Shown one piece after another: positions 1 to 64,000 of a DNA stretch of 64,000 nucleotides. Origin of the DNA: Actinoplanes subtropicus (GTDB lineage: Bacteria > Actinomycetota > Actinomycetes > Mycobacteriales > Micromonosporaceae). A program made the position numbers and the translations under genes. The number at the start of each line of letters is the position of its first letter. The stretch's first letter is position 1. Under the pieces are notes generated by a model. It ran no database searches. It saw only the letters and a program-made list of their open reading frames with translations, and had not been told where the DNA came from. Where the stretch lies: positions 292,112 to 356,111 of the forward strand of contig NZ_JOJL01000027.1 of the NCBI RefSeq assembly GCF_000721705.1, in the 5' to 3' direction.

Positions 1-2
1 AC

Positions 3-221
3 AACGCCATGGCGCTGCCGATCTTCCAGACCGTGCTCAAGGGCATCCGGGTCATCGGCTCCATCGTCGGCACCCGCGCCGACCTCGCCGAGGTGTTCCG
101 GCTGCACGCCGCCGGCCGTACCCGGGTCTTCCACGAGCCCCGCCCGCTGGCCGAGGTCAACCAGGCCATCGAGGACGTCCTGGCCAGCCGCGTCCCGGCC
201 CGCCTGGTCCTGATCCCGTAA
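3..221 (+). CDS. Zinc-type alcohol dehydrogenase, C-terminal end (partial at window edge)
   Basis: Only the last 72 codons are in the window and the frame is open to the left edge. The visible part resembles the C-terminal substrate-domain end of zinc-dependent medium-chain alcohol dehydrogenases: a VGTRADLAEVFRLHAAG stretch, an LAEVNQAIEDVL helix and a closing RLVLIP strand. These NAD(P)-dependent cytosolic enzymes interconvert alcohols and aldehydes. The catalytic zinc ligands and the Rossmann fold would lie upstream, so whether the gene is complete cannot be judged. It is followed at once by a damaged universal stress gene. Confidence 0.7.
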   Translation, partial: NAMALPIFQTVLKGIRVIGSIVGTRADLAEVFRLHAAGRTRVFHEPRPLAEVNQAIEDVLASRVPARLVLIP

Positions 222-229
222 GACCTGCC

Positions 230-605
230 GACGGCCGGATCGTCGCCGGCGTGGACGACACCGACGCCGGCACACCCGTCCTGGCCGCCGTGATCACCCA
301 CCTGGAGCAGGACGCCACCGCGCGGGAAGAGCTCGGGCGGCGCCTCGCGCCCCGCACATCGAAGACCAGGCGATGCAATGGCGTTCGGCGGCATCCACGA
401 GAAGTATCCCAGCCTGTGTGTCCTCCACTATGTACGGGAAGGATCCGCGCGCCGGGTGCTCGCGGACCGGTCCGGAACGGCCCAACTGGTCGTGGTCGAC
501 AACCGTGGCCACGGCGGCTTCACCGGCCTGCTGCTCGGCTCGGTCGGTCTGCACCTCGTCGACCACGCCGGCTGCCCGGTGGCGGTGGTGCGGCACCGGA
601 ACTGA
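230..605 (+). pseudogene. Universal stress protein domain, frameshifted remnant
   Basis: The second half, from about 378 in one frame, is a typical USP C-terminal half: a KYPSL strand, AQLVVVDNRGHGGFTGLLLG and a final GCPVAVVRH strand. The N-terminal half of the domain (VAGVDDTDAGTPVLAAVITH) is in another frame from about 245, and the short link between them (350-380) needs small indels to be read through. In the nucleotide loop, GSRG is changed to DNRG. A single damaged domain remains where island USPs usually have two. USPs are cytosolic nucleotide-binding stress proteins. It directly follows the alcohol dehydrogenase end and shares its direction. Confidence 0.6.
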
Positions 606-961
606 ACGACGCCTCCGCCGGCACACGCCCGCAGCTGAGGCACGGGCCTGAGTTCCCGCCGGGCGGCTCGGGCGGGCGCTCCCGCAACCGCACCGGCGGG
701 TCACGCACCGTCTCCTGGAATCTCCCACTCAAGGCTCTCCGCCCCGGCACCGGTGGGCTCTCATTCGATCATCCGCGGCGTCGTAGGTGTGGGCGGGCAG
801 TACATCAGGGCGGCCACAGCGTTCGATTGCTCCGCGTCGTCAGTCAGGTCGGATTTTCGCCGGCTCTTGCCGAAAAGCGGTTGGCGGTTCAGGCCCCGTC
901 CTAGAGTTGGGTCGAGCGATGGTTGATCTCCGCGTGTGGTGCGGGTGACGGGGGCGTTGCC
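606..961. other. Intergenic region without a recognisable gene
   Basis: No convincing coding frame was found in these 356 bases. One palindrome resembling the island's DosR-type boxes (GGGCCTGAGTTCCC, 644-657) is present but no start codon follows at the usual 45-85 bp. A GC-rich run at 947-955 just before the stressosome operon may serve as its ribosome binding site. The promoter of that operon presumably lies here but no clear -10/-35 pair could be named. Confidence 0.4.
644..657. promoter_or_regulatory. Orphan DosR-type box candidate
   Basis: GGGCCTGAGTTCCC fits the 14-bp palindrome geometry (GGGNCN-NN-NGNCCC) seen upstream of many genes here. The nearest start codon downstream is about 300 bp away, so it may be a relic of a lost promoter or a chance match. 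Confidence 0.25.
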
Positions 962-2167
962 GTGGCAAAGGATCAGGTGGTGGCCGTCGGGGACGAACCG
1001 GCCCACTTCCGTCAGATGATCGACAGCATCGTCGACTACGAGGTGATCCGGCTCGACGAGAAGGGCGTCATCTCGAGCTGGCATCCGGGTGCACAGTTGC
1101 TGACCCAGTACACCGCCGAGGAGGCCATCGGTAAACCGGTCACGCTGTTCTACACCGAGGAGGACATCGTCGAGGGCAAGGCCGACGCCGAGTTGCGAGC
1201 CGCGGCGGAGACCGGCCGGTACGGGACCGAGGGATGGCGGGTCCGCAAGGACGGCAGTCAGTTCTGGGCCTCGGTGGTGCTCACGCCGATCCGGGAGCCG
1301 GGTGGGACGGTAACCGGCTTCGTGAAGGTGACCGCGGACCTGACCGAGCAGCGCGAGCAGACCCTGGCGTTGCGGGCGGGACAGCAGATGCTCGACGGGA
1401 TCGCGGACTACGAGGTCATCCGGCTCGACTCGGACGGCGTGGTGCGTTCCTGGAATCCGGGCGCGGTCAAGCTGACCGGGTACGTGGCGGACGAGGTGGT
1501 CGGCCGCCATGTGTCGATGTTCTACACCGAGGAGGACAAGCGCGGGGCGATGGCCGAACGGGAGATGGCCAGTGCGGCCCGCGACGGCAGCCTGGAGGTC
1601 GAGGGCTGGCGCATCCGCAAGGACGGCACCCGGTTCTGGGCGAACGTGGTGCTCAGCCCGATCCTGGACGACCAGGGCGAGGTGACGGGCTTCGTGAAGG
1701 TGGCCCGCGACCTGACCGAGCGGCGCGAGCAGGAACAACTGGTGCAGCGGCAGCGCGACGAGATCCTCGAGCTGTCCACCCCGGTGATCCAGGTGTGGGA
1801 CAAGGTGCTGATCCTGCCGTTGATCGGCACGCTGGACAGCGTGCGCGCCGCCCGGTTGACCGAGAGCCTGCTGGAACGCATCGCCGCGGACCAGGCGGAG
1901 GTGGTGATCCTCGATGTGAGCGGGGTCCCGGCGATCGACAGCGGCGTGGCCCGGCATCTGCTCAAGACGGTGGAGGCCGCCCGCTTGATGGGCACGGCCA
2001 GCATATTGAGCGGGATTCGCCCGGAGATCGCCCAGTCGATGGTCCACCTGGGCATCGAGCTGGGCGGCCTGCGCAGCTGCACCAGTCTCAAGGACGCCTT
2101 GCAACTTGCCCTGCGGCTGGTCCGTGCCGGCGCGGACGCAGCCGACCTGGCCGGCCGGCATGCCTGA
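962..2167 (+). CDS. rsbR: RsbR-type stressosome protein with two PAS domains and a STAS domain
   Basis: About 401 residues. Two near-duplicate PAS domains occupy roughly 15-130 and 135-250; both carry YEVIRLD, a W-x-PGA segment, LFYTEED or MFYTEED and a WR(V/I)RKDG strand, suggesting internal duplication. A short linker leads to a STAS domain at about 275-385 with LDVSGVPAIDSG and the GTASILSGI strand. In the RsbR family the C-terminal STAS domain builds the stressosome core with RsbS, while the N-terminal part senses signals; here sensing would be through PAS, possibly a bound cofactor (inference). The GTG at 962 is chosen because a GGGGGCG run precedes it by about 7 bases; a TTG at 923 is also possible. 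It overlaps rsbS. Confidence 0.85.
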   Translation: MAKDQVVAVGDEPAHFRQMIDSIVDYEVIRLDEKGVISSWHPGAQLLTQYTAEEAIGKPVTLFYTEEDIVEGKADAELRAAAETGRYGTEGWRVRKDGSQFWASVVLTPIREPGGTVTGFVKVTADLTEQREQTLALRAGQQMLDGIADYEVIRLDSDGVVRSWNPGAVKLTGYVADEVVGRHVSMFYTEEDKRGAMAEREMASAARDGSLEVEGWRIRKDGTRFWANVVLSPILDDQGEVTGFVKVARDLTERREQEQLVQRQRDEILELSTPVIQVWDKVLILPLIGTLDSVRAARLTESLLERIAADQAEVVILDVSGVPAIDSGVARHLLKTVEAARLMGTASILSGIRPEIAQSMVHLGIELGGLRSCTSLKDALQLALRLVRAGADAADLAGRHA

Positions 2168-2558
2168 CGTCGTCCCCATCATGCGGATGGGTCCGGACCT
2201 GCTGGTGACCCTGCAGGGCGACCTCGACGACCGGGCCGTCGAGCAGATCGAGCAGGAGGTCACCGATCAGGTGGCCCGGACATCGGCGCGGGCCGTGCTG
2301 GTCGACGTCAGCGGTCTCGCGGTGCTCGACTCGTTCGTCGCGCGGGTGCTGGCCCGCCTGGTCAGCATGGTTCGCCTGCTGGGTGCGGACGCGACCCTCG
2401 TCGGGATCAGCCCGGCGGTGGCGATCACACTGGTGGAGCTGGGGGTGTCGCTGCGGCACGTGAACACGGCGCTGAACGCCGAGCAGGGCATGGGTAGGTT
2501 GCGCCGGCTACGCGAGGGCGACGCGAGTCGATGGGCCGGCCATGACGATCGCGGTTGA
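2160..2558 (+). CDS. rsbS: RsbS-type STAS-domain anti-sigma antagonist of the stressosome
   Basis: 132 residues, essentially one STAS domain. The segment LVDVSGLAVLDSFVARVLA contains the DSF serine that is the phosphorylation site of RsbS proteins. In the known system RsbS and RsbR form a large cytosolic complex that holds the RsbT kinase until stress triggers phosphorylation. ATG at 2160 overlaps the rsbR stop by 8 bases, which points to translational coupling, and the next gene overlaps its end by 17 bases. The C-terminal tail after the domain is short and arginine-rich. Family assignment is firm; the actual stress signal is unknown. Confidence 0.87.
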   Translation: MPDVVPIMRMGPDLLVTLQGDLDDRAVEQIEQEVTDQVARTSARAVLVDVSGLAVLDSFVARVLARLVSMVRLLGADATLVGISPAVAITLVELGVSLRHVNTALNAEQGMGRLRRLREGDASRWAGHDDRG

Positions 2559-2982
2559 CCCGACGCCGAGCGGCGGCATGGTGGCGACCGTAGTGGTCAT
2601 CAGCGGCGAGTCGGACCTGCTGGACGTACGGTCCGCGCTGCGGACGGCCGCCGAGCGCGCCGGGCTCCGGCTGACCGCGACCACCAAGCTGGTCACCGCG
2701 GGCAGCGAGCTCGCCCGCAACATTCTGCGCTACGCCACCGGCGGGCAGGGAACCGTGACGATCGAGGAGTGCACCACCAGGGCCGGTCGCGGGGTGCGGG
2801 CCGTGTTCGTCGATCAGGGTCCCGGGATCGCCGACCTGGACGAGGTCATGCGGGACGGCTTCAGCAGCGGAGGCAGCCTCGGCATCGGGCTGCCGGGCAG
2901 CCGCCGGCTGGTCGACGAGTTCACCATCGACTCGATGCCGGGTCGCGGTACCACGGTGGTGATCAGTCAGTGGGACCGCTGA
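2542..2982 (+). CDS. rsbT: RsbT-type serine/threonine kinase
   Basis: 146 residues with the GHKL ATPase fold of anti-sigma kinases. The N box is seen in KLVTAGSELARNILRYATGG, the G1 box in DQGPGIADL and the G2 box in SLGIGLPGSRRLVDEF. RsbT kinases phosphorylate RsbS and RsbR on STAS serines/threonines and, once released, activate a downstream phosphatase. The length equals that of typical RsbT. The ATG at 2542 lies inside the rsbS 3' end and the gene overlaps the next one by 13 bases, so the whole set is one operon. No sigma-B gene is present in this window. Confidence 0.87.
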   Translation: MTIAVDPTPSGGMVATVVVISGESDLLDVRSALRTAAERAGLRLTATTKLVTAGSELARNILRYATGGQGTVTIEECTTRAGRGVRAVFVDQGPGIADLDEVMRDGFSSGGSLGIGLPGSRRLVDEFTIDSMPGRGTTVVISQWDR

Positions 2983-4007
2983 CCGACGGCGCGGTCCGGC
3001 AGCCGACTCATCAACGGTTCGTGGTCACCGGCAGCGCCGGCGTCGATGCGGTACGGCATGCGGTGGCGCGGTACGCCGACCGGCTGGGTGCCGACGCGCG
3101 GTTCGCCGCCGTGGCCGAGCAGGCCGCCGCCGAACTCGCGACGAACCTGGTACGGCACGCCGCCCCGGGCGGGTGGATCCTGGCCCGCCCGCTGCCGCCG
3201 GACAGCCTGGAAATCCTCGCGGTGGATCGCGGCCCGGGCATCCGGGACGTCGCCACGGCCGTCGCCGGCCGGACCCGCACACCGAACGGAACGGGCCGCG
3301 GCCTCGCGGCGGTCCGCCACGCCAGCACCGTCTTCGACGTGCACAGCCGCCCCGGGCGGGGCACTGTCGTCCTCACCGTCATGATGGCCGGCCACCATCC
3401 TTCCGCTGCCGAGCCGCCGCCCCGGCGCTGGGCCGGTGTCTCGGTCGGCATCGTCGAGCCCTGCGGCGACGGCTGGACCGTCCTCGAAGCGGCGGGCGCG
3501 CTCACCGTAGCGGTGGTCGACGGCCTCGGTCACGGCCCGAACGCCTCGATCGCCACCGATGTGGCCCTCGACGTCCTCGCCGGGCACCCCGACGACCTCG
3601 ACACGTATCTCCGCCGCGCCAATGCCGAGATGCGGCACACCCGCGGGGCCGGGATCGCGGTCTGCCGGCTGGATCCCGGCCGTGACGAACTGCGGTGCCT
3701 CTCCGTCGGAAACGTCAGCGCCCGGCTCCTGCAGGCCGGCGGCCAGCACGGCATCACGTCCTTCAACGGCACGCTCGGCCTGCGCGAAGAGCCGCCGCGC
3801 GTGAAGATCCTGACCTATCCGTGGCCGCCCGGGGCCGCTCTGGTCCTCTGGAGCGACGGCCTGACCAGCCGCATCGACCTGACCGCCGATGCCCGGCTGC
3901 TGGCGCACGACCCGGCCGTGGCCGCCGCCGTGCTGCACCGTGACCACGCCCGCGACCGGGACGACGCCACCGTCGTGGTGGTGCTGCGAAACGGTCCGCC
4001 GCTGTGA
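2970..4007 (+). CDS. Fusion of an RsbT/RsbW-like ATPase with a SpoIIE-type PP2C phosphatase
   Basis: 345 residues with two parts. Residues about 10-135 form a second GHKL kinase-like domain (AAAELATNLVRHA N box, VDRGPGIRDV G1 box, GTGRGLAAVRHAS G2 box). Residues about 150-345 form a PP2C/SpoIIE-type domain like RsbX, with AVVDGLGHGPNAS near its start, SVGNVSARLL, and LVLWSDGLTSRI plus a closing RDDATVVVV strand with metal-binding aspartates. RsbX-type phosphatases reset the stressosome by dephosphorylating RsbR and RsbS. A kinase-like and a phosphatase module in one chain suggests a bifunctional switch (inference). GTG at 2970 overlaps rsbT by 13 bases; the stop overlaps the next start. Confidence 0.8.
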   Translation: MGPLTDGAVRQPTHQRFVVTGSAGVDAVRHAVARYADRLGADARFAAVAEQAAAELATNLVRHAAPGGWILARPLPPDSLEILAVDRGPGIRDVATAVAGRTRTPNGTGRGLAAVRHASTVFDVHSRPGRGTVVLTVMMAGHHPSAAEPPPRRWAGVSVGIVEPCGDGWTVLEAAGALTVAVVDGLGHGPNASIATDVALDVLAGHPDDLDTYLRRANAEMRHTRGAGIAVCRLDPGRDELRCLSVGNVSARLLQAGGQHGITSFNGTLGLREEPPRVKILTYPWPPGAALVLWSDGLTSRIDLTADARLLAHDPAVAAAVLHRDHARDRDDATVVVVLRNGPPL

Positions 4008-6115
4008 TCGGCACGCCGAATGCCACACCGCCGGGAGACGCGGACGCCGCATGGGCGAGTCTTCGCGCCATGAGCCGGGCGGCGGGCCTGGCTCCGGTGC
4101 CGGCCGCCCGGCTGGCAGCCACGGTCGCGGCGCTGCTCGCCCGGTCACCGGGGGCCACGCTCGTCCGGATCGACCGGGTCGAGGACGCCCGCGGCGCCCG
4201 GGTGGAAGCCGTCATCCGAGGACCCACCGCCGAGGGCGGCGCACCGATTCCACCAGATCTTCTCGACGCCGTCGACGCCGTCGAGGAGCGCGGCGGTCCC
4301 GGCGGCCAGACCACACGAACACTCGGCGTCGCCGTCGACAACGGCGCCGCAGCCCGGCATCCGAGCTGGGCGGCCCTGAGCGGGGCGGCCGAGGACGCGA
4401 CAGACCCGTGGCGCCTGCTGGCCGTCGCGCTGAGCGTGGCCACCGCCCAGCTGGGCCGGGCCGAGATCGTGGACACCCGCACGGCGGCGCTCGGCCGGGA
4501 ACTCGAGGAGACCAGCCGCGGGCTGCTGGCCCTGCACGCCGAACTCTCCGAGCACCAGGAACAACTCGAACACGCCCGCGCCGCCGCGGTGGGTGCCGGT
4601 CAAGCCAAGGCGGACTTCCTGGCGAACATGAGCCATGAGATCCGGTCGCCGATGAACGCGGTGGTCGGCTACACCGACCTCTTGCTGGAGACCGACCTCA
4701 CCACCGAACAGCACCAGTACGCCCGCGCGGCCCGGGCCGCCGGCGATCACCTGCTCGGAGTCATCGACAACGTCCTCGACCTGTCCAAGATCGAGGCGGG
4801 GCGTCTCGATCTCGAAGACATCCCGTTCGACCTGTACGACTGCGTCGACGACGCCGTCGGCATCGTGGCCCTGCGCGCCGCCGAGAAGAACCTGCACCTC
4901 GCCGTGCTGTTCGCCGCCGGCACACCCACCGTCGTTCGCGGCGACCCGCTACGCCTGCGCCAGATCCTGGTGAATCTGCTCGCCAACGCGGTCAAGTTCA
5001 CCGCGTGCGGCCGGATCGGCGTCGAGGTCGCCCGCTCCCCCGGCCCGCACGGCGGCCACCTGCTGAGTTTCCGGATCAGTGACACGGGCAGGGGCATCCC
5101 CGCCGAGACACTGGCCCGGATCTTCAGCCCGTACGCGCAGGCCGACGCCTCCACCGCCCGGTCGCACGGCGGCACCGGACTGGGCCTGTCGATCAGCCAG
5201 CAGCTGGCCCAGCGGATGGGCGGCGCCATCACCGTCGAGTCGAGCGTCGGCCAGGGCTCCACCTTCACCTGCACGATCGAGACCCAGGCGAGCACCGCCG
5301 GCGACGCCACGGAGGATGCCGGCCTGCTCGCCGGCACGACGGCCCTGGTAGTTCACCGCGACCCCCTGGTCGTCGAGACGATCCGCCGCCACCTCACCTC
5401 CTGGGGCGCCCGCACACTGACCGCCGCGACCGTCGATCAGGCGATCGCCGCACACCCGCGGGCCGACCTGGCGCTGATCGAGGCCGGCGAGGACGACCAC
5501 ACCGCGACCGAGCCGGACCGTCCGACCGACCCGCCCGGGCCTCCGCCGACCATCGCGATCACGGCGCTGGCCGCCCGGGCCGAGCAATCCGACCGGCTCT
5601 CGATCGCCACGCCGATCCGGCGCAACAGCCTCCGCGAGGCGGTCCTGACCACGGTGCGGGCGAACCGGCGGAGGCCCGGCCCACCGGACGTCGCCCGGAA
5701 CCCCGGCCGGCCCGCCACGATGCTCCTCCCCGGCCGGGTGCTCTACGTCGATGACGACCCGCTGATGGTCGACCTGGTGAGCCGCATCGTCGGCAAGGAG
5801 CCGGGCTTGGTCCTCGACACCGCACCGGACGGCGCGACCGCGCTGCGCCTCGCCGTCGGCGGGAGACCGGACCTCATCCTGCTCGACCTGAACCTCACCG
5901 ACACCGACGGCGACACCCTGCTGCTCGAACTGCGCGCGAACATCGAGACGAAGTCGACTCCCGTGATCATCGTCAGCGGCGACGCCGCGCCGGCGACCAT
6001 CGACCGGCTCACCGCTCTCGGCGCCGCCGGGTACCTCGCCAAGCCGTTCAACGCCGCCCAGCTCCGGGAGCTCATCAAGACCCGCGGGCGGGCACCGCGC
6101 GCGTCGTCGGCGTGA
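4004..6115 (+). CDS. Hybrid histidine kinase with two receiver domains, stressosome operon
   Basis: 703 residues without predicted membrane segments, so cytosolic. The first 170 residues show no known sensor domain; a coiled-coil-like ELEETSRGLLALHAELSEHQ leads into the HisKA domain with its phosphorylated histidine in NMSHEIRSPMN (about residue 211). The HATPase part has NLLANAVKFT, SDTGRGIP and GGTGLGLSI. A first receiver-like domain (about 445-560) is degenerate, with DLALIEAGED where the phosphoacceptor aspartate is expected. A second, intact receiver has YVDDDPLM and LILLDLNL with aspartate near 628 and a closing KPF. GTG at 4004 overlaps the previous stop (GTGA), tying it to the rsbRST operon and suggesting that it relays or tunes the same stress response. 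Confidence 0.85.
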   Translation: MIGTPNATPPGDADAAWASLRAMSRAAGLAPVPAARLAATVAALLARSPGATLVRIDRVEDARGARVEAVIRGPTAEGGAPIPPDLLDAVDAVEERGGPGGQTTRTLGVAVDNGAAARHPSWAALSGAAEDATDPWRLLAVALSVATAQLGRAEIVDTRTAALGRELEETSRGLLALHAELSEHQEQLEHARAAAVGAGQAKADFLANMSHEIRSPMNAVVGYTDLLLETDLTTEQHQYARAARAAGDHLLGVIDNVLDLSKIEAGRLDLEDIPFDLYDCVDDAVGIVALRAAEKNLHLAVLFAAGTPTVVRGDPLRLRQILVNLLANAVKFTACGRIGVEVARSPGPHGGHLLSFRISDTGRGIPAETLARIFSPYAQADASTARSHGGTGLGLSISQQLAQRMGGAITVESSVGQGSTFTCTIETQASTAGDATEDAGLLAGTTALVVHRDPLVVETIRRHLTSWGARTLTAATVDQAIAAHPRADLALIEAGEDDHTATEPDRPTDPPGPPPTIAITALAARAEQSDRLSIATPIRRNSLREAVLTTVRANRRRPGPPDVARNPGRPATMLLPGRVLYVDDDPLMVDLVSRIVGKEPGLVLDTAPDGATALRLAVGGRPDLILLDLNLTDTDGDTLLLELRANIETKSTPVIIVSGDAAPATIDRLTALGAAGYLAKPFNAAQLRELIKTRGRAPRASSA

Positions 6116-6193
6116 GCGATCGGCCGCGGAACCTCTCTTCGCAGAGGAGGCCCCCGGCGGCATCGGGTCACCGCCTATCCGGCCACTGCCTCG

Positions 6194-8611
6194 TCACGCC
6201 CGCCGGCTGACGCGGTTTGGCGGCTCAACCGGCGACCCTGAGCGAGGCGACCCGGATCCTCGCCGGCGGCCCGCAGCGGCTTGCCGCCCGGTCCTGGTGC
6301 TGAACCGCGCGGCCCGGCGGCGCAGGTGGCGCTCCGGGCGGACGGGGCGGGACCGGACCGCGAGAGGCACCCGGCGGTAGAACCGCCGCTTGGCGAGTTC
6401 GACGATGACCAGATAGGCGACGACGAACAGCGCGAGGACTCCGTAGTAGGACAACGGAAGCGGCGCGAAACCGAGATATCCGGCGATCGGCGTGGCCGGC
6501 AGGATCGCTCCCACGGTGACCGTGGCGATCGCGGCCAGCGCGAGCGGGAGGCTCGGCCGGCTGCGGAAGAACGGCGTGCGGCGGGTACGGACGGCGAAGA
6601 TGATCAGGGTCTGGGTGGCCAGCGACTCGACGAACCAGCCGGACCGGAACTCGGCGGTCGAGGCGTGCATGACCAGCAGCAGCACGGCGAAGGTCAGGAA
6701 GTCGAAGACCGAGCTGAGCGGGCCGAAGCCGAGCATGAAGCGCCGGATGAAGCCGATGTCCCAGTGCGACGGGCGGCGCAGTTGCTCGGCGTCGGCGTTG
6801 TCGGTCGGGATGGCGAGCTGGCTCGCGTCGTACAGCAGGTTGTTGAGCAGGATCTGCGAGGGCAGCATCGGCAGGAAACTCAGGAACACCGAGGCGCCGG
6901 CGGCCGAGAACATGTTGCCGAAGTTGCTGGACGTGCCCATCAGCACGTACTTGATGGTGTTGGTGAAGATGCGGCGGCCCTCGACGATGCCGTCGGCCAG
7001 CACGCCCAGATTCTTCTCGAGCAGGATGACGTCGGCCGCGTCCTTGGCGACGTCGCTGGCCGAGTCGACGGAGATGCCGACGTCGGCGGCGTGCAGCGCG
7101 AGCGCGTCGTTGACCCCGTCGCCCAGGAAGGCGACGTCGCCGCCGGCCCGCCGCCGCACGGCGACGATCCGGGCCTTCTGCTCGGGGCCGACCCGGGCGA
7201 AGACGGTGGTGCCGTCGATCGCCTCGGTCAGCGCGGCGTCGTCGAGCGCTTCGATGTCGGCGCCGGTCAGCGTGCCGCCCGCGGCAAGGCCGAGGTCGTG
7301 GCAGACCCGCTCGGCGACGACGGGGTTGTCGCCGGTGACGATCTTGACGGTGACGCCCAGCGCGGCGAAGCGGGTCAGCGCCTCCTTGGCGTCCGGCTTG
7401 GCGGCGTCCAGGAAGACCAGCAGCCCGAGCAGGCGCAACCCGTGCTCGTCGGCCGTGGTCAGGGCGGCCCCGTCCCGGACGGCCACGGCCACCACCCGGT
7501 TGCCCGCCGCGAACTCGTCCGCGAGCCGGGCCCGCAGCTCGTCCGGGACGTCGTCGCAAATCGGCAGGACGCTTTCCGGCGCGCCCTTGACGATCAGCGT
7601 GGATGTCCCGCCCGGGTCGCCGACCAGCGCCGACATGCGGCGGCGTTCGTGGTCGAACGGCCGGGTCGCGACCACCTGAGCCGCGCGGGCGTCCGGCTGG
7701 TCGGCGCGGCTCGCCGGTGAGCGCCACAGGGCCGCGTCGAGGGTGCCGGTGGCGCCACCGCCGGCGGTGCCGTCGCCGCAGATCAACGCGGCCCGGAACA
7801 GATCGTGGACATCGGCACCGGGGGCCGGTACGGCACGCATGAAGCTGATCTTTCCGGTAGTCAGTGTGCCGGTCTTGTCGGTGAACAGCGTGTCCACGTC
7901 GCCCAGGTCCTCGATGCAGACCAGGCGCTTGACCAGGACGCGGCGGCGGGCGAGCTGCCGTGAGCCGGCGGCGAGGCTGGTCGAGACGACGGCGGGCAGT
8001 AGCTGCGGGGTGATCCCGACGGCGATCGCCAGCGAGAACAGCAGCGCGTCCAGGATCGGCTTGTGCAGCACCACGTTGACCGTGAAGATCGCCGTGGTCA
8101 GCACGCCGGCGACCACCACCAGCAGCCGGGAGAAGCGGCGCAGGCCCTGCTGGAAGGCGGTCTGCCCGGGCCGGCCGCCGAGACCGGCCGCCACCTTGCC
8201 GAAGGCGGTGCCGAGGCCGGTGGCGACCACGACGCCACGGCCGGCGCCGGCGTGCACGACGGTTCCCATGAGGGCGCACCCGGTCAGATCGGCCAGGCCG
8301 GACGGGTGCGGCGCGGGGTCGGTCGTCTTGCCGGCGGGTTCGGACTCGCCGGTGAGGATCGACTCGTCGCACTCCAGGTCGTCGGTGGCGACCAGTCGCA
8401 GATCGGCCGGAACGATGTCGCCCAGGCGCAGCTCGACGACGTCCCGGGGACGAGCGTGGCGACGTCCACGGCGGTCGCCCGGCCGTCCCGCAGGGCGATC
8501 GCCTGGGGTGTCACCGGCCGCGGCGATCGCCGTCGCGGTGGTCACGGTGATCACGCCGAGCAGCGGCGGGAGGCCCGCGACGGCAAGGGCGATGAGCTGA
8601 CGCTTGAGCAT
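6194..8611 (-). CDS. MgtA-like P-type magnesium ATPase, N-terminally shortened with internal out-of-frame patch
   Basis: Residues after about 60 match P-type ATPases: LTGESEPAGK in the actuator domain, DKTGTLTTGK with the phosphorylated aspartate, GDGVNDALAL hinge and a C-terminal membrane part. NNLLYDASQLAIPTDN is characteristic of MgtA/MgtB magnesium importers. The protein (805 residues) lacks the usual first two membrane helices. A stretch at about 8445-8517 is read out of frame: the expected VDVATLVPGD is found in another frame, so two compensating indels have replaced roughly 24 residues. The start at 8611 is supported by a GGAGG 7 bases upstream. It may be inactive. No DosR-type box is visible before it. 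CtpF, another P-type ATPase, is a DosR target in mycobacteria. Confidence 0.7.
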   Translation of the reverse strand: MLKRQLIALAVAGLPPLLGVITVTTATAIAAAGDTPGDRPAGRPGDRRGRRHARPRDVVELRLGDIVPADLRLVATDDLECDESILTGESEPAGKTTDPAPHPSGLADLTGCALMGTVVHAGAGRGVVVATGLGTAFGKVAAGLGGRPGQTAFQQGLRRFSRLLVVVAGVLTTAIFTVNVVLHKPILDALLFSLAIAVGITPQLLPAVVSTSLAAGSRQLARRRVLVKRLVCIEDLGDVDTLFTDKTGTLTTGKISFMRAVPAPGADVHDLFRAALICGDGTAGGGATGTLDAALWRSPASRADQPDARAAQVVATRPFDHERRRMSALVGDPGGTSTLIVKGAPESVLPICDDVPDELRARLADEFAAGNRVVAVAVRDGAALTTADEHGLRLLGLLVFLDAAKPDAKEALTRFAALGVTVKIVTGDNPVVAERVCHDLGLAAGGTLTGADIEALDDAALTEAIDGTTVFARVGPEQKARIVAVRRRAGGDVAFLGDGVNDALALHAADVGISVDSASDVAKDAADVILLEKNLGVLADGIVEGRRIFTNTIKYVLMGTSSNFGNMFSAAGASVFLSFLPMLPSQILLNNLLYDASQLAIPTDNADAEQLRRPSHWDIGFIRRFMLGFGPLSSVFDFLTFAVLLLVMHASTAEFRSGWFVESLATQTLIIFAVRTRRTPFFRSRPSLPLALAAIATVTVGAILPATPIAGYLGFAPLPLSYYGVLALFVVAYLVIVELAKRRFYRRVPLAVRSRPVRPERHLRRRAARFSTRTGRQAAAGRRRGSGSPRSGSPVEPPNRVSRRA

Positions 8612-8706
8612 GGCGATCCTCCGTCGGGGTTCAGAGGGTGCCGAAGCCGAGGCGGGAGCCGTGCACGTGGCGGTCGTCGAAGCGGTGGTCGAGCGTGGCG
8701 CGACGA

Positions 8707-9747
8707 TCAGCGGGACAGGACGACCTTGAGGGCGCCGGTGCGGGCGGGGTCGGCGAAGACGTCGTACGCCTGCATGAAGTCCTCGAGGCCGAAGCGGTGG
8801 GTGACCATGTGGCCGAGGTCGAGCTGGCCGGCGACGAGCATGTCGAGCAGCTTCGGCGTCGAGTAGGTGTCGACCAGGCCGGTGGTGATGGTGACGTCGC
8901 GGATCCACAGGTCTTCCAGGTGCAGCGTGGCCGGTTTGCCGTGCACGCCGACGTTGGCCAGGTGGCCGCCGGCCCGCACGAGCCGCGCGCACAATTCGAA
9001 GGTCTGCGGCGTGCCGACTGCCTCGATCACCACGTCGGCGCCGAGGCCCCCGGTCAGCGCGCGGACCGTACCCAACGCGTCCTCCGTGCCGGCCAGCACG
9101 GCGACGTCCGCGCCGAACAGCTTGGCGGCCTCCAGGCGGCTCTCCGCCTTGTCGATGACGACGATGTGGGCCGGCGAGTAGAGCCGCGCGGTCACCACGG
9201 CGGCCAGTCCGATCGGGCCCGCGCCGACGATCGCCACGGTGTCGCCGGGACGGACCTTTCCGTTCCGGACCCCGACTTCGTACGAGGTGGGCAGGATGTC
9301 CGCGAGCAGCACCGCCGCCTCGTCGGCGACCCGGTCGGGCAGGTGGTAGGTGGACAGGTCGGCGAACGGGATCCGGGCGTACTCGGCCTGCACCCCGTCG
9401 ACCAGGTGGCCGAGGATCCAGCCGCCACCGCCGAGGCACTGCCCGTACGCACCCTCGCGGCAGAAGCGGCAGATGCCGCACGCGGAGATGCAGGATGCCA
9501 GCACCCGGTCGCCCGGGGCGAGCCCGGCGACGCCGCTGCCGACCTCGACGACCGTGCCGACCGCCTCGTGGCCGAGCACCCGGCCGGTACGCACCTCGGG
9601 CACGTCGCCGCCGAGGATGTGCAGGTCGGTGCCGCAGATGGTGACCGCGTCGACGCGGATGATCGCGTCGCGCGGGTCGCTGATCGTGGGGTCGGGAATC
9701 TCGGTCCAGGACCGGTGGCCGGGTCCGCCGTAGACAAGTGCCTTCAT
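8707..9747 (-). CDS. Zinc-dependent medium-chain alcohol dehydrogenase
   Basis: 346 residues. Catalytic zinc ligands are visible in TICGTDLHI and GHEAVG; the structural zinc is bound by cysteines in CISACGICRFCREG; the NAD-binding motif is VGAGPIGLAAV. It should oxidise or reduce alcohols/aldehydes with NAD(P)H in the cytosol, which would recycle NADH under low oxygen. The ATG at 9747 has GGAGG about 5 bases upstream. It is divergent from ppdK, and a DosR-type palindrome lies exactly midway, 48 bp from each start codon. The family is certain; the substrate is not (threonine, butanediol or primary alcohols are all possible). Confidence 0.88.
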   Translation of the reverse strand: MKALVYGGPGHRSWTEIPDPTISDPRDAIIRVDAVTICGTDLHILGGDVPEVRTGRVLGHEAVGTVVEVGSGVAGLAPGDRVLASCISACGICRFCREGAYGQCLGGGGWILGHLVDGVQAEYARIPFADLSTYHLPDRVADEAAVLLADILPTSYEVGVRNGKVRPGDTVAIVGAGPIGLAAVVTARLYSPAHIVVIDKAESRLEAAKLFGADVAVLAGTEDALGTVRALTGGLGADVVIEAVGTPQTFELCARLVRAGGHLANVGVHGKPATLHLEDLWIRDVTITTGLVDTYSTPKLLDMLVAGQLDLGHMVTHRFGLEDFMQAYDVFADPARTGALKVVLSR

Positions 9748-9795
9748 GGTGGCCTCCTTCCCTCCCACCGTCGCGCCCGCCGGGCCCGGCCAGTA

Positions 9796-9809
9796 GGGAC
9801 CTGCGGCCC
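9796..9809. promoter_or_regulatory. DosR-type box shared by alcohol dehydrogenase and ppdK
   Basis: GGGACCTGCGGCCC sits in a longer palindrome TAGGGACC...GGCCCTA. It is 48 bp from the ATG of both divergent genes. A second partial copy, GGGACCTGTGCGGGCC, starts at 9818 on the ppdK side. Such symmetric placement suggests co-regulation of both genes by the DevR encoded at 16546-17190 (inference). Confidence 0.7.
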
Positions 9810-9857
9810 TACTCGCCGGGACCTGTGCGGGCCTACCAACAAAGGGAGGAGGTAGTG

Positions 9858-12464
9858 ATGGCCATGTACGTGTACGACTTCATCGAGGGCAACAAGGACC
9901 TCAAGGACCTGCTCGGCGGCAAGGGCGCGAACCTCGCCGAGATGACCCGGATGGGCCTGCCGGTCCCGCCCGGATTCACGATCACGACCGAGGCGTGCCG
10001 GGAGTACCTGCGCACGAACTCGGTGCCGGCCGGGCTGCTCGCCGAGGTGGAGCACCACCTGCGGCAGATGCAGGCGCGCATCGGGCGCACCTTCGGCGAC
10101 CCCCGCGACCCGCTGCTGTTGTCGGTCCGCTCGGGCGCCAAGTTCTCGATGCCCGGGATGATGGAGACGATCCTCGACATCGGCCTGAACGACGCGACCG
10201 TGTCCGGGCTGGCGAAGCAGAGTGGCGACGACCGGTTCGCCTGGGACTCCTACCGCCGGCTGATCCAGATGTTCGGCCGGACGGTGTTCGACATCCCGGC
10301 CGGCGAGTTCGAGGGCGGCGACGACCCGCGGGAGCTGGTCGAGGCGTACAAGAAGGTCTTCCAGGCCCACACCGGCCGCGAGTTCCCGCAGGCCGTGCAC
10401 GAGCAATTGTTCCTCGCGATCAATGCCGTGTTCCGGTCGTGGAACGCCGAGCGGGCGGTCCTCTACCGGCGGCAGGAGCGGATCCCGCAGGACCTGGGCA
10501 CCGCGGTCAACGTGATGGCCATGGTCTTCGGCAACCGGGGCGAGGACTCGGGAACCGGGGTGGCCTTCACCCGCGACCCGGCCACCGGGCGGCGCGGCAG
10601 CTACGGCGACTACCTGCGCAATGCGCAGGGCGAGGACGTCGTGGCCGGCATCCGCAACACCATGAGCCTGGCCGAACTGGCCACCGTCGACCCGGCGAGC
10701 TACGGGCAGTTGCTGTCCATCATGCAGCGGCTGGAGCAGCGCTACCGGGACCTGTGCGACATCGAGTTCACCATCGAGAACGGCAAGCTGTGGATGCTGC
10801 AGACCCGGGTCGGCAAGCGCACCCCGGCCGCCGCGTTCGTGATCGCCGCGCAGCTGGTCGACGAGGGCACCATCACCCTGGACGAGGCGCTGCACCGGGT
10901 CACCGGCGAACAACTCGCCCAGCTGATGTTCCCCAGCTTCGACGACGCCACCGCTCCCCCGCCGCTGACCACCGGTGTGCCCGCGTCACCGGGCGCCGCG
11001 GTGGGCGCGATCGTCTTCGACTCCGCCGCCGCGGCCGCCGCGACCGGCCCGGTCATCCTGGTGCGCCGGGAGACCAACCCGGACGACCTGCCCGGCATGA
11101 TCGCCGCGCAGGGCATTCTGACCAGTCGCGGCGGCAAGACCTCGCACGCCGCGGTCGTGGCCCGGGGCATGGGCAAGACCTGCGTCTGCGGCGCCGAGGA
11201 ACTCCGGCTCGACGGCGACACGCTGGTCGTGGGCGGCCGGACGTTGCACGCCGGCGACATCATCTCGATCGACGGCACGAACGGGCGCGTCTACGCCGGC
11301 GAGGTGCCGGTGCACCCGTCCAAGGTGGTGCGCTACTTCGAGGGCCAGCTGACCGCGCACGGCGACCCGCTGCTGTCCGCGATCGAGCGCCTGATGATCC
11401 ACGCCGACCACACCGCCCGGCTCGACGTGCACGCGAACGCCGACAACGGGCCCGACGCGGCCCGCGCCCGGCGGTTCGGCGCGACGGGCGTGGGACTCTG
11501 CCGCACCGAGCACATGTTCCTCGGCGACCGGCGGGTGCTGGTCGAGCGGCTGATCCTGGCCGAGAACGACAACGATCGGGACGCGGCCCTGGCCGGGCTG
11601 CTTCCGTTGCAGCGCAAGGACTTCGAGGAGCTGTTCACGGCGATGGACGGGCTGCCGGTCACGATCCGGCTCATCGACCCGCCGCTGCACGAGTTCCTGC
11701 CCTCCCTGGAGGAGCTGACCGCGCGGGTCGCCCGGGCCGAGGCGCTGGGCGAGGACCCCGGGCGGGACGGCGTGCTGCTCGCCGCGGTACGCCGGATGCA
11801 CGAGCAGAACCCGATGCTGGGGCTGCGCGGCGTACGGCTGGGCTTGGTTGTTCCGGGTTTGTTCGCCATGCAGGTGCGCGCGGTCGCCGAGGCCGCCGCG
11901 GCCCGCAAGGCCGCCGGCGGCGATCCCCGGCCGGAGATCATGGTTCCGCTGGTCGGAGCAATTCAGGAGCTCGAGATCGTACGGGCGGAAGCCGAGTCGG
12001 TCCTGGCCTCGGTGCCCGGCGCCCCGCCGATCCGGATCGGCACGATGATCGAGGTCCCGCGCGCGGCGCTGACCGCCGGGCAGATCGCGGGCGCGGCGGA
12101 GTTCTTCTCCTTCGGCACCAACGACCTGACCCAGATGACCTGGGGCTTCTCCCGGGACGACGTGGAGGGCGCGTTCTTCGGCCGCTACCTGGAGCTGGGC
12201 GTCTTCGCGGCATCGCCGTTCGAGTCGATCGACGCGGACGGCGTCGGCGAGCTGGTCCGGATCGCGGTCGCACGCGGCCGCGCGGTCCGGCCGGAGCTGA
12301 CCGTGGGCGTCTGCGGCGAGCACGGCGGCGACCCCGCCTCGGTGCGCTTCTTCCACGACGCGGGCCTGGACTACGTGTCCTGCTCGCCGTTCCGGGTGCC
12401 GATCGCCCGGCTGGAGGCCGGCCGCGCGGCCCTGACCGGGGCAACCGGCTCGGACAGCCGATGA
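9858..12464 (+). CDS. ppdK: Pyruvate, phosphate dikinase
   Basis: 868 residues, full length for the family. The enzyme interconverts pyruvate, ATP and phosphate with phosphoenolpyruvate, AMP and pyrophosphate. The N-terminal ATP-grasp part opens with GGKGANLAEMTRMGLPVPPG; the swivelling domain carries the catalytic histidine in GGKTSHAAVVARG (about residue 430); the C-terminal PEP-binding barrel has GLCRTEHMF, FGTNDLTQMTWGFSRDD and VCGEHGGDP with the acid/base cysteine. A strong AAAGGGAGGAGG precedes the ATG at 9858. In an energy-limited cell it allows PPi-saving glycolysis or PEP supply. It is preceded by a DosR-type box and overlapped at its end by a small gene. Confidence 0.95.
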   Translation: MAMYVYDFIEGNKDLKDLLGGKGANLAEMTRMGLPVPPGFTITTEACREYLRTNSVPAGLLAEVEHHLRQMQARIGRTFGDPRDPLLLSVRSGAKFSMPGMMETILDIGLNDATVSGLAKQSGDDRFAWDSYRRLIQMFGRTVFDIPAGEFEGGDDPRELVEAYKKVFQAHTGREFPQAVHEQLFLAINAVFRSWNAERAVLYRRQERIPQDLGTAVNVMAMVFGNRGEDSGTGVAFTRDPATGRRGSYGDYLRNAQGEDVVAGIRNTMSLAELATVDPASYGQLLSIMQRLEQRYRDLCDIEFTIENGKLWMLQTRVGKRTPAAAFVIAAQLVDEGTITLDEALHRVTGEQLAQLMFPSFDDATAPPPLTTGVPASPGAAVGAIVFDSAAAAAATGPVILVRRETNPDDLPGMIAAQGILTSRGGKTSHAAVVARGMGKTCVCGAEELRLDGDTLVVGGRTLHAGDIISIDGTNGRVYAGEVPVHPSKVVRYFEGQLTAHGDPLLSAIERLMIHADHTARLDVHANADNGPDAARARRFGATGVGLCRTEHMFLGDRRVLVERLILAENDNDRDAALAGLLPLQRKDFEELFTAMDGLPVTIRLIDPPLHEFLPSLEELTARVARAEALGEDPGRDGVLLAAVRRMHEQNPMLGLRGVRLGLVVPGLFAMQVRAVAEAAAARKAAGGDPRPEIMVPLVGAIQELEIVRAEAESVLASVPGAPPIRIGTMIEVPRAALTAGQIAGAAEFFSFGTNDLTQMTWGFSRDDVEGAFFGRYLELGVFAASPFESIDADGVGELVRIAVARGRAVRPELTVGVCGEHGGDPASVRFFHDAGLDYVSCSPFRVPIARLEAGRAALTGATGSDSR

Positions 12465-12796
12465 CCGGCGAGATCACCGTCGTACCCGTGCTGGACGGCG
12501 ACCGCCAGGTCGGCGCCTGGATAGTAGGGCCGGACTCGGCGACCTACCGCCCGGTCGTCGACGTCACCCGGCTGGCCGGCGCCGCCCTGGCCACGGCGGC
12601 CGCGGTCACGATCGCGGCCACCGCCGTGGTCGCCGCCACCCGGCGGCGGACGGCGATCGGCCGGGTCACGATGGGGCCCGGCGGGTGGGTCAGCGTCAAG
12701 CGCGCCGCTTGTCCGCCGCTGTGCGACGGCTCCCCGCGGCCGTGGTGGGCACGCCTGCTCGGCGCGCACCGCCTGGTCGTCCGGTCCCGGCCGTGA
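12461..12796 (+). CDS. Small protein of unknown function overlapping ppdK
   Basis: 111 residues, not recognised. The ATG at 12461 overlaps the ppdK stop (ATGA), so it is probably translated by coupling to ppdK. An acidic N-terminal part (ITVVPVLDGDRQVGAW) is followed by one hydrophobic segment of alanine, valine and threonine (about residues 38-62, LAGAALATAAAVTIAATAVV) and then a basic, CPPLCDG-containing tail. This looks like a single-pass membrane protein with the tail possibly inside. The link to ppdK suggests a local partner but no function can be assigned. Confidence 0.6.
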   Translation: MTGEITVVPVLDGDRQVGAWIVGPDSATYRPVVDVTRLAGAALATAAAVTIAATAVVAATRRRTAIGRVTMGPGGWVSVKRAACPPLCDGSPRPWWARLLGAHRLVVRSRP

Positions 12797-12810
12797 GCGG
12801 AGTCCCCGGA

Positions 12811-13527
12811 TCAGCCGACGGCGGTGCCGACCAGCGCGCCGATCCCGTACGTCACGGCCATCGCGGCGGCGCCGCCGAGCACCAGGCGCAGCACCGCGCG
12901 GCCCGCCCGGGCGCCGCCCAGGCGAGCGCTCAGATACCCGGTCGCGGCCAGCGCGGCGACCACCACGACGAAGGTGACCGGGACCCGGGCCCCCGGCGGC
13001 GGCAGCAGGATCGCCACCAGCGGCAGCACCGACCCGGTGGTGAACGCCACCGCGGACGCCCCGGCGGCCTGCCACGGATTCGTCAGCTCGTCCGGGTCGA
13101 TACGCAGTTCCGCATCGGCGTGCGCGGCGAAGGCATCCTTCTCGGTCAGTTCCCGGGCCACCTGCCGGGCGGTCGCCTCGCTCAGCCCCTTCGCCCGGTA
13201 CAGCCCGGTGAGCTCCTCGAACTCCTGCTCGGGGAACTCGGCCAGCTCGCCGCGCTCCTTCTCCAGCAGCGCCCGCTCGGTGTCGCGCTGGCTGCTGACC
13301 GACACGTACTCGCCCAGCGCCATCGAGACCGCGCCGGCGACCAGCCCGGCTATCCCCGCGGTGAGGATCGGACCGGTCGCGGTGGTGGCGCCGGCCACAC
13401 CCACGACGAGGCCGGCGGTCGACACGATGCCGTCGTTCGCGCCCAGCACCCCGGCGCGCAACCAGTTCAGCCGGCCGGAGACGCCGGCGTCGTGCGGTTC
13501 ATCGGGGTGGTTGCTCACCGGACTCAT
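12811..13527 (-). CDS. VIT1/CCC1-family membrane transporter (iron/manganese)
   Basis: 238 residues. The N-terminal membrane motif LRAGVLGANDGIVSTAGLVVGV and AGAVSMALGEYVSVSSQRD are signatures of the VIT1/CCC1 family, which moves Fe(II) or Mn(II) out of the cytosol or into storage compartments. A charged cytosolic helical region (ERALLEKERGELAEFPEQEF) sits between the first two and the last three membrane segments, as in the family. It overlaps the start region of the gene upstream by 29 bases and converges on the small gene after ppdK. A detoxifying role during stress is likely; the metal is not certain. Confidence 0.85.
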   Translation of the reverse strand: MSPVSNHPDEPHDAGVSGRLNWLRAGVLGANDGIVSTAGLVVGVAGATTATGPILTAGIAGLVAGAVSMALGEYVSVSSQRDTERALLEKERGELAEFPEQEFEELTGLYRAKGLSEATARQVARELTEKDAFAAHADAELRIDPDELTNPWQAAGASAVAFTTGSVLPLVAILLPPPGARVPVTFVVVVAALAATGYLSARLGGARAGRAVLRLVLGGAAAMAVTYGIGALVGTAVG

Positions 13528-13981
13528 TCTGGCTCACGCTGCTGCTCCACGCCGCCTTGGCCCCGGAGTCGCCGATCCGGTAGATGCCGTACACCCCGGC
13601 CGCGCCGATGGCCAGCGACAACACCGCCACGATGCCGGTCACCACGGTGGACATCGCTTGCGTCCGCCGCTGGAGCCACCAGATGACCACGGCCAGCGCG
13701 GCGATCGGGATCGCGTAGAAGATCGCGCTGTCGCCCAGCTCGGTGTGCTGGTGCAGGGTCGCGGATTCCGGCACCCGGCGCTCCAGCCACTCGCCTGCGC
13801 TGGTGGTCAGCGGCACCAGCAGCACCACCAGCACGGACAGGATCGCGTTCGGCCCGGCCAGCCGGCGCCGGATCGCCGGCGAGAGGGCGGTGAGCACGAG
13901 CAGCAGCGCGGACAGCGGGAGGAGCACGACGATCGCGTGCACCAGCAGGACATGGGCCGGCAGCCCGTTGACGGTGTTCAT
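13499..13981 (-). CDS. DUF2231-like four-helix membrane protein
   Basis: 160 residues from the ATG at 13981 (MNTVNGLPAHVLLVHAIV). Four hydrophobic segments can be seen at about 10-30, 42-60, 90-108 and 118-138, with histidines in the first (PAHVLLVHA) and between helices (LHQHTELGD), the pattern of DUF2231 membrane proteins, some of which are associated with haem or redox roles. The tail is hydrophilic. Its 3' end overlaps the VIT-family gene by 29 bases, so the two form an operon. Function is not known. Confidence 0.7.
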   Translation of the reverse strand: MNTVNGLPAHVLLVHAIVVLLPLSALLLVLTALSPAIRRRLAGPNAILSVLVVLLVPLTTSAGEWLERRVPESATLHQHTELGDSAIFYAIPIAALAVVIWWLQRRTQAMSTVVTGIVAVLSLAIGAAGVYGIYRIGDSGAKAAWSSSVSQNESGEQPPR

Positions 13982-14040
13982 GCCGCAGAAGGTTAGGGAC
14001 GGGAATCTTGGAGTTTTCCCATCGACGGCCCGCATACTTG

Positions 14041-14706
14041 GTGCCCGTGGCGTACCTGCTGGTCGTGGAGGACGACCGTGAGCTGGGCGAGCTGCTGCTT
14101 CGGGTGTTCGGCGGGGCCGGTTACACCGCCGACCTGGCCCCCGACGGCCAGGCCGGGCTGCATCGGGCCCTCACCCGCCGCTACGACCTGCTGATCATCG
14201 ACCGGGGGCTGCCCGCCATCGAGGGCCTCGACCTGCTGGCCCGGCTGCGGCGCAGCGGGGTGCCGGCGCCCGCGCTCATCCTCACCGCGCTCGGCACGGT
14301 CGCCGACCGGGTCGCCGGGCTCGACGGCGGCGCCGAGGACTACCTGGTCAAGCCGTTCGAGCTGGACGAGTTGCTGGCCCGGGTCCGCGTGCTGCTGCGC
14401 CGCCCGGCCGCGCCCGCCGGACACGTGCTGCCGGTCGGCGGCGCCGAGTTCGACCTGATCACCCGGACGGTCACCGGCGGGGACGGCGAGCCGGTCACGC
14501 TCTCCGGCCGGGAGAGCGACCTGCTGCGCCTGCTCGCCGAGAACCCGGCCCGGGTGTTCACCCGGCGCGAGATCGTCGCCACCGTCTTCCCCGAGTCGAC
14601 CACCGAGACCCTGGCCGACACGTACGTGCACTACCTGCGCCGCAAGCTCGGCCCGGCGGTGATCGCCACCGTGCGCGGCGCCGGCTATCAGCTCGGCCGC
14701 CGGTGA
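14041..14706 (+). CDS. OmpR/PhoB-family response regulator
   Basis: 221 residues. Receiver domain at about 4-115 with the acidic pocket VVEDDRELG, the phosphoacceptor aspartate in LLIIDRGLPAIEG, the conserved threonine region LILTALG and lysine in YLVKPFE. A winged-helix DNA-binding domain follows (LSGRESDLLRLLAENP, and the recognition helix region TYVHYLRRKLG). The start is taken as GTG at 14041; GTG at 14047 is also possible. The stop overlaps the histidine kinase start (GTGA), making a two-component operon. The signal and targets are not evident; it is divergent from the membrane genes at 13981. Confidence 0.9.
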   Translation: MPVAYLLVVEDDRELGELLLRVFGGAGYTADLAPDGQAGLHRALTRRYDLLIIDRGLPAIEGLDLLARLRRSGVPAPALILTALGTVADRVAGLDGGAEDYLVKPFELDELLARVRVLLRRPAAPAGHVLPVGGAEFDLITRTVTGGDGEPVTLSGRESDLLRLLAENPARVFTRREIVATVFPESTTETLADTYVHYLRRKLGPAVIATVRGAGYQLGRR

Positions 14707-15923
14707 ACCGCCCCGGCCCCGACCGGGAGTTGCTGCGCCGCGCCCGCCGGACCCTGGCCGTCCGCAACACCGTGGCGATCGCCCTGATCCTGCTCTTCGT
14801 CGGCGCCGTCGCCCTGCTCGTCGTCCAGCGCGAGGAGCGCTCGGCCCTGGCCGCGTCGGTCCGGCAGACCGCGGCCACCGAGGACGACGTGATCGACCCG
14901 CCGGAACACAGCTGGATCTTCCGGCTGGACGCCGCCGGGCGGCTCACCGCGACCCGGAACGCCCCCGCCGGTTTCCCCGACCGCGCGGCCCTCGACCGGG
15001 TCCGCGCCGGCGGCCCGGCCGAGGAGGCTCAGAGCGGCGACTACCTCGTGGTCACCCGCCGGCGCGGCGCGACCACCGTGCAGGTCGTCGGCAGTCTCGC
15101 CGCCGAATACGCGGAGACGCGACGCCTGCTCGCCGCGCTCGGCGCCGCCGAACTCCTCGGCCTGGCGGCGGCCGCCCTGGCCGGCTGGCTGCTCGCCGGC
15201 CGGGCCACCGCCCCGCTCGGCGAGGCCCTGGCCCGGCAACGCCGGTTCGTCGCCGACGCCAGCCACGAGCTGCGCACGCCGATCGCCCAGCTGCACACCC
15301 GGGCCCAGCTGCTCGACCAGGACCTGCGCTCCGGCGCCGGCGGCGCGGACCTCGCGCCCGACGTCCGCCGGCTGGTGGCCGGCACCCGGCAGCTCGGCGA
15401 GATCGTCGAGGACCTGCTGCTCTCCACGCACCTGGCCGGCCGGGCGGAGACGGCCACCGAGGTCGACCTCGGGGTGCTCGCCGACGGCGTCGCCGGCGGC
15501 TTCCAGGAGCGGGCCCGCGCCCACGACATCGCCCTCGAGACCCGCACCGACCCCGACAAACCCTCGATCGTGTACGGCCGGGAGCCCGCCCTCCGCCGGG
15601 TGCTGACCGCGCTGATCGACAACGCGCTCAGCCACACGCCGGACGGCGGGCGCATCACCGTGGAGCTCGACCGGCTCGACGACCCCGACGAGGTCCGGCT
15701 GGCTGTCCGGGACAGCGGCGCCGGCTTCGCCCCCGAGGACGCCGAGCGGCTGTTCGAACGGTTCGCTCGCGGGCACGACGACCACCGGCGCTTCGGCCTG
15801 GGACTCGCCCTCGCCCGGGAGGTGGTCACCGGGCACGGCGGCACCATCGAGGCGGCGAATCTCCCGGGCGGCGGAGCGGCCTTCGTCATCCGGCTTCCGG
15901 CCCGCCGGCCCGGTACGACGTGA
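14703..15923 (+). CDS. Membrane sensor histidine kinase paired with the OmpR-type regulator
   Basis: 406 residues. A first membrane helix (about 23-43, IALILLFVGAVALLVV) is followed by an extracytoplasmic region of about 90 residues and a second helix (about 145-168). The HisKA domain has the phosphorylated histidine in ADASHELRTPIAQ; the HATPase domain has ALIDNALSHTPDGG, VRDSGAGFAPED and FGLGLALAREVV. A classical two-helix sensor kinase that phosphorylates the upstream regulator. GTG at 14703 overlaps the regulator stop. It converges with the devS-like gene, leaving only 6 bases between their stops. Confidence 0.9.
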   Translation: MNRPGPDRELLRRARRTLAVRNTVAIALILLFVGAVALLVVQREERSALAASVRQTAATEDDVIDPPEHSWIFRLDAAGRLTATRNAPAGFPDRAALDRVRAGGPAEEAQSGDYLVVTRRRGATTVQVVGSLAAEYAETRRLLAALGAAELLGLAAAALAGWLLAGRATAPLGEALARQRRFVADASHELRTPIAQLHTRAQLLDQDLRSGAGGADLAPDVRRLVAGTRQLGEIVEDLLLSTHLAGRAETATEVDLGVLADGVAGGFQERARAHDIALETRTDPDKPSIVYGREPALRRVLTALIDNALSHTPDGGRITVELDRLDDPDEVRLAVRDSGAGFAPEDAERLFERFARGHDDHRRFGLGLALAREVVTGHGGTIEAANLPGGGAAFVIRLPARRPGTT

Positions 15924-15929
15924 CGAGGA

Positions 15930-16544
15930 TCAGATCGGCACGGACCATTTCAGGCACGTGCCGGACGGGGTGTTCGGGCCGAGCGTGAAGGTGCCGCCGC
16001 GGTGCTCGGCGCGGTGACGCAGGTTCGCCGTGCCGCTGCTGCGGGTGCTGGCGCCCAGGCCGACGCCGTCGTCGCACACCTGCATCGTGAGGCGGCCCGG
16101 ACCGTCGGAGTCGCCGGATTCGACGATCAGGTCGACCTCGACCCGGCCGGCCCGGGCGTGCCGGGCGACGTTGCTGAGGCTCTCGCGCAGCACGGCGGTG
16201 AGGTCGTCGACGACGTCGCCGGCATCGGCCAGGAGGGTGTCCACCGGTCCGCTGAAGCGCAGCGCGGGCGTGCAGCCGAGCGGGCCGGCCGACTCGGTGA
16301 CCAGCTCGAGGACGCGGGCGCGCAGTCCCTGCGGGCCCTTGGCCGCGGCGTGCTGGATGGCGAAGATCGTGCTACGGATCTGGGCGATCGTGTCGTCGAG
16401 GTCGTCGATCACCGCGGCGACGCGGGGCGCCACCGGGTGTCCGCCCATCCGCGCGGCAGCGCCCTGCAACGCCAGGCCGGCGGCGAACAGCCGCTGAATG
16501 ATGTGGTCGTGCAGGTCGGCCGCGATCCGGTCGCGCTCGTTCAT
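15930..16544 (-). CDS. devS: DevS/DosT-like histidine kinase core lacking GAF sensor domains
   Basis: 204 residues, against roughly 580 for mycobacterial DevS. It begins almost exactly at the HisKA_3 dimerisation domain: ERDRIAADLHDHIIQRLFAA contains the phosphorylated histidine, and the HATPase domain follows (LRESLSNVARHA N box, CDDGVGLG, SGTANLRHRAEHRGG). The two haem-binding GAF domains that sense oxygen, NO or CO in DevS/DosT are absent. It starts 1 base after the devR stop (TGACATG), so translation is probably coupled. Either the kinase takes its signal from a partner protein, or it is the surviving end of a longer gene whose sensor part was lost before devR was placed in front. The catalytic residues look intact. 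Confidence 0.85.
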   Translation of the reverse strand: MNERDRIAADLHDHIIQRLFAAGLALQGAAARMGGHPVAPRVAAVIDDLDDTIAQIRSTIFAIQHAAAKGPQGLRARVLELVTESAGPLGCTPALRFSGPVDTLLADAGDVVDDLTAVLRESLSNVARHARAGRVEVDLIVESGDSDGPGRLTMQVCDDGVGLGASTRSSGTANLRHRAEHRGGTFTLGPNTPSGTCLKWSVPI

Positions 16545-16545
16545 G

Positions 16546-17190
16546 TCAGGTGTGCGGGTGTTCGCCGAGCAGGCGGGTGGCCAGGACGGCCGCCTGGGTG
16601 CGGCGCTCCAGGCCGAGTTTGGCGAGCAGGCTGGAGACGTAGTTCTTCACCGTCTTCTCGGCCAGGAACATCCGGCCGGCGATCTCCCGGTTGGTCAGGC
16701 CCTCGGCGATGAATTCCAGGATCCGCCGCTCCTGGTCGGTCAGGCCGGCCAGCTCGCGCGGCTGCTCGACGCCGTGCCGGATCCGCTCCAGCACCCGCTG
16801 GGTCACCGCCGGATCGAGCAACGACTGCCCCTCCGCCACCCGGTGCACCGCGTCGACCAGGTCGGTGCCGCGGATCTGCTTGAGCACGTACCCGGCGGCG
16901 CCGGCCATGATCGCGGCGAACAGGGCCTCGTCATCCTCGTACGAGGTCAGAATCAGGCCTTTGATCGTCGAATCGATCGCCCGCACGTCCCGGCACACGT
17001 CGATGCCGTTGCCGTCCGGCAGCCGGGCATCCAGGATCATCACATCGGGCCGGAAGGCCGGGATACGGCGGGCCGCCTCCTGAGCCGAGCCGGACTCGCC
17101 GACGACCTCGATGTCACCGTCGGCCTCGAGCAGGTCGACCAGGCCGCGGCGGACCACCTCGTGGTCGTCGAGAAGAAAAACTCGGATCAT
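16546..17190 (-). CDS. devR: DosR/DevR dormancy response regulator (NarL/LuxR family)
   Basis: 214 residues, very similar in layout to mycobacterial DosR. The receiver domain starts VFLLDDHEVVRRGLVDLL and has the phosphoacceptor in LDARLPDGNGI; conserved LILTSY and a lysine at GYVLKQIRG follow. The HTH domain reads GLTNREIAGRMFLAEKTVKN then YVSSLLAKLGLERRTQAAV; the threonines in EKTV and RRTQ correspond to DosR positions phosphorylated by Ser/Thr kinases in mycobacteria. DosR activates hypoxia and dormancy genes through GGGACT-type palindromes. A matching box lies 35 bp upstream of its start, so autoregulation is likely, and over twenty similar boxes occur through the window. It is co-transcribed with the devS-like kinase core. 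Confidence 0.95.
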   Translation of the reverse strand: MIRVFLLDDHEVVRRGLVDLLEADGDIEVVGESGSAQEAARRIPAFRPDVMILDARLPDGNGIDVCRDVRAIDSTIKGLILTSYEDDEALFAAIMAGAAGYVLKQIRGTDLVDAVHRVAEGQSLLDPAVTQRVLERIRHGVEQPRELAGLTDQERRILEFIAEGLTNREIAGRMFLAEKTVKNYVSSLLAKLGLERRTQAAVLATRLLGEHPHT

Positions 17191-17225
17191 TTCCTATTCC
17201 TACCGCCACCGGCGTCCCGGCCGAA

Positions 17226-17239
17226 GGGCCGAAAGTCCC
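17226..17239. promoter_or_regulatory. DosR-type box upstream of devR
   Basis: GGGCCGAAAGTCCC, 35 bp upstream of the devR ATG. The right half AAAGTCCC is close to the mycobacterial DosR consensus. Suggests positive autoregulation. Confidence 0.7.
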
Positions 17240-17261
17240 CTCCGGCCGGGACGACGCCCGA

Positions 17262-17354
17262 TCAGGAGGTGATCCGCGCCGGCTTGTGGGTGAACTGCTC
17301 GATGTCGGCGGCGGTCACGTCCAGCAGATGATAGGCGAGATCCTCCTGCCTCCA
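17262..17354 (-). pseudogene. Short coding-like remnant upstream of devR
   Basis: On the minus strand about 30 codons ending at a TGA (17262-17264) read like the end of a real protein (EDLAYHLLDVTAADIEQFTH, then KPARITS). No start codon is available in this frame before it runs into the box at 17384-17397. It may be the 3' tail of a lost gene. The parent family was not recognised. Confidence 0.25.
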
Positions 17355-17383
17355 TCCCGGATGGCACCCGGGCCGGGCGGCCA

Positions 17384-17397
17384 GGGCCGTTGGTCCC
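17384..17397. promoter_or_regulatory. DosR-type box upstream of the aldolase remnant
   Basis: GGGCCGTTGGTCCC, the best match to the local consensus, 77 bp upstream of the ATG at 17475. The promoter has outlived its gene, which is reduced to about 40 codons. Confidence 0.65.
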
Positions 17398-17474
17398 GGC
17401 GGTCCCGGCCCGGCGACCCTGACCGTCCCGGCCGGTTCGCGGGACGGTGAAGGAAAGAGCGAGAGGAGATCGTC

Positions 17475-17678
17475 ATGAGCGCGCGGCTACGGCTGGCCCA
17501 GTGCGGTCTGAGCGCCGGCAAGAAGGCCCGGCTGCACCGCATCCTCTACAAGCACGGCCTGGGCATCGGCACTGCCCTGTTCCTGCCTACGACCACGGTC
17601 TCGGGCACCGGCCAGCCGGCCGGCACGAGCACCACCGGGCAGGTGCTGCCCCGCAGGCCGACCGGCCCGGCGCCGTAG
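17475..17678 (+). pseudogene. Remnant of a class I fructose-bisphosphate aldolase gene (5' end only)
   Basis: The first 40 codons read KKARLHRILYKHGLGIGTAL then FLP, the opening of DeoC/LacD-type class I fructose-bisphosphate aldolases, whose next residues are usually a PYDQG-like segment with HG. That segment (YDHGLGHRP) is found one frame over, so there is a frameshift near 17588, and no further aldolase sequence follows: the reading frame runs antisense through the 3' end of the neighbouring USP gene. A good ribosome binding site (GAGAGGAG) and a DosR-type box precede the ATG. It is a truncated former member of the regulon; no enzyme can be made. Confidence 0.6.
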
Positions 17679-18481
17679 AGCAGCTCGGCGAAGCGCCCGT
17701 GCCGGCCGATCCCGGCGACCAGCAACCGGCCACGATGCGACGCCCGGTCGATGGTGCAGGCGAGGTCCAGATCCGACACGACCAACCGATCGACGGTCAC
17801 CTCGGGGTACCGCTGCGACCATTCGGTCAGCGCGTCGGTCAACCGGGCGTCGGCGGCCCGGCGTTCCTCGGCGTATCCGCCTCGCACGACCACCGGCGCC
17901 CGGCCGTCCGCCGCGCTCGGCCGGACCCACATGTGCACCGCCACCAGCCGGGCGCCCCGCTGGGCGGCCTCGGCGAACGCGTATCCGAGCGTGGCGGCCC
18001 CGGACGGGCGGGCCGACGACGCCACCACGACCGGGCCGTCGTGGCCGGCCCCGCGGTTCACCAGCAGCGGGCATTCGCTGTGGTGGGCCAGGTAGGCGGC
18101 GGTCGAGCCCCAGCTCGGCCGGGCGTACGGATCGTCGCGGTGCCCGACCACGAGCAGCTGCGCCTCGGCCGAGCAGTCGGTCAGCGTCGCGGCGGCGCCA
18201 CCCTCCAGCAGTTCGGTGGCGATCGGCACGCCCGGGCCGGCGAGCGCCGCCCGCCGCCGCGTGACCTCCAGCAGCCGTACGCCGTCCGCCTTCGAGGGCA
18301 CGGAATCCCGGCTCCGGAATACGCCCCGATATCGTCCTGGCCACACGTGCACGATCAGCAACGGGGCTCCGCAACGCGCCGCCTCAGCAGCGGCCAGATC
18401 GACCGTGCCGGGCGTGCTGCGCGAGCCGTCCACCCCGGCCACGACCGGCCGGTTCCGCGGTGTCGAAGCTTCGCTGCCCAT
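17546..18481 (-). CDS. Tandem-domain universal stress protein
   Basis: 311 residues with two USP domains (about 10-145 and 150-285). Domain 1 opens PVVAGVDGSRSTPGTVDLAA and ends in CPLLVNRG; its nucleotide loop is degenerate (VVGHRDDPYARPSWGST). Domain 2 has VAGIGRHGRFAELLYGAGP and ends CPVVLVPAG, again with a weakened ATP-binding loop. The last 25 residues after the domain overlap the antisense aldolase remnant and look unrelated to USPs, so the natural 3' end may have been replaced at the junction. Tandem USPs are DosR targets in mycobacteria. A box lies 58 bp upstream of the ATG at 18481. Confidence 0.85.
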   Translation of the reverse strand: MGSEASTPRNRPVVAGVDGSRSTPGTVDLAAAEAARCGAPLLIVHVWPGRYRGVFRSRDSVPSKADGVRLLEVTRRRAALAGPGVPIATELLEGGAAATLTDCSAEAQLLVVGHRDDPYARPSWGSTAAYLAHHSECPLLVNRGAGHDGPVVVASSARPSGAATLGYAFAEAAQRGARLVAVHMWVRPSAADGRAPVVVRGGYAEERRAADARLTDALTEWSQRYPEVTVDRLVVSDLDLACTIDRASHRGRLLVAGIGRHGRFAELLYGAGPVGLRGSTCPVVLVPAGWPVPETVVVGRNRAVPMPRPCL

Positions 18482-18539
18482 GTTCGCAGGCTAGGTGTGC
18501 CACGAAGCGGCCCGGCACGGCCGGAGGACCGGTCGGGCC

Positions 18540-18553
18540 GGGCCGTTGGTCAC
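18540..18553. promoter_or_regulatory. DosR-type box upstream of USP 17546-18481
   Basis: GGGCCGTTGGTCAC, 58 bp upstream of the USP start. Its GGTCAC half also supplies the stop codon (TGA, minus strand, 18550-18552) of the SHOCT-protein gene, so gene end and operator overlap. Confidence 0.65.
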
Positions 18554-18831
18554 GCTTCGGCCGAGCCGAGGTCGGGTGGCACCGACAGGGGATGACGATC
18601 GTCGTCCCGGGCCGCGAGCCCCTCGATCGCGTGCCGGTACTGGGTCGTGCTGATCTCCCCGGCCAGCCGCTTGGCCACGAGCACACCCTCGAGGCTCTCC
18701 GGCTCGGCGGCGTGCGGAGTGTCCGGCTCCGACGGCGCGGCGGCCTGGGCAACGGTCGGCCGGGACCACACGGTGACCAGGCAGATCGTGACGACCAGCG
18801 AGACGAACAGAATCAGGAACAACATCCTCAT
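18550..18831 (-). CDS. Small membrane-anchored SHOCT-domain protein
   Basis: 93 residues. An N-terminal membrane helix (MRMLFLILFVSLVVTICLVT) is followed by a flexible acidic linker and a C-terminal SHOCT motif (LEGVLVAKRLAGEISTTQYR). SHOCT modules are short helical segments often found at protein ends, thought to help oligomerisation. The ATG at 18831 has GGGAGGTG 2-8 bases upstream. A DosR-type box is 45 bp upstream, and a similar SHOCT membrane protein with its own box is found at 51655-51909. Function is unknown; a small membrane accessory of the dormancy response is an inference. Confidence 0.75.
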   Translation of the reverse strand: MRMLFLILFVSLVVTICLVTVWSRPTVAQAAAPSEPDTPHAAEPESLEGVLVAKRLAGEISTTQYRHAIEGLAARDDDRHPLSVPPDLGSAEA

Positions 18832-18876
18832 CACCTCCCATCGACGATGGTCGCCGAGCGATCGAGATGATCGGCA

Positions 18877-18890
18877 GGGACCTACGTCCC
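18877..18890. promoter_or_regulatory. DosR-type box upstream of the SHOCT gene
   Basis: GGGACCTACGTCCC, a near-perfect palindrome 45 bp upstream of the SHOCT-protein ATG at 18831. With 18900-18913 it forms a closely spaced pair between divergent genes. Confidence 0.7.
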
Positions 18891-18899
18891 CCCGGACGA

Positions 18900-18913
18900 C
18901 GGACTTTGGGCAC
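18900..18913. promoter_or_regulatory. DosR-type box upstream of the CtpF-like gene
   Basis: CGGACTTTGGGCAC, 59 bp upstream of the GTG at 18973. The central GACTTTGG resembles the mycobacterial box more than most local copies do. Confidence 0.55.
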
Positions 18914-18972
18914 TGCGGCGGCGACCTGGCCGGCCGGACGATGGAGGCGGACCCACGGAAGGGGTGAATCCC

Positions 18973-20856
18973 GTGACCACCACCCTCGTCCCCGCCGGCC
19001 TGAGCTCGGCGGAGGCCGCGGCCCGCCTGGCCGCCGACGGGCCCAATCTCGTCGCCAAGCCGCCGCGCCGCCGCCTGATCGCCCGGGTCGGCCGGCAACT
19101 GGCCGATCCGCTGGTCGCGCTCCTGCTGGCCTGCGCCGTGGTGACAACCATCCTGCGCGACCTGCCGGACACCGCGATCATCGTGCTGGTCGTGCTGGTC
19201 AACACCGTGATCGGCGTCGTACAGGAGGTGCGCGCGGACGCGGCGATCGCCGCCCTGGACGACCTGGCCGCGCCGACGGCGCGGGTGGTGCGGGACGGCC
19301 ACGACCTGATGGTTCCGGCCGCGTCGTTGGTTCGAGGCGATTGCGTACGCCTGGAGGCCGGCGACATCGTGCCCGCCGACCTGGAGCTGACGGTGGCCGA
19401 GCGGGCGTCGTTCGACGAGTCCTCGCTGACCGGCGAGTCGGTGCCGGTGTCCCGGGCGGCCGGCGAGCCGGCCGGCTCCGGCACCGTGCTCACCGCCGGC
19501 CGCGCGACGGGTCTCGTCACCCGCACCGGCGCGGCCGGCTCGCTCGGCCGGATCGCCGCCCTGGTGGCGCACACCAAGCCGGGCCCGACCCCGCTGCAGC
19601 GCCGGCTGGCCGCGCTCGGCCGGATCCTGGGCATGGCCGCGATCGCCGTCTCCGCGGTCGTCTTCGCCCTCGGCGTGCTGGCCGGCCAGCCGGTCGTCCG
19701 GATGGCGATCACCGCGGTCAGCCTGACGGTCGCGGCCGTGCCGGAGAGCCTGCCCCCGGTGGTCACCCTGGCCCTCGCGCTCGGCGCCCGCCGGATGGCC
19801 CGCACCCGCGCCATCCCCCGCCACCTGCACGCTGTCGAGACGCTCGGCTCGGTCACCGTGATCGCGGCCGACAAGACCGGCACGCTGACCGAGAACCGGA
19901 TGTCCGTGCAGCGCGCGGTGACCGCCGACGGCACGCGCTACACGATCGACGGAAGCGGCTACGGTCCGGCGGGAACGATCCGGCCGTACGTCGACAAGCA
20001 GGTGCGGCGGCTCGCGCTGGCCGGCCTGCTGTGCAACGACGCCGGCCTGATCCCGCCCGCCGGCGACGGCGACTGGGCCGCGGCCGGCGACCCGATGGAG
20101 GCCGCCCTCGTCGCGTTCGCCGCCCGGTGCGGGCTCGACCCGGACGCCGAGCGGGCCCGCGCGCCCCGGGTCGGCGAGCGCCCCTTCGACCACACGACGC
20201 TGCGGATGTCCACAGTGCACGCCCTCGACACGGGCGAGTACCTGGTCGTGGCGAAGGGCGCGCCCGAAGCGGTTCTGGACGGCGACGAGACCCTGACCGC
20301 CGCCGCCCGGGAGCTGGCCGGGGACGGCCTGCGGGTGCTCGCCGTCGCGACCGCCGTCACCGGGAGACCCGACGCCGCCCCGGCGTTCCGTCCGCTCGGC
20401 ATCGTCGGGATCGGTGACCCGCTGCGGGCGGCCGCGGTGGGTGCCGCCGCGGCGTTCGAGCGGTCCGGCGTACGACTGCTCATGATCACCGGAGATCACC
20501 CCGCGACCGCCGCGAGCATCGGCAGCAAGCTGGGCATTCTCGGCCCGGGCGACGTCGTCGCCCGTAGCGACGACGGACCGCTGACCGAGCAGGACGTCGC
20601 GCATGCCCGGGTGTACGCCCGGACGCGGCCCGAACGCAAGCTCGACATCGTGGCCGCCCTGCAGGACCGCGGCGAGGTGGTGGCGATGACCGGCGACGGC
20701 GTGAACGACGCGCCCGCCCGCGAGCTGAGGCTCAGGCCAGCACGACCGGGCAACCGGAACGCCGTGCCACCGCACCGACCAGGGCGGTGGCATAGGCGTT
20801 CGTGGGCCGGGCCAGCACGGCCAGGCAGCAGGACCGGCCGGCCGCGGTCAGGGTGA
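18973..20856 (+). pseudogene. CtpF-type P-type cation ATPase, truncated after the P domain
   Basis: The first 580 codons are a good P2-type cation ATPase: N-terminal [16 protein letters not shown], two membrane helices, [12 protein letters not shown] actuator motif, [17 protein letters not shown] in helix 4, [13 protein letters not shown] phosphorylation site, KGAPEAVLDGD nucleotide-binding domain and [11 protein letters not shown] hinge at 20692-20724. At that point similarity stops; the last 44 codons run antisense through a USP gene. The C-terminal six membrane helices, part of the transport path, are missing, so it should not transport. CtpF is a DosR-regulated ATPase in mycobacteria and a box precedes this gene. 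A matching C-terminal part lies inverted at 22723-23763. GTG 18973 is preferred (GGAAGGGG upstream); 18964 is possible. Confidence 0.8.
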
Positions 20857-21070
20857 TCGCGGGATCGATCGCGTTCCGGACGGAGACCGTGACCGGCACC
20901 TCCGGGTACTTGCCGGACCAGCGCTCCACGAGGTCCGGAAGCTCGGCCCCGTCCACGGTGGCCACCACCCGTACGGCCACGCCACGGCCCTGCGCCTCGT
21001 CGAAGGCGAGGCGCAGGACGTCCTCGGCGGTCCGCACCGCCAGGATGCCGGCGAGGACCGGCCCGGTCAT
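20732..21070 (-). CDS. Single-domain, degenerate universal stress protein
   Basis: 112 residues, shorter than a full USP domain of about 140. It has the start of the domain (GPVLAGILAVRTAEDVLRLA), the KYPEVPVTVSV strand and an ending GCPVVLA, but the usual GSRGRGG nucleotide loop is replaced by LARPTNAYATALVG, so ATP binding is doubtful. It looks like the second half of a tandem USP. The ATG at 21070 overlaps the stop of the CBS-BON gene (ATGA), making it the last gene of a gap-CBS-USP operon. Its 3' end lies at the junction with the truncated ATPase. Confidence 0.65.
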   Translation of the reverse strand: MTGPVLAGILAVRTAEDVLRLAFDEAQGRGVAVRVVATVDGAELPDLVERWSGKYPEVPVTVSVRNAIDPAITLTAAGRSCCLAVLARPTNAYATALVGAVARRSGCPVVLA

Positions 21071-21675
21071 GACGGCCGGCTCGACGCCACGACGACGGCG
21101 GCGACCCCGGGGACCGTACGCGCCAGCACCGTCACGATGCCCTGCTCGGTGTCGTCGTCGAAGTCGCCGGTCACCCGGGCGACGCCGCCGTCCACCACCG
21201 CCGTCCAGCGGTGGCCGTTCGCGTACTCGTCGAGCCGGTGCTGCACCTCGGCGGTGAGCACGTCGTCGCCGCGAACCATGGCGCGCAGGATGTCGCGGCG
21301 GCTGATGATGCCGACCACGGCGCCCGCGTCGAGGACCGGCATGCTGCGTACGTCGTGCTCCAGCATCTGCTCGGCCACCTCGGCGAGGTCGGCGTCCGGC
21401 CGGGTGGTGACCGGGTACGGCGACATCACCTCGACGACCATGCCGGGCCGGTCGGCCGGGTCGGTGTCCGGCCGCCGGAGGTGCGCGGTCGGGTCGGACG
21501 GCACCCGGTGCCAGAGCAGGTCACTCTCGCTCACCATGCCGACCAGCCGGCCACCGTCGTCGATCACCGGCAGCGCGGTCACCGCCTTCGCCGTGATCAG
21601 CTGGGCGGCGCTCTCCACCGTGGTCGTCTGTTTCACGGTGTGCACCGGGCTGCTCATGACATCCTTCGCGCGCAT
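21067..21675 (-). CDS. CBS-pair protein with C-terminal BON domain
   Basis: 202 residues. Two CBS motifs: residues about 1-60 (VMSSPVHTVKQTTTVESAAQ and ALPVIDDGGRLVGMVSESDL) and about 78-135 (VMSPYPVTTRPDADLAEVAE, SMPVLDAGAVVGIISRRD). A BON-like domain follows (about 140-200: LDEYANGHRWTAVVDGGVAR). CBS pairs bind adenine nucleotides; Hrp1, a CBS protein, is strongly DosR-induced in mycobacteria. BON domains are thought to contact membranes or ligands. ATG 21675 is chosen over GTG 21678 because GGAGGTG is 5 bases upstream of it. It is the middle gene of an operon with GAPDH before it. Confidence 0.85.
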   Translation of the reverse strand: MRAKDVMSSPVHTVKQTTTVESAAQLITAKAVTALPVIDDGGRLVGMVSESDLLWHRVPSDPTAHLRRPDTDPADRPGMVVEVMSPYPVTTRPDADLAEVAEQMLEHDVRSMPVLDAGAVVGIISRRDILRAMVRGDDVLTAEVQHRLDEYANGHRWTAVVDGGVARVTGDFDDDTEQGIVTVLARTVPGVAAVVVASSRPS

Positions 21676-21679
21676 CACG

Positions 21680-22693
21680 TCACCTCCGGGCCATCTGCTT
21701 CGTCAGGTCGACGAGGCGGTTGGTGTAGCCCCACTCGTTGTCGTACCAGCCGAACACCTTCACCAGCCGGCCGGAGGCCTGGGTCAGCCGGGCGTCGAAG
21801 ACGCAGGAGGCCGGGTCGCCGACGATGTCGGTCGAGACCAGCGGCGCCTCGGTGTACCGGATGATCCCGGACAGCGGCCCGTCCGCGGCGGCGGCCGCCA
21901 CGGCCTGGTTCACCTGGTCCACGGTGACCTCTTTGCCCAGCTGGAGGGTCAGGTCGCTGATCGAGCCGTCCACCACGGGCACCCGCAGCGCGACGCCGTC
22001 CAGCCGGCCCGCCAGCTCGGGCAGCACCAGACCCACGGCCTTCGCCGCGCCGGTGCTGGTCGGGATGATGTTCACGGCCGCGGCACGGGCCCGGCGCGGG
22101 TCCTTGTGCGGCGCGTCGAGCACGTTCTGGTCGTTGGTGTACGCGTGCACGGTGGTCAGGTAGCCGTGCTCGATCACGAACGCGTCGTGCAGCACCTTCA
22201 CCAGCGGTGCGACGCAGTTGGTGGTGCAGGACGCGGCCGAGACGACCTGGTGGCGTACCGGGTCGTAGGTGTCCGCGTTGACGCCGGGCACCAGGGTCGC
22301 GTCGACGCCCTTGCCGGGTGCCGAGATCAGGACGCGGCCCGCGCCCGCCTTCAGGTGCAGCGCGGCGTCGTCGCGGGTGCGCAGCTTGCCGGTGGACTCG
22401 ATGACCAAGTCGACGCCGAGGGCGCCCCAGGGCAGCGCGTCCGGCGCGCGCTCGGCGAACGTCGGGATGCTGTGCCAGCCGACGCTGAGCGCGTCGCCGT
22501 CGTGGCTGACCTCGGTGCCGAACGGCCCGAAGGTCGAGTCGTACCGGAGCAGGTGCGCCAGCGTGCCGCCGTCGTACAGGTCGTTGATGGCGACCACCTG
22601 CAGGCCCGCGTTGGCCATGTCCTTGGCCAGCAGGCGACGAAGGTAGTTGCGGCCGATCCGGCCGAAACCGTTGATGGCGATGCGATAGGTCAT
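21680..22693 (-). CDS. gap: Glyceraldehyde-3-phosphate dehydrogenase
   Basis: 337 residues, full length. NAD-binding INGFGRIGRNYLRR at the start, the catalytic cysteine in SAASCTTNCVAPL, HAYTNDQ, and the C-terminal WYDNEWGYTNRLVDL. It converts glyceraldehyde 3-phosphate, phosphate and NAD(P)+ to 1,3-bisphosphoglycerate. The residue after the Rossmann glycine turn region reads INDLYDG, leaving the coenzyme preference open. It heads an operon with the CBS-BON and USP genes and has a DosR-type box 60 bp upstream. Such placement suggests a stress-specific isozyme rather than the housekeeping one (inference). Confidence 0.93.
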   Translation of the reverse strand: MTYRIAINGFGRIGRNYLRRLLAKDMANAGLQVVAINDLYDGGTLAHLLRYDSTFGPFGTEVSHDGDALSVGWHSIPTFAERAPDALPWGALGVDLVIESTGKLRTRDDAALHLKAGAGRVLISAPGKGVDATLVPGVNADTYDPVRHQVVSAASCTTNCVAPLVKVLHDAFVIEHGYLTTVHAYTNDQNVLDAPHKDPRRARAAAVNIIPTSTGAAKAVGLVLPELAGRLDGVALRVPVVDGSISDLTLQLGKEVTVDQVNQAVAAAAADGPLSGIIRYTEAPLVSTDIVGDPASCVFDARLTQASGRLVKVFGWYDNEWGYTNRLVDLTKQMARR

Positions 22694-22722
22694 GGTCGTC
22701 CTCCCACAGTGGTTCCCTGCCT

Positions 22723-23763
22723 TCAGCCTTTCGCCGATCCGCCCCGGCGGGCAGAGCCGAAGGTCCCGGCACGGCGGGACCACCACCGGTACGCCTCGTC
22801 GGCGGCCCAGACGACGACCGGGAAGGGCAGCAGGAACGCGATCTCGGCGGGCCCGAGGGCGGCGGTGCCGAAGATCGGTTGCAGCGGCGGGAGGTAGATC
22901 AGCAAGGCCGCGAAGACCAGCTCGAACACGATGCCGGCCAGCAGCAGCCGATTGCTGAACACGCCGATCGAGCGCAGCGACGCATGGTCGGTGCGGGCCG
23001 CGAACGCCGTGCCGATCTGGCAGGCCACGATCCCGGCGAAGGTCATCGTGGTGGCCTCCCGGTAGCCGGCCCGCGACAGCGTCCAGAAGAACCCGGCCGT
23101 CACCAGCGCCGCCGAGACCACCCCGAGCAGCCCCAGGCCCGCAGCAGCAACCGCCGGTCGATGACCCCCTCCGTGGGCGAGCGCGGCGGCCGGTCCATCA
23201 GCCCCGGCTCGGCCCGCTCACGGCCCAGGGCGAGCGCGGGCAGGGTCTCGGTGCCCAGGTCGATGGCGAGGATCTGCAGCACGGTCAGCGGCAACGGCAC
23301 CGCGCCGCCGGAGAGCGCGAAGATCAGGAACGGGACGACCTCGGGTACGGCGTGGGCGAAGATGTAGAGCACGAACTTGCGGACGTTGTCGAAGACCCGG
23401 CGGCCGGCTTCGACCGCCCGCACGATGGTGGCGAAGTTGTCGTCGGTGAGCACCGTGGTGGCCGCCTCGCGGGCGACGTCGGTGCCGGAGCGGCCCATCG
23501 CCACCCCGATGTCCGCGTGCCGCAGCGCCGGGGCGTCGTTGACGCCGTCCCCGGTCATCGCGACGATCTGGCCGGCCGCCCGCAGTGCCTCGCAGATGCG
23601 CAGCTTGCCCTCCGGCGACGAGCGGGCGAAGACGATCTCGCCCGGCTCGGCGAGCAGCGCGTCCAGCTCCGGCTCGGTCATCCGGTCCAGCTGCTCGCCG
23701 GTGACGATCCGCCGGGCCGCGCCGCCGACACCGACCTGCCGGGCCGCGCCGCCGAGCAGGGAC
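22723..23763 (-). pseudogene. C-terminal part of a CtpF-type P-type ATPase, N-terminally truncated and frameshifted
   Basis: On the minus strand the sequence starts abruptly at about 23715-23763 with the end of a P domain ([20 protein letters not shown]), then [40 protein letters not shown] and the C-terminal membrane helices with [20 protein letters not shown] one-base loss near 23127 shifts the frame; the protein continues as [20 protein letters not shown] and four more hydrophobic segments to the stop at 22723. The phosphorylation and actuator domains are missing. It would complement the truncated ATPase at 18973-20720, which ends at the same GDGVNDAPA motif on the other strand. Confidence 0.8.
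22754..22767. promoter_or_regulatory. DosR-type box upstream of gap
   Basis: GAGCCGAAGGTCCC, 60 bp upstream of the GAPDH start codon and inside the 3' end of the ATPase remnant. One deviation from the GGGCCG half-site. Confidence 0.6.
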
Positions 23764-23764
23764 T

Positions 23765-25664
23765 GCCCGGACGCACCAACACGATCCTGCAGACCTGCTT
23801 CTTCGCGATCTCCGGGGTGCTCCCCCGGGACGCCGCGATCGCCAAGATCAAAGACAAGATCACCCAGACGTACGCCCGGCGCGGCGCCGACGTCGTGGCC
23901 CGCAACCACGCGGCCGTCGGCGCCACCGTCGAGGCCCTGCACCGGATCGCCGTCCCGGCCACGGTCACCGCCACCCGCCACCGGCCCCCGCCGGTGCCCG
24001 CGGACGCGCCGCCGTTCGTCCGCGAGGTCACCGGCCCGATGCTGGCCGGCGAGGGCGACCGGCTGCCGGTCAGCGCGCTGCCGGCGGACGGCACCTACCC
24101 GGGCGGCACCACCGCGTACGAGAAACGCAACATCGCCGATCTGGTGGCGGTCTGGGACCCGCAGACCTGCATCCAGTGCGGCACCTGCTCCTTCGTCTGC
24201 CCGCACAGCGTGATCCGGTCCAAGTTCTACGACCTCAAGGAGCTGGCCGGCGCGCCGGACGGCTTCCCGTCCGCCCCGCTGAACGCCCGCGGCCTGCCGG
24301 ACCACCGGTTCACCCTGGAGGTCTACCTCGAGGACTGCACCGGCTGCGGGCTGTGCGTCGAGGCCTGCCCGGTCGGCGCGCCCGAACGCAAGGCGATCAA
24401 CCTGGAACCGCGGGAGCCCTTGGTGGCCGCCGGCCGGGCCGACATCGCGTTCTTCGAGACGCTGCCGCACGCCGACCGCTCCCGGGTGGACTTCGGCACC
24501 GTCCGCGGCGCCCAGTTCCTGCAACCGCTGTTCGAGTTCTCCCTCGCCTGCGCGGGCTGCGGCGAGACGCCGTACCTGAAACTGCTCTCCCAGCTGTTCG
24601 GCGACCGGCTGATGGTCGCCAACGCCACCGGCTGCTCCTCGATCTACGGTGGGAACCTGCCCACCACGCCGTGGACCCGCAACCCGCAGGGCCGCGGCCC
24701 GGCCTGGTCGAACTCGCTGTTCGAGGACGACGCCGAGTTCGGGATGGGCTTCCGCCTCACCGCCGACCTGCACCACCGGCTGGCCGCCGACCGCCTCGGC
24801 GCGCTGCGCGACCGGCTCGGCCCGGAGCTGGTGGACGCCGTGCTCGCCGCGCCGCAGCGGTACGAGTCGGAGTTCGCCGAACAGCGGGACCGGATCGCGG
24901 AGCTGGGCCGCCGGCTGGACGAGCTGCCGCCCGGCGACCCGGCCGTCGCCGACCTGCGCAGCGTCCTGGACCATCTGGTGCGGCGCAGCATCTGGATCGT
25001 CGGCGGGGACGGCTGGGCGTACGACATCGGCTCGGCCGGGCTCGACCACGTCCTGGCCAGCGGCCGCAACGTCAACGTGCTGGTGCTGGACACCGAGGTC
25101 TACTCCAACACCGGCGGGCAGATGTCCAAGGCAACGCCGCTGTCGGCGGTCGCCCGGTTCGCCGCGGCCGGCAAGACCACCCCGAAGAAGGACCTCGCCC
25201 TGCAGGCCATCGCCTACGGCAACGTGTACGTCGCCCGGGTCGCGATGGGCGCCGACCCCGAGCAGACGCTGTGCGCGCTGCGCGAGGCGGAGGCCTACGA
25301 CGGCCCGTCGCTGATCATCGCGTACTCCCATTGCATCGCGCACGGCATCGACATGCGCGACGGCCTGGGCCAGCAGCAGCGCGCCGTGCGCAGCGGCTAC
25401 TGGCCGCTGATGCGCTACGACCCGGTGCTGCGCGCGGCCGGCCGCAACCCGTTCCTGCTCGACTCTCCGCGCCCGCGCACGCCGCTGTCCGACTACACCG
25501 ACCGCGAGCTGCGGTTCCGCCGCCTGCGCGACACCGACCCGGAGGAGGCGGCGCGGCTCGCCGTGCTCGCTCAGGAGGCGGTCGACCAGCGCTGGCAGGT
25601 CTACGAGGAGATGGCCACCCGCGGCCCGGAGCGCTTCCCGGCCGACGCCCGGCCCGGCCGCTGA
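23765..25664 (+). pseudogene. nifJ: Pyruvate:ferredoxin (flavodoxin) oxidoreductase, lacking the N-terminal third
   Basis: About 630 codons of the C-terminal part of the single-chain enzyme (normally near 1170). Visible: [20 protein letters not shown], the two-cluster ferredoxin domain with [15 protein letters not shown] and [13 protein letters not shown], the extra cluster ligands in [15 protein letters not shown] and GCSSIYGG, and the thiamine diphosphate region [13 protein letters not shown] with [17 protein letters not shown]. The N-terminal pyruvate-binding domains I-II are missing and no start codon with a ribosome binding site is found; the frame runs in from antisense of the ATPase remnant. 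The enzyme would convert pyruvate to acetyl-CoA, CO2 and reduced ferredoxin under anoxia, but this copy cannot be complete. The stop at 25664 is natural. Confidence 0.8.
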
Positions 25665-25669
25665 CACAC

Positions 25670-25683
25670 AGGACTTTGGACCC
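25670..25683. promoter_or_regulatory. DosR-type box upstream of doxX-like gene
   Basis: AGGACTTTGGACCC, 83 bp upstream of the ATG at 25767 and just after the nifJ stop. The ACTTTGG core is close to the mycobacterial consensus. Confidence 0.6.
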
Positions 25684-25766
25684 TTCGGGGTCGGGCTGTT
25701 CGGCACGGGCGCACGACGCACGGAACGGGCAGGCTCAAGGCAAGGACATCGATAGAGGAGGACACC

Positions 25767-26360
25767 ATGACGACCATCGGCCGGGGCTCCACCGCCCACC
25801 ACCTCGAGAAGGTTGAGGCGCCCGGCTCCATGCTCACCAAGACCGCCGCCAAGGCGCTCGCGGTCCTGCGCATCTCCACGGGATTCGTCTTCCTGTGGGC
25901 GTTCCTCGACAAGACCTTCGGGTGGGGTTTCGCCACTCCGTCCGCCCGGTCGTGGATCAACGGCGGCTCCCCCACCAAGGGCTTCCTGTCCAGCGTCGAC
26001 GTCGGCCCCGGCTGGCTGCAGACCTTCTTCCACAACATCGCCGGCAACCCGGTGACCGACTGGCTGTTCATGCTCGCCCTGCTCGGCATCGGCCTCGCCT
26101 TCATCCTCGGCATCGGCATGCGGATCGCGGCCGGCGCCACCGTGATCCTCATGGCCATGATGTGGCTCGCCGAGTTCCCGCTCGACAAGACCGGCGCCAA
26201 GGGCGCGCCCAGTGGCTCGACCAACCCGATCACCGACTACCACTTCATCTACGCCGTCACCGGGATCGTCCTGGCGCTCACCTACGCCGGGCACACCTGG
26301 GGCCTGGGCAAGTGGTGGGCCTCGCTGCCCATCGTCCAGAAGAACCGCTGGCTGATCTGA
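25767..26360 (+). CDS. DoxX/TQO-like membrane protein
   Basis: 197 residues with four hydrophobic segments (about 29-48, 90-110, 112-132 and 160-178). The first helix region [20 protein letters not shown] and the following FGWGF are typical of DoxX-type proteins, related to the small subunit of thiosulfate:quinone oxidoreductase; relatives link thiol/oxidant stress to the respiratory membrane. GGAGGA lies 6-11 bases before the ATG. A DosR-type box is upstream and a strong terminator follows, so it is a monocistronic unit. The electron donor or partner is unknown. Confidence 0.8.
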
Positions 26361-26370
26361 CCCATCTTGA

Positions 26371-26400
26371 AACCGCCCGGCCCGTCGAGGCCGGGCGGTT
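26371..26400. terminator. Rho-independent-like terminator after doxX-like gene
   Basis: A perfect 12-bp stem (AACCGCCCGGCC with its complement) with a six-base loop CGTCGA lies 10 bp after the stop codon. No long T run follows, as is common in high-GC actinobacteria. Confidence 0.8.
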
Positions 26401-26451
26401 CGCCGTGCAGGATAGGGAGGCGACGTTGTCGTCCACCGAGCGGAGGCCTCC

Positions 26452-28821
26452 GTGATCCGTCACCCGGCGTACCCCGTGGAACCCTGGCGGGTGCGCGAGA
26501 CGCACCTCGACACCGAACTGCTGGCCCGATCCGAATCGATCTTCGCGCTGTCCAACGGGCACATCGGGCTGCGCGGCAACCTCGACGAGGGCGACCCGCA
26601 CGGCCTGCCGGGCACGTACCTCAACTCGTTCTTCGAACTGAGACCCTTGCCGTACGCCGAGGCCGGCTACGGCTACCCGGAGTCGGGCCAGACCATCGTC
26701 AACATCACCGATGGCAAGATCATCCGGCTGCTGGTGGACGACGAGCCGTTCGACGTCCGCGACGGCCGGCTCCTGCGTCACGAGCGCACCCTCGACCTGC
26801 GCGACGGCGTGCTGCGCCGCGAGGTGGAGTGGGAGTCCCCGGCCGGCTCGGCGGTGCGGGTTCGCTCGACCCGGCTGGTGTCGTTCACCCAGCGATCGAT
26901 CGCCGCCATCGAGTACGAGGTCACCCCGGTGGACACCCCGCTGCGGGTGATCGTGCAGTCGGAGCTGGTGGCGAACGAGCCGCTGCCCGGCCCGCGCAAG
27001 GACCCGCGGGTGTCGGCCGTGCTCGGCGCGCCGCTGGTGGCCGACGACTGCCACGCCAGCGGCGCCGGCGCGTTCCTCACCCACACCACGCGGGAGAGCG
27101 GGCTGCGGCTGGCCGCGGTGATGGACCACGTCATCGAGGGGCCGCCCGGCCTGCGCCAGGACAGCGAGGCGGAGCCCGACCTGGCCCGCACCACGGTGGC
27201 CTGCCGGCTGGCACCCGGCCAGCGCCTGCGCCTGGTCAAGCTGGTCGGCTACGGCTGGTCGAACGGACGCTCCCCGGCCGCCATCCGGGACCAGGTCGCC
27301 GCGGCGATCGCGGGCGCCCGTTTCGAGGGCTGGGAGGGGCTGCTCGCCGCGCAGCGGGCGTACCTGGACCGGTTCTGGGCCGGCGCCGACGTCGAGCTGG
27401 ACGGCGACGCCGAGGTGCAGCAGGCCGTCCGCTTCGCCATGTTCCACCTGCTGCAGGCCGGCGCACGGGCGGAGAAGGACCCGATCGCGGCCAAGGGCCT
27501 GACCGGCCCGGGCTACGACGGCCACGTCTTCTGGGACACCGAGCGCTACGTGCTGCCGGTGCTGACCTACATCGACCCCCGGGCGGCGGCCGACGCCCTG
27601 CGCTGGCGGCACGCCACCCTCGACCTGGCCCGGGAGCGGGCCGCCACGCTCGGCTGGGCCGGCGCGGCGTTCCCCTGGCGGACCATCCGCGGGCAGGAGT
27701 GCTCCGGCTACTGGCCGGCCGGCACGGCCGCGGTGCACCTGGCGGCCGATGTGGCCGACGGCGTGGTCCGCTACGTGAATGCGACCGGCGACGCGACCTT
27801 CGACCGGGACGTCGGCGTCGAGCTGCTGACCGAGACCGCGCGGCTGTGGGCCTCGTTCGGCCACCGCGACCGGCACGGCGACTTCCACCTCGATGGCGTC
27901 ACCGGCCCGGACGAGTACACGGCGGTCGCCGACGACAACGTCTACACCAACCTGATGGCCCGGCGGAACCTGACCGCGGCCGCCGACGCCGCGGCGCGTC
28001 ACCCCGACCGTTTCCGCGCCCTCGGCGGCCGCGACGAGGAGGTCACCGCCTGGCGGGCCGCCGCGGAGGCCATGCATATCCCGTACGACCGGGAATTGGG
28101 TGTCCATCCGCAGGTGCGGGGCTTCACGCTGATGAAGGAGTGGGATTTCGACGCCACCCGCCCGGACGACTACCCGCTGCTGCTGCACTACCCCTACCTG
28201 GATCTGTACCGCACGCAGGTGATCAAGCAGGCCGATCTGGTGCTGGCGCTGCACTGGTGCGGCGACGAGTTCACCCCCGAGGACAAGGCCCGCAACTTCG
28301 ACTACTACGAGCGCCGTACGGTCCGCGACTCCTCGCTGTCGGCGTGCACCCAGGCGATTCTCGCCGCCGAGGTCGGGCACCTGGAGCTGGCCCACGACTA
28401 CATCGGCGAGGCGGTGCTGATGGACCTGTACGACCTGCACCGCAACACCGGCGACGGGATGCACATCGCGGCGCTGGCCGGCGGCTGGCTCAGTCTGGTC
28501 GCCGGCCTGGGCGGCATGCGCGACCACGACGGCGTGCTGTCCTTCGCGCCGCGCCTGCCGAGCCGGATCGACCGGCTCACGTTCGCCCTGCTCTGGCGGG
28601 GGCTACGGCTGCAGGTGACGGTACGCGCCACGGAGGCCGACTACGCGCTGCGGGACGGGCCGGGCGACGCCAAGCTCGAACTGCTGCACCACGGCGAGCC
28701 GCTGCTGCTGTCCACCGCCGAGCCGGTGACCCGCCCGATCCCGCCGATCGTCCCGCTGACCGCCGAGCCGGAACAGCCACCGGGCCGGCGGCCGGTGCAC
28801 CGGGAGGATCTCATCCGCTGA
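26452..28821 (+). CDS. Glycoside hydrolase family 65 disaccharide phosphorylase/hydrolase
   Basis: 789 residues, the full family length. The N-terminal beta-sandwich ([19 protein letters not shown]) is followed by a helical barrel with [15 protein letters not shown] and the general acid glutamate in [17 protein letters not shown] (about residue 488), then [13 protein letters not shown] and a C-terminal cap. GH65 enzymes phosphorolyse trehalose, maltose, kojibiose or nigerose, giving glucose plus a sugar phosphate. A beta-phosphoglucomutase often sits beside them but is not seen here. GTG at 26452 is the first start after the terminator. The 3' end overlaps a convergent membrane gene by 11 bases. 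Substrate cannot be told from motifs alone. Confidence 0.9.
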
Positions 28822-29251
28822 ACGACCGGCCGGCCGTCGCGCGGGCCAGCGCGACGAGCTGCACGACCAGGCCGACCATGCTGCCGGCGATGCCCAGCAG
28901 CAGCAGGACCCGGGTGACCGTCGGCCACGGCGAGCCGGCCGCGAAGTCGAAGGGGAACACCTGCCACAACTTGGCGAGCGCGGCCAGCCCGACGCCGGTG
29001 GTGATCAGTCCACCGGCGGCGACCAGCCAGCGTGAGTCGCGGATGACGTAGATCAGGTTCACGGCGATCCCGGCCACCAGCGACAGGTTGATCAGGGGTA
29101 ACACCCGCACCACGTCGCCGGTGAGGAACGGCAGGACGGCCCAGCCCGGCCGCCCGTTGATCAGATAGAGCAGGACGGCGTTGACGGCCGCGGCGATCAC
29201 GTACCCGGCCCGCCGGGCGACCTGCTTGCCGGCCTCGGTGCTGGTAGTCAT
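28811..29251 (-). CDS. Four-helix membrane protein of unknown function
   Basis: 146 residues, four predicted membrane helices (about 14-32, 48-66, 75-93 and 110-134), with a polar N terminus. Not recognised beyond being a small integral membrane protein. The ATG at 29251 is preceded by two DosR-like palindromes (29301-29314, 29322-29335), so it looks like an island member. It converges with the GH65 gene and overlaps its last 11 bases. Confidence 0.7.
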   Translation of the reverse strand: MTTSTEAGKQVARRAGYVIAAAVNAVLLYLINGRPGWAVLPFLTGDVVRVLPLINLSLVAGIAVNLIYVIRDSRWLVAAGGLITTGVGLAALAKLWQVFPFDFAAGSPWPTVTRVLLLLGIAGSMVGLVVQLVALARATAGRSFSG

Positions 29252-29321
29252 GACAACCTCCGGTAAGGCCAGCGTCTCCCCGCCGCGGACCCCGCCGCCA
29301 GGGTCGTTCGCCTGCCGTCTG

Positions 29322-29335
29322 CGGACCTTCGGCCC
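29322..29335. promoter_or_regulatory. DosR-type box upstream of membrane gene 28811-29251
   Basis: CGGACCTTCGGCCC, 70 bp upstream of the ATG. A weaker second copy, GGGTCGTTCGCCTG, lies at 29301-29314, 49 bp upstream. It also precedes the acyl-CoA synthetase remnant on the other strand. Confidence 0.6.
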
Positions 29336-29397
29336 TGCCGCTCATGCCCCCGGCATGCCGAGGGTGAACTCAGCGGGGCCGGGAGGGGGCGACGAGC

Positions 29398-30444
29398 ATG
29401 GTGGTGACGATGGCGACCTATGGCGGCCTCGAAACCGGCCCTGCCTCGCTGCGGCGTCCGTTGCGCGGTCGTGCTCACCCGGATCCCCGCCACGGCCGGT
29501 CCCGGGCCGCAACGGGAGGAATTGCGCCGGATCGCCCGGGACCACGGCATCCGCCTGGTCGGCCCGGACAGCCTCGGTGTCGTCAACACCGACCCGCTCG
29601 TGCTCCTCGACGCCGGCCTCGCCCCGGTCCGGGTGCCGCCCGGTGGCCTGGCGATGGCCGCGCAGTCCGGGGCCGTCGGGACGGCGCTGCTCGAGCAGGC
29701 CGCCCGGGACGGCTGCGGGATCGCCTCGTTCGTCTCGCTCGGCGACCAGCTGGACGTCAGCGCGAACGACCTGATCGGCCACTGGCACACCGACCCGCGG
29801 GTCCGGGCCATCGCGTTGTATCTCGACTCCTACGGCGACACCGCGACGTTCGCCCGGCACGCCCGGGCGGTGGCCCCGGACAAGCCGATCCTGGCGATCT
29901 GCGGCGCGGAGGCGGCAACCGCCCGGGACGCCCTGTTCACCCGGTCCGGCGTTCTCCGGGTCGCCGGCGTCGACGAGATGATGGATGCCGCCCGGATGTT
30001 CGTCGATCAGCCGCTGCCCGCCGGACGCCGGCTGGGCATCGTGGGCAACGCCGGTGGCCTGGTCCCGCTCGCCGCCCAGGCGGCGCGGGTGCACGGTTTC
30101 ACCGTCCCGGGCCGGGCGGTCGACGCCGGGGTGGAGGCCACCCCGCGGCGGATCGCGGAGGCGGTCGGGACCGTCGTCCGCGACGGCGGGCTGGACGCCC
30201 TCCTGCTGCTGATCGCCGGAACCCGCGCCAACGTGCCGGAGGCCATCGTCGCGCCCGGGTGGTGGACGCCGGTCCCCGGCTGGCCACGGCCGCGGTGCTC
30301 ACCGGTTGCGGCGAGGACATCCACCACATCGGAGCCCGCCGGGTGCCGGCCTACCGGCAGCCCGACCGCGCGGTCCGGGCCCTGGCCCACGCGCGCCGCC
30401 ATGCCAGGGCTCAGGCGTACGACGTCCACGTCGCGTCAGCCTGA
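29398..30444 (+). pseudogene. ADP-forming acyl-CoA synthetase remnant (truncated and frameshifted)
   Basis: From about 29412 the frame shows the CoA-ligase core of ADP-forming acyl/acetyl-CoA synthetases: ARDHGIRLVGPDSLGVVNTD, the phosphohistidine-region-like MAAQSGAVGTALLEQAARDG, IASFVSLGDQLDVSANDLI and VGNAGGLVPLAAQAARV. The N-terminal CoA-binding Rossmann part is cut to a short stub. Near 30258 the frame shifts by one; the continuation (VLTGCGEDIHHIGARRVPAY) matches the start of the next domain but ends at 30444 without the ATP-grasp part. The enzyme family couples acyl-CoA to ATP formation, useful in fermentation. No functional product is expected. Confidence 0.65.
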
Positions 30445-30485
30445 CCGCCCGGTCGCCGGGTGGATCGCCCGCCTATGCTGCCGGG

Positions 30486-30839
30486 GTGAGCGATTTCGAC
30501 CCGGCCGGGCTCGGCGGCCAGTTGCGGGCCGTTGCCGAGGGCCTGCGCGAGACCAGCGAGAGCGTGCGGCACGCCACCGAGCGGGCGCGGGCCGAGACGG
30601 TGCGGCTGGGCGACGACGACGGGCTCGCCGAGGTGGAGGTCGACGGCCGGGCCCGGGTCCGGGAGATCCGGCTCAGCCACGCCGCCCTGCGCAGCGCGGA
30701 CCGGCTCGACGACCTGCTGACCTCGCTGCTCAACCGGGCCCTCGAGCAGGCCCGGGCGAACACTCAGGACACCGTCCTGGCGGCCTTGCCCCCGGCCCTG
30801 CGCCGGGACGTGCTCGATGCCGAGGAGGAGGGCCGGTGA
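30486..30839 (+). CDS. YbaB/EbfC-like small protein, first of a pair
   Basis: 117 residues. A long amphipathic helix with many Glu/Arg (LRAVAEGLRETSESVRHATE) is followed by a short strand region containing VEVDGRARVREIRLSHAALR and then LLTSLLNRALEQARANTQ, the pattern of the YbaB/EbfC nucleoid-associated family. In actinomycetes such proteins often sit next to WXG100/type VII secretion substrates, as here. GTG at 30486 has GGGG close upstream. Its stop overlaps the next start, so the two YbaB-like genes are coupled. DNA binding or partner binding to the facing operon is a guess. Confidence 0.65.
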   Translation: MSDFDPAGLGGQLRAVAEGLRETSESVRHATERARAETVRLGDDDGLAEVEVDGRARVREIRLSHAALRSADRLDDLLTSLLNRALEQARANTQDTVLAALPPALRRDVLDAEEEGR

Positions 30840-31225
30840 CCTACCCCGACTTCGCCGAGCAGGTGGCCGAGGTCCGCTCCCGGGTCGCGGCCGCGGCGGC
30901 GGCCGAGGTGTCCGGCGAGGACATGGGCGGTCTGGTCCGGGTCACCGCCACCGGGAAGGGCGACATCGTTTCCGTACGGGTGACCGAGCGCGCCCTGGAC
31001 GACCTGGACGCGCGATCGCTCGCCGAACGGATCACCGAGGCGGCCAACGCGGCGCTCGCGAAGGCCGAGGCCACCCTGACCGAGGCCGCCCGCACGAACC
31101 GGGAAGCGGACGACACCGCGTACGCGATGGCCCGTTTCACCGACCGCATGGACGACCTGCTGGACCGGTTGACCCGGCTCGACCGCGACCTCGAGGACCG
31201 GCTCGGCGAGCTCGGCGGTCAGTGA
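30836..31225 (+). CDS. YbaB/EbfC-like small protein, second of a pair
   Basis: 129 residues. YbaB-like core with VRVTATGKGDIVSVRVTERA and ARSLAERITEAANAALAKAE, followed by an extra C-terminal coiled coil (FTDRMDDLLDRLTRLDRDLE). GTG at 30836 overlaps the stop of the first YbaB-like gene (GTGA). The 3' end overlaps the facing gene at 31219 by 7 bases, so the two operons converge with no terminator space. Confidence 0.65.
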   Translation: MTYPDFAEQVAEVRSRVAAAAAAEVSGEDMGGLVRVTATGKGDIVSVRVTERALDDLDARSLAERITEAANAALAKAEATLTEAARTNREADDTAYAMARFTDRMDDLLDRLTRLDRDLEDRLGELGGQ

Positions 31226-32076
31226 GCGCTGGCGGCGTCCTGCGCGTCGCCGGCGTCCTGCCAGCCCTCCCAGTAGTCCTTGCCGCCCTCGTACAGCTTG
31301 CCGACTCCGCCGGGCGGGGCGTCCAGGCCCCCGGTCCCGTACTTGATGGCCTGGCTGACCGCGACGTTCTTGCCGATGAACGTCGCCTGGTTCTTGATCC
31401 GCTCCACGCCCTTGTACGTCTTGAGCGCCGCCTTCTCCTCGTCCAGGGCCTTGCTGAGCTTCTGCAGCAGGTCCCGGATCGTCTTGAGCACCTTGGCGGT
31501 CTTCTCCAGCGCCTCCGCGATCTTGGTGAGCACCGCGGCGACCTTCTCCACCACGCTCGCCACCCGGGCCAGCGCGACCGCGGCCTCGGCGAGCACCTCG
31601 GCGACGGCCGCGGCCAGGCTCGCGCCGAAGGTGATGATCGACAGCGCCAGGTTCGTGACCAGGATGCCGATGGCGAACATGACCAGGCTGGTGACGATGT
31701 CGATGATCATGTTCGCGCCCTCGGTGCACGCCTGCGCGCCCGACTCCAGCAGCTCCGGCATGCCCTTGAGGGCCGCCTCCAGCTGCTGCAACTGCTGGTC
31801 GATGAAGACCACGCTCTGGTCGAAAGCGTCGTACGCGTCGCCCTCCCAGTGGCCGGCCAGCGCCGCCTTGTCCTGCAGCTGCGCGGCGGCCAGCTGGTGC
31901 ACCTGCTGGGCGTACTGCAGATAATGCGGCGCGGCGTCAAGCAGCGCCTGCGGGTCGCCGGCGACCTTCTTCAGCGAGTCGTCGATCCACTGGTACGGCT
32001 CGTGCAGGGTCGACTGCACGATGCCGGGCAGCCCCGCGTACCACGATTCGAGCTTGTTGACCGCCTCCGCGCTCAC
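31219..32076 (-). CDS. WXG100-like/type VII secretion-associated protein with hydrophobic core and coiled coil
   Basis: 285 residues. The N-terminal 110 residues are helical with a WEG turn (ALAGHWEGDAYDAFDQSVVF), matching WXG100/LXG-type folds. Two adjacent hydrophobic stretches follow (about 120-165: VTSLVMFAIGILVTNLALSI), then a long heptad-like coiled coil (VEKVAAVLTKIAEALEKTAK) and a glycine-rich tail. No known toxin domain is seen in the C-terminal part. The ATG overlaps the stop of the small helper gene upstream (ATGA). It resembles actinobacterial type VII secretion substrates; whether it is exported is unknown, and no ESX core genes are nearby. Confidence 0.6.
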   Translation of the reverse strand: MSAEAVNKLESWYAGLPGIVQSTLHEPYQWIDDSLKKVAGDPQALLDAAPHYLQYAQQVHQLAAAQLQDKAALAGHWEGDAYDAFDQSVVFIDQQLQQLEAALKGMPELLESGAQACTEGANMIIDIVTSLVMFAIGILVTNLALSIITFGASLAAAVAEVLAEAAVALARVASVVEKVAAVLTKIAEALEKTAKVLKTIRDLLQKLSKALDEEKAALKTYKGVERIKNQATFIGKNVAVSQAIKYGTGGLDAPPGGVGKLYEGGKDYWEGWQDAGDAQDAASAH

Positions 32077-32396
32077 CGGTGACCACCCGCCCCGGTCACC
32101 CGATCGGCCGCGCCCTGATCGCCGGCGTCGTAGGCCTGGGCGGTGCCGCGCACGCCGAGCGCCAGCCAGCCCATCGCCGACGCCATCGACGTCGTGGTGA
32201 ACTCGCAGCCGTCGACGAACTCCTGGTAGGCGTTGTAGATCTTCTCACCGATGCCCGGGATGTAACCGAAGGCGCCCCGGTCCAGGTGCACCGAATCCAT
32301 CTGCCCGCGAAGCGTCGTGAAGTCCCGCTCGCGGTCGGCGGAGCGCCCCGCGAACCGTTCCAGCGACGGCGTATCCACCTGGACGTGATCAGTCAT
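32073..32396 (-). CDS. Small ESX/type VII-associated helical protein
   Basis: 107 residues, predicted mostly helical, without signal peptide or membrane helix. It begins VQVDTPSLERFAGRSADRER and contains GYIPGIGEKIYNAYQEFVDG and a final alanine/glycine-rich helix. This is the pattern of small WXG100-like partners encoded before larger substrates in actinomycetes. It overlaps both neighbours in the operon (8 bases upstream, ATGA downstream). A chaperone or dimer-partner role for the 285-residue protein is inferred from position. Confidence 0.6.
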   Translation of the reverse strand: MTDHVQVDTPSLERFAGRSADRERDFTTLRGQMDSVHLDRGAFGYIPGIGEKIYNAYQEFVDGCEFTTTSMASAMGWLALGVRGTAQAYDAGDQGAADRVTGAGGHR

Positions 32397-33006
32397 CGAA
32401 CCCTCGCTCCCCGTTGGACCACCGCTCGGTCAGCGCCCGGATCAGCTGGTTGGCGATCCCGGCGTCGAGCATCCCGGCGAGGATAGCCAGCATCGACCCA
32501 TCGGTGAAGGTCACCTCCACCTGTCCCCAGCCGAACAGCAGCTTGAAATGCCGGCGCGCCGAGCGCACCGCCGAACGCGGCACCGCGAACCCGATCGTCC
32601 ACGGCCCTTTCGTGCCGGTCTCCGGGCGTTTCATGAGCAGGAACCGCCGATCGGTCACCGCCCAGTGCACGGTGCCCGGCTCCATCGCCTTGCCCGCCCG
32701 CCAGATCAGCCCGGCGTACGAGTTCGCCGCCCCCGACCCGGCGCTGCCCGACATCAGGTTGTTGAAGATGTCGGTGTTGAACTGGCCGGCCTCGAAGACC
32801 TTCTCCGACTCCGGCAGCCGATGACCGTGCTCCTGGACGTAGCGCTGCTCGAAGCCGCTGAGCTCGTCGTCGGTGCGCTCGAGCCCTCGCGTGTCCGGGT
32901 TCAGCGGGCCACGGTAGACACCCAGGGCGAGCAGCCGCTCACCCGGCGCCAGCACCTTGGCGATCTCGGGTCCGTAGATCTTCACGTGGTTCAGAAGCGG
33001 CACCAC
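32389..33006 (-). CDS. Protein of unknown function with PH-like beta domain
   Basis: 205 residues, soluble. An N-terminal helix and LAPGERLLALGVYRGPLNPD segment precede an extended middle part; the C-terminal half looks like a bacterial PH-like beta domain (HWAVTDRRFLLMKRPETG, IGFAVPRSAVRSARRHFKLL, VEVTFTDGSMLAILAGM) ending in a helix. Such domains are common in actinobacterial proteins that act at membranes. It is the first gene of the type VII-like operon and the GTG at 33006 is taken as start (a second GTG follows directly). Function unknown. Confidence 0.6.
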   Translation of the reverse strand: MVPLLNHVKIYGPEIAKVLAPGERLLALGVYRGPLNPDTRGLERTDDELSGFEQRYVQEHGHRLPESEKVFEAGQFNTDIFNNLMSGSAGSGAANSYAGLIWRAGKAMEPGTVHWAVTDRRFLLMKRPETGTKGPWTIGFAVPRSAVRSARRHFKLLFGWGQVEVTFTDGSMLAILAGMLDAGIANQLIRALTERWSNGERGFDD

Positions 33007-33129
33007 CGCACCTTAGCCAGGTCCGTTCACGATCGAAACCGGCCGGACGAGATCAGGCCAGCGACAGGAACAGCTTCTCCAGCCGGGCCACCGGACGCAT
33101 CCCGGCGGACCTGCTGCGCTGGACAGTGA

Positions 33130-33147
33130 TGTAAAGAATATTGGACA
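33130..33147. promoter_or_regulatory. Operator half of an inverted 18-bp pair (left)
   Basis: TGTAAAGAATATTGGACA. Its reverse complement matches the site at 33176-33193 in about 15 of 18 positions. The A/T-rich content stands out in this GC-rich DNA. Likely binding site for the XRE regulator encoded at 33625-33852. Confidence 0.5.
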
Positions 33148-33175
33148 CGAGGTCAAGGGAGGGTTACATTGGCTG

Positions 33176-33193
33176 TGTCAAAGATTCTGTACA
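33176..33193. promoter_or_regulatory. Operator half of an inverted 18-bp pair (right)
   Basis: TGTCAAAGATTCTGTACA, 15 bp before the ATG at 33209, overlapping the expected promoter/leader. Paired with 33130-33147 in inverted orientation, centre-to-centre about 46 bp. Confidence 0.5.
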
Positions 33194-33208
33194 TCGGAGG
33201 GCCGGGTC

Positions 33209-33631
33209 ATGACGCACCAGGAGAAACGGGCGTGGATCATGCTGGTGGTCACGGTCGTCGCGTACACCACGTACGCGGTCATCGTCGTCGGCCGAGCCCA
33301 TGGCCATCCGCTGAGCGGCGTTCCCTACGCCGCGACCATGCTGTGGAGCATCGGCGCGGCGATCCTCGCCAGCATCGTGGCCGACACGATCACCAGTGGC
33401 CCCCGCCGCGCCCGGATCACCGACGACCGGGACCGGCAGATCGGCCGCATGGGTGAGCACATCGGACAGTCGCTCGTCGTCGTCGGCGCGGTCGCCGGCA
33501 TGCTCATGGCGATGGCCGGCTGGGAGCGGTTCTGGATCGCCAACGTGATCTACCTGGGCTTCGCTCTCTCCGCCGTGCTCGGCTCCGTCGCCAAGATCGG
33601 CATGTACCACGGCAGGCTCCCGCAATGGTGA
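33209..33631 (+). CDS. Small membrane protein paired with an XRE regulator
   Basis: 140 residues with four predicted helices (about 9-28, 40-60, 88-106 and 113-132) and a charged cytosolic loop (TDDRDRQIGRMGEHIG) between the second and third. This layout is typical of small membrane proteins encoded directly before an XRE-type regulator. GGAGGG lies about 9 bases before the ATG. The last 7 bases overlap the regulator gene. Function is unknown; the pair may act as a membrane-linked regulatory module. Confidence 0.7.
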   Translation: MTHQEKRAWIMLVVTVVAYTTYAVIVVGRAHGHPLSGVPYAATMLWSIGAAILASIVADTITSGPRRARITDDRDRQIGRMGEHIGQSLVVVGAVAGMLMAMAGWERFWIANVIYLGFALSAVLGSVAKIGMYHGRLPQW

Positions 33632-33852
33632 AACCGACCCGCGTCACCAACAACATCCGCGCGCTGCGCTTCGCCCACGGCGAGATGACCCAGGCCGACC
33701 TCGCCGACCGCATCGGCGTGACCCGCCAGACCGTCATCGCCATCGAGCAGGGCCGCTACTCCCCCTCGCTGGAGGTCGCCTTCCAGATCGCCCGCGTCTT
33801 CCGCGTCCCCATCGACAGCGTCTTCTCCTACACCGATCCCGAGGAGGGATGA
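33625..33852 (+). CDS. XRE-family helix-turn-helix regulator
   Basis: 75 residues, a single HTH domain: NNIRALRFAHGEMTQADLAD and RIGVTRQTVIAIEQGRYSPS with the recognition helix, then SLEVAFQIARVFRVPIDSVF. Such minimal regulators of the YozG/Cro type usually repress their own operon. ATG 33625 overlaps the membrane gene. The inverted operator pair at 33130-33193 is the probable target (inference). A broken quinone oxidoreductase gene starts 2 bases after the stop, so it was probably part of the operon. Confidence 0.85.
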   Translation: MVKPTRVTNNIRALRFAHGEMTQADLADRIGVTRQTVIAIEQGRYSPSLEVAFQIARVFRVPIDSVFSYTDPEEG

Positions 33853-33853
33853 C

Positions 33854-34830
33854 ATGAAGGCCATCGTCCAGGACCACTACGGCACCGCCGACGCCCTCCA
33901 GCTGCGCGACATCGACCCGCCCGCCCCGGGCGCCGGCGAGGTCCTCGTCCACGTCCGGGCCGCCGGCGTCGACCCCGGCGTCTGGCACCTCATGACCGGC
34001 CGCCCCTACCTGGTGCGTGCCATGGGCTTCGGGCTGCGCCGCCCCAAGGTTCCGGTCCGCGGCCGCGATCTCGCCGGCGTCGTCGAAACGGCCGGGGCCG
34101 GCGTCACCGGCTTCCGGCCCGGCGACGAGGTGTACGGCACCAGCGACACCGGCTCCTTCGGCGAATACGCCACCGTCCCGGTGGCCCGGCTCGCCCGCAA
34201 GCCGAAGACGATCTCCTTCGAGCAGGCCGCCGTCACCCCCGTCTCCGGGGTCAGCGCGCTGCAGGCCGTCCGAGACTGCGGCGGCGTCCAGGCCGGGCAC
34301 CGCGTGATGGTCATCGGCGCGGCCGGCGGCGTCGGCTCGTTCGCCGTCCAGATCGCCACCGCGCTCGGCGCGACCGTGACCGGCGTCTGCTCCACCACCA
34401 AGGCCGACCTCGTGCGCTCGCTGGCGCGACCGAGATCATCGACTACACCCGCGAGGCGATCGACCAGGAGCCCGGAGCGTACGACCTGATCGTCGACACC
34501 GCCGGCAACCGGCCGTTGTCCCTGCTGCGCCGCGCCCTGACCGAGCACGGCACCCTGGTCCTCGTCGGCGGCGAGCACGGCCGCGACGCCGTGCTGGGCG
34601 GCTTCGACCGGCAGCTGCGTGCCCCGCTGCTGTCGATGGTCGTCGGGCAGCGTCTGCGCGCGCTGATGGCCAAGGAGAACGCCACCGACCTGACCACGCT
34701 CACCGAGCTCATCGAATCGGGCGCGGTCACCCCACACCTCGACCGCACCTACCCCCTGGCCCAGGCCGCCGACGCCATCCGCTACCTCGCCGAAGGCCAC
34801 GCCGCCGGCAAGGTCGCCATCACGGTGTGA
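33854..34830 (+). pseudogene. Zinc-independent quinone oxidoreductase/MDR-family gene with one-base frameshift
   Basis: N-terminal GroES-like part (MKAIVQDHYGTADALQLRDI, GRDLAGVVETAGAGVTGF) and nucleotide-binding VMVIGAAGGVGSFAVQIATA are in one frame to about 34425; from there GATEIIDYTREAIDQEPGAY and the rest to 34830 (AADAIRYLAEGHAAGKVAI) are in another. Loss of a single G in a CTGGGCG context explains the break, so either the gene is dead or the base is a sequencing error. Intact, the protein would be about 325 residues and reduce quinones or enones with NADPH. It is 2 bases downstream of the XRE gene. Confidence 0.75.
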
Positions 34831-34844
34831 GCCTCCACGGAGCG

Positions 34845-35531
34845 TCAGGCGCTCGGCGAGTGCACGCTCAGGGAGTTGCGCTGTGCTGCCTCCGCCCGCG
34901 CCTTGATGCCCAGCATCATCCGGCGCGTCATCACGAAGCTCACGGCGCCGATCGGCGCCATCACCGCACGGGTCAGGGCGCTGCCGAACGCGGTGCGCTC
35001 CCGCACCAGCAGGCGGGTGCCGCCCGAGGGCGCCGGCCGCAGCGCGAACGTCCACCCGAACTCCCACTTCAGCTGCTCGTCACGGTCGAGCGGGCAGCCG
35101 GCGTGCAGGTCGGCGACCTTCAGCACCAGTGCCTCGCCGGGTTGGAGGGCCACCACGTACCAGCCACCACTGCGGGCCCGGTTCGCGTGGACGACGTCGC
35201 CCACGGCCAGGCGCTGCCACTCCTCGACGACCTCGGCCGCACTGTGGATCCCCAGCCCGAACAGGTTCTCCAGCCAGTCGTAGCTGTAGAAACCACCACG
35301 GTCGGCACCGAGCTGGACGATCCACGGCCACACCGCCGCCGGCGGGGCCTGGATCGTGATCGCCCGCGTGACCTGCGTCGCCGGCTCCGCCACCTGCTCG
35401 TCACCGGCGAGCCGGACGTGGCGTTCCTCCTCGGTCGCACCCCAATGCCGCTGCCAGGGCCCGGCCCACCCCTCGTATCCCACCACCGCCGCGGCCACCA
35501 CGGCCGCCGACGCCATCAGACCTCGCCTCAT
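34845..35531 (-). CDS. SRPBCC (START-like) domain protein with N-terminal anchor
   Basis: 228 residues. A short N-terminal hydrophobic segment (LMASAAVVAAAVVGYEG) could be a signal or anchor. The rest fits the SRPBCC/polyketide cyclase-like fold: VTRAITIQAPPAAVWPWIVQ starts the domain, followed by RGGFYSYDWLENLFGLGIHS, GDVVHANR, a WTFALRPAPSGGTRLLVRER strand pair and the long C-terminal helix. These proteins bind hydrophobic ligands. Its start is preceded at 50 bp by a weak DosR-like box. It converges with the quinone oxidoreductase remnant. Ligand unknown. Confidence 0.7.
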   Translation of the reverse strand: MRRGLMASAAVVAAAVVGYEGWAGPWQRHWGATEEERHVRLAGDEQVAEPATQVTRAITIQAPPAAVWPWIVQLGADRGGFYSYDWLENLFGLGIHSAAEVVEEWQRLAVGDVVHANRARSGGWYVVALQPGEALVLKVADLHAGCPLDRDEQLKWEFGWTFALRPAPSGGTRLLVRERTAFGSALTRAVMAPIGAVSFVMTRRMMLGIKARAEAAQRNSLSVHSPSA

Positions 35532-35581
35532 GTCAGCCTCCCCCCACCGACCACCGTCACCCCCGACCCGGTCCAGCGGTA

Positions 35582-35595
35582 GAGGCCTACGGACC
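35582..35595. promoter_or_regulatory. Weak DosR-like box upstream of the SRPBCC gene
   Basis: GAGGCCTACGGACC, 50 bp upstream of the ATG at 35531. Two deviations from the consensus, but the spacing is the usual one. Confidence 0.35.
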
Positions 35596-35633
35596 TACCG
35601 ATGCGGTTGAGTCGTACGATCTGCGTCTGCTAT

Positions 35634-35653
35634 GTTCAGAAAGTTTTGAACTT
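35634..35653. promoter_or_regulatory. Likely operator of the regulator-ABC operon
   Basis: GTTCAGAAAGTTTTGAAC (35634-35651) has inverted GTTCA/TGAAC arms, and a second overlapping palindrome AAGTT-TTG-AACTT covers 35641-35653. It lies 14 bp before the GTG at 35668, as expected for autorepression by the encoded regulator. Confidence 0.5.
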
Positions 35654-35667
35654 TGGGAGAGTTTGCC

Positions 35668-36141
35668 GTGGAGGATGAGCGCCGGTTCGCCGAGGAAGTG
35701 GGCACGGTGCTGTCCGGCATGGGCCTGCCGGCCGCGTTCGGCAAGCTGATGGGCTGGTTGCTGATCTGCGACCCGCCGCAGCAGACCAGCGCCCAGCTGG
35801 TGCAGGCGCTCGGGCTCGCCAAGGGCTCGGTGAGCACCGGCATGCGCGCACTGGAACAGCTCGGGATGGTGCAGCGGGTTCCGGCGAGCGGGCGCGGCCA
35901 CGCGTACGAGATGCTGCCCGACGCCCTCGTGCGGACGGTCGACGCCCGCCGGCTCTACCTGGTCATCCACGCCGTGATGCAGAAGGGCATCGATGTGCTC
36001 GGCGGCGACGAGAGCGCGCCCCGGGCGCAACGGCTGCGCGTGACCCGGGATTTCTACGCCTTCGTGGCCGAGCGGATCCCGCAACTGATCGACGAGTTCG
36101 CCCAGCAGGAAGGTCTGTCTCAGCCGCGAAAGGACGCGTGA
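35668..36141 (+). CDS. GbsR/MarR-like winged-helix transcriptional regulator
   Basis: 157 residues. Winged-helix core with GWLLICDPPQQTSAQLVQAL, recognition helix GLAKGSVSTGMRALEQLG and wing VQRVPASGRGHAYEM, followed by a C-terminal dimerisation helix pair. The length and layout are those of the GbsR branch of MarR-like regulators. GTG 35668 is chosen because GGGAGA lies 7 bases before it. It is co-transcribed with an ABC exporter and very likely controls it, through the palindromes just upstream. The inducer is unknown. Confidence 0.8.
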   Translation: MEDERRFAEEVGTVLSGMGLPAAFGKLMGWLLICDPPQQTSAQLVQALGLAKGSVSTGMRALEQLGMVQRVPASGRGHAYEMLPDALVRTVDARRLYLVIHAVMQKGIDVLGGDESAPRAQRLRVTRDFYAFVAERIPQLIDEFAQQEGLSQPRKDA

Positions 36142-37034
36142 TGGCGGATACCCCGGCCATCCGGACCGAGGCGCTGGTCAAGCGCTACGGCCGCGGGGGC
36201 ACCACAGCGTTGACGGGCCTGGATCTCACCGTCGCCCCGGGTGAGGTCTTCGGGTTTCTCGGGCCGAACGGGGCCGGTAAGAGCACCACGATCCGCATCC
36301 TGATGGACCTGATCCGGCCCACCTCGGGCACCGTGCGCGTGCTCGGCGCCGATCCGCGCTCCGCCCCCGAGATCCGCGCCAGGATCGGCTACCTGGCCGG
36401 CGAGTTCGTCGCCAACGGCCGGCAGACCGGGCGCGAACTGCTCACCTACCTGGCCGATCTGCGCGGCGGCGTGCCGGCCCAGCAGATCGAGCGGCTCGCG
36501 TCCGCGTGGGACCTCGATCTGACCAAGCGGATCGGCAGTCTCTCCAAGGGAAACCGGCAGAAGATCGGCGTGATCCAGGCCTTCATGCACCGGCCGCCGC
36601 TGCTCATCCTGGACGAGCCGACCAGCGGCCTGGATCCGTTCCTGCAACAGCAATTCGTTGCCCTCGTCCGCGAGGCCGCCGGCAACGGACAGACCGTGTT
36701 CATGTCCTCACACGTGATGGGCGAGGTGCAGCAGACCTGCGACCGCGTCGGCATCATCCGCGCGGGCTCGCTCGTCACCATCGAACACATCGACGACCTG
36801 CGCAAACGAGCCCTTCGCAAGGTCGAGGTGCATTTCGACTCCGACGCGCCCACCCTCTCCGCCGCCGGGGTCTCCGACGTCACCGTCGACGGGAAGGTGT
36901 TGCGGTGCAAGCTTTCCGGCGACGCCGACGCGCTGGTGAAGGAGTTGGCGCGCCATCACGTGGTGGACCTGATCAGCGAGGAGCCCGAGCTCGAGGAGCT
37001 CTTCTTCACCTACTACCGGCACCAGGAGGCATGA
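36141..37034 (+). CDS. ABC transporter ATP-binding protein
   Basis: 297 residues. Walker A GPNGAGKST, Q-loop region, signature LSKGNRQKIGVIQAFMHRPP, Walker B LLILDEPTSGLDP and H-loop SSHVMGEV are all intact. The C-terminal part (about 215-297) is the extra domain seen in drug/antibiotic exporter ATPases. The ATG at 36141 shares one base with the regulator stop (TGATG) and has AAAGGA upstream. Forms an exporter with the permease encoded next (ATGA overlap). Substrate unknown; a drug or lipid exporter is the usual inference. Confidence 0.9.
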   Translation: MADTPAIRTEALVKRYGRGGTTALTGLDLTVAPGEVFGFLGPNGAGKSTTIRILMDLIRPTSGTVRVLGADPRSAPEIRARIGYLAGEFVANGRQTGRELLTYLADLRGGVPAQQIERLASAWDLDLTKRIGSLSKGNRQKIGVIQAFMHRPPLLILDEPTSGLDPFLQQQFVALVREAAGNGQTVFMSSHVMGEVQQTCDRVGIIRAGSLVTIEHIDDLRKRALRKVEVHFDSDAPTLSAAGVSDVTVDGKVLRCKLSGDADALVKELARHHVVDLISEEPELEELFFTYYRHQEA

Positions 37035-37822
37035 TGCGCGTCTTCTGGAAAACGGTGCGGGACAACCGGCGCGGCTGGATCGGATGGATCGTGGCCCTGA
37101 CCGCGATCGCCGCCATGTACGCCTCGTTCTACCCCAGCATCAACAAGCCGGCGATGGCCGACGCCCTGAACTCGTTCCCGCAGTCGCTCAAGGAAGCGTT
37201 CCACCTGGAGGACTACACCAGGCCGGAGAACTACTTCGCGGCCAGCGTGTTCGGCCTGCTAGTGCCGATCCTGGTCGCGGTCTTCGCCATCTCCGCCGGG
37301 GTCAGGGCGATCGCCGGCGACGAGGAGGCGGGGACGCTGGATCTGATCCAGGCCCAGCCCGTACGCCGGATCTCGCTCGCGCTGCAGCGGCTCCTGGCGA
37401 TCGTCACCGCCATGGCCGTGCTGGCGGGCGTCATGTGCCTCGCCGTCATCGCGCTGCGCGGACCGGCCGGGTTCACGGCGCTCTCCCCCGGCCGGCTGTT
37501 CGCCATCTGCCTGCAACTGGCCCTGTTCGGCATGCTGTTCGCCGCGCTCGCGTACGGCGTCGGCGCCTGGACCGGCCGCCGGGTCCTCGCCATCGCGGCC
37601 GGCGCGGCCGTGGCGGTGCTCGGCTACCTCGCCAACACGTTCTTCACCCAGATCCACAGTCTGAAGTGGACCGAACGACTCTCGCCCTTCGACTGGTATC
37701 TCGGCGGCGAACCGCTGAAACACGGCGTGCAGTGGGGCCACGCCGGACTCCTGGCCGGCTTCGCCCTCCTGTTCGCCGCCGCGGGCACCTGGCGCTACAA
37801 CCGGCGCGACATCACGGTGTGA
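37031..37822 (+). CDS. ABC-2-like exporter permease
   Basis: 263 residues with six hydrophobic segments (about 18-36, 72-95, 118-140, 152-175, 182-200 and 235-252). VFWKTVRDNRRGWIGW at the start and DEEAGTLDLIQAQPVRRISL on a cytosolic loop are typical of ABC-2 type permeases of antibiotic exporters. ATG at 37031 overlaps the ATPase stop, and a strong hairpin terminator follows 11 bp after the stop, so the operon is regulator-ATPase-permease. Confidence 0.85.
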   Translation: MMRVFWKTVRDNRRGWIGWIVALTAIAAMYASFYPSINKPAMADALNSFPQSLKEAFHLEDYTRPENYFAASVFGLLVPILVAVFAISAGVRAIAGDEEAGTLDLIQAQPVRRISLALQRLLAIVTAMAVLAGVMCLAVIALRGPAGFTALSPGRLFAICLQLALFGMLFAALAYGVGAWTGRRVLAIAAGAAVAVLGYLANTFFTQIHSLKWTERLSPFDWYLGGEPLKHGVQWGHAGLLAGFALLFAAAGTWRYNRRDITV

Positions 37823-37833
37823 CGCGCGGCGAA

Positions 37834-37860
37834 GGCCGGCGGCTCTTCGGGCCGCCGGCC
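37834..37860. terminator. Terminator after the ABC exporter operon
   Basis: Perfect 10-bp stem GGCCGGCGGC/GCCGCCGGCC with a seven-base loop TCTTCGG, 11 bp after the permease stop and 14 bp before the convergent hsp20 stop. It could serve both directions. Confidence 0.8.
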
Positions 37861-37874
37861 GTCGCCTCAGGGGC

Positions 37875-38267
37875 TCACTCCACGGTGATGGCGATCTGCT
37901 TCCCGGCCGGCTGCGGCTCGGTCAGCGGCACCGTGATCTCCAGGATCCCCTTGCGGTAGGTGGCCTTGATCGCGGACTCGTCGGCGTTGTCCGGCAGCCG
38001 CACCGAGCGCTGCACCGACCCGTAGCGGAACTCGCTGCGGTGCCGGGCGGTCTCCTCCTCGCGGCGCTCGGCCTTCACGGTCAGCACCCCGTGCACGGCG
38101 CTGACCTGCACGTCCTTCTCCGGGTCCAGTCCGGGCAGCTCGGCGCGCAGGATGTACTCCTGGTCGGTGAGCTTGTCCTCGAAGCGGATCGGCGGCATCG
38201 GGCGCGGGAAGTCGAGCTCGAACCAGTCGGTCATGTCACCGAACAGACGCGGCAACAGCGAAGCCAT
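37875..38267 (-). CDS. hspX: Hsp20/alpha-crystallin small heat-shock protein (HspX-like)
   Basis: 130 residues. Alpha-crystallin domain: YILRAELPGLDPEKDVQVSA, LTVKAERREEETARHRSEF with RYGSVQRSVRLP, and IKATYRKGILEITVPL. The layout and the ELPGLDPEKDV and RKGILE segments match mycobacterial HspX/Acr, one of the strongest DosR targets. It is an ATP-independent cytosolic chaperone that holds unfolded proteins in dormant cells. The short N-terminal arm (MASLLPRLFGDMTDW) differs from HspX. Three DosR-type boxes in a 58-bp tandem repeat lie upstream, the nearest 59 bp from the ATG. A GGAGG-like run precedes the start. Confidence 0.92.
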   Translation of the reverse strand: MASLLPRLFGDMTDWFELDFPRPMPPIRFEDKLTDQEYILRAELPGLDPEKDVQVSAVHGVLTVKAERREEETARHRSEFRYGSVQRSVRLPDNADESAIKATYRKGILEITVPLTEPQPAGKQIAITVE

Positions 38268-38326
38268 CTCTTGCCTCCCTTCCTTCCTTTCCTCTCCATC
38301 CGATCGCGGTTCCGCCGCCCCGGTCA

Positions 38327-38340
38327 GGGCCGGACGGCCC
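38327..38340. promoter_or_regulatory. DosR-type box upstream of hsp20 (repeat copy 1)
   Basis: GGGCCGGACGGCCC, 59 bp upstream of the hsp20 ATG, the usual distance for this island. Confidence 0.65.
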
Positions 38341-38384
38341 GTCGTCAGGGACGGCCGGTCTCGCGGTTTCCGCCGCCCCGGTCA

Positions 38385-38398
38385 GGGCCGAGCGGCCC
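38385..38398. promoter_or_regulatory. DosR-type box in repeat copy 2
   Basis: GGGCCGAGCGGCCC, a perfect palindrome apart from the central AG, 117 bp upstream of hsp20. Confidence 0.55.
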
Positions 38399-38402
38399 GA
38401 CG

Positions 38403-38876
38403 TCAGGGACGGCCGGTCTCGCGGTTTCCGCCGCCCCGGTCAGGGCCGAGCGGCCCGACGTCAGGGACGGCCGGTCTCGCGGTTCCGAGCCAGCCGTGCG
38501 CCTCGGCGGTCATCCGCCCGCCGAACGTCACGTGGTCGCGGGCCGGCAGCTCACGCAGCGCGGCGTACGCGTGCGGGACGGGCGGCAGCTTTCCGGCATC
38601 GGCCGAGCTGTCCAGCGGCCCGCTGCTGAACAGCCAGACCCGGCGGTCGGCGAACCGGCCGGCGAAGCGGTGCACGAACCGGCGGACGTCGAGATGCCAG
38701 CCGTACCCGTAGAGGGCGGAGCCGAGGATCAGCGCGTCGTAGCCGGTGACGTCGGTGACCTCGGCTGCCGACATCAGGCGCACCGTCAGGCCGGCCGCCC
38801 GCAGTTCTTCGGCGACCCACTCGGCGATCTCACCGGTGCCGCCGCCCGTCGTGCCGTACGCGACCAGGACCGTCAT
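38403..38876 (-). CDS. Flavodoxin-domain protein with C terminus replaced by repeat sequence
   Basis: 157 residues. Flavodoxin/HemG-type fold: VLVAYGTTGGGTGEIAEWVA is the phosphate loop (slightly unusual GTTGGGTGE), followed by YDALILGSALYGYGWHLDVR and VWLFSSGPLD. The expected end of the fold after HVTFGGRMTAEAHGWLG is short, and the last 25 residues (from about TARPAVPD) are encoded by the 58-bp repeat, so the natural C terminus has probably been lost. Family members bind FMN and act in menaquinone-linked or protoporphyrin oxidation. ATG at 38876; the tandem USP gene ends 16 bp upstream, so they may be one operon. Confidence 0.75.
   Translation of the reverse strand: MTVLVAYGTTGGGTGEIAEWVAEELRAAGLTVRLMSAAEVTDVTGYDALILGSALYGYGWHLDVRRFVHRFAGRFADRRVWLFSSGPLDSSADAGKLPPVPHAYAALRELPARDHVTFGGRMTAEAHGWLGTARPAVPDVGPLGPDRGGGNRETGRP
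38443..38456. promoter_or_regulatory. DosR-type box in repeat copy 3
   Basis: GGGCCGAGCGGCCC, identical to copy 2 and 58 bp further upstream; it lies within the 3' end of the flavodoxin frame. Confidence 0.5.
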
Positions 38877-38892
38877 GGCCGTCCCCTCAGTC

Positions 38893-39804
38893 TCAGCCCA
38901 CCAGGAAGACCGGGCAATGGGCGTGCTGCACCACGGCGCGGCTCACCGACCCGAGCAGCCCGGCGGGTATGCCGCCCGGACCGTGCCGGCCGACGACCAG
39001 CGCGGCCGCCTGGGTCGACACGTCGATCAGCGCTTCGGCCGGATCCTCGGCGACGAACCGCCGGTGCATCCGTACGCCGCCGGCGGTGTCGACCCGCTCG
39101 ATCCGGGGCGTCCGCCCGGCGTGCAGCAGCAGCAGGTCGCTGCCGCGCAGCTTCGCCTCGCCGTGCGCGAAGCCGACGGCCGGGCTGTCGTCGCCGTCCA
39201 CGCCGACCACGATCGGCCGGGCGGCGAACCCGGGGCCTGGCGGCCAGCCGGGAATGCGGACGACCATCACCACGCCGTTGTGGTCGACGGCCACCCGCTC
39301 CCCCACGCTGACGCCGAACACCGAGCTCGCCGCGCCGTGCCGGTGCCCGACCACGACCAGGCCGGCGTGCCGGCCCTCGATCAGCAGCCGGGACGCCGCC
39401 GAGCCGGTCACGATCCGGCTGGTCACGGCGATCGAGGGGGCGCAGGCGTGCACCCGTTCGGTCAGCCGCTCGAGCAGCCGGGCGCCGGCGTCCTGGGCGG
39501 ACTGACGGCCGCCCGGCACGTGGATCATGCGCAGGTCCCAGCCGCGCAGCTCGGCCTCGATCGCGGCGTGGTCGACGGCGGTGTAGCTGATCGGGCTGTC
39601 GTCCACGCCCACGAGCACCAGGCCGGTCTTCGCGACTACGCCGGGCGGGACCCGGCCGGGCGCGGGCTTGCCCGCGTCCTCCGCGTGGTAGCCGAGCACG
39701 CCCAGGTAGCGATTGATCGCCCCGCTGTATCGGGTGGTGTCGGCGCAGGCCGCGTGGGCCTGCCGGGAATCTCGCTCCGTCCGGAGCCTGTCGAGGTCGC
39801 TCAT
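38893..39804 (-). CDS. Tandem-domain universal stress protein with N-terminal extension
   Basis: 303 residues. An unusual N-terminal extension of about 60 residues (helical, MSDLDRLRTERDSRQAHAAC) precedes two USP domains (about 62-185 and 192-303). Domain 1 opens VLVGVDDSPISYTAVDHAA and has VVGHRHGAASSVFGVSVGE; domain 2 opens PIVVGVDGDDSPAVGFAHGE and has VVGRHGPGGIPAGLLGSVSR, close to the canonical nucleotide loop, ending HCPVFLVG. GGAGG is 6 bases before the ATG. A strong DosR-type box is 62 bp upstream. The downstream flavodoxin may be co-transcribed. Confidence 0.88.
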   Translation of the reverse strand: MSDLDRLRTERDSRQAHAACADTTRYSGAINRYLGVLGYHAEDAGKPAPGRVPPGVVAKTGLVLVGVDDSPISYTAVDHAAIEAELRGWDLRMIHVPGGRQSAQDAGARLLERLTERVHACAPSIAVTSRIVTGSAASRLLIEGRHAGLVVVGHRHGAASSVFGVSVGERVAVDHNGVVMVVRIPGWPPGPGFAARPIVVGVDGDDSPAVGFAHGEAKLRGSDLLLLHAGRTPRIERVDTAGGVRMHRRFVAEDPAEALIDVSTQAAALVVGRHGPGGIPAGLLGSVSRAVVQHAHCPVFLVG

Positions 39805-39866
39805 GGCCGGCCTCCTTGGAGGCGTTTCTCTGCTCCCATCACAACCCCCGGCAACCGCACCGGCCA

Positions 39867-39880
39867 GGGCCGTTGGTCCC
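39867..39880. promoter_or_regulatory. DosR-type box upstream of USP 38893-39804
   Basis: GGGCCGTTGGTCCC in the context CCAGGGCCGTTGGTCCCGG, 62 bp upstream of the ATG. Identical 14-mer to the box at 17384. Confidence 0.7.
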
Positions 39881-39887
39881 GGCCGTT

Positions 39888-41210
39888 TCAGCCCAGCGGG
39901 TACACCACCCGGGTGCGGTACCCGGACTCGTCCGCGGCGCCCGGGCCGACCAGGTACTCCTCCCACATCCGGGGCGGCGGCACCCGGGCGTGGCCGGCGA
40001 ACCAGGCGCTCAGGGCGGCGTACATGGACGGCAGTGTCCGGTACGGCCCGATGTGCTCGGCCCGGACCACCCGGCCGGCCGGGAGATGCTCGGCGGTGAG
40101 GCCGCCGACGCCGGGCGGCTCACCCTCGATGGGGAAGCCGACCGTCACGTCGAAGACCTGATGCGCCTCGTTCGTGTAGACGGCGGTCGGCGGCCCGGCC
40201 GGGGTGATGCCGTGCCGTTCGAACTCGGCGGCGACGATCGGGATGGTCCGGCCGAAGAACGTCGCGAGATCCGCCATCGGGACGCTCTCCCGCCGGCCGA
40301 CGACGGTGCGCGCGGGCAGCGTGGTCACCTCGATGCGGTCGGCACCGGCCGTGGTGCCTCCGGCGCCGGTCCGATGCGGAACCACCAGGACGGGCCGGCT
40401 CAGGTGGTGCAGGGTCGCCATCGCTGCGCTGCCGAGCAGGATCTCCCGGATCGCCGACCGGCCCCGGGAGCCGACCACGATCACGGCGGCGCGCTGCTCG
40501 GCGCCCTGCCGGGCCAGTGCCTCGGCGATGCCCCGGCCGGGTGGGTGACCGGCCGGGGACTCCACCGTGATCTCCTGGAATCCGGGCGGCGCCGGCTGCG
40601 CCAGGGCGCCCTCGCGAACCGCGGCCAGCACGATCCGCCGCCCGGGGAACAGTTGTCCCGCCGCGGCCAGCGCCCGGCGGGCCCCCGGCGAGCCGTCCCA
40701 GCCGACCAGGATCGGGCCCTCCGCCAGCGCCGCCCGCTCGGCGACGAACATCGGGTACGGCACCACCAGCACGGGCTGGGCGGCGTAGTGCACGGCCATG
40801 TCCGAGACACTGCCCAGCACGGCCCGTGCGCCGCCGAGCCCGCGCGAGCCCACCACCAGCACGTCCGGCTCGAGCTTCTCGGCGAGCTCGGCCAGTTGCA
40901 GGCCCTCTCCGCCGTAACCCCGCTCGACCAGCGGCTCGGCCTCCCAGCCGGCGGCGCGGGCCAGCGCGACGCCGGCGGCGGCCAGCCGGTCGGCCTCGGC
41001 GCCGCCCTCCCGCTCGACCGCCTCGACGAACTCGTCGACCCGGCGGGTGCCGTGCCAGAGCCGCCGCCGTAGCGCGTCGCTGGCGAACGGCGGCATCCAC
41101 AGGTGGGTGATCCAAGCCTGGGCCCGGGGCAGCAGAGTCGCGGCCGCCTCGATGGCCGCCCCGGCCGCCACCGATCCGTCGTATCCGGCCATCACCCGTA
41201 ACGTGGTCAT
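39888..41210 (-). CDS. Two universal stress domains fused to a GyrI-like ligand-binding domain
   Basis: 440 residues. USP domain 1 (about 3-150) opens VMAGYDGSVAAGAAIEAAAT and has VVGSRGLGGARAVLGSVSDM; domain 2 (about 165-283) opens ILVGWDGSPGARRALAAAGQ and has VVGSRGRSAIREILLGSAAM, so both nucleotide loops look usable. Residues about 290-440 form a GyrI-like/AraC effector-binding domain: TTLPARTVVGRRESVPMADL, FGRTIPIVAAEFERHGITPA, VTVGFPIEGE and a final YRTRVVYPL. GyrI-like domains bind drugs or small hydrophobic ligands. This three-domain combination suggests a stress protein that couples nucleotide and ligand binding (inference). ATG at 41210; a weak DosR-like box is 52 bp upstream. Confidence 0.85.
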   Translation of the reverse strand: MTTLRVMAGYDGSVAAGAAIEAAATLLPRAQAWITHLWMPPFASDALRRRLWHGTRRVDEFVEAVEREGGAEADRLAAAGVALARAAGWEAEPLVERGYGGEGLQLAELAEKLEPDVLVVGSRGLGGARAVLGSVSDMAVHYAAQPVLVVPYPMFVAERAALAEGPILVGWDGSPGARRALAAAGQLFPGRRIVLAAVREGALAQPAPPGFQEITVESPAGHPPGRGIAEALARQGAEQRAAVIVVGSRGRSAIREILLGSAAMATLHHLSRPVLVVPHRTGAGGTTAGADRIEVTTLPARTVVGRRESVPMADLATFFGRTIPIVAAEFERHGITPAGPPTAVYTNEAHQVFDVTVGFPIEGEPPGVGGLTAEHLPAGRVVRAEHIGPYRTLPSMYAALSAWFAGHARVPPPRMWEEYLVGPGAADESGYRTRVVYPLG

Positions 41211-41262
41211 CGTCCGCCGCCCCTCTCCTTCCAGCCTGAGCCGCCGTCCGGGCCGGCCGGCA

Positions 41263-41276
41263 GAGGCATTCGGCCC
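41263..41276. promoter_or_regulatory. Weak DosR-like box upstream of the USP-GyrI gene
   Basis: GAGGCATTCGGCCC, 52 bp upstream of the ATG at 41210. The right half CGGCCC is good, the left half is degenerate. Confidence 0.35.
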
Positions 41277-41277
41277 G

Positions 41278-41727
41278 TCAGTGTGGTGCGACCAGCTCCC
41301 GGACCCGGGCGGCGACCGGACGAACGGCGGCCTCGACGGGCGCGGTCAAGCCGGCCCCGAAGCCGAGCTCGGTCCCGCAGACCGCGAGCACGACCAGCCG
41401 CTCCGGCAGCCGGCGCAGGACCCGGCCGAGCGCCACCGCGGTGCCCAGGCCGACGCCGTGGGTGCCGGCCGAGGGCTCCTCGGGCGCGTCGGAGGCCGCC
41501 AGCTCGAACCAGGCACCCGGCGGCCGGTCCGGCGCGTGCACGGCGTCGATCACCACGGCCAGCTCCGCCCCCGTCCACAGGTCGAGCAGCCGGCTCGGCT
41601 CGCCGTCGGTGACCCGCAGGTCCACGCCGGTCAGCCGGTCGGTCAGCTCGGCCACCACCCGGGGCCCGGCCCCGTCGTCGCGGCGGAACTCGTTGCCCAC
41701 GCCGATCACGACGCGCCGGCCCGGCAT
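41278..41727 (-). CDS. [NiFe]-hydrogenase maturation endopeptidase
   Basis: 149 residues. VVIGVGNEFRRDDGAGPRVV contains the nickel-sensing glutamate and aspartate of the HyaD/HycI/HybD protease family; VVIDAVHA is the second aspartate strand and GTHGVGL contains the conserved histidine. The enzyme clips the C-terminal extension of the large subunit after nickel insertion. It is the last gene of the hydrogenase operon, 4 bp after the large-subunit stop. Note that the large subunit ends DPCISCATHFLDLSIDRG, leaving only a short extension after the conserved histidine. Confidence 0.88.
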   Translation of the reverse strand: MPGRRVVIGVGNEFRRDDGAGPRVVAELTDRLTGVDLRVTDGEPSRLLDLWTGAELAVVIDAVHAPDRPPGAWFELAASDAPEEPSAGTHGVGLGTAVALGRVLRRLPERLVVLAVCGTELGFGAGLTAPVEAAVRPVAARVRELVAPH

Positions 41728-41731
41728 GGCG

Positions 41732-43026
<1,295 letters not shown>

Positions 43027-43030
<4 letters not shown>

Positions 43031-43746
43031 GACTGTTCCTTCCGCCGGGTCACCTCGAGGAAGACCGAGCCGGGCACGCTTTCCAGTGCGGCGTAGTTCG
43101 GCGTCTCGGCCGGGCCGAAGCAGCCGTAGCACCCACGCGAGACGGCCGGGCAGAGCGCGCCGCAGCCGGCCCGGGTGACCGGGCCGAGGCAGGGTGTGCC
43201 ATGCGCCACGACGACGCAGACGTTGTGCCGCTGCTTGCACTCGAAGCAGACGCTGTGCGCCGGGATGTTCGGCTTCCGCCCGATCAGCAACGCGCCGAGC
43301 ACCTCCAGCAACTGGCGCCGGTCGACCGGGCAGCCGTGCAGTTCGTAGTCGACGTCCACGTGCGCCGCGATCGGCGTGGAGGTGGCCAGCGTGGCGATGT
43401 ACTCGGGGTGCGCGTAGACGACCGAGGCGAACTCCGCGACGTCCGCGTTGTCGCGGAGCGCCTGGATACCGCCGGCCGTGGCGCAGGCGCCGATGGTGAC
43501 CAGCGTGCGGGACACCTCGCGGACCCGGCGGATGCGTTCGGCGTCGTCCGGGGTGGTGATCGAGCCTTCCACCAGCGAGACGTCGTACGGTCCGGGCAGC
43601 ACCGCACGGCTGGCCTCGAGGAAGTGCGCGACGCGCACCCGGCCGGCCACCGCCAGCAGTTCGTCCTCGCAGTCGAGCAGGCTGAGCTGGCAGCCGTCGC
43701 AGGAGGCGAACTTCCACACCGCCAGGGTCGGCATCGCGCTCGTCAT
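43027..43746 (-). CDS. hydD: [NiFe]-hydrogenase small (Fe-S) subunit, group 3b-like
   Basis: 239 residues, no twin-arginine signal, so cytosolic. Proximal-cluster cysteines are in [15 protein letters not shown], with GACATAGG and HGCP further on; distal/medial cluster ligands in [29 protein letters not shown] and GCYGCFGP. It passes electrons from the NiFe site to the HydG/HydB module. ATG at 43746 shares one base with the stop of the diaphorase gene (TGATG); a second ATG 12 bases later is an alternative. Confidence 0.9.
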
Positions 43747-44546
43747 CACAGCTCCCGCACTCGTAGCAACGGTTCCACCCGGTCGTACCGGAACACCGGC
43801 CCGTCCCGGCAGAGCAGCAGCGGCCCGAGCTGGCAGTGCCCGCACCAGCCGGCGCCGCACCGCATGTCCCGTTCCAGGGAGACGTGGATGTCGTGCCCGG
43901 CGAGCCCACGCCGGATCAGCGCCTCGGCGACGAACCGCATCATCACCTCGGGGCCGCAGAGGTATGCGACGGTGTTGTCCGGATCGGCCTCGGCCCGCGG
44001 GATCAGGGTCGTCACCAGCCCGACCTCCCCCGTCCAGCCGTCGGCGGGCCGGTCGACGATCGTCCGGACGTCGGCGCGCTGTCGCCAGCGCCGCAGATCC
44101 GCGGGGTACAGCAGGTCGCCGGGGGTGCGGGCGCCGACCAGCACGGAGACCCGGCCGAACTCGTCGCGGCGGGCCAGCACCGCCTCCACCACCGGGCGCA
44201 GCGGCGCGAGCCCGATCCCGCCGGCCACGATCACGACGTCGTGCCCGCGGGCGGCGTCCACGTCCCAGGTCGTGCCGAACGGGCCGCGCACGCCGATCAT
44301 CTGCCCGGGCGCGGCCCCGTGCAGCGCCGCGGTGACCGCGCCGACGTTGCGAAGGGTGTGTATCAGCCTCCCGCCGCGGCCGCCCCCGCTGAGCGAGATC
44401 GGAACTTCCCCTATTCCGTACGCCGTGAGCATGGCGAACTGTCCGGGCGCGAAAGCCGGCCCGTCCTCGCCGACCAGCTCGAGGGTGACCGTGTCGGCCG
44501 TCTCCACCCGACGGTCCACCACCCGGTAGGGCACCGGCGCGGTCAC
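43746..44546 (-). CDS. hydG: FAD/NAD(P)-binding diaphorase subunit of the hydrogenase (HydG-like)
   Basis: 266 residues of the ferredoxin-NADP reductase superfamily. FAD-binding region with [23 protein letters not shown](P)-binding [20 protein letters not shown] and [12 protein letters not shown], and a C-terminal 2Fe-2S site in [22 protein letters not shown], as in sulfhydrogenase gamma subunits. It exchanges electrons between NADP(H) and the iron-sulfur chain. GTG 44546 overlaps the stop of the cNMP-binding gene (GTGA). Confidence 0.9.
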
Positions 44547-45004
44547 GGCCGGCCCCACAGGTCGAGCAGGCGCAGCCGGGTCGCTTGCAGGCGCTCGGTG
44601 ATGATCGGGGTGAGGCGGCTCAGCATCGCGTACCCGAACTCCGGGTCGGTCTCACAGCGCAGCCGTACCGCGGCCGCGTCGAAGCGCACGGCGGTGACCG
44701 GCTCGATCGCGTTCGCGCCGAAGTGCCACCGGTACGGCGGGTGCAGCCACGACCAGCCCAGCACCGTGCCCGGCCCGATCGTCTCGATCACCTGGTCGCC
44801 GCGGCCCGGCACGTGCAGCCCGAGCGCGACCTTGCCGTGTTCGAGGAGCCAGAACGCGTCGGCCGGGCCGCCCTCGGCGAAGATCGTTGCGCCGGCCGGG
44901 AAGGTCTCGGCGGTGGCGCACTCGCACAGCTCGCGGACCAGGCCGATGGTCAGGCCGGCGAAGAACGGCTGGGCCAGTACCCGGATGGTCAGGTCGCTCA
45001 GCAC
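44543..45004 (-). CDS. Cyclic-nucleotide-binding-domain protein without HTH, within hydrogenase operon
   Basis: 153 residues. A cNMP-binding (CAP_ED) domain: [58 protein letters not shown] and a final helix ([20 protein letters not shown]). No winged-helix DNA-binding domain follows, so it is not a CRP/FNR regulator; it may gate enzyme activity or assembly by binding a nucleotide. The arginine/serine phosphate-binding motif is altered (GWSWLHPP), so the ligand may differ from cAMP. GTG 45004 overlaps the HydB gene by 7 bases. Confidence 0.8.
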
Positions 45005-46125
45005 GGCTCCTCCTCGCTCGCCCGCCAGGCCGACAGCGCCGCAGCTTCCGCGGTGATGTCGATGCCGGCCGGGCACCAGGCGATGCACCGGCCACAGCCG
45101 ACGCAGCCCGACGAGCCGAACTGGTCGTGCCAGGTGCCCAGCTTGTGACTGATCCACTGCCGGTACCGGGACTCCCCGCTGGTCCGCACGCTGCCGCCGT
45201 GCAGGTAGGAGAAGTCGAGGTCGAAGCAGGAGTCCCAGCGCCGCCACCGTTCGGCGTGCTCGCCGGTCAGGTCGGTGACGTCCTCGGTGGTGGTGCAGAA
45301 GCAGGTCGGGCAGACCATGGTGCAGTTGCCGCAGGTCAGGCAGCGGGCGGCGACGTCCGTCCAGTGCGGGGACTCGCGGGCGGCGGCGAGCAGGTCGGGC
45401 AGCGGCTCGTCCGGCATGGACCGGGTCATGGCGCCGGCCGCTCGGGCGACCGCGGCGCGGGCCTCCCCGATCACTTCCGTGCCGGCCGGCCGGGTGGGCA
45501 GCGCCGCCAGCACCTCGGCGCCGGCCGGCGAGCCGGCCCGGATCAGGAAGCGGTCGTCGTGCTCACCGGCCAGCTCGGTCATCGCCAGGTCGTAGCCGTC
45601 GCGGGCGTCCGGTCCGCCGCCCATCGAGGTGCAGAAGCAGGTGGCGCCCGGCTCGGTGCACTCGACGGCGACGATGAACGCCCCGTCCCGGCGGGCGGTG
45701 TAGATCGGTTCGGTGTGCGCACCGCCGGTGAACACCCGGTCGAGCACGCCCAGTGCGGCCAGGTCGCAGGGGCGGGCGCCGAGGATCGCGTACCGGGGCG
45801 GTTCGTCCGGGCCGGCGGTGACCGAGCCGGTGGCGCGATCGGCGGACCAGAGCCGGGCGCGGGGCGGGTGCAGGATGTCCTTGACCGACTGCGGGCCGGC
45901 CGAGTGGGCGAACGCGGCATTGTCCGCGCGGCGGCGCAGGCGGTAGCGCCCCGCCTCGGTCTCCACTCCCCAGCCGTACGGGAGGTCGGCCGCCGACTCG
46001 AGCTCGGCCAGCATGATCGCGCCGTCCCGGACGGTCGGGCCGATCACGGTGTAGCCGCGCTCGCGCAGCTCGCCGACGAGCCGGGGCAACGCCTCGACAT
46101 CGAGCAGTACGGATTCCTCGGGCAT
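44998..46125 (-). CDS. hydB: 4Fe-4S electron-transfer subunit of the hydrogenase (HydB-like)
   Basis: 375 residues. N-terminal part has YAILGARPCDLAALGVLDRV and VECTEPGATCFCTSMGGGPD; two ferredoxin-type clusters are formed by CLTCGNCTMVCPTCFC and CVGCGRCIAWCPAGID. It matches the sulfhydrogenase beta subunit/anaerobic sulfite reductase A family and links the HydG flavin to the small subunit. It is the first gene of the operon hydB-cNMP-hydG-hydD-hydA-protease, all overlapping or nearly so. A DosR-like palindrome lies 61 bp upstream of the ATG, suggesting induction under hypoxia. Confidence 0.9.
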   Translation of the reverse strand: MPEESVLLDVEALPRLVGELRERGYTVIGPTVRDGAIMLAELESAADLPYGWGVETEAGRYRLRRRADNAAFAHSAGPQSVKDILHPPRARLWSADRATGSVTAGPDEPPRYAILGARPCDLAALGVLDRVFTGGAHTEPIYTARRDGAFIVAVECTEPGATCFCTSMGGGPDARDGYDLAMTELAGEHDDRFLIRAGSPAGAEVLAALPTRPAGTEVIGEARAAVARAAGAMTRSMPDEPLPDLLAAARESPHWTDVAARCLTCGNCTMVCPTCFCTTTEDVTDLTGEHAERWRRWDSCFDLDFSYLHGGSVRTSGESRYRQWISHKLGTWHDQFGSSGCVGCGRCIAWCPAGIDITAEAAALSAWRASEEEPC

Positions 46126-46186
46126 CGTGCCTCCTCGGCCAACGCGCCTCGCCGTCAGGGTGGACCGCGGATCGCTGTGCGGGGAC

Positions 46187-46200
46187 GGGCCGAAGTGCCT
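46187..46200. promoter_or_regulatory. DosR-type box upstream of the hydrogenase operon
   Basis: GGGCCGAAGTGCCT framed by an outer palindrome GGGAC...GTCCC (46182-46205). It is 61 bp upstream of the hydB ATG. Confidence 0.55.
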
Positions 46201-46222
46201 GTCCCTTTTGGGGGCGGCTGGT

Positions 46223-47200
46223 CTACAGTGCCCGGCCCGGCAGCAGCACCTCGGCGACCGGCCGTCTCGGCGAGCGGCCCGCGATCTTGCCGTACCCGAC
46301 CCGTAGGACCATCTGCGGGGCCAGGCCGGTCGCCGCGTCGGTGAGCAGGCCGCGCACCTCCGGCACCTCCACCGGCTGGCTGATCGGCGTGGTGGCCAGG
46401 TTCTGCCAGGTGGCGGTCAGCAACACCCGCTGCAGCGCCTGCCCGGCCCGCAACCAGTCCGACCGCTCGTCACCGGCGGTCCAGAGGATCAGGATCGTCG
46501 GGTACGGCTCGAACGGCTCCACCGGCCGTTTCAGGTCGGAGAACTCGCGGAAGTCGCGGACCGGCACCGCCTCGAGCGCGTCCCACGGCCCGACGGCCCA
46601 CACCGGCACCCCGTCCGGCCGGGGCGAGTAGCCGGTCCAGCGGTCCAGCTCGGCGCGGTAGCCGGGCCGTTCCCGCAGCCGGCGGCCGGCCTCGAAGGCC
46701 ATCGCGAGGATGCGTTCCCGCCCGGCCGGGCCGGCCACGGTGAGAACAGCGCCCTCCCGGCGGGCGGCGTCGACGAGATGATGCAGCACCTCGGCCGGCA
46801 CCGGGGTGTGCGCGAACGGCCGGCGATTGGTGTGCCGGTGCGGGATCGCCTCGGCGAGCGCCTCCGCCGCCGGACCGACCGCGGTGGGCCGCCCGGCCAC
46901 GACCCGGGCCACCAGGTCGGGCTCGTCCGGGCGGGGGAAGGTGGTCAGCTCGGCGTGGTAGCCGGCCCGCTGGACGGCCAGTCTCAGGGTGAAGACGGCG
47001 GCGCCCACGCTGATCAGCTGCTCGCGCCCGGCCGGGTCGATCACCTCCAGGTGGCGCGTACGGTCGGCGTACACCTCCACCGCCGGGCCCTCGATCCGGA
47101 ACCGCCAGGGCTGGCTGTTGTGCAGCGACGGTGCTCTCGTGGCGAGGTGAACACAGTCGACGAGGACCTTTCGCGACGGCGGGACCGTTGTCGTTTTCAT
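46223..47200 (-). CDS. acg: Acg-family nitroreductase-like protein
   Basis: 325 residues. It starts with LATRAPSLHNSQPWRFRIEG, the FMN-region signature of Acg (Rv2032)-like proteins; RHTNRRPFAHTPVPAEVLHH, DRWTGYSPRPDGVPVWAVGP and the C-terminal QMVLRVGYGK are also family features. Acg is a DosR-regulated nitroreductase relative that binds FMN but may lack reductase activity, proposed to sequester flavin. The ATG at 47200 has GGAGGAG upstream and a strong DosR-type box at 61 bp. It is a single-gene unit between the hydrogenase operon and a pntA remnant. Confidence 0.9.
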   Translation of the reverse strand: MKTTTVPPSRKVLVDCVHLATRAPSLHNSQPWRFRIEGPAVEVYADRTRHLEVIDPAGREQLISVGAAVFTLRLAVQRAGYHAELTTFPRPDEPDLVARVVAGRPTAVGPAAEALAEAIPHRHTNRRPFAHTPVPAEVLHHLVDAARREGAVLTVAGPAGRERILAMAFEAGRRLRERPGYRAELDRWTGYSPRPDGVPVWAVGPWDALEAVPVRDFREFSDLKRPVEPFEPYPTILILWTAGDERSDWLRAGQALQRVLLTATWQNLATTPISQPVEVPEVRGLLTDAATGLAPQMVLRVGYGKIAGRSPRRPVAEVLLPGRAL

Positions 47201-47261
47201 CGCTCCTCCTCACCGACGGTGCTCTGCCTCCACCACACCGCAAGGCGGTCACATCCGGCCA

Positions 47262-47275
47262 GGGCCGATGGTCCC
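47262..47275. promoter_or_regulatory. DosR-type box upstream of acg
   Basis: GGGCCGATGGTCCC in the context CCAGGGCCGATGGTCCCGG, 61 bp upstream of the acg ATG. The truncated pntA frame ends right beside it. Confidence 0.7.
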
Positions 47276-47276
47276 G

Positions 47277-47900
47277 GTCAGCCGACGAGCGTCCGCACCG
47301 CGGCGTTCACGGGCCTGCGGGCGTACGTCGTACGCGGTGACCACGGCGCCGAGCCGGCGGGCGGTGCCGATCGCCTGCAGCCCGGCCACGCCGGCACCGA
47401 GAACCAGCACCGCGGCCGGTTTGACCGTCCCGGCGGCCGTGGTCAGCATCGGAAGAACCGGCCGTACGTGTCGGCCGCGATCGGCGCGGCCTGGTACCCG
47501 GCGACGTTGGCCCGCGAGGTGAGCGCGTCCATCGGCTGGGCCCGGCTCAGCGTGCGCGGCAGCAGGTCGAGGCTGTGCGCGATGACGCCCGCACCGGCCC
47601 ACCGCGACCTGGTCGGGATGGCTCAGCGGGCGGCGCAGGGCGGGCGTCGCGCCGGGATCGGGCGGGGCCGACGCACAGCACGATGTGCGCCCGTTCGACC
47701 AGGTTCGCGCCCGGGACGACCTCGGCGCCGGCCGACTCACGATCCTCGTCGGAGAACCCGGCGGCGACGCCCGTGCCCTCCTCGACCAGCACGTGGATGC
47801 CCGCCGCCCCGAGCCGGGAGTTCGCCTCGGGAACCAGCGCCACCCGCCGCTTGCCGGGCCGGCGCTCGCGCACGGCACCGGCGATGACGGTCGTGACCAT
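47277..47900 (-). pseudogene. pntA: NAD(P) transhydrogenase alpha subunit remnant (N-terminal part, frameshifted)
   Basis: From the ATG at 47900 (GAAGGAGG upstream) the frame reads IAGAVRERRPGKRRVALVPE, LGAAGIHVLVEEGTGVAAGF and ERAHIVLCVGPA, the start of PntA/alanine dehydrogenase-type proteins. After about 47680 the frame changes more than once; RFFPMLTTAAGTVKPA-like sequence followed by VLVLGAGVAGLQAIGTARRL and TAYDVRPQAR is found in another frame down to about 47300, where it stops beside the acg box. The C-terminal half and any PntB are absent. Transhydrogenase balances NADH and NADPH across the proton gradient; this copy is dead. Confidence 0.7.
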
Positions 47901-47924
47901 GGTGCCCACCTCCTTCTTCCGAGC

Positions 47925-48307
47925 AGAACCGGATCACCGAGCCCAGCAGCAGGCTCGCGAACCCGCCCCGGCCCCGGCTGCCGAGAACGATCAACTGTCC
48001 GTGCTCGGCCCCGGCCAGCAGCCGGGCCGCCGGATGCCCCGATCACCGGATCGCCCTCCACGTCGAGCTTCGGCGCCACGACCAGCGCCTCGTGGACGCC
48101 GTTGGCAGTGACGCCCTCGGCGTGCCGGCGAGCGTCGTCCAGGTAGACGTTGCTCGAGTCGTACCGGGCCTCGCGCCACTCCCAGTCGTAGACGTGCGTG
48201 ACCCGTAGCGGCAGTCCCCGGCGCTGTGCTTCGCGCGCCGCCCACCTCACCGCCGCCTTGCTGCAGTCGGCGCCGTCGGCGCCGACGATGATGGGATTGA
48301 CCTTCAT
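47925..48307 (-). pseudogene. Universal stress protein, frameshifted and truncated after the first domain
   Basis: From the ATG at 48307: PIIVGADGADCSKAAVRWAA, RGLPLRVTHVYDWEWREARY and VAPKLDVEGDPVIG are a normal USP start. At about 48035 one base is off; the continuation (LIVLGSRGRGGFASLLLGSV) with a canonical nucleotide loop is in another frame and ends at about 47940, where the pntA leader begins. The expected strand with CPV and any second domain are missing. A DosR-type box sits 64 bp upstream. Confidence 0.7.
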
Positions 48308-48371
48308 GACCGCTCCTCTCACGCTCTCCTTCCAGCGTGCGGCCGGGCAGGGTGGCAGGTCCCATCAGGAC

Positions 48372-48385
48372 GGGCCGATGGTCAC
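48372..48385. promoter_or_regulatory. DosR-type box upstream of the USP remnant
   Basis: GGGCCGATGGTCAC, 64 bp upstream of the ATG at 48307. The TCA in GGTCAC is also the stop codon (minus strand) of the truncated WS/DGAT frame. Confidence 0.6.
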
Positions 48386-48723
48386 GTGCTGAGGGCCATC
48401 AGGTGCGGGAGAGCGGCCTCGACCAGCGTCTGATCGTCGCCGAGCGCCGGGCAGCCGGCGGTCTCGAAATGCCGCCAGGGGTCGAACGCCTCGTCGTCGG
48501 CCCAGACCGGCGGCCCGCAGCCCGGCGGCGTCCGCACCAGCCGCTGCCGCAGCCGGGGCACTCGGGCGGCCCGGTCGCCGAGCAGCCGAGCACAGGCCGC
48601 CGCGGTCAGCGGCCGGTCGAGGCCCAGCACGACGCCGAGGTGCTCGGGGACCGGCCCGCGGTGGATCGCCAGGAAGGCGAGGTCGGCATCGTCCGCCCGC
48701 TCGATTCCGGGCGCGGCGTTCAT
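48382..48723 (-). pseudogene. WS/DGAT (wax ester/triacylglycerol synthase) N-terminal fragment
   Basis: 113 codons matching the start of the WS/DGAT family: ADDADLAFLAIHRGPVPEHL, VVLGLDRPLTAAACARLLGD, RVPRLRQRLVRTPPGCGPPV and AFDPWRHFETAGCP. Full proteins have about 450 residues; this one ends before the catalytic HHxxxDG motif, and its stop codon lies inside the DosR-type box of the next operon. Mycobacterial Tgs1, a triacylglycerol synthase, is a DosR target. The ATG at 48723 is 3 bases after the USP stop, so it is the last gene of a CBS-USP operon. A further, longer WS/DGAT remnant lies at 58653. Confidence 0.7.
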
Positions 48724-48726
48724 GGC

Positions 48727-49155
48727 TCAGTACTTGCCGCGCACCACGAGCACCGGGCAGTGCGCGTGCTGGACGCAGAGCTGACTCACCGAGCCGAGCA
48801 GCGTGCCGGCGAAGCCGCCGCGCCCGCGGGAGCCGACCACCAGCAACGCGGCGTGCGCCGACTGGTCGATCAGCATCTGGGCGGGATGCCCGGGCAGCAC
48901 CGTCTCCACCACCTCGACGTCCAGGGGCGGGTCGTAGCCGAGCGCCTCCCGGACCGACTCGCCGAGCAGCTTGCCGGCGGCATCGCCGAAGTCCTCGTGC
49001 GCCAGCACGCCCCAGCCGGTGTACGGCGTAACCTCCCAGGCGATGACGGGCCGCAGCCGCGCCTTGGTCAGGCGGGCCTGGTCGAGTGCCCAGCGCAGGG
49101 CGGCCTTCGACGACGGCGAGCCGTCGACACCGACCACCACATCCGTGTCAGCCAT
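48727..49155 (-). CDS. Single-domain universal stress protein, intact
   Basis: 142 residues, exactly one USP domain. VVVGVDGSPSSKAALRWALD at the start, VLPGHPAQMLIDQSAHAALL, the canonical ATP-binding loop VVGSRGRGGFAGTLLGSVSQ and final HCPVLVVRG. All nucleotide-binding glycines are present, so ATP binding is expected. It lies 13 bp downstream of the CBS-BON gene in one operon controlled from the box at 49889. The best-preserved USP in the window. Confidence 0.92.
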   Translation of the reverse strand: MADTDVVVGVDGSPSSKAALRWALDQARLTKARLRPVIAWEVTPYTGWGVLAHEDFGDAAGKLLGESVREALGYDPPLDVEVVETVLPGHPAQMLIDQSAHAALLVVGSRGRGGFAGTLLGSVSQLCVQHAHCPVLVVRGKY

Positions 49156-49168
49156 CTCGTCTCCCCTA

Positions 49169-49837
49169 TCACGCCACGCCGAATGCGGGCCCGTACGGGT
49201 AGCGGTCGTCGACCTCGAAGGTCACCTCGTCGGTCACCCCGGCGACGCCGGCGACCCGCCGGGCCAGCCGGGCGGCCTCGTTCGCCGTGGACCACAGTTC
49301 GACCTTGCCGGTCAGCGTCACCGTGCCGTCCTCGACGCTCACGGTCACCGATCCGGCGTCCTCCCCGAGCCCGGCGGTGATGTCGGCGACGATGTCCTCG
49401 TCCGGGCGCAGGTGGACCTTCAACAGGTCGCCGCGGGTCACTATGCCGACCAGGCGGCCGAGATCGTCGACCACGGGCAGCCGTTTCACCCCTTCGGCAT
49501 CCATCCGCCGGGCCGCCGCCACCAGCGAGGTGCCGTTGAGCACGGTGACCGCCGGGGCGCTCATCAGGTTCGCCGCGGTCCGGGCCAGCGCCTTGCCGCG
49601 TTCACCCCGACGACGCCGGCTCTCGAACATCCGCGGCGTCTCGTCCCCGGCGTACTCGATCTTGCGCAACAGGTCCGCCTCGCTGACCACACCGGAGACC
49701 CGCAGGAACGAGTCCACCACCGGCACGGCGCTGACGCGATGCTCGATGAGCGTGTCCACCACCGAGCGGTAGGAGGCGCCCTGATCCACCGAGACGACCT
49801 TGGTGGTCATCACATCGTCCACAGTCCAGTTCTTCAT
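49169..49837 (-). CDS. CBS-pair protein with C-terminal BON domain
   Basis: 222 residues. CBS 1 (about 5-65: VDDVMTTKVVSVDQGASYRS, VSAVPVVDSFLRVSGVVSEA), a charged linker (MFESRRRRGERGKAL), CBS 2 (about 88-145: LMSAPAVTVLNGTSLVAAAR, VKRLPVVDDLGRLVGIVTRG) and a BON domain (about 150-215: VTVSVEDGTVTLTGKVELWS). It is a paralogue of the protein at 21067-21675 with the same architecture. CBS pairs usually sense AMP/ATP. ATG 49837 is the start; a DosR-type box is 51 bp upstream. Heads the operon CBS-BON, USP, WS/DGAT fragment. Confidence 0.88.
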   Translation of the reverse strand: MKNWTVDDVMTTKVVSVDQGASYRSVVDTLIEHRVSAVPVVDSFLRVSGVVSEADLLRKIEYAGDETPRMFESRRRRGERGKALARTAANLMSAPAVTVLNGTSLVAAARRMDAEGVKRLPVVDDLGRLVGIVTRGDLLKVHLRPDEDIVADITAGLGEDAGSVTVSVEDGTVTLTGKVELWSTANEAARLARRVAGVAGVTDEVTFEVDDRYPYGPAFGVA

Positions 49838-49888
49838 CACGTACCTCCCCTCACCGCCGACGCTAGGAGCGGGACGTACCGGACGGCA

Positions 49889-49902
49889 GGGCCATTGGGC
49901 CC
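49889..49902. promoter_or_regulatory. DosR-type box upstream of CBS-BON/USP operon
   Basis: GGGCCATTGGGCCC, a perfect palindrome in a CAGGGCC...GGCCCTG context, 51 bp upstream of the ATG at 49837. A further GGGCCC repeat follows at 49908. Confidence 0.7.
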
Positions 49903-49965
49903 TGACCGGGCCCTCGGCGCCGGGCGATGCTGGCCCTGAGGTCCCCGGGCGCCCTCGACCGTCTC

Positions 49966-50439
49966 TCAAGGCCGCGGCGTCACCCGGAACACCGGGTAGT
50001 CGGCGGCGATCCGCTCGAAGTCGGTCACCGGCGCGTGCCGGTCGACCGGCACGTGCGCCCGGGCGCCCGGCGCGATCTGCACGAAGCGGCGCAGGATCGG
50101 GGCGCGCTCGCCCGGCTCCACCTCCACCAGCCGGACCCGTTCCCGGCGCCGGTTGCGCAGCACGACGTCGCCGCCCGCGGCCCGGACGTTGGCCACCCAG
50201 TTCGCCTTCGCGCCGAGCATGGACACAAGGTAACGCTCGTCGCCGTACCGGGTCACGACCAGCGGGCAGGCCACCGTGTGCCCGGACCGGCGGCCGGTCA
50301 CCTCCATGGTGACCCAGTTGTCCGGCGTCAGGAACCCGGCGCCGAACTGCAGCGCGGACACCCGGTTGAGCGCCCGCGCCAGCCGGCCCGGCCGCCCGCC
50401 CCGGTACATCCGGCGCCGCATCGCAGCACTAATGATCAT
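49966..50439 (-). CDS. Deazaflavin (F420)-dependent nitroreductase-family protein (Ddn-like)
   Basis: 157 residues. LTPDNWVTMEVTGRRSGHTV and ACPLVVTRYGDERYLVSMLG with KANWVANVRAAGGDVVLRN are the core of the Ddn/FDOR-B split-barrel family, and the closing FERIAADYPVFRVTP is also typical. These proteins use F420H2 to reduce quinones or nitro compounds; several relatives are hypoxia-induced. ATG 50439 is chosen because GGAGG lies about 8 bases upstream, while a GTG at 50448 would be too close. A DosR-type box is 50 bp upstream. Confidence 0.85.
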   Translation of the reverse strand: MIISAAMRRRMYRGGRPGRLARALNRVSALQFGAGFLTPDNWVTMEVTGRRSGHTVACPLVVTRYGDERYLVSMLGAKANWVANVRAAGGDVVLRNRRRERVRLVEVEPGERAPILRRFVQIAPGARAHVPVDRHAPVTDFERIAADYPVFRVTPRP

Positions 50440-50489
50440 GGAGAGCACCTCCTCCCCTCACCGTAGGAACGCGACGCCGGTCCAGGGCA

Positions 50490-50503
50490 GGGCCTAAAAA
50501 CCC
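50490..50503. promoter_or_regulatory. DosR-type box upstream of the Ddn-like gene
   Basis: GGGCCTAAAAACCC, 50 bp upstream of the ATG at 50439. The A-rich centre is the most mycobacterial-like among the minus-strand units. Confidence 0.6.
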
Positions 50504-50549
50504 GACCGGCTCGCCGTCGGATGGCCACCGGCCCTACGGCGCCGGGATC

Positions 50550-50563
50550 GGGTCCTTCGCCTC
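50550..50563. promoter_or_regulatory. Weak DosR-like box upstream of USP 50628-51500
   Basis: GGGTCCTTCGCCTC, 64 bp upstream of the ATG at 50628. The left half is good and the spacing standard; the right half is degenerate. Confidence 0.4.
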
Positions 50564-50627
50564 TGACCCGGACGACCGCCGGCGGACACAGTGGCAAGTG
50601 GAGCCCAGCACGGGACGGAGGACCATC

Positions 50628-51500
50628 ATGAAACCCCCAGCGATAGTCGTCGGCACCGCCGGCGTCGACTCCGGCAACCAGGCCGTGGCATGGGCGGCCC
50701 GCGAAGCCGAATCACGCCACCTACCGCTGCGCATCGTGCATGTTCTCGAGTGGAACACGGACGAGGCCCGGGAGGCGGACGGCAGCAGCTACGTCGAGCG
50801 GGTGTGGTCGTCGTCGACCGCGCTGACGTTCGCGGCGGCCCGCCACGCCCAGAGCATCGCCCCCGGTGTGGACGTCACGGCCGACACCTTGATCGGCCAA
50901 CCCGGCGAGCTCCTGCCCGGCCTCGGCCGCGACGCCGCTCTGCTCGTCGTCGGGTACCACGGCGGCGGCGGGTTCGCCGGCCTCCGGCTCGGCTCGGTCG
51001 GTCAGCGCGTGGCCACGCACGCCGCCTGCCCGGTGGTGATCGTGCGAGGAGCGCCGAGGACGGGCGGCCCGGTCGTCGCCGGCGTGGACGACTCGCCCGC
51101 CGCCGATCAGGTGCTCGAAGCGGCGTTCATCGCCGCGGCCACGCGCGCGACATCCTTGGTCGTCGTCCGCTCGTACGCCCCCGCGATGCAGCTGTGGGTG
51201 GCAGGCGTGCGGCCCGCCGACGTCGCGACGCCGGAGCAGGACGCCGCCGCCGGAGCGGCCGTCGAGGAGCAACTGGCGCCGTGGCGGAGCAAGTTCCCGG
51301 AGGTTCCCGCCGAAGTCCGGTTGATCCACGACGCGATCTCCCCGGTGCTGACCGGTGCCTCGGCCGAGGCGCAACTGGTCGTGGTGGGCAGTCACGGCCG
51401 TGGTCCGATCCGTGGCGCCCTGCTCGGCTCCACCGGCCTGCACCTGCTGCGTCATGCCGAGTGCCCGGTGCTCGTCGCCCGTGGGCACAACGGATCGTGA
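50628..51500 (+). CDS. Tandem-domain universal stress protein
   Basis: 290 residues with two USP domains (about 3-140 and 145-288). Domain 1: AIVVGTAGVDSGNQAVAWAA, VVGYHGGGGFAGLRLGSVGQ, ending ACPVVIVRG. Domain 2: PVVAGVDDSPAADQVLEAAF, VVGSHGRGPIRGALLGSTGL, ending ECPVLVARG. Domain 2 retains a usable nucleotide loop, domain 1 has an altered one (GYHGGGG). ATG 50628 is preferred over the one at 50598 because GGAGGA precedes it by 5 bases. Divergent from the Ddn-like gene. A strong terminator lies 119 bp after the stop. Confidence 0.9.
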   Translation: MKPPAIVVGTAGVDSGNQAVAWAAREAESRHLPLRIVHVLEWNTDEAREADGSSYVERVWSSSTALTFAAARHAQSIAPGVDVTADTLIGQPGELLPGLGRDAALLVVGYHGGGGFAGLRLGSVGQRVATHAACPVVIVRGAPRTGGPVVAGVDDSPAADQVLEAAFIAAATRATSLVVVRSYAPAMQLWVAGVRPADVATPEQDAAAGAAVEEQLAPWRSKFPEVPAEVRLIHDAISPVLTGASAEAQLVVVGSHGRGPIRGALLGSTGLHLLRHAECPVLVARGHNGS

Positions 51501-51618
51501 CGTACGCCATCGCCCGCCGCAGGAACCGCGCCGGCGCGAAGGTCACCCTGCTCGGCCCGGCGATCGGCGAGCCGCTGCCCGAGGCGGACGGCGTCGGCGC
51601 CCTGCCGCGCGTGAGAAA

Positions 51619-51648
51619 GGGCCGGGCGATACCCGCATCGCCCGGCCC
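51619..51648. terminator. Bidirectional terminator between USP and SHOCT genes
   Basis: Perfect 12-bp stem GGGCCGGGCGAT/ATCGCCCGGCCC with a six-base loop ACCCGC, between convergent genes; AAA precedes the stem on the plus strand. Confidence 0.8.
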
Positions 51649-51654
51649 GCGCGG

Positions 51655-51909
51655 TCACCGCGGCCCTCGGGCCTGCGCCAGCGCCGCTCGCTGCAGTTGA
51701 TAGGTCTCGACATCGATCTCGCCCCGCGCGAACCGCCGGTCCAGCATGTCCTCCGGCGACTCCGGCGGCCGGCCGCCCCGGCCCGTCACGCCCGCGCCCG
51801 GCAGCAGCCACACCACCAGCAGAACGATCGCCGCGAGCAGCACCAGCCAGAACAGGCTCATGCCCAGCCAACCGGCCCAGCCCATGCCGCCGCCGTACCA
51901 GCCCATCAT
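51655..51909 (-). CDS. Small membrane-anchored SHOCT-domain protein
   Basis: 84 residues. Glycine/tryptophan-rich start (MMGWYGGGMGWAGWLG), one membrane helix (about 17-37, MSLFWLVLLAAIVLLVVWLL), a linker and a C-terminal SHOCT motif (MLDRRFARGEIDVETYQLQR). It is the second SHOCT membrane protein of the island. Two ATG codons at 51909 and 51906 follow a GGGAGGGAG run. A DosR-type box lies 81 bp upstream. Function unknown. Confidence 0.75.
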   Translation of the reverse strand: MMGWYGGGMGWAGWLGMSLFWLVLLAAIVLLVVWLLPGAGVTGRGGRPPESPEDMLDRRFARGEIDVETYQLQRAALAQARGPR

Positions 51910-51990
51910 CGTCGTGCTCCCTCCCTCCGGCCCGGGCCGGCTGGCCCGGTCCCACACCTTCACGCTGCCCGGACGCGGCGGGCTCGGTCA

Positions 51991-52004
51991 GGGTCGGATG
52001 GCCC
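51991..52004. promoter_or_regulatory. DosR-type box upstream of SHOCT gene 51655-51909
   Basis: GGGTCGGATGGCCC in a CAGGG...CCCCTTG context, 81 bp upstream of the ATG at 51909. It could also act on the reductase gene at 52282 but that start is 277 bp away. Confidence 0.55.
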
Positions 52005-52281
52005 CTTGCCGGTCCTGAAGCAACCCGCGCCTGTGGGGCGAACGGCGACGGGTGGTGCACGATCACCCGGCCGCCGTGCTCGCCGCCCCGGAGGCGGGGC
52101 TGAAGGGCAGCCTGCGCAGCCCGCACCTGCTGCCCCGGCTGGCTCTGATCGACCCGCTGCTGCTCGCCGCCGCGCTTTCTTGGAGTTCTCCGATCCCCGG
52201 GTACCAGACTTGCGCTCCGGACGGCGTTGACAGACAGCGCACAGCCAACCCATAGGGATCTGACCTTTGACGCACAGCAGG
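52005..52281. other. Intergenic region before the membrane reductase
   Basis: About 277 bases. A short frame on the plus strand (52052-52255, with LPRLALIDPLLLAAAL) looks protein-like for a few dozen codons but matches no family known to me and has no ribosome binding site; it may be a gene remnant. No hairpin or second palindrome was identified. Confidence 0.3.
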
Positions 52282-53715
52282 ATGACCGATGGTTATGGCA
52301 TGACCGTCACGGCCCCCCGCCGCTCCTCCGCGCTACCGTCCCACCGGCCCCAGCGGTCCCCGCGTACGACGCCGCGCTGGTTCGCCGACCTCGGCGGCGT
52401 GGTGGCCGGCCTGACGATGCTGATCGTGACGGCCTTGTGGGTACGCAACGGCGGCGTCCAGCAGCTCGCCGGCGGCGGCTCCGACGCGGTCTCCGCGATC
52501 GGGCGGCTGACCGGGCTCTGGGCCTCCGACCTGCTGCTTCTGCAGGTGCTGCTGATGGCCCGGATCCCGCTCGCCGAGCGGGCCTTCGGGCAGGACCGGC
52601 TGGCCCGCTGGCACCGCTGGACCGGCTTCACCTCGTTCTGGCTGATGATCGCGCACATCGTGCTGATCACCCTGGGCTACGCCGGCGCCGCCCACGCGAA
52701 CGCGTTCGCCGAGCTCTGGGACATGATCTGGACCTACCCCGGGATGCTGCTGGCCACCGCCGGCACGCTCGCGCTGGTCATGGTCGTGGTCACCTCGATC
52801 CGGGCGGCCCGCCGGAAGCTTCGCTACGAATCGTGGCACTTACTGCACCTTTACGCGTACGCCGGGGTCGGGCTAGCCCTGCCGCACCAGCTGTGGACCG
52901 GCACCGACTTCATCGGGTCGGCGGCCTCGACCGCCTACTGGTGGACGCTCTACGCCGTCTCGGCGGGCGCGGTCCTCGCGTACCGGATCGGCCTGCCGGT
53001 CTGGCGCAACCTGAGGCACCGCCTGATGGTCGAGCGGGTGGTCCCGGAAGGACCCGGACTGACGAGTGTCTACCTGGCCGGGCGCGATCTCGGGCGACTG
53101 CCGGTGCGCGCCGGGCAGTTCTTCCAGTGGCGCTTCCTCGACGGGCCGGGCTGGTCCCGCTCGCACCCCTATTCGCTGTCGGCCACCCCGCACGGCCGCG
53201 GGCTGCGGATCACGGTGAAGGACCTCGGCGACGGCAGCTCGCGGGTGGCCAGCCTCCGGCCCGGCACGAAGGTGCTGGTCGAGGGGCCGTACGGCAAGCT
53301 CACCGGCGAGACGTACGCCGGCGGCCCGGTCACCATGCTCGCCTGCGGCATCGGCGTCACCCCGCTGCTCGCCCTGCTCGGCGAGCTGCCGTACCGGCCG
53401 GGCGAGGCCACCCTGATCTACCGGGCCCGCGACGAGCGGGAGATTGCGTTCCGCGAGGAGCTGGAGTGGTTCGCCGCCTACCGTGGCGTCCGCGTCATCT
53501 ACCTGCTAGGCCCGCGCGCCACCCGGCCGTCCTGGCTGCCCGCTCAGTACGCCGACCACACCGACGCCGGCGCGCTGCGGCAGCTCGTCCCCGGCATCGC
53601 CGGCTCACACGTCTACCTTTGCGGCCCCGAGGCCTGGACCGAGGCGGCCCAGAACGCCGCCCGCGAGGCCGGCGCCCGCCCGGAAGACATCCACACCGAA
53701 CTGTTCGCCTGGTAA
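52282..53715 (+). CDS. Membrane ferric-reductase-like flavohaem oxidoreductase
   Basis: 477 residues. Six hydrophobic segments in the first 230 residues with histidines in ARWHRWTGFTSFWLMIAHIV and SWHLLHLYAYAGVGLALPHQ, the two-by-two haem ligand pattern of ferric reductase-like membrane domains. Then a ferredoxin-reductase module: FAD site WSRSHPYSLSATPHGRGLRI, GPYGKLTGETY, NAD(P) site MLACGIGVTPLLALLGELPY and C-terminal HVYLCGPEAWTEAAQ. It should carry electrons from cytosolic NAD(P)H across the membrane. The next gene encodes an exported FMN-binding protein, its likely acceptor. Start chosen at ATG 52282; 52300 is possible. Confidence 0.85.
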   Translation: MTDGYGMTVTAPRRSSALPSHRPQRSPRTTPRWFADLGGVVAGLTMLIVTALWVRNGGVQQLAGGGSDAVSAIGRLTGLWASDLLLLQVLLMARIPLAERAFGQDRLARWHRWTGFTSFWLMIAHIVLITLGYAGAAHANAFAELWDMIWTYPGMLLATAGTLALVMVVVTSIRAARRKLRYESWHLLHLYAYAGVGLALPHQLWTGTDFIGSAASTAYWWTLYAVSAGAVLAYRIGLPVWRNLRHRLMVERVVPEGPGLTSVYLAGRDLGRLPVRAGQFFQWRFLDGPGWSRSHPYSLSATPHGRGLRITVKDLGDGSSRVASLRPGTKVLVEGPYGKLTGETYAGGPVTMLACGIGVTPLLALLGELPYRPGEATLIYRARDEREIAFREELEWFAAYRGVRVIYLLGPRATRPSWLPAQYADHTDAGALRQLVPGIAGSHVYLCGPEAWTEAAQNAAREAGARPEDIHTELFAW

Positions 53716-53733
53716 GGAAGAGGACCGACCCCG

Positions 53734-54255
53734 ATGCGCCGGATCACCCTGTGGCTGTTCTCCACGATCGCCGCCCTTGTCCTGCTGTTCAGCTACCGCA
53801 CCAGCACGAACAGCGCGGTCGGCACGGCGGTCGCCGCCACCGCCCCGGCCACCCAGCCGACCACCACCGGGGCCACCCCGACGCCGTCGGCCAGCTCGTC
53901 CTCGGCCGCCACCAAGTCGTCGTCCTCGCCCAAATCGACCGCGCCGGCGTCACCGACGGCCACCAAGACCTCGAGCACCAAGACCTACCCGGGCTCCACC
54001 GCCTCCACCCGCTGGGGCGACGTGCAGGTCACCATCACCGTCACCAACGGCAAGATCACCGACGTCCAGGTGCCTGTCTACCCCAACGGCAACGGCCGGG
54101 ACCAGGAGATCAACGCGTACGCGCTGCCGATCCTGACCCAGGAGACCCTGCAGGCGCAGGGCGCGAACATCGACACCGTCTCCGGCGCCACCGTCACCAG
54201 CGACGGCTACCTGCAGTCGCTGCAGGCCGCCCTGGACGCCGCGCACCTCGGCTGA
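53734..54255 (+). CDS. Exported FMN-binding-domain protein
   Basis: 173 residues. N-terminal membrane/signal helix (ITLWLFSTIAALVLLFSYRT), a Ser/Thr/Pro/Ala-rich linker (about 35-85) typical of extracytoplasmic spacers, and a C-terminal FMN-binding domain (RWGDVQVTITVTNGKITDVQ, VSGATVTSDGYLQSLQAALD). The threonine in SGATVTS is the residue to which FMN is covalently attached by ApbE in related domains (Rnf/Nqr type). AAGGAAGAGG precedes the ATG. With the upstream membrane reductase it forms a probable trans-membrane electron path ending on an extracytoplasmic flavin. Confidence 0.85.
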   Translation: MRRITLWLFSTIAALVLLFSYRTSTNSAVGTAVAATAPATQPTTTGATPTPSASSSSAATKSSSSPKSTAPASPTATKTSSTKTYPGSTASTRWGDVQVTITVTNGKITDVQVPVYPNGNGRDQEINAYALPILTQETLQAQGANIDTVSGATVTSDGYLQSLQAALDAAHLG

Positions 54256-54279
54256 TCGGGCTCCGGGACCCCCGCGCGA

Positions 54280-54293
54280 GGGACCAACGGCCC
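54280..54293. promoter_or_regulatory. DosR-type box upstream of the plsB operon
   Basis: GGGACCAACGGCCC in a GAGGGACC...GGCCCTG context, 72 bp upstream of the ATG at 54366. Places storage-lipid synthesis under the dormancy regulator (inference). Confidence 0.65.
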
Positions 54294-54365
54294 TGCCTGC
54301 CCGCCACCACGGCGGAGAAGTCTGGAGTGCGAACCCGCATCCGTACGCACCCCTGCGAGGCGGCG

Positions 54366-56201
54366 ATGAGCCCGACCCTCAGCGAGCATCTGTCGATCCG
54401 CGCCGAAGCCCTCGCGGCCCGCCGCCGGGCGGACGCCCCGGAGGTGGTGATGCTGCTCGCCGACGACGATTTCGCCGGGCGGGTCGCGGAGCTGGCCGGA
54501 TCACTGGGTCGCCCGGCCGGCGAGGTGCGCGGGGAGGTGGCCGGCTACCTGCGCGAGATGGGCGCCACCCGCACCAGGCGCGCCACCAGCGACTGGGCCC
54601 GCTTCAGCCGCTGGCTGACCCGCGCCCACGAGCTGATCATCGACCCGGAGCAGGCGCACCGGTTGCGGTCGCTCGATCGTACGCAATCGTTGTTGTTCCC
54701 CTTCTCGCACCGGTCCTATCTGGACGGTGTCACGGTGCCGGCGGCGATCTCGCAGAACGGCGTCGAGCCGCCGTTCGTGCTGGCCGGGGCGAACCTCGAC
54801 GTTTTCCCGTTCAACCGCCTGCTGCGCCGTTCCGGGTACGTCTACATCCGGCGCTCGACCGCGGACAACCCGGTGTACCGGTTCGCGCTGCGCTGGTACG
54901 TCGCCCAGATGATCCGGAATCGGCGCAACCTGTGCTGGTCGATCGAGGGCGGCCGGACCCGCACCGGCAAGCTCCGCCCGCCGACGTACGGCCTGTTGCA
55001 CTATGTGACCGAGGCGCTCGACGCGGACGCCGCCGCCAAGGCCCTGATCGTCCCGGTCTCGATCGTCTACGAGCAGCTGCACGAGGTGCCGCTGGTCACC
55101 ACCGAGGCGCGCGGCATCGGCAAGCGTCCCGAGGACCTGCGCTGGCTGTGGAGCTTCGGGCGCTCCCAGCGGGAACGTTTCGGCCGGGCGTACGTGGAGT
55201 TCGGCGAGCCGATCCCGCTGCGCGACCGCCTCGCCGAGATGCGCGGCGACGACCCGTCGGTGCGCGCGGTCGAGCGGATCGCCCTGGAGACCTCCCACCG
55301 GATCAACCGGGCCACCCCGGTGACCACCACGGCCGTGGTCTGCCTGGCGCTGCTGGCCGCCGACCGGGCGCTCACCCTCGACGAGGTGCTGGCCACGGTC
55401 GCCCCGCTGGCCCGCTACCTGGCCCAGCGCGGTCGCCCGGTGGCCGGCGCGGCGAATCTAACCGACCGGGCCACCATCCATCGCGCGCTCGACGACCTGT
55501 CGCGCTCGGGGGTGCTGGCCGGCTTCGACGGCGGCACCGAGACGATCTGGTCGATCGCGCCCGGGCAGCACCTGGTGGCCGCGTTCTACCGGAACACCGC
55601 CGTGCACGTGCTGGTCGACCGGGCGATCGGCGAGCTGGGCCTGGTCGCCGCCATGGAGGACGGCGAGAACGGCCTGGCCACCGCGAACCGGGAGATCCTA
55701 CGGCTGCGTGACCTGCTCAAGTTCGACTTCTTCGTCCCGTCCCGCCGGGAGTTCGCCCGCGAGATGGCCGCCGAGCTGGCGGTCGCCGACCCGCGGCAGG
55801 CCGGGGAGCTGCACGAGTTCGGCCCGGCCGACGCCCGGCGGTGGCTGACCGAGAGCGAACTGCTCGTCGCCCACCTGGTGCTGCGGCCGTTCCTGGAGGC
55901 GTACCTCGTGGTGGCCGACCGCTTGGCCGCCTGGCCCGACGACGAACCGTTCGACCCCGACGGCTTCCTCGAGGAGTGCCTGCGGCTCGGCCGGCAGTGG
56001 GCGATGCAGAAGCGGATCGCCAGCGAGGAGTCGGTGTCGCTGGAGCTGTTCAAACCGGCCCTGCGGCTGGCCGAGCACCGCGGCCTGCTGGCCGACGGCG
56101 CGGAGGTCGCCAAGCGGCGTGCGGACTTCCGGGACGAAATCCAGGCGACCGTACGCCGGGTGGCCGTCATCGCCGGTCTGCACCGCCGGGACCGGTCGTG
56201 A
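54366..56201 (+). CDS. plsB: Glycerol-3-phosphate 1-O-acyltransferase
   Basis: 611 residues. Acyltransferase motifs: HRSYLDG (HX4D, in LLFPFSHRSYLDGVTVPAAI), the glycerol-phosphate-binding SIEGGRTRTGKLRPPTYGLL, and LIVPVSIVYEQLHEV. The long helical C-terminal part (LVDRAIGELGLVAAMEDGEN) is as in mycobacterial PlsB2-type enzymes. It acylates sn-1 of glycerol 3-phosphate, the first step to phospholipid and triacylglycerol. It heads an operon with plsC, gpsA and a WS/DGAT gene, all overlapping; the same gene order (plsB, HAD-plsC, WS/DGAT) is known in mycobacteria. ATG at 54366. Confidence 0.92.
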   Translation: MSPTLSEHLSIRAEALAARRRADAPEVVMLLADDDFAGRVAELAGSLGRPAGEVRGEVAGYLREMGATRTRRATSDWARFSRWLTRAHELIIDPEQAHRLRSLDRTQSLLFPFSHRSYLDGVTVPAAISQNGVEPPFVLAGANLDVFPFNRLLRRSGYVYIRRSTADNPVYRFALRWYVAQMIRNRRNLCWSIEGGRTRTGKLRPPTYGLLHYVTEALDADAAAKALIVPVSIVYEQLHEVPLVTTEARGIGKRPEDLRWLWSFGRSQRERFGRAYVEFGEPIPLRDRLAEMRGDDPSVRAVERIALETSHRINRATPVTTTAVVCLALLAADRALTLDEVLATVAPLARYLAQRGRPVAGAANLTDRATIHRALDDLSRSGVLAGFDGGTETIWSIAPGQHLVAAFYRNTAVHVLVDRAIGELGLVAAMEDGENGLATANREILRLRDLLKFDFFVPSRREFAREMAAELAVADPRQAGELHEFGPADARRWLTESELLVAHLVLRPFLEAYLVVADRLAAWPDDEPFDPDGFLEECLRLGRQWAMQKRIASEESVSLELFKPALRLAEHRGLLADGAEVAKRRADFRDEIQATVRRVAVIAGLHRRDRS

Positions 56202-57646
56202 ACGTCACCGCCGCCGAGGTCACCGCGGCGGTCCTGGCCGGCGACACCGGACCGCGGGTCGGCGCGTTCTTCGACCTCGACGGGACGCTGGTGCGGGGCT
56301 ACACCGCCAACAGCGTCTATCTCGAACGGGTCCGCCGGGGCGAGGCCGGCCCGCTGGAGCTCGCCCGGATGATCGTCGCGGCCGTGGACGGCACCCTGCT
56401 CGGCGGCGATCCGGAGGCGATCGGCCGGATCGGCTTCGCGTCCCTGCGCGGCCGGACGCCCGGCGAGTTGGCCGCCGCCGGCGAGCGGCTGTTCGCGGAG
56501 AAGATCGCCGGCACGATGCGGCCCGAGGCCCGCGACCTCGTCCGGGCCCACCTGCGCGCCGGCCACACGGTGGTGGTCGCCTCCTCGGCGACCCGCTGGC
56601 AGATCGAGCCGGTCGCCCGCGACCTGGGCATCACGCACGTCGTCTGCACGGAACTGGAGGAGGCGGACGGCGTGCTGACCGGCCGCAGCAGCACCGGAAT
56701 GCTCTGGGGCGAGCCGAAGGCCCGGGCCGTGCGAGCCTTCGCCCGCACCCACGGGATAGACCTCGAGCGCAGCTACGGCTACGCGAACGGGCCGGAGGAC
56801 ATCGCGTTCCTCGGTTCCGTCGGCCGCCCGTACGCCCTGAACCCGCACCCCACGCTCCGCCGCGCCGCCGCCGAGTTCGGCTGGCCCGAGCTCACCTTGC
56901 GCGAGCCGCGCTCCCCCGGGCTGCGCGCGTATCTGGGCACCCTCGCCGGCCTGGCCGGTGTCAATGCCGGGCTGGCCACCGGCGTAGGCTACGGCCTGCT
57001 CACCGGGGACCGGCGGCTGGGCGTCAACGCGGGCATCGGCTTGTCCGCCGACCTGGCGCTGGCCTTCACCGGCGTCAAGCTCCAGGTGGTGGGTGCCGAA
57101 AACCTGGAGAAGGTACGCCCGGCCGTCTTCGTCGCCAACCACCAGAGCACCCTGGACGTGCTCGTGCTGGGCGCGCTGCTGCGACACGACTTCACCGCCG
57201 TCACGAAGAAGGAGGCCCGCTTCGACCCCCGGATGGCGGTCATCGGGGCGGTGCTCGACCCGGCCTGGATCGACCGGTCCCATCTGGACAGCGCCAAGAA
57301 GAGCCTGGACGCGGTCGTACGCCGGCTGCGGGGTGGCGAGTCGATCCTGATCCTGCCGGAGGGCACCCGGATGCCGACGCCGACGCTGGGCCGGTTCAAG
57401 AAGGGCGCCTTCCACATCGCCCGGCAGGCCGGCGTGCCGATCGTGCCGATCGTCCTGCGCAACACCGGCGAGCTGGCTTGGCGCCGCTCCCTGTTCGTCA
57501 ACCCGGGCACGGTCGAGGTCGCGGTGCTCGACCCGATCACCACCGGCGACTGGACCGACGGGGACCTCGACGAGCGGATCGCCGCGGTCCGGCAACGGTT
57601 CGCCGACACCCTCGAGCACTGGCCGGCGGAGGTGAGCGTGCGATGA
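56198..57646 (+). CDS. plsC: HAD phosphatase fused to 1-acyl-glycerol-3-phosphate acyltransferase
   Basis: 482 residues. N-terminal HAD-IB domain (about 20-225): nucleophile motif VGAFFDLDGTLVRGYTANSV, VVVASSATRW, and YANGPEDIAFLGSVGRPYAL. C-terminal PlsC domain (about 280-475): VANHQSTLDVLVLGALLRHD with HX4D, VTKKEARFDPRMAVIGAVLD and LPEGTRMPTPTLGRFKKGA. The pair would acylate lysophosphatidate and may dephosphorylate a lipid intermediate. This fusion is known in actinobacteria. GTG 56198 overlaps the plsB stop (GTGA). Confidence 0.92.
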   Translation: MNVTAAEVTAAVLAGDTGPRVGAFFDLDGTLVRGYTANSVYLERVRRGEAGPLELARMIVAAVDGTLLGGDPEAIGRIGFASLRGRTPGELAAAGERLFAEKIAGTMRPEARDLVRAHLRAGHTVVVASSATRWQIEPVARDLGITHVVCTELEEADGVLTGRSSTGMLWGEPKARAVRAFARTHGIDLERSYGYANGPEDIAFLGSVGRPYALNPHPTLRRAAAEFGWPELTLREPRSPGLRAYLGTLAGLAGVNAGLATGVGYGLLTGDRRLGVNAGIGLSADLALAFTGVKLQVVGAENLEKVRPAVFVANHQSTLDVLVLGALLRHDFTAVTKKEARFDPRMAVIGAVLDPAWIDRSHLDSAKKSLDAVVRRLRGGESILILPEGTRMPTPTLGRFKKGAFHIARQAGVPIVPIVLRNTGELAWRRSLFVNPGTVEVAVLDPITTGDWTDGDLDERIAAVRQRFADTLEHWPAEVSVR

Positions 57647-58659
57647 CCCTCCGCAGGCCGACGGTGGCGGTGCTCGGCGGTGGCACCTGGGGCACGACGG
57701 TGGCGTCGCTGGCGGCGAGATCGACCCGGACCGTGCTGTGGGTCCGCGATCCAGAGATCGCGCGGGCGGTCAACGCGACCCACCGCAACCCGCGCTACCT
57801 GGCCGGCTTCGACCTCGCCCCGGCCCTGCGGGCGACGGCCGTGGTGGCCGAGGCGGTGGCGGACGCCGACGTGCTGATCGCCGGGGCGCCGGCGCAACAC
57901 CTGCGGGACGTCCTGAGGGCGGCCGCCGACCACGTCCGGCCGCTGATCCCGGTCGTGAGCATCGCGAAGGGCCTGGAACAGGGCTCGGGCAAACGGATGA
58001 CCGAGGTGATCGCCGAGGTGCTGCCGGGCCACCCGGCCGGCGTGCTGTCCGGCCCCAACATCGCCCGCGAGGTGGTCCAGGGCTTCGCGGCCGCGGCCAC
58101 CCTCGCGATGCCCGACCACCGCACCGCGCAGACCTTGCAGAGCATCTTCCACACCTCCCGCTTCCGCGTCTACACCAGCGAGGACGTCCTCGGGGTGGAG
58201 GTCGCGGGCGCGCTGAAGAACGTGTTCGCCATCGCCGTAGGCTTCGGTGACGGCCTGGGCGCGGGCGACAACACCCGGGCCATGGTGATCACCCGGTCGC
58301 TGCACGAGATGACCCGGCTCGGGGTGGCGCTGGGCGGTCACGCCGAGACGCTCGCCGGGCTGGCCGGGATGGGCGACCTGATCGTCACCTGCATCAGCCC
58401 GCACAGCCGCAACCGGCACGTCGGGTTCGAACTCGGCCGCGGCCGGCCGCTCGCCGAGATCCTCGGCGAGATGAACCAGGTGGCGGAGGGCGTTCACACC
58501 GCTGCCTCGGTGATGAAGCTCGCGGCCGAGCGGGGCATCGAGATACCGATCGCCCGCGACGTGGACGCCGTCCTCAACCACGGGCAGCCGGTCGAGGAGA
58601 CGTACCGCGGGCTGTTGCGCGTGACGCCCGGCCACGAGGTGCACGGGGAGGCATGGTGA
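57643..58659 (+). CDS. gpsA: NAD(P)H-dependent glycerol-3-phosphate dehydrogenase
   Basis: 338 residues. VAVLGGGTWGTTVASLAA nucleotide-binding turn, VSIAKGLEQGSGKRMTEVIA, GVLSGPNIAREV, and the catalytic lysine region VEVAGALKNVFAIAVGFGDG. It makes glycerol 3-phosphate from dihydroxyacetone phosphate, supplying the substrate of PlsB encoded two genes upstream. ATG 57643 overlaps the plsC end by 4 bases and its stop overlaps the WS/DGAT start by 7. A dedicated gpsA within a lipid-storage operon is consistent with a self-contained triacylglycerol or wax pathway. Confidence 0.93.
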   Translation: MTLRRPTVAVLGGGTWGTTVASLAARSTRTVLWVRDPEIARAVNATHRNPRYLAGFDLAPALRATAVVAEAVADADVLIAGAPAQHLRDVLRAAADHVRPLIPVVSIAKGLEQGSGKRMTEVIAEVLPGHPAGVLSGPNIAREVVQGFAAAATLAMPDHRTAQTLQSIFHTSRFRVYTSEDVLGVEVAGALKNVFAIAVGFGDGLGAGDNTRAMVITRSLHEMTRLGVALGGHAETLAGLAGMGDLIVTCISPHSRNRHVGFELGRGRPLAEILGEMNQVAEGVHTAASVMKLAAERGIEIPIARDVDAVLNHGQPVEETYRGLLRVTPGHEVHGEAW

Positions 58660-59569
58660 CCACTCCTTTGCAGGACCGGACTCGTTCGCAGGACCGCATG
58701 AGCGAACTCGAGGCGCTGTTGTGGCGCAGCGAGCGGCCCGGGCAGACGTCGGCGACCGCGGTGCTCATGATGCTCGACACCGAGCCCGAGTGGGAGCGGC
58801 TGCGCGCCGCCCACGACCGGGCGACCCGGCGGATGCCACGGATGCGCGAGCGGGTGCTCGAGCCGGCCGTGCCGGTCGGGACGCCCGCCTGGATCCCCGA
58901 CGACGGCTTCGACCTCGACCACCACCTGCGGCGGGTGCGCCGGCCGGCGCCGGCCGGCGAGGCCGGGTTGCTCGCCGTCGCGGAGGACGCCGCGACGACT
59001 CCGCTGGACCGCGACCGCCCGCTGTGGCAGGGCACGCTTGTCGCGGGCCTGCCGCACGGCCGGGCGGCGTACCTGCTGAGGATGCACCGCTCGCTGGCCG
59101 ACGTACCGCTGCTGCCAGCACTGCTGACCCGCGGCCGGAAGCAAACCCCCGCCGTGCCGGTGGACTGTCCCGAGCCGGAGGCGAGCCGCCCGGGTCCGCG
59201 GGCGCTCGCGCTGGCCGATGTCACCCGGCAGGCGTTTGCGCTCCCGCTGACCACCGGCCGGCTGCTGGCGGCCGGGGCACGCGCGCTCACGCGTCCCGGG
59301 GCGGCGACCGAGGACGCGCTGCGCCTCGTGGTCTCGCTGCGCCGCGCCGTGTCCCGGCCGGTCGCCGGCTCACCGCTGTTCGCCGGCCGGGCCGGCACGT
59401 CGTGGCGGTTCGGCCTGCTCGAGTGCGCGCGCGACGACCTGCGGGCGGCGGCGGCCGCGGCCGGCGGCTCGGTGACCGACGCCTATCTCGCCGCGCTGCT
59501 CGGTGGGCTGCGGGCCTACCACGAGCGACACGGCATCGAGCCCGGCCTGGATGGACCCGACACCGGGGC
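58653..59569 (+). pseudogene. WS/DGAT-family acyltransferase, C-terminally truncated, altered active site
   Basis: About 300 codons match the family up to RAYHERHGIEPGL: MSELEALLWRSERPGQTSAT, RMPRMRERVLEPAVPVGTPA, DFDLDHHLRRV-like segment and SVTDAYLAALLGGLRAYHER. The catalytic HHxxxDG motif is changed to MHRSLADV, so both the first histidine and the glycine are lost. At about 59550 the gene runs into unrelated DNA (antisense of another fragment) and the open frame continues to 60128 with no family similarity. Triacylglycerol or wax-ester formation by this copy is unlikely. ATG 58653 overlaps gpsA. Confidence 0.75.
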
Positions 59570-59775
59570 GGATCGGGTGGTCGCCGAAGAGCAGCACCAT
59601 CGGACCCACCGCAACCACGTACGCGGTGTGCCCCTGGTCGTTGGTGATCAATTTGCCGTATCCGTGGTAGATCGCGTCCACCTCGGCGAAGGACATGCCG
59701 ACCCGCGCCCCGGCCGCGGTACGCACCGAGCCGGTGTCGGTCTCGGCCCGGCTTCGTCGCTGTCGTCGACATGTC
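59551..59775 (-). pseudogene. Fragment of an unidentified (probably exported) protein
   Basis: On the minus strand a protein-like stretch reads GARVGMSFAEVDAIYHGYGK, LITNDQGHTAYVVAVG and VLLFGDHPIRPGVGSI, then breaks off exactly where the WS/DGAT remnant begins on the other strand. The sequence resembles the conserved end of small exported actinobacterial proteins but I cannot name the family. A beginning with a signal peptide is not found upstream. It appears to be the end of a gene left by a rearrangement. Confidence 0.45.
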
Positions 59776-59841
59776 GTCGTCCCGTGGTCCGGCGGCCGGA
59801 CCCATCACCTCCAGCCCAGCGCGGCCGCCCGTCGCGGGACA

Positions 59842-59855
59842 GGGCCCAAGGACAC
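59842..59855. promoter_or_regulatory. Weak DosR-like box, distal, upstream of the P1B ATPase
   Basis: GGGCCCAAGGACAC in an ACAGGGCCC context, 140 bp upstream of the ATG at 59996. The left half is good, the right half poor. Confidence 0.35.
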
Positions 59856-59882
59856 GATCCCGGCGGGACAAAGGGGCTCTCC

Positions 59883-59896
59883 GAGCCGATGGTCCC
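59883..59896. promoter_or_regulatory. DosR-type box upstream of the P1B ATPase-hemerythrin gene
   Basis: GAGCCGATGGTCCC, one base from the best consensus, 99 bp upstream of the ATG at 59996. Confidence 0.55.
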
Positions 59897-59995
59897 GCCG
59901 TTCGGCACCGCGCGCGGGCCGGGCGACTCTCCCCCACCGGTCGGCCGTCGCCCGACCGTGGAGGGACGGGAGTTCGCGGCGCCTGAGGAGACGAC

Positions 59996-62299
59996 ATGCG
60001 CGGGTTGTGGCAGATACGGGAGCGGGCCCTGTTCGCGGCGACGACGCTGCTGTTGCTGGCCGGCCTGGCGCTGGCCGCGGCCGGCGCCGGCCCCGCGGCC
60101 CGCGGGGCGTGGGTCGCCGCGACGCTGATCGGGCTCGGGTACTCGACGGCGACACTGATCGCGGCGGCGCGCCGGCGCGAGGCGAGCGTGGACGTCATCG
60201 CGTGGCTGGCCCTCGCCGGCGCGCTCTGGGTGGACGAGCCGTTGGCCGGTGCGGTGATCGCGGTCATGCTGGCGAGCGGCGTCCTGCTGGAGGCACGGGC
60301 CCAGGCACGGGCGCGCCGGGAGCTGAGCGCGCTGGTGGCGAGGGCACCGCGGACCGCCCGGCGGGAGACCGGGAGCGGGCCGCTGGAGATCCCGGTCGCC
60401 GAGGTGGTGATCGGCGACCGGCTCGTGGTCGGGTCCGGCGAGATCGTGCCGGTGGACGGGCGGCTCCTCGGCCCGGCCGTGCTGGACGAATCGGCGCTGA
60501 CCGGCGAACCGCTGCCGGTGGAGCGCCGTGCCGGTGAGGACGTCCGCAGCGGCGTGGTCAACGCCGGCTCCCCGGCCCGGCTGACGGCCACCGCGACGGC
60601 GGAGGCGTCGACGTACGCCGGCGTGGTCCGGCTGGTCGGGCAGGCGCAGGCACAGAGCGCTCCGTTCGTCCGGATCGCGGACCGGTTCGCCATCGCGTTC
60701 GTGCCGTTGACGCTGCTCCTGGCCGGCATCGCGGGGGCGGTCGCCGGGGACCCGGCACGGGCGGTCGCGGTGCTGGTGGTGGCCACACCCTGCCCGCTGC
60801 TGCTGGCCGCGCCCATCGCGATCATCTCGGGGATCTCCCGGGCGGCGCGCCGCGGCGTCATCGTCAAGGGCGGCGCCGCCCTGGAACGCCTGGCGGCGGG
60901 GCGGGTCCTGCTGTTCGACAAGACCGGCACGCTGACCGCCGGGCGCCCGGCGCTCACCGATGTCGTCACCCCCGCCGACGGCGAGTTGCCGGACGCAGAG
61001 GTCCTGCGCCTGGCGGCGAGCCTGGACCAGAGCTCCGCGCACGTACTGGCCGGCGCCATCGTGACCGCCGCCCGGGATCGCGGGCTGCACCTGTCGCCCC
61101 CGGCCGGCGTCCGCGAGCGCCACGGGTACGGCGTGGACGGCACCGTCGACGGCCACCGGGTGCGGCTGGGCAAGGCCTCGACGATGACCGCCGGCCCGGC
61201 CCCGGCGTGGGTGCGGCGGGCCCGGCGCCGGGCCGCCCTCGACGGATCCCTGGCGGTGTTCGCCACCGTCGACGAGGCACCCGCGGGCGTGCTGCTGCTG
61301 GCGGACCCGGTCCGGCCGCAGGCTCCCCGCATGGTGCGCGCGCTGCGCGGGGCGGGGATCACCCGGGTGGTGCTGGTGACCGGCGATCACGCCGATACGG
61401 CGGAGGCGGTCGGGCGCGTCGTCGGGGTCGACGCCGTGCACGCCGACCGGGATCCCGGCGACAAGCTCACCCTGGTCCGGGCCGAGCAGGACCGGGCGCC
61501 GACGATCATGGTCGGGGACGGCATCAACGACGCCCCGGCGCTGGCGGCGGCCGGCGTGGGCGTCGCGCTCGCCGCCCGCGGGGCCACCGCCTCGGCCGAG
61601 GCCGCGGACGTGGTGCTGACCGTCGACCGGATCGACGCGCTGGCCGACGCGATCCTCATCGCCCGGCGCAGCCGCACCGTCGCGCGGTGGGCCGTCACGG
61701 TCGGGATGGGACTGTCGGCCGCCGCCATGCTCGTGGCCGCGGCCGGCTACCTGCCGCCGGTCGCCGGCGCGCTGGTACAGGAAGGCATCGACGTGGCCGC
61801 CATCGCGATCGCGTTGACCGCACTGCTGCCCGGCCGCTCGCACACCGTGCGCCTGACCCTCGCCGACGTCGCCACCGCCCAGCGGCTGCACACGCAGCAC
61901 CGGGAGGTGCTCCCGCTGGTCGAACGCGTGCGCACGGTCGCGGACGAGCTGAGCCAGCCGCCGTACGATCTGGGCCCGGCCCGCCGGCTGGCCGACGACC
62001 TGCAGGTCCGGCTGCTGGCGCACGAGCACGCCGAGGAGGCCGAGTTGCTGCCGATCGTGTCCCGGGCGCTCGGCGGCGCCGAGGCGACGAGCGGGTTCAG
62101 CCGCACGCACGCGGAGATCGAGCACCAGATCGGACGGCTGCACCGAATCCTGACGGACGATCCGGCCGAGCGGGCCGAGGCCGAGGACATCACGGACGTA
62201 CGCCGCCTGCTGTACGGCCTCTACGCGATCCTGCGGCTGCACAACGCACAGGAGGAGGAAGGCGCCTTCAGCCTGGTCCCCGACGCGCCGGCACCGTGA
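59996..62299 (+). CDS. P1B-type heavy-metal ATPase fused to a C-terminal hemerythrin-like domain
   Basis: 767 residues. Membrane ATPase: DESALTGEPLPVERRAGEDV (actuator), metal-binding VVATPCPLLLAAPIAIISGI with a CP motif at about 265, DKTGTLTAGRPALTD (phosphorylated aspartate about 308) and VGDGINDAPALAAAGVGVAL (about 507). No N-terminal heavy-metal-associated domain is present. After the last helices (VAAIAIALTALLPGRS) comes a hemerythrin/HHE-like helical domain (about 630-755) with histidines and carboxylates in RLHTQHREVL, LLAHEHAEEAELLP, FSRTHAEIEHQIGRLHRI and LHNAQEEEGAFSL. Hemerythrin domains bind di-iron and oxygen or sense iron/O2. A Zn/Cd/Fe-type exporter with built-in iron or oxygen sensing is inferred. 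ATG 59996 follows GAGGAG. Confidence 0.88.
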   Translation: MRGLWQIRERALFAATTLLLLAGLALAAAGAGPAARGAWVAATLIGLGYSTATLIAAARRREASVDVIAWLALAGALWVDEPLAGAVIAVMLASGVLLEARAQARARRELSALVARAPRTARRETGSGPLEIPVAEVVIGDRLVVGSGEIVPVDGRLLGPAVLDESALTGEPLPVERRAGEDVRSGVVNAGSPARLTATATAEASTYAGVVRLVGQAQAQSAPFVRIADRFAIAFVPLTLLLAGIAGAVAGDPARAVAVLVVATPCPLLLAAPIAIISGISRAARRGVIVKGGAALERLAAGRVLLFDKTGTLTAGRPALTDVVTPADGELPDAEVLRLAASLDQSSAHVLAGAIVTAARDRGLHLSPPAGVRERHGYGVDGTVDGHRVRLGKASTMTAGPAPAWVRRARRRAALDGSLAVFATVDEAPAGVLLLADPVRPQAPRMVRALRGAGITRVVLVTGDHADTAEAVGRVVGVDAVHADRDPGDKLTLVRAEQDRAPTIMVGDGINDAPALAAAGVGVALAARGATASAEAADVVLTVDRIDALADAILIARRSRTVARWAVTVGMGLSAAAMLVAAAGYLPPVAGALVQEGIDVAAIAIALTALLPGRSHTVRLTLADVATAQRLHTQHREVLPLVERVRTVADELSQPPYDLGPARRLADDLQVRLLAHEHAEEAELLPIVSRALGGAEATSGFSRTHAEIEHQIGRLHRILTDDPAERAEAEDITDVRRLLYGLYAILRLHNAQEEEGAFSLVPDAPAP

Positions 62300-62583
62300 C
62301 GACGAGCGGATCCTGGGATTCGACGTCACCGGGCGTGCGGCAGTCGTTGTCATGCCCAGCGCTCACCACCATACCGAGGTGCCGGATGGAGGTAGCGGCG
62401 AAATCCTCGGTCATGCCGTTGAGGTTGGGCGCCACCGAACCGCCCGCGAACGGCAGGCGACGGTCGACGACCGCCGCGACGGGGACAGCGAGTCCTCGCG
62501 TCAGGATCCGGTCCACCGCGCCAGCTCGGTGGGTAGTGGCGGCGGCCGTCGCACCGATCCGCCCGCCGTCGCGTTGCCGCTGA
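62300..62583. other. Intergenic region without a recognisable gene
   Basis: About 284 bases between convergent genes. A minus-strand frame (62268-62516) is open for about 80 codons but has no family resemblance, no ribosome binding site and overlaps the ATPase end. No clear terminator hairpin or DosR-type palindrome was found. Confidence 0.35.
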
Positions 62584-63570
62584 TCAACCGACCGTCAGCA
62601 GGAGCTTGCCGACGTTGGTGCGGTCGACCAGCCTGCGGTGCGCCGCGGCCGCGTCGGCCAGTGGGTAGCGTGCCGCCACGCGGGGTTGCAGTATGCCGGC
62701 TTCCGCGTCCTTGAACACCGCTGCCGCGGCCGCGGCGCGGGCCGCCCCGGAGGCGAGATAGTGGCTGGCGGCGACCCATTTCACCGTGGTGGACGCCGCG
62801 TCCCCCGGGTAGTTGATGCCGGACAGCCGTGCCACGTCCAACTGTCCGCCGGTGCCGCTGCTCTGCCCGTAGAGGACAAGCATGCCGAAGTCGGCGAGGA
62901 GGCGCAGGCTCGTGTCGAGGGTCTGCGCACCGCCCGCGTCGTAGACGACGTCGGCGCCTCGCCCGCCGGTAGCGGCGCGGACCGCCGCAACCAATTCGGG
63001 TCCCTGGCCGGCGATGACCGCGGCCGGCCCGGCGGTAGCCGCGTGTTCCCTCTTGGCCGGCGTGGAGACCACCGCAACGACCCGCGCGCCGGCCGCGGCC
63101 GCGAGCGCCGAGACGGCCCAGCCGGTGGCACCCGCGGCGGCGTGGACGACAACCGTCCGGTCTGGCCCGACCTGTGTCGCCACCCTGGTCAGCACGTGCG
63201 CCGTGGTGCCGCTCAGAGTGAGAGCCGCGGCGGTGTCCAGGGGCACCGCGTCGGGCAGTGCCACGACGAAGTCGCGCGGTGCGGCGGTCAACTCGGCGTA
63301 CACCCCGGCCGTGTGCCCGAAGTGCACGACGCGCTGCCCGGCGGGCAGGCCTGGCACCCCGGCGACAACGGTGCCGGCGGCCTCGGTGCCCGGTACGAAC
63401 GGAACTCGTGTCGGGTACGGCCGGCCGGCGGCGTGTTGCACGTCGACGTAGTTCACGCCGATGTACGCATTGCGGATCAGCACCTCGTCCGGGCCCGGCA
63501 TCGGATCATCCCGTTCCACCGGGGTGAGCGCGTCCGGACCACCGTGGACGTGAACCTCGATCGCGCGCAT
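62584..63570 (-). CDS. NADPH:quinone oxidoreductase-family (zinc-independent MDR) protein
   Basis: 328 residues, complete. GroES-like part with GPDEVLIRNAYIGVNYVDVQ and PFVPGTEAAGTVVAGVPGLP; nucleotide-binding VVVHAAAGATGWAVSALAAA; C-terminal RYPLADAAAAHRRLVDRTNV. No catalytic zinc ligands, as in quinone oxidoreductases/zeta-crystallin. Reduces quinones or reactive enones with NADPH in the cytosol. ATG at 63570 with GGAGGTC upstream. No DosR-type box was seen; it lies between the dormancy island and an IS3-family element. Confidence 0.9.
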   Translation of the reverse strand: MRAIEVHVHGGPDALTPVERDDPMPGPDEVLIRNAYIGVNYVDVQHAAGRPYPTRVPFVPGTEAAGTVVAGVPGLPAGQRVVHFGHTAGVYAELTAAPRDFVVALPDAVPLDTAAALTLSGTTAHVLTRVATQVGPDRTVVVHAAAGATGWAVSALAAAAGARVVAVVSTPAKREHAATAGPAAVIAGQGPELVAAVRAATGGRGADVVYDAGGAQTLDTSLRLLADFGMLVLYGQSSGTGGQLDVARLSGINYPGDAASTTVKWVAASHYLASGAARAAAAAAVFKDAEAGILQPRVAARYPLADAAAAHRRLVDRTNVGKLLLTVG

Positions 63571-63737
63571 CTGTGACCTCCGATACTGTCGAAGAAAAGG
63601 CCCGTCGGCCGCGCACCCATGCCACTCTCAGGCGATATGTCACGTCCAACGTGAGTCCGGGTATCGTGCCATGTGAAGTTCCACCCTTGAGCCGGACACC
63701 CTGAAACCAGACAGTGGTCTGGGGGAAGGATGTCCCG

Positions 63738-63863
63738 GTGCCCCGCCCTTCGAAGTACTCCGAGGATTTCCGTCGGGACGCGGTCGAGCTCGTGCGGTCT
63801 TCGGGCCGCACGCTGCGCGATGTCGGCCGTGAAGCCTATTTTGCCAAGGAGATGGGTCATTGA
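63738..63863 (+). pseudogene. IS3-family OrfA with internal deletion
   Basis: 41 codons instead of about 100. The start (YSEDFRRDAVELVRSSGRTL) is the helix-turn-helix N terminus and the end (AYFAKEMGH) is the usual C terminus after the leucine zipper; the middle, including most of the HTH and the zipper, is missing in frame between GRE and AYF. GTG 63738 has GGGGGAAGGA upstream. The DNA-binding half of the transposase would not be functional. Confidence 0.75.
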
Positions 63864-64000
63864 CGGGCCGCTACCGGTTCATCTCCGAGCACCACGCCGT
63901 CTACGGCGTGACGCGGCTGTGCCGTGTTCTGGCGGTCCAGCGCAGGCAGGGCTACTACGAGTGGCTGGCCGCTGAACCGGCGAGGCAGGCCCGCCAGGAC
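63860..64000 (+). CDS. IS3-family transposase OrfB, N-terminal part (partial)
   Basis: 47 codons to the window edge: RYRFISEHHAVYGVTRLCRV and LAVQRRQGYYEWLA are typical of the HTH_21 region of IS3 OrfB; the DDE catalytic core would lie beyond the window. The frame overlaps the orfA stop (TTGA at 63860-63863), consistent with coupling or frameshifting between OrfA and OrfB. Confidence 0.75.
   Translation, partial: MTGRYRFISEHHAVYGVTRLCRVLAVQRRQGYYEWLAAEPARQARQD

Follow-up and report, generated by a model that had tools for sequence, protein, structure and literature searches.

The 64,000-nucleotide stretch of the Actinoplanes subtropicus genome analysed here, called the window throughout, carries 14-bp palindromes upstream of many of its genes, and the question it raises is whether these boxes form a regulon read by the DevR-type regulator encoded among them or merely reflect the composition of DNA that is 73% GC. 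A first-pass annotation had taken over twenty such palindromes, said to stand at constant spacing from start codons and to be hard to explain by GC content alone, as the mark of one DosR/OsdR-type hypoxia regulon that would cover nearly everything after 8.7 kb and be controlled by DevR; its box sequences are present as listed. We consider that a hypoxia regulon of the DevR/OsdR type, belonging to an Actinoplanes-type bacterium, probably has its local core in the window, with the mechanism and wider reach proposed below.

The scans used two matrices, neither built from the window: matrix 1 comes from 26 published Streptomyces coelicolor OsdR sites and matrix 2 from 54 sites in the neighbourhood of devR in other members of the Micromonosporaceae. 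At 10 bits or more, matrix 1 gives 19 matches in the 64 kb window (11 upstream of starts, 1 otherwise intergenic and 7 in genes) and 131 in 1.49 Mb of the same genome (11, 9 and 111, respectively). At 12 bits or more, the matches of matrix 2 lie upstream of starts in 12 of 16 cases in the window versus 4 of 21 in the 1.49 Mb, and the exact core GGGACYWWCGGCCC occurs eight times in the 11.26 Mb genome, with five copies inside the window, which represents 0.57% of the total. Strong boxes are real and concentrated before genes in the window, and it is for strong sites only that the enrichment upstream of targets over the genome holds; for these sites the matrix scans did not find the equal density within genes or elsewhere that the first-pass annotation had named as speaking against its own proposal.

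The opposite reading, in which the boxes are a compositional by-product and their spacing an effect of selective picking, can point to loose patterns that occur at or below chance. Allowing up to one mismatch, GGGNCNNNNGNCCC is found 115 times against 199 expected from shuffles, and GGGCCGNTNGTCCC 272 times in the whole genome, where its backward reading has 852 matches; GGGMCNWWNGKCCC is found 17 times against 25, and the core with one mismatch 57 times genome-wide against 92, none of these being an excess. Loose palindrome counts were dropped as evidence of enrichment, and the one-mismatch core served only to locate matches. The same reading can also point to three of the listed boxes, at 41263 (USP-GyrI, 5.7 bits), 50490 (ddn-like gene, 6.1 bits) and 51991 (SHOCT, 7.3 bits), which have background strength, and to the 7 sites inside called genes among the 24 in the window that reach 9.5 bits. 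For strong sites, however, it is already refuted by the control scans, and we give it next to no credence. The figure of over twenty palindromes is not confirmed, and we regard about 18 boxes as solid. Among these are 22754 and 38443, which fall within called frames yet lie upstream of gap and hsp20; 30167 is excluded, the small frame that it precedes being doubtful.

Read along the window, the boxes begin at 9796-9809 (14.4 bits), between the divergent genes adh (8707-9747, minus strand), a zinc alcohol dehydrogenase by Pfam ADH_N and ADH_zinc_N (run on 8707-9768), and ppdK (9858-12464, plus strand), a pyruvate phosphate dikinase by TIGR01828 above cut-off (run on 9825-12464), at 48 bp from each start, both starts being put at an ATG. 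Beyond devR, a minus-strand box at 17384-17397 (18.4 bits) lies upstream of a small-gene remnant (17265-17342, which retains the last 26 of the 91 codons), and another at 18540-18553 (minus strand, 11.5 bits) lies 97 bp before USP1 (17546-18442; Pfam Usp). The box at 18877-18890 (16.2 bits) separates the divergent small gene 18550-18825, at 51 bp, from the N part of ctpF (18964-20856), at 73 bp; that at 22754-22767 (minus strand, 12.7 bits), inside the called C-terminal fragment of ctpF, is 60 bp before gap (21680-22693), which is followed by a CBS-domain gene at 21067-21678 (Pfam Gp_dh_N/C and CBS). On the plus strand, the box at 25670-25683 (10.6 bits) precedes by 83 bp a doxX-like gene (25767-26360; DoxX below cut-off, with a GH65 gene next), before which there is also a weaker second site at 25693 (8.5 bits). 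The remaining boxes up to 50 kb are on the minus strand, starting with 29322-29335 (12.7 bits), 70 bp before a gene without Pfam family (28811-29251). At hsp20 (37875-38267), three boxes 58 bp apart (38327, 38385 and 38443, spanning 38327-38456; 17.5, 13.8 and 13.8 bits) sit in a tandem repeat, the nearest at 59 bp from the gene. Further boxes are found 62 bp before USP2 (39867-39880, 18.4 bits; gene 38893-39804, Pfam, followed by a flavodoxin-like gene at 38403-38876), 61 bp before a six-gene [NiFe]-hydrogenase operon (46187-46200, 12.4 bits; operon 46125-41278, Pfam), whose sulfhydrogenase-like subunits all have NCBIfam scores below cut-off, and 61 bp before an acg-type nitroreductase (47262-47275, 17.4 bits; gene 46223-47200, NF047509 above cut-off). 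Next come boxes 49 bp before a disrupted frame that contains parts of a USP and of alanine dehydrogenase (48372-48385, 14.1 bits; frame 47249-48322) and 66 bp before a CBS-BON gene (49889-49902, 17.5 bits; gene 49169-49822, then USP3 at 48727-49155; Pfam). Finally, on the plus strand, the box at 54280-54293 (17.6 bits) is 33 bp from the called GTG, the true start being uncertain, of a plsB-like gene (54327-56201, Pfam), downstream of which lie a HAD-acyltransferase gene and gpsA, and a weaker one at 59883-59896 (9.6 bits) is 99 bp before a P-type ATPase gene with a hemerythrin domain (59996-62299, Pfam). No good box was found in the stretch of genes between roughly 30 and 37.8 kb, nor at the VIT1/DUF2231/OmpR-HK block, nifJ, the FRE/FMN pair or adh2, and the extension of a single regulon over almost everything beyond 8.7 kb is not supported.

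The direction of the box, the regulon on other contigs and the broken or truncated state of the kinase and other cluster genes are points absent from the first-pass annotation. The box is directional, GGGACCWWCGGCCCTG, and oriented toward the gene; this form occurs 126 times versus 9 for the control in 67 genomes of the genus. At one-sided promoters it points toward the gene in 38 cases and away in 4, and since this count contains many orthologous devR promoters, more weight is given to 30 loci from 30 other genomes of the genus, where a gene lies ahead of the box in 29 cases, ahead only in 15 and behind only in none. All 30 sites are intergenic, which again argues against a compositional origin, as does the box at pflB, present at 28 of the 30 loci screened in the genus (direction shared by 26, reversed in none) but in only 4 of 150 control stretches; the pflB starts were located by tblastn at the 30 loci, a regular expression having reached only 10 of them. 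The window alone gives 6:1 for direction (p 0.125).

The spacing claim needs to be reworded, as the distance from box to start codon is only clustered (35-99 bp, mostly 48-73) and what is near-constant is the distance to a -10-like element about 24 bp downstream of the box. In devR promoters across the genus, the box centre falls near -42.5 or -43.5, the -35 place, with the -10-like element 23-24 bp further. This overlap with -35, relative to the predicted -10, is found in the devR and pflB promoters, on which acceptance of the spacing rests because the set of 23 promoters from the window and contigs C61 and C68 is insufficient alone and non-significant (permutation p 0.11, best offset 47; weighted score peak at offset 25). 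A second site of at least 3 bits within 70 bp is lacking in 12 of these 23 promoters, and second-box spacing has no consistent offset among them (21-23 bp in some promoters; z 2.3 at the best offset).

Which protein reads the boxes? The product of devR/osdR (16546-17190, minus strand) is a NarL-family response regulator with Pfam Response_reg and GerE, that is, a receiver and a LuxR-type HTH. We take its DNA-touching residues to be those of the recognition helix. Its alignment to the M. tuberculosis DevR structure 3c3w covers residues 1-212 and scores 257 bits, and the recognition-helix stretch is identical in the two proteins. Its own gene carries a box at 17226-17239 (GGGACTTTCGGCCC on the minus strand, 18.4 bits), 35 bp from the ATG, with TAGGAA 23 bp past the box and 6 nt ahead of the ATG. 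Of the 44 relatives with a located start (55 loci tried), 41 carry a box no more than 120 bp ahead of devR; a second count finds it at 35-36 bp, together with the -10-like element, in 40 of 52. The exact core is absent from both genus genomes without devR versus 1 of 65 with it; the exact 16-mer is missing from 18 of the 65 genomes with devR. DevR likely reads the boxes, as the first-pass annotation had proposed. That their main reader is another NarL-family regulator, or that several share them, is very unlikely in our estimation: the genome does hold 65 further DevR-like matches at E≤1e-10, other promoters of the box genes may be under other control, and unphosphorylated DevR or other NarL-type regulators may act, but the closest of the 65 is only 43% identical to DevR, and the shared recognition helix, the box before devR itself in relatives and the loss of exact cores where devR is missing all favour DevR.

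The regulon appears to continue outside the window, since boxes on other contigs make cydABDC, pflBA, pta-ackA and an adhP-like gene predicted targets; cyd, pfl, pta and ack were identified by family models, and cydABDC adjoins a full-length twin-GAF kinase gene, kinA, on C61. As pflB is absent from 21 of 67 genus genomes, its joint absence with devR was not used as evidence. It is also conceivable that the cluster is decaying in this strain, kinB and several neighbours being remnants and the boxes relics of a regulon that no longer works. The broken or truncated genes are kinB, ctpF (split by an inversion), nifJ (C-terminal half), the USP and alanine dehydrogenase pieces, a wax-ester-synthase fragment and the small-gene remnant before devR, and the kinase homologues of the genus, among those listed, are all open frames of at least 480 aa against 238 here. 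However, devR, kinA, cydABDC, pflBA, pta-ackA, gap, hsp20, acg and the hydrogenase genes combine long open frames with strong boxes, and general decay is unlikely.

Judged from its domains, kinB (15930-16544, minus strand), the kinase gene beside devR, has lost its sensor half: it keeps only the transmitter half of a DevS/DosT-type kinase, HisKA_3 (from residue 3) and HATPase, without GAF domains, whereas kinA carries HisKA_3, HATPase and two GAF stretches and can be aligned with the GAF structures of DosT/DevS, and the kinB orthologue of Actinoplanes sp. KI2 has two GAF stretches. Homology begins at the kinB start. We have softened a claim that this sensor-less kinase is unique, short homologues (P0051, P0084 and the 202-aa P0108, on a 432,733-base contig) being present on long contigs elsewhere; most short matches listed come from contigs that are themselves short and may have cut the genes off. 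It is possible, if doubtful, that kinB works as a sensor-less transmitter setting basal DevR phosphorylation, as kinase or phosphatase, while kinA senses oxygen. HisKA_3 is matched over profile positions 1-65 of 68 in a frame without a stop, the ATG lies one base past the devR stop codon, and short family proteins such as P0108 exist; against this, no other genus homologue among those listed is without the sensor half, adjacent genes are broken, and the devR-kinB junction may contain an assembly error.

In the mechanism that we propose for the DevR regulon, phosphorylated DevR would bind the directional near-palindrome GGGACCWWCGGCCC followed by TG, and would regulate its own gene. The position of the box centre at the -35 place, with the -10-like element 23-24 bp on, suggests an activator touching RNA polymerase. 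As kinB has lost its sensor half, the low-oxygen signal would most likely come from kinA, and the boxes at cydABDC, pflBA, pta-ackA and the adhP-like gene point to apparent control of bd oxidase and of a formate/acetate/ethanol/H2 fermentation route, which would be switched on besides stress proteins. Which of these enzymes work, like binding, phosphorylation, oxygen sensing and induction, we infer from sequence. The full proposal, to which we give a little less than an even chance, is that in Actinoplanes a facultative lifestyle has DevR as its master switch: acting on a directional box whose distance from the -10 is nearly fixed, DevR would turn on pyruvate formate-lyase, phosphotransacetylase-acetate kinase, an alcohol dehydrogenase, a hydrogenase and cytochrome bd oxidase, with kinB here a sensor-less transmitter setting basal DevR phosphorylation and an unlinked kinase sensing oxygen. 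The genus is usually treated as aerobic; if the proposal is true, the dormancy switch of mycobacteria and Streptomyces also governs fermentation and microaerobic respiration in it. The promoter code, given by box facing and -10 place, is precise and testable, and a sensor-less kinase beside an intact regulator would offer a natural test of a transmitter half acting alone.

The type of system is known, and its content is new. Targets of M. tuberculosis DosR/DevR include genes of the acg and hsp20 types, and such genes have boxes here too. The regulators are closely similar, and the box near -42 recalls the proximal box reported to overlap -35 (PMC3029386); as with DevS and the unlinked DosT, one kinase gene lies beside the regulator and one elsewhere (PMC3029386, PMC5069765). 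Unlike in M. tuberculosis, the adjacent kinase lacks its sensor half, most promoters seem to have one box, and fermentation and bd-oxidase genes are boxed. The Hyh hydrogenase of M. smegmatis, DosR-controlled and said to mediate hypoxic fermentation (PMC13098282), has a possible counterpart in the hydrogenase operon of the window, where DosR-type control is suggested by the box and family matches are below cut-off. A close parallel in form is OsdKR of S. coelicolor (SCO0203/SCO0204; PMC5069765), with the OsdR consensus AGGGCCGATCGGCCCT and sites such as GGGACCTTCGGCCC: a DevR-type regulator, the same box form, self-regulation and a local cluster in which the regulator is surrounded by genes for USPs, alcohol dehydrogenase, pyruvate phosphate dikinase and nitroreductase are common to both. 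Nitrate reductase genes belong to the S. coelicolor system, whereas none was found in the window annotation; conversely, cyd, pyruvate formate and hydrogenase are absent from the main text of that paper, and here boxes precede such genes, the adjacent kinase is without its sensor half, and the direction of the box and its distance from the -10 are resolved.

The window forms the right end of contig C27 in a genome of 11.26 Mb and 215 contigs, and a purpose-made codon-pair model called 71 genes in it, 63 of which start beyond 8.7 kb. Loose palindrome patterns showed no over-representation there. A matrix built from OsdR sites published for S. coelicolor (26 sites) gave 12 matches of at least 12 bits in the window, versus 28 in a 1.49-Mb control from the same genome, and eight of the former but none of the latter were both intergenic and upstream of a start. 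With a second matrix, made from 54 sites at 26 Micromonosporaceae devR loci in other records (one of the 54, from locus L093, is of the pflB type found here), 12 of 16 matches at the same threshold were upstream, compared with 4 of 21 in the control. Per kb, this amounts to an enrichment of about 18-fold for all matches and 70-fold for the upstream ones. The exact core GGGACYWWCGGCCC occurs eight times in the genome (five in the window, two on contig C61, one on C68) and its backward control four times; since this pattern was picked with the window already seen, its odds are no clean test, and the clean enrichment tests are the two matrices.

The dense set of boxes ahead of genes reported by the first-pass annotation is borne out by both matrices, though in trimmed form. 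The 9.5-bit level is reached by 24 window sites, of which 17 are intergenic and 7 lie within called frames; we retained 18, namely 16 intergenic ones together with 22754 and 38443, which lie in called frames and yet upstream of gap and hsp20, respectively. Ahead of hsp20, a 58-bp tandem unit (38327-38456) triples the box. The boxes previously reported at 41263, 50490 and 51991 score only 5.7-7.3 bits, a range in which the control is rich in upstream matches, and were dropped. In the interval from 30 to 37.8 kb, the scan placed two sites ahead of a start, one at 30167 (9.9 bits), whose downstream frame is small and doubtful, and one at 35582 (4.0 bits). No good box was found for VIT1, DUF2231, the OmpR-type pair, nifJ, FRE/FMN or adh2 (closest site 6.9 bits). 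The view that nearly the whole window after 8.7 kb is one hypoxia regulon is therefore too broad, although its kind, a DevR/OsdR-type regulon, stands.

The near-palindromic box is directional. Read as GGGAC...GGCCC, it points toward the gene at 38 one-sided promoters and away at 4 (window 6:1, C61/C68 1:0, relatives 31:3). Across 67 genus genomes we found 126 sites of GGGACCWWCGGCCCTG, present at least once in 47 genomes, versus 9 of the backward pattern. In a set of 30 loci that represent 30 other genomes once each (locus counts to be read knowing that genome collections may contain one genome twice), the GGGACCWWCGGCCCTG sites were intergenic in 30/30 and faced a gene no more than 250 bp away in 29/30; a gene lay only ahead in 15 and only behind in none.

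Constant spacing to start codons, also claimed earlier, does not hold, as distances in the window range from 35 to 99 bp; the near-constant distance is to a downstream element. At devR loci the box lies 35-36 bp from the ATG with TAnnAA at offset 24-25 in 40/52, and TAnnAA ends 6 nt ahead of the ATG in 48/52. With this position the box would be centred near -42.5 or -43.5, and the devR message is predicted to be leaderless, provided that TAnnAA does not belong to a ribosome-binding site. At box-bearing pflB promoters [GC]CTG begins at offset 27 or 28 in 27 of 28. For the window, C61 and C68 promoters taken by themselves, no significant spacing emerged. In M. tuberculosis, DevR boxes that overlap the -35 element have been described (PMC3029386).

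The predicted reader of the box, DevR (16546-17190, minus strand), is 94% identical to Actinoplanes aureus DevR, which suggests Actinoplanes or a close neighbour as the source genus, and aligns over 1-212 with M. tuberculosis DevR (3c3w), with identity across RMFLAEKTVKNYVS. A devR gene was detected at E<=1e-80 in 65/67 genus genomes; in the two that lack it, G034 and G056, neither the exact core nor a kinase match at E<=1e-30 was found, and among the 65 bearing it the core is missing only in G058 (Fisher p 0.0014 for joint absence). Many Actinoplanes genomes carry two or three devR copies of 85-94% identity, and two listed copies, one in G007 and one in G051, contain an in-frame TGA.

The adjoining kinase gene, kinB (15930-16544, minus strand), starts at the HisKA_3 domain, whereas the orthologous kinase of Actinoplanes sp. 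KI2 carries two GAF stretches ahead of that domain. Nucleotide homology starts at the kinB start, and the kinB frame measures 238 aa versus at least 480 aa in the other genus homologues listed. Searching with the KI2 sensor half revealed three places in the genome, two weaker ones and kinA on C61, a gene for a 561-aa protein with two GAF stretches, HisKA_3 and HATPase, which aligns to the GAF structures of DosT and DevS. It shares one box, oriented to cydA, with that divergent gene; in several Actinoplanes relatives (loci L091-L094 and L096) a kinA-like gene is divergent from, and adjoins, devR. Because the window locus has blocks in common with both KI2 devR loci, L097 (HK, OmpR regulator) and L099 (kinB, USPs), its gene content suggests a merger of two devR loci with loss of one devR and one sensor.

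Candidate targets beyond the window comprise cydA (Pfam Cyt_bd_oxida_I), cydB, cydD and cydC (family-model matches above cut-off) and Acg-type genes on C61, pflB and pflA (above cut-off) on C68, pta and ackA (Pfam; box 35 bp ahead of pta) on C19, an Acg-type gene on C39, and, 864 bp to the left of the window (C27:291248), an adhP-like gene with an NCBIfam score slightly below cut-off. All 42 off-window one-mismatch sites were examined, 40 in one set, of which 10 are intergenic, and two separately, both in genes; 6 of the 10 have a gene ahead at up to 250 bp, and some off-window sites are therefore chance. The pflB box was present at 28 of the best 30 of 55 listed matches (own genome included; the 55 come from 46/67 genomes), versus 4 of 150 stretches within pflB, with 26 boxes toward the gene, none reversed and 2 symmetric. 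Near pflBA, a weak box (L215 on C68, 13562-13575) lies 24 bp ahead of a beta-CASP/MBL-fold gene (13600-14568).

Several window genes appear broken. The ctpF-like P-type ATPase gene (18952-23633) seems split by inversion, a relative's residues 64-666 matching 18952-20718 (plus strand) and residues 631-790 matching 23633-23145 (minus strand); gap and a CBS gene lie between the parts. Of a pyruvate:ferredoxin oxidoreductase, the stretch 23517-25664 encodes the C-terminal half alone (model 545-1166 of 1167, under the family cut-off), and 47249-48723 holds pieces of USP, alanine dehydrogenase and wax-ester-synthase-like genes, with an intact box at 48372 ahead. In the hydrogenase operon (41278-46125), a cNMP-binding-domain gene (44543-45004) sits between the iron-sulfur and NAD-binding subunits.

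As read from sequence, a directional promoter code, putative fermentation and bd-oxidase targets and an apparently sensor-less kinase go beyond the first-pass annotation. Literature searches, with subscription journals mostly outside their reach, found nothing on Actinoplanes with DosR or with pyruvate formate, which argues only weakly for novelty. A fermentative hydrogenase under DosR is mentioned for M. smegmatis (PMC13098282). The main text of the OsdR paper (PMC5069765) differs in lacking the terms 'cyd', 'pyruvate formate' and 'hydrogenase', while the site type and local cluster that it describes match those found here.
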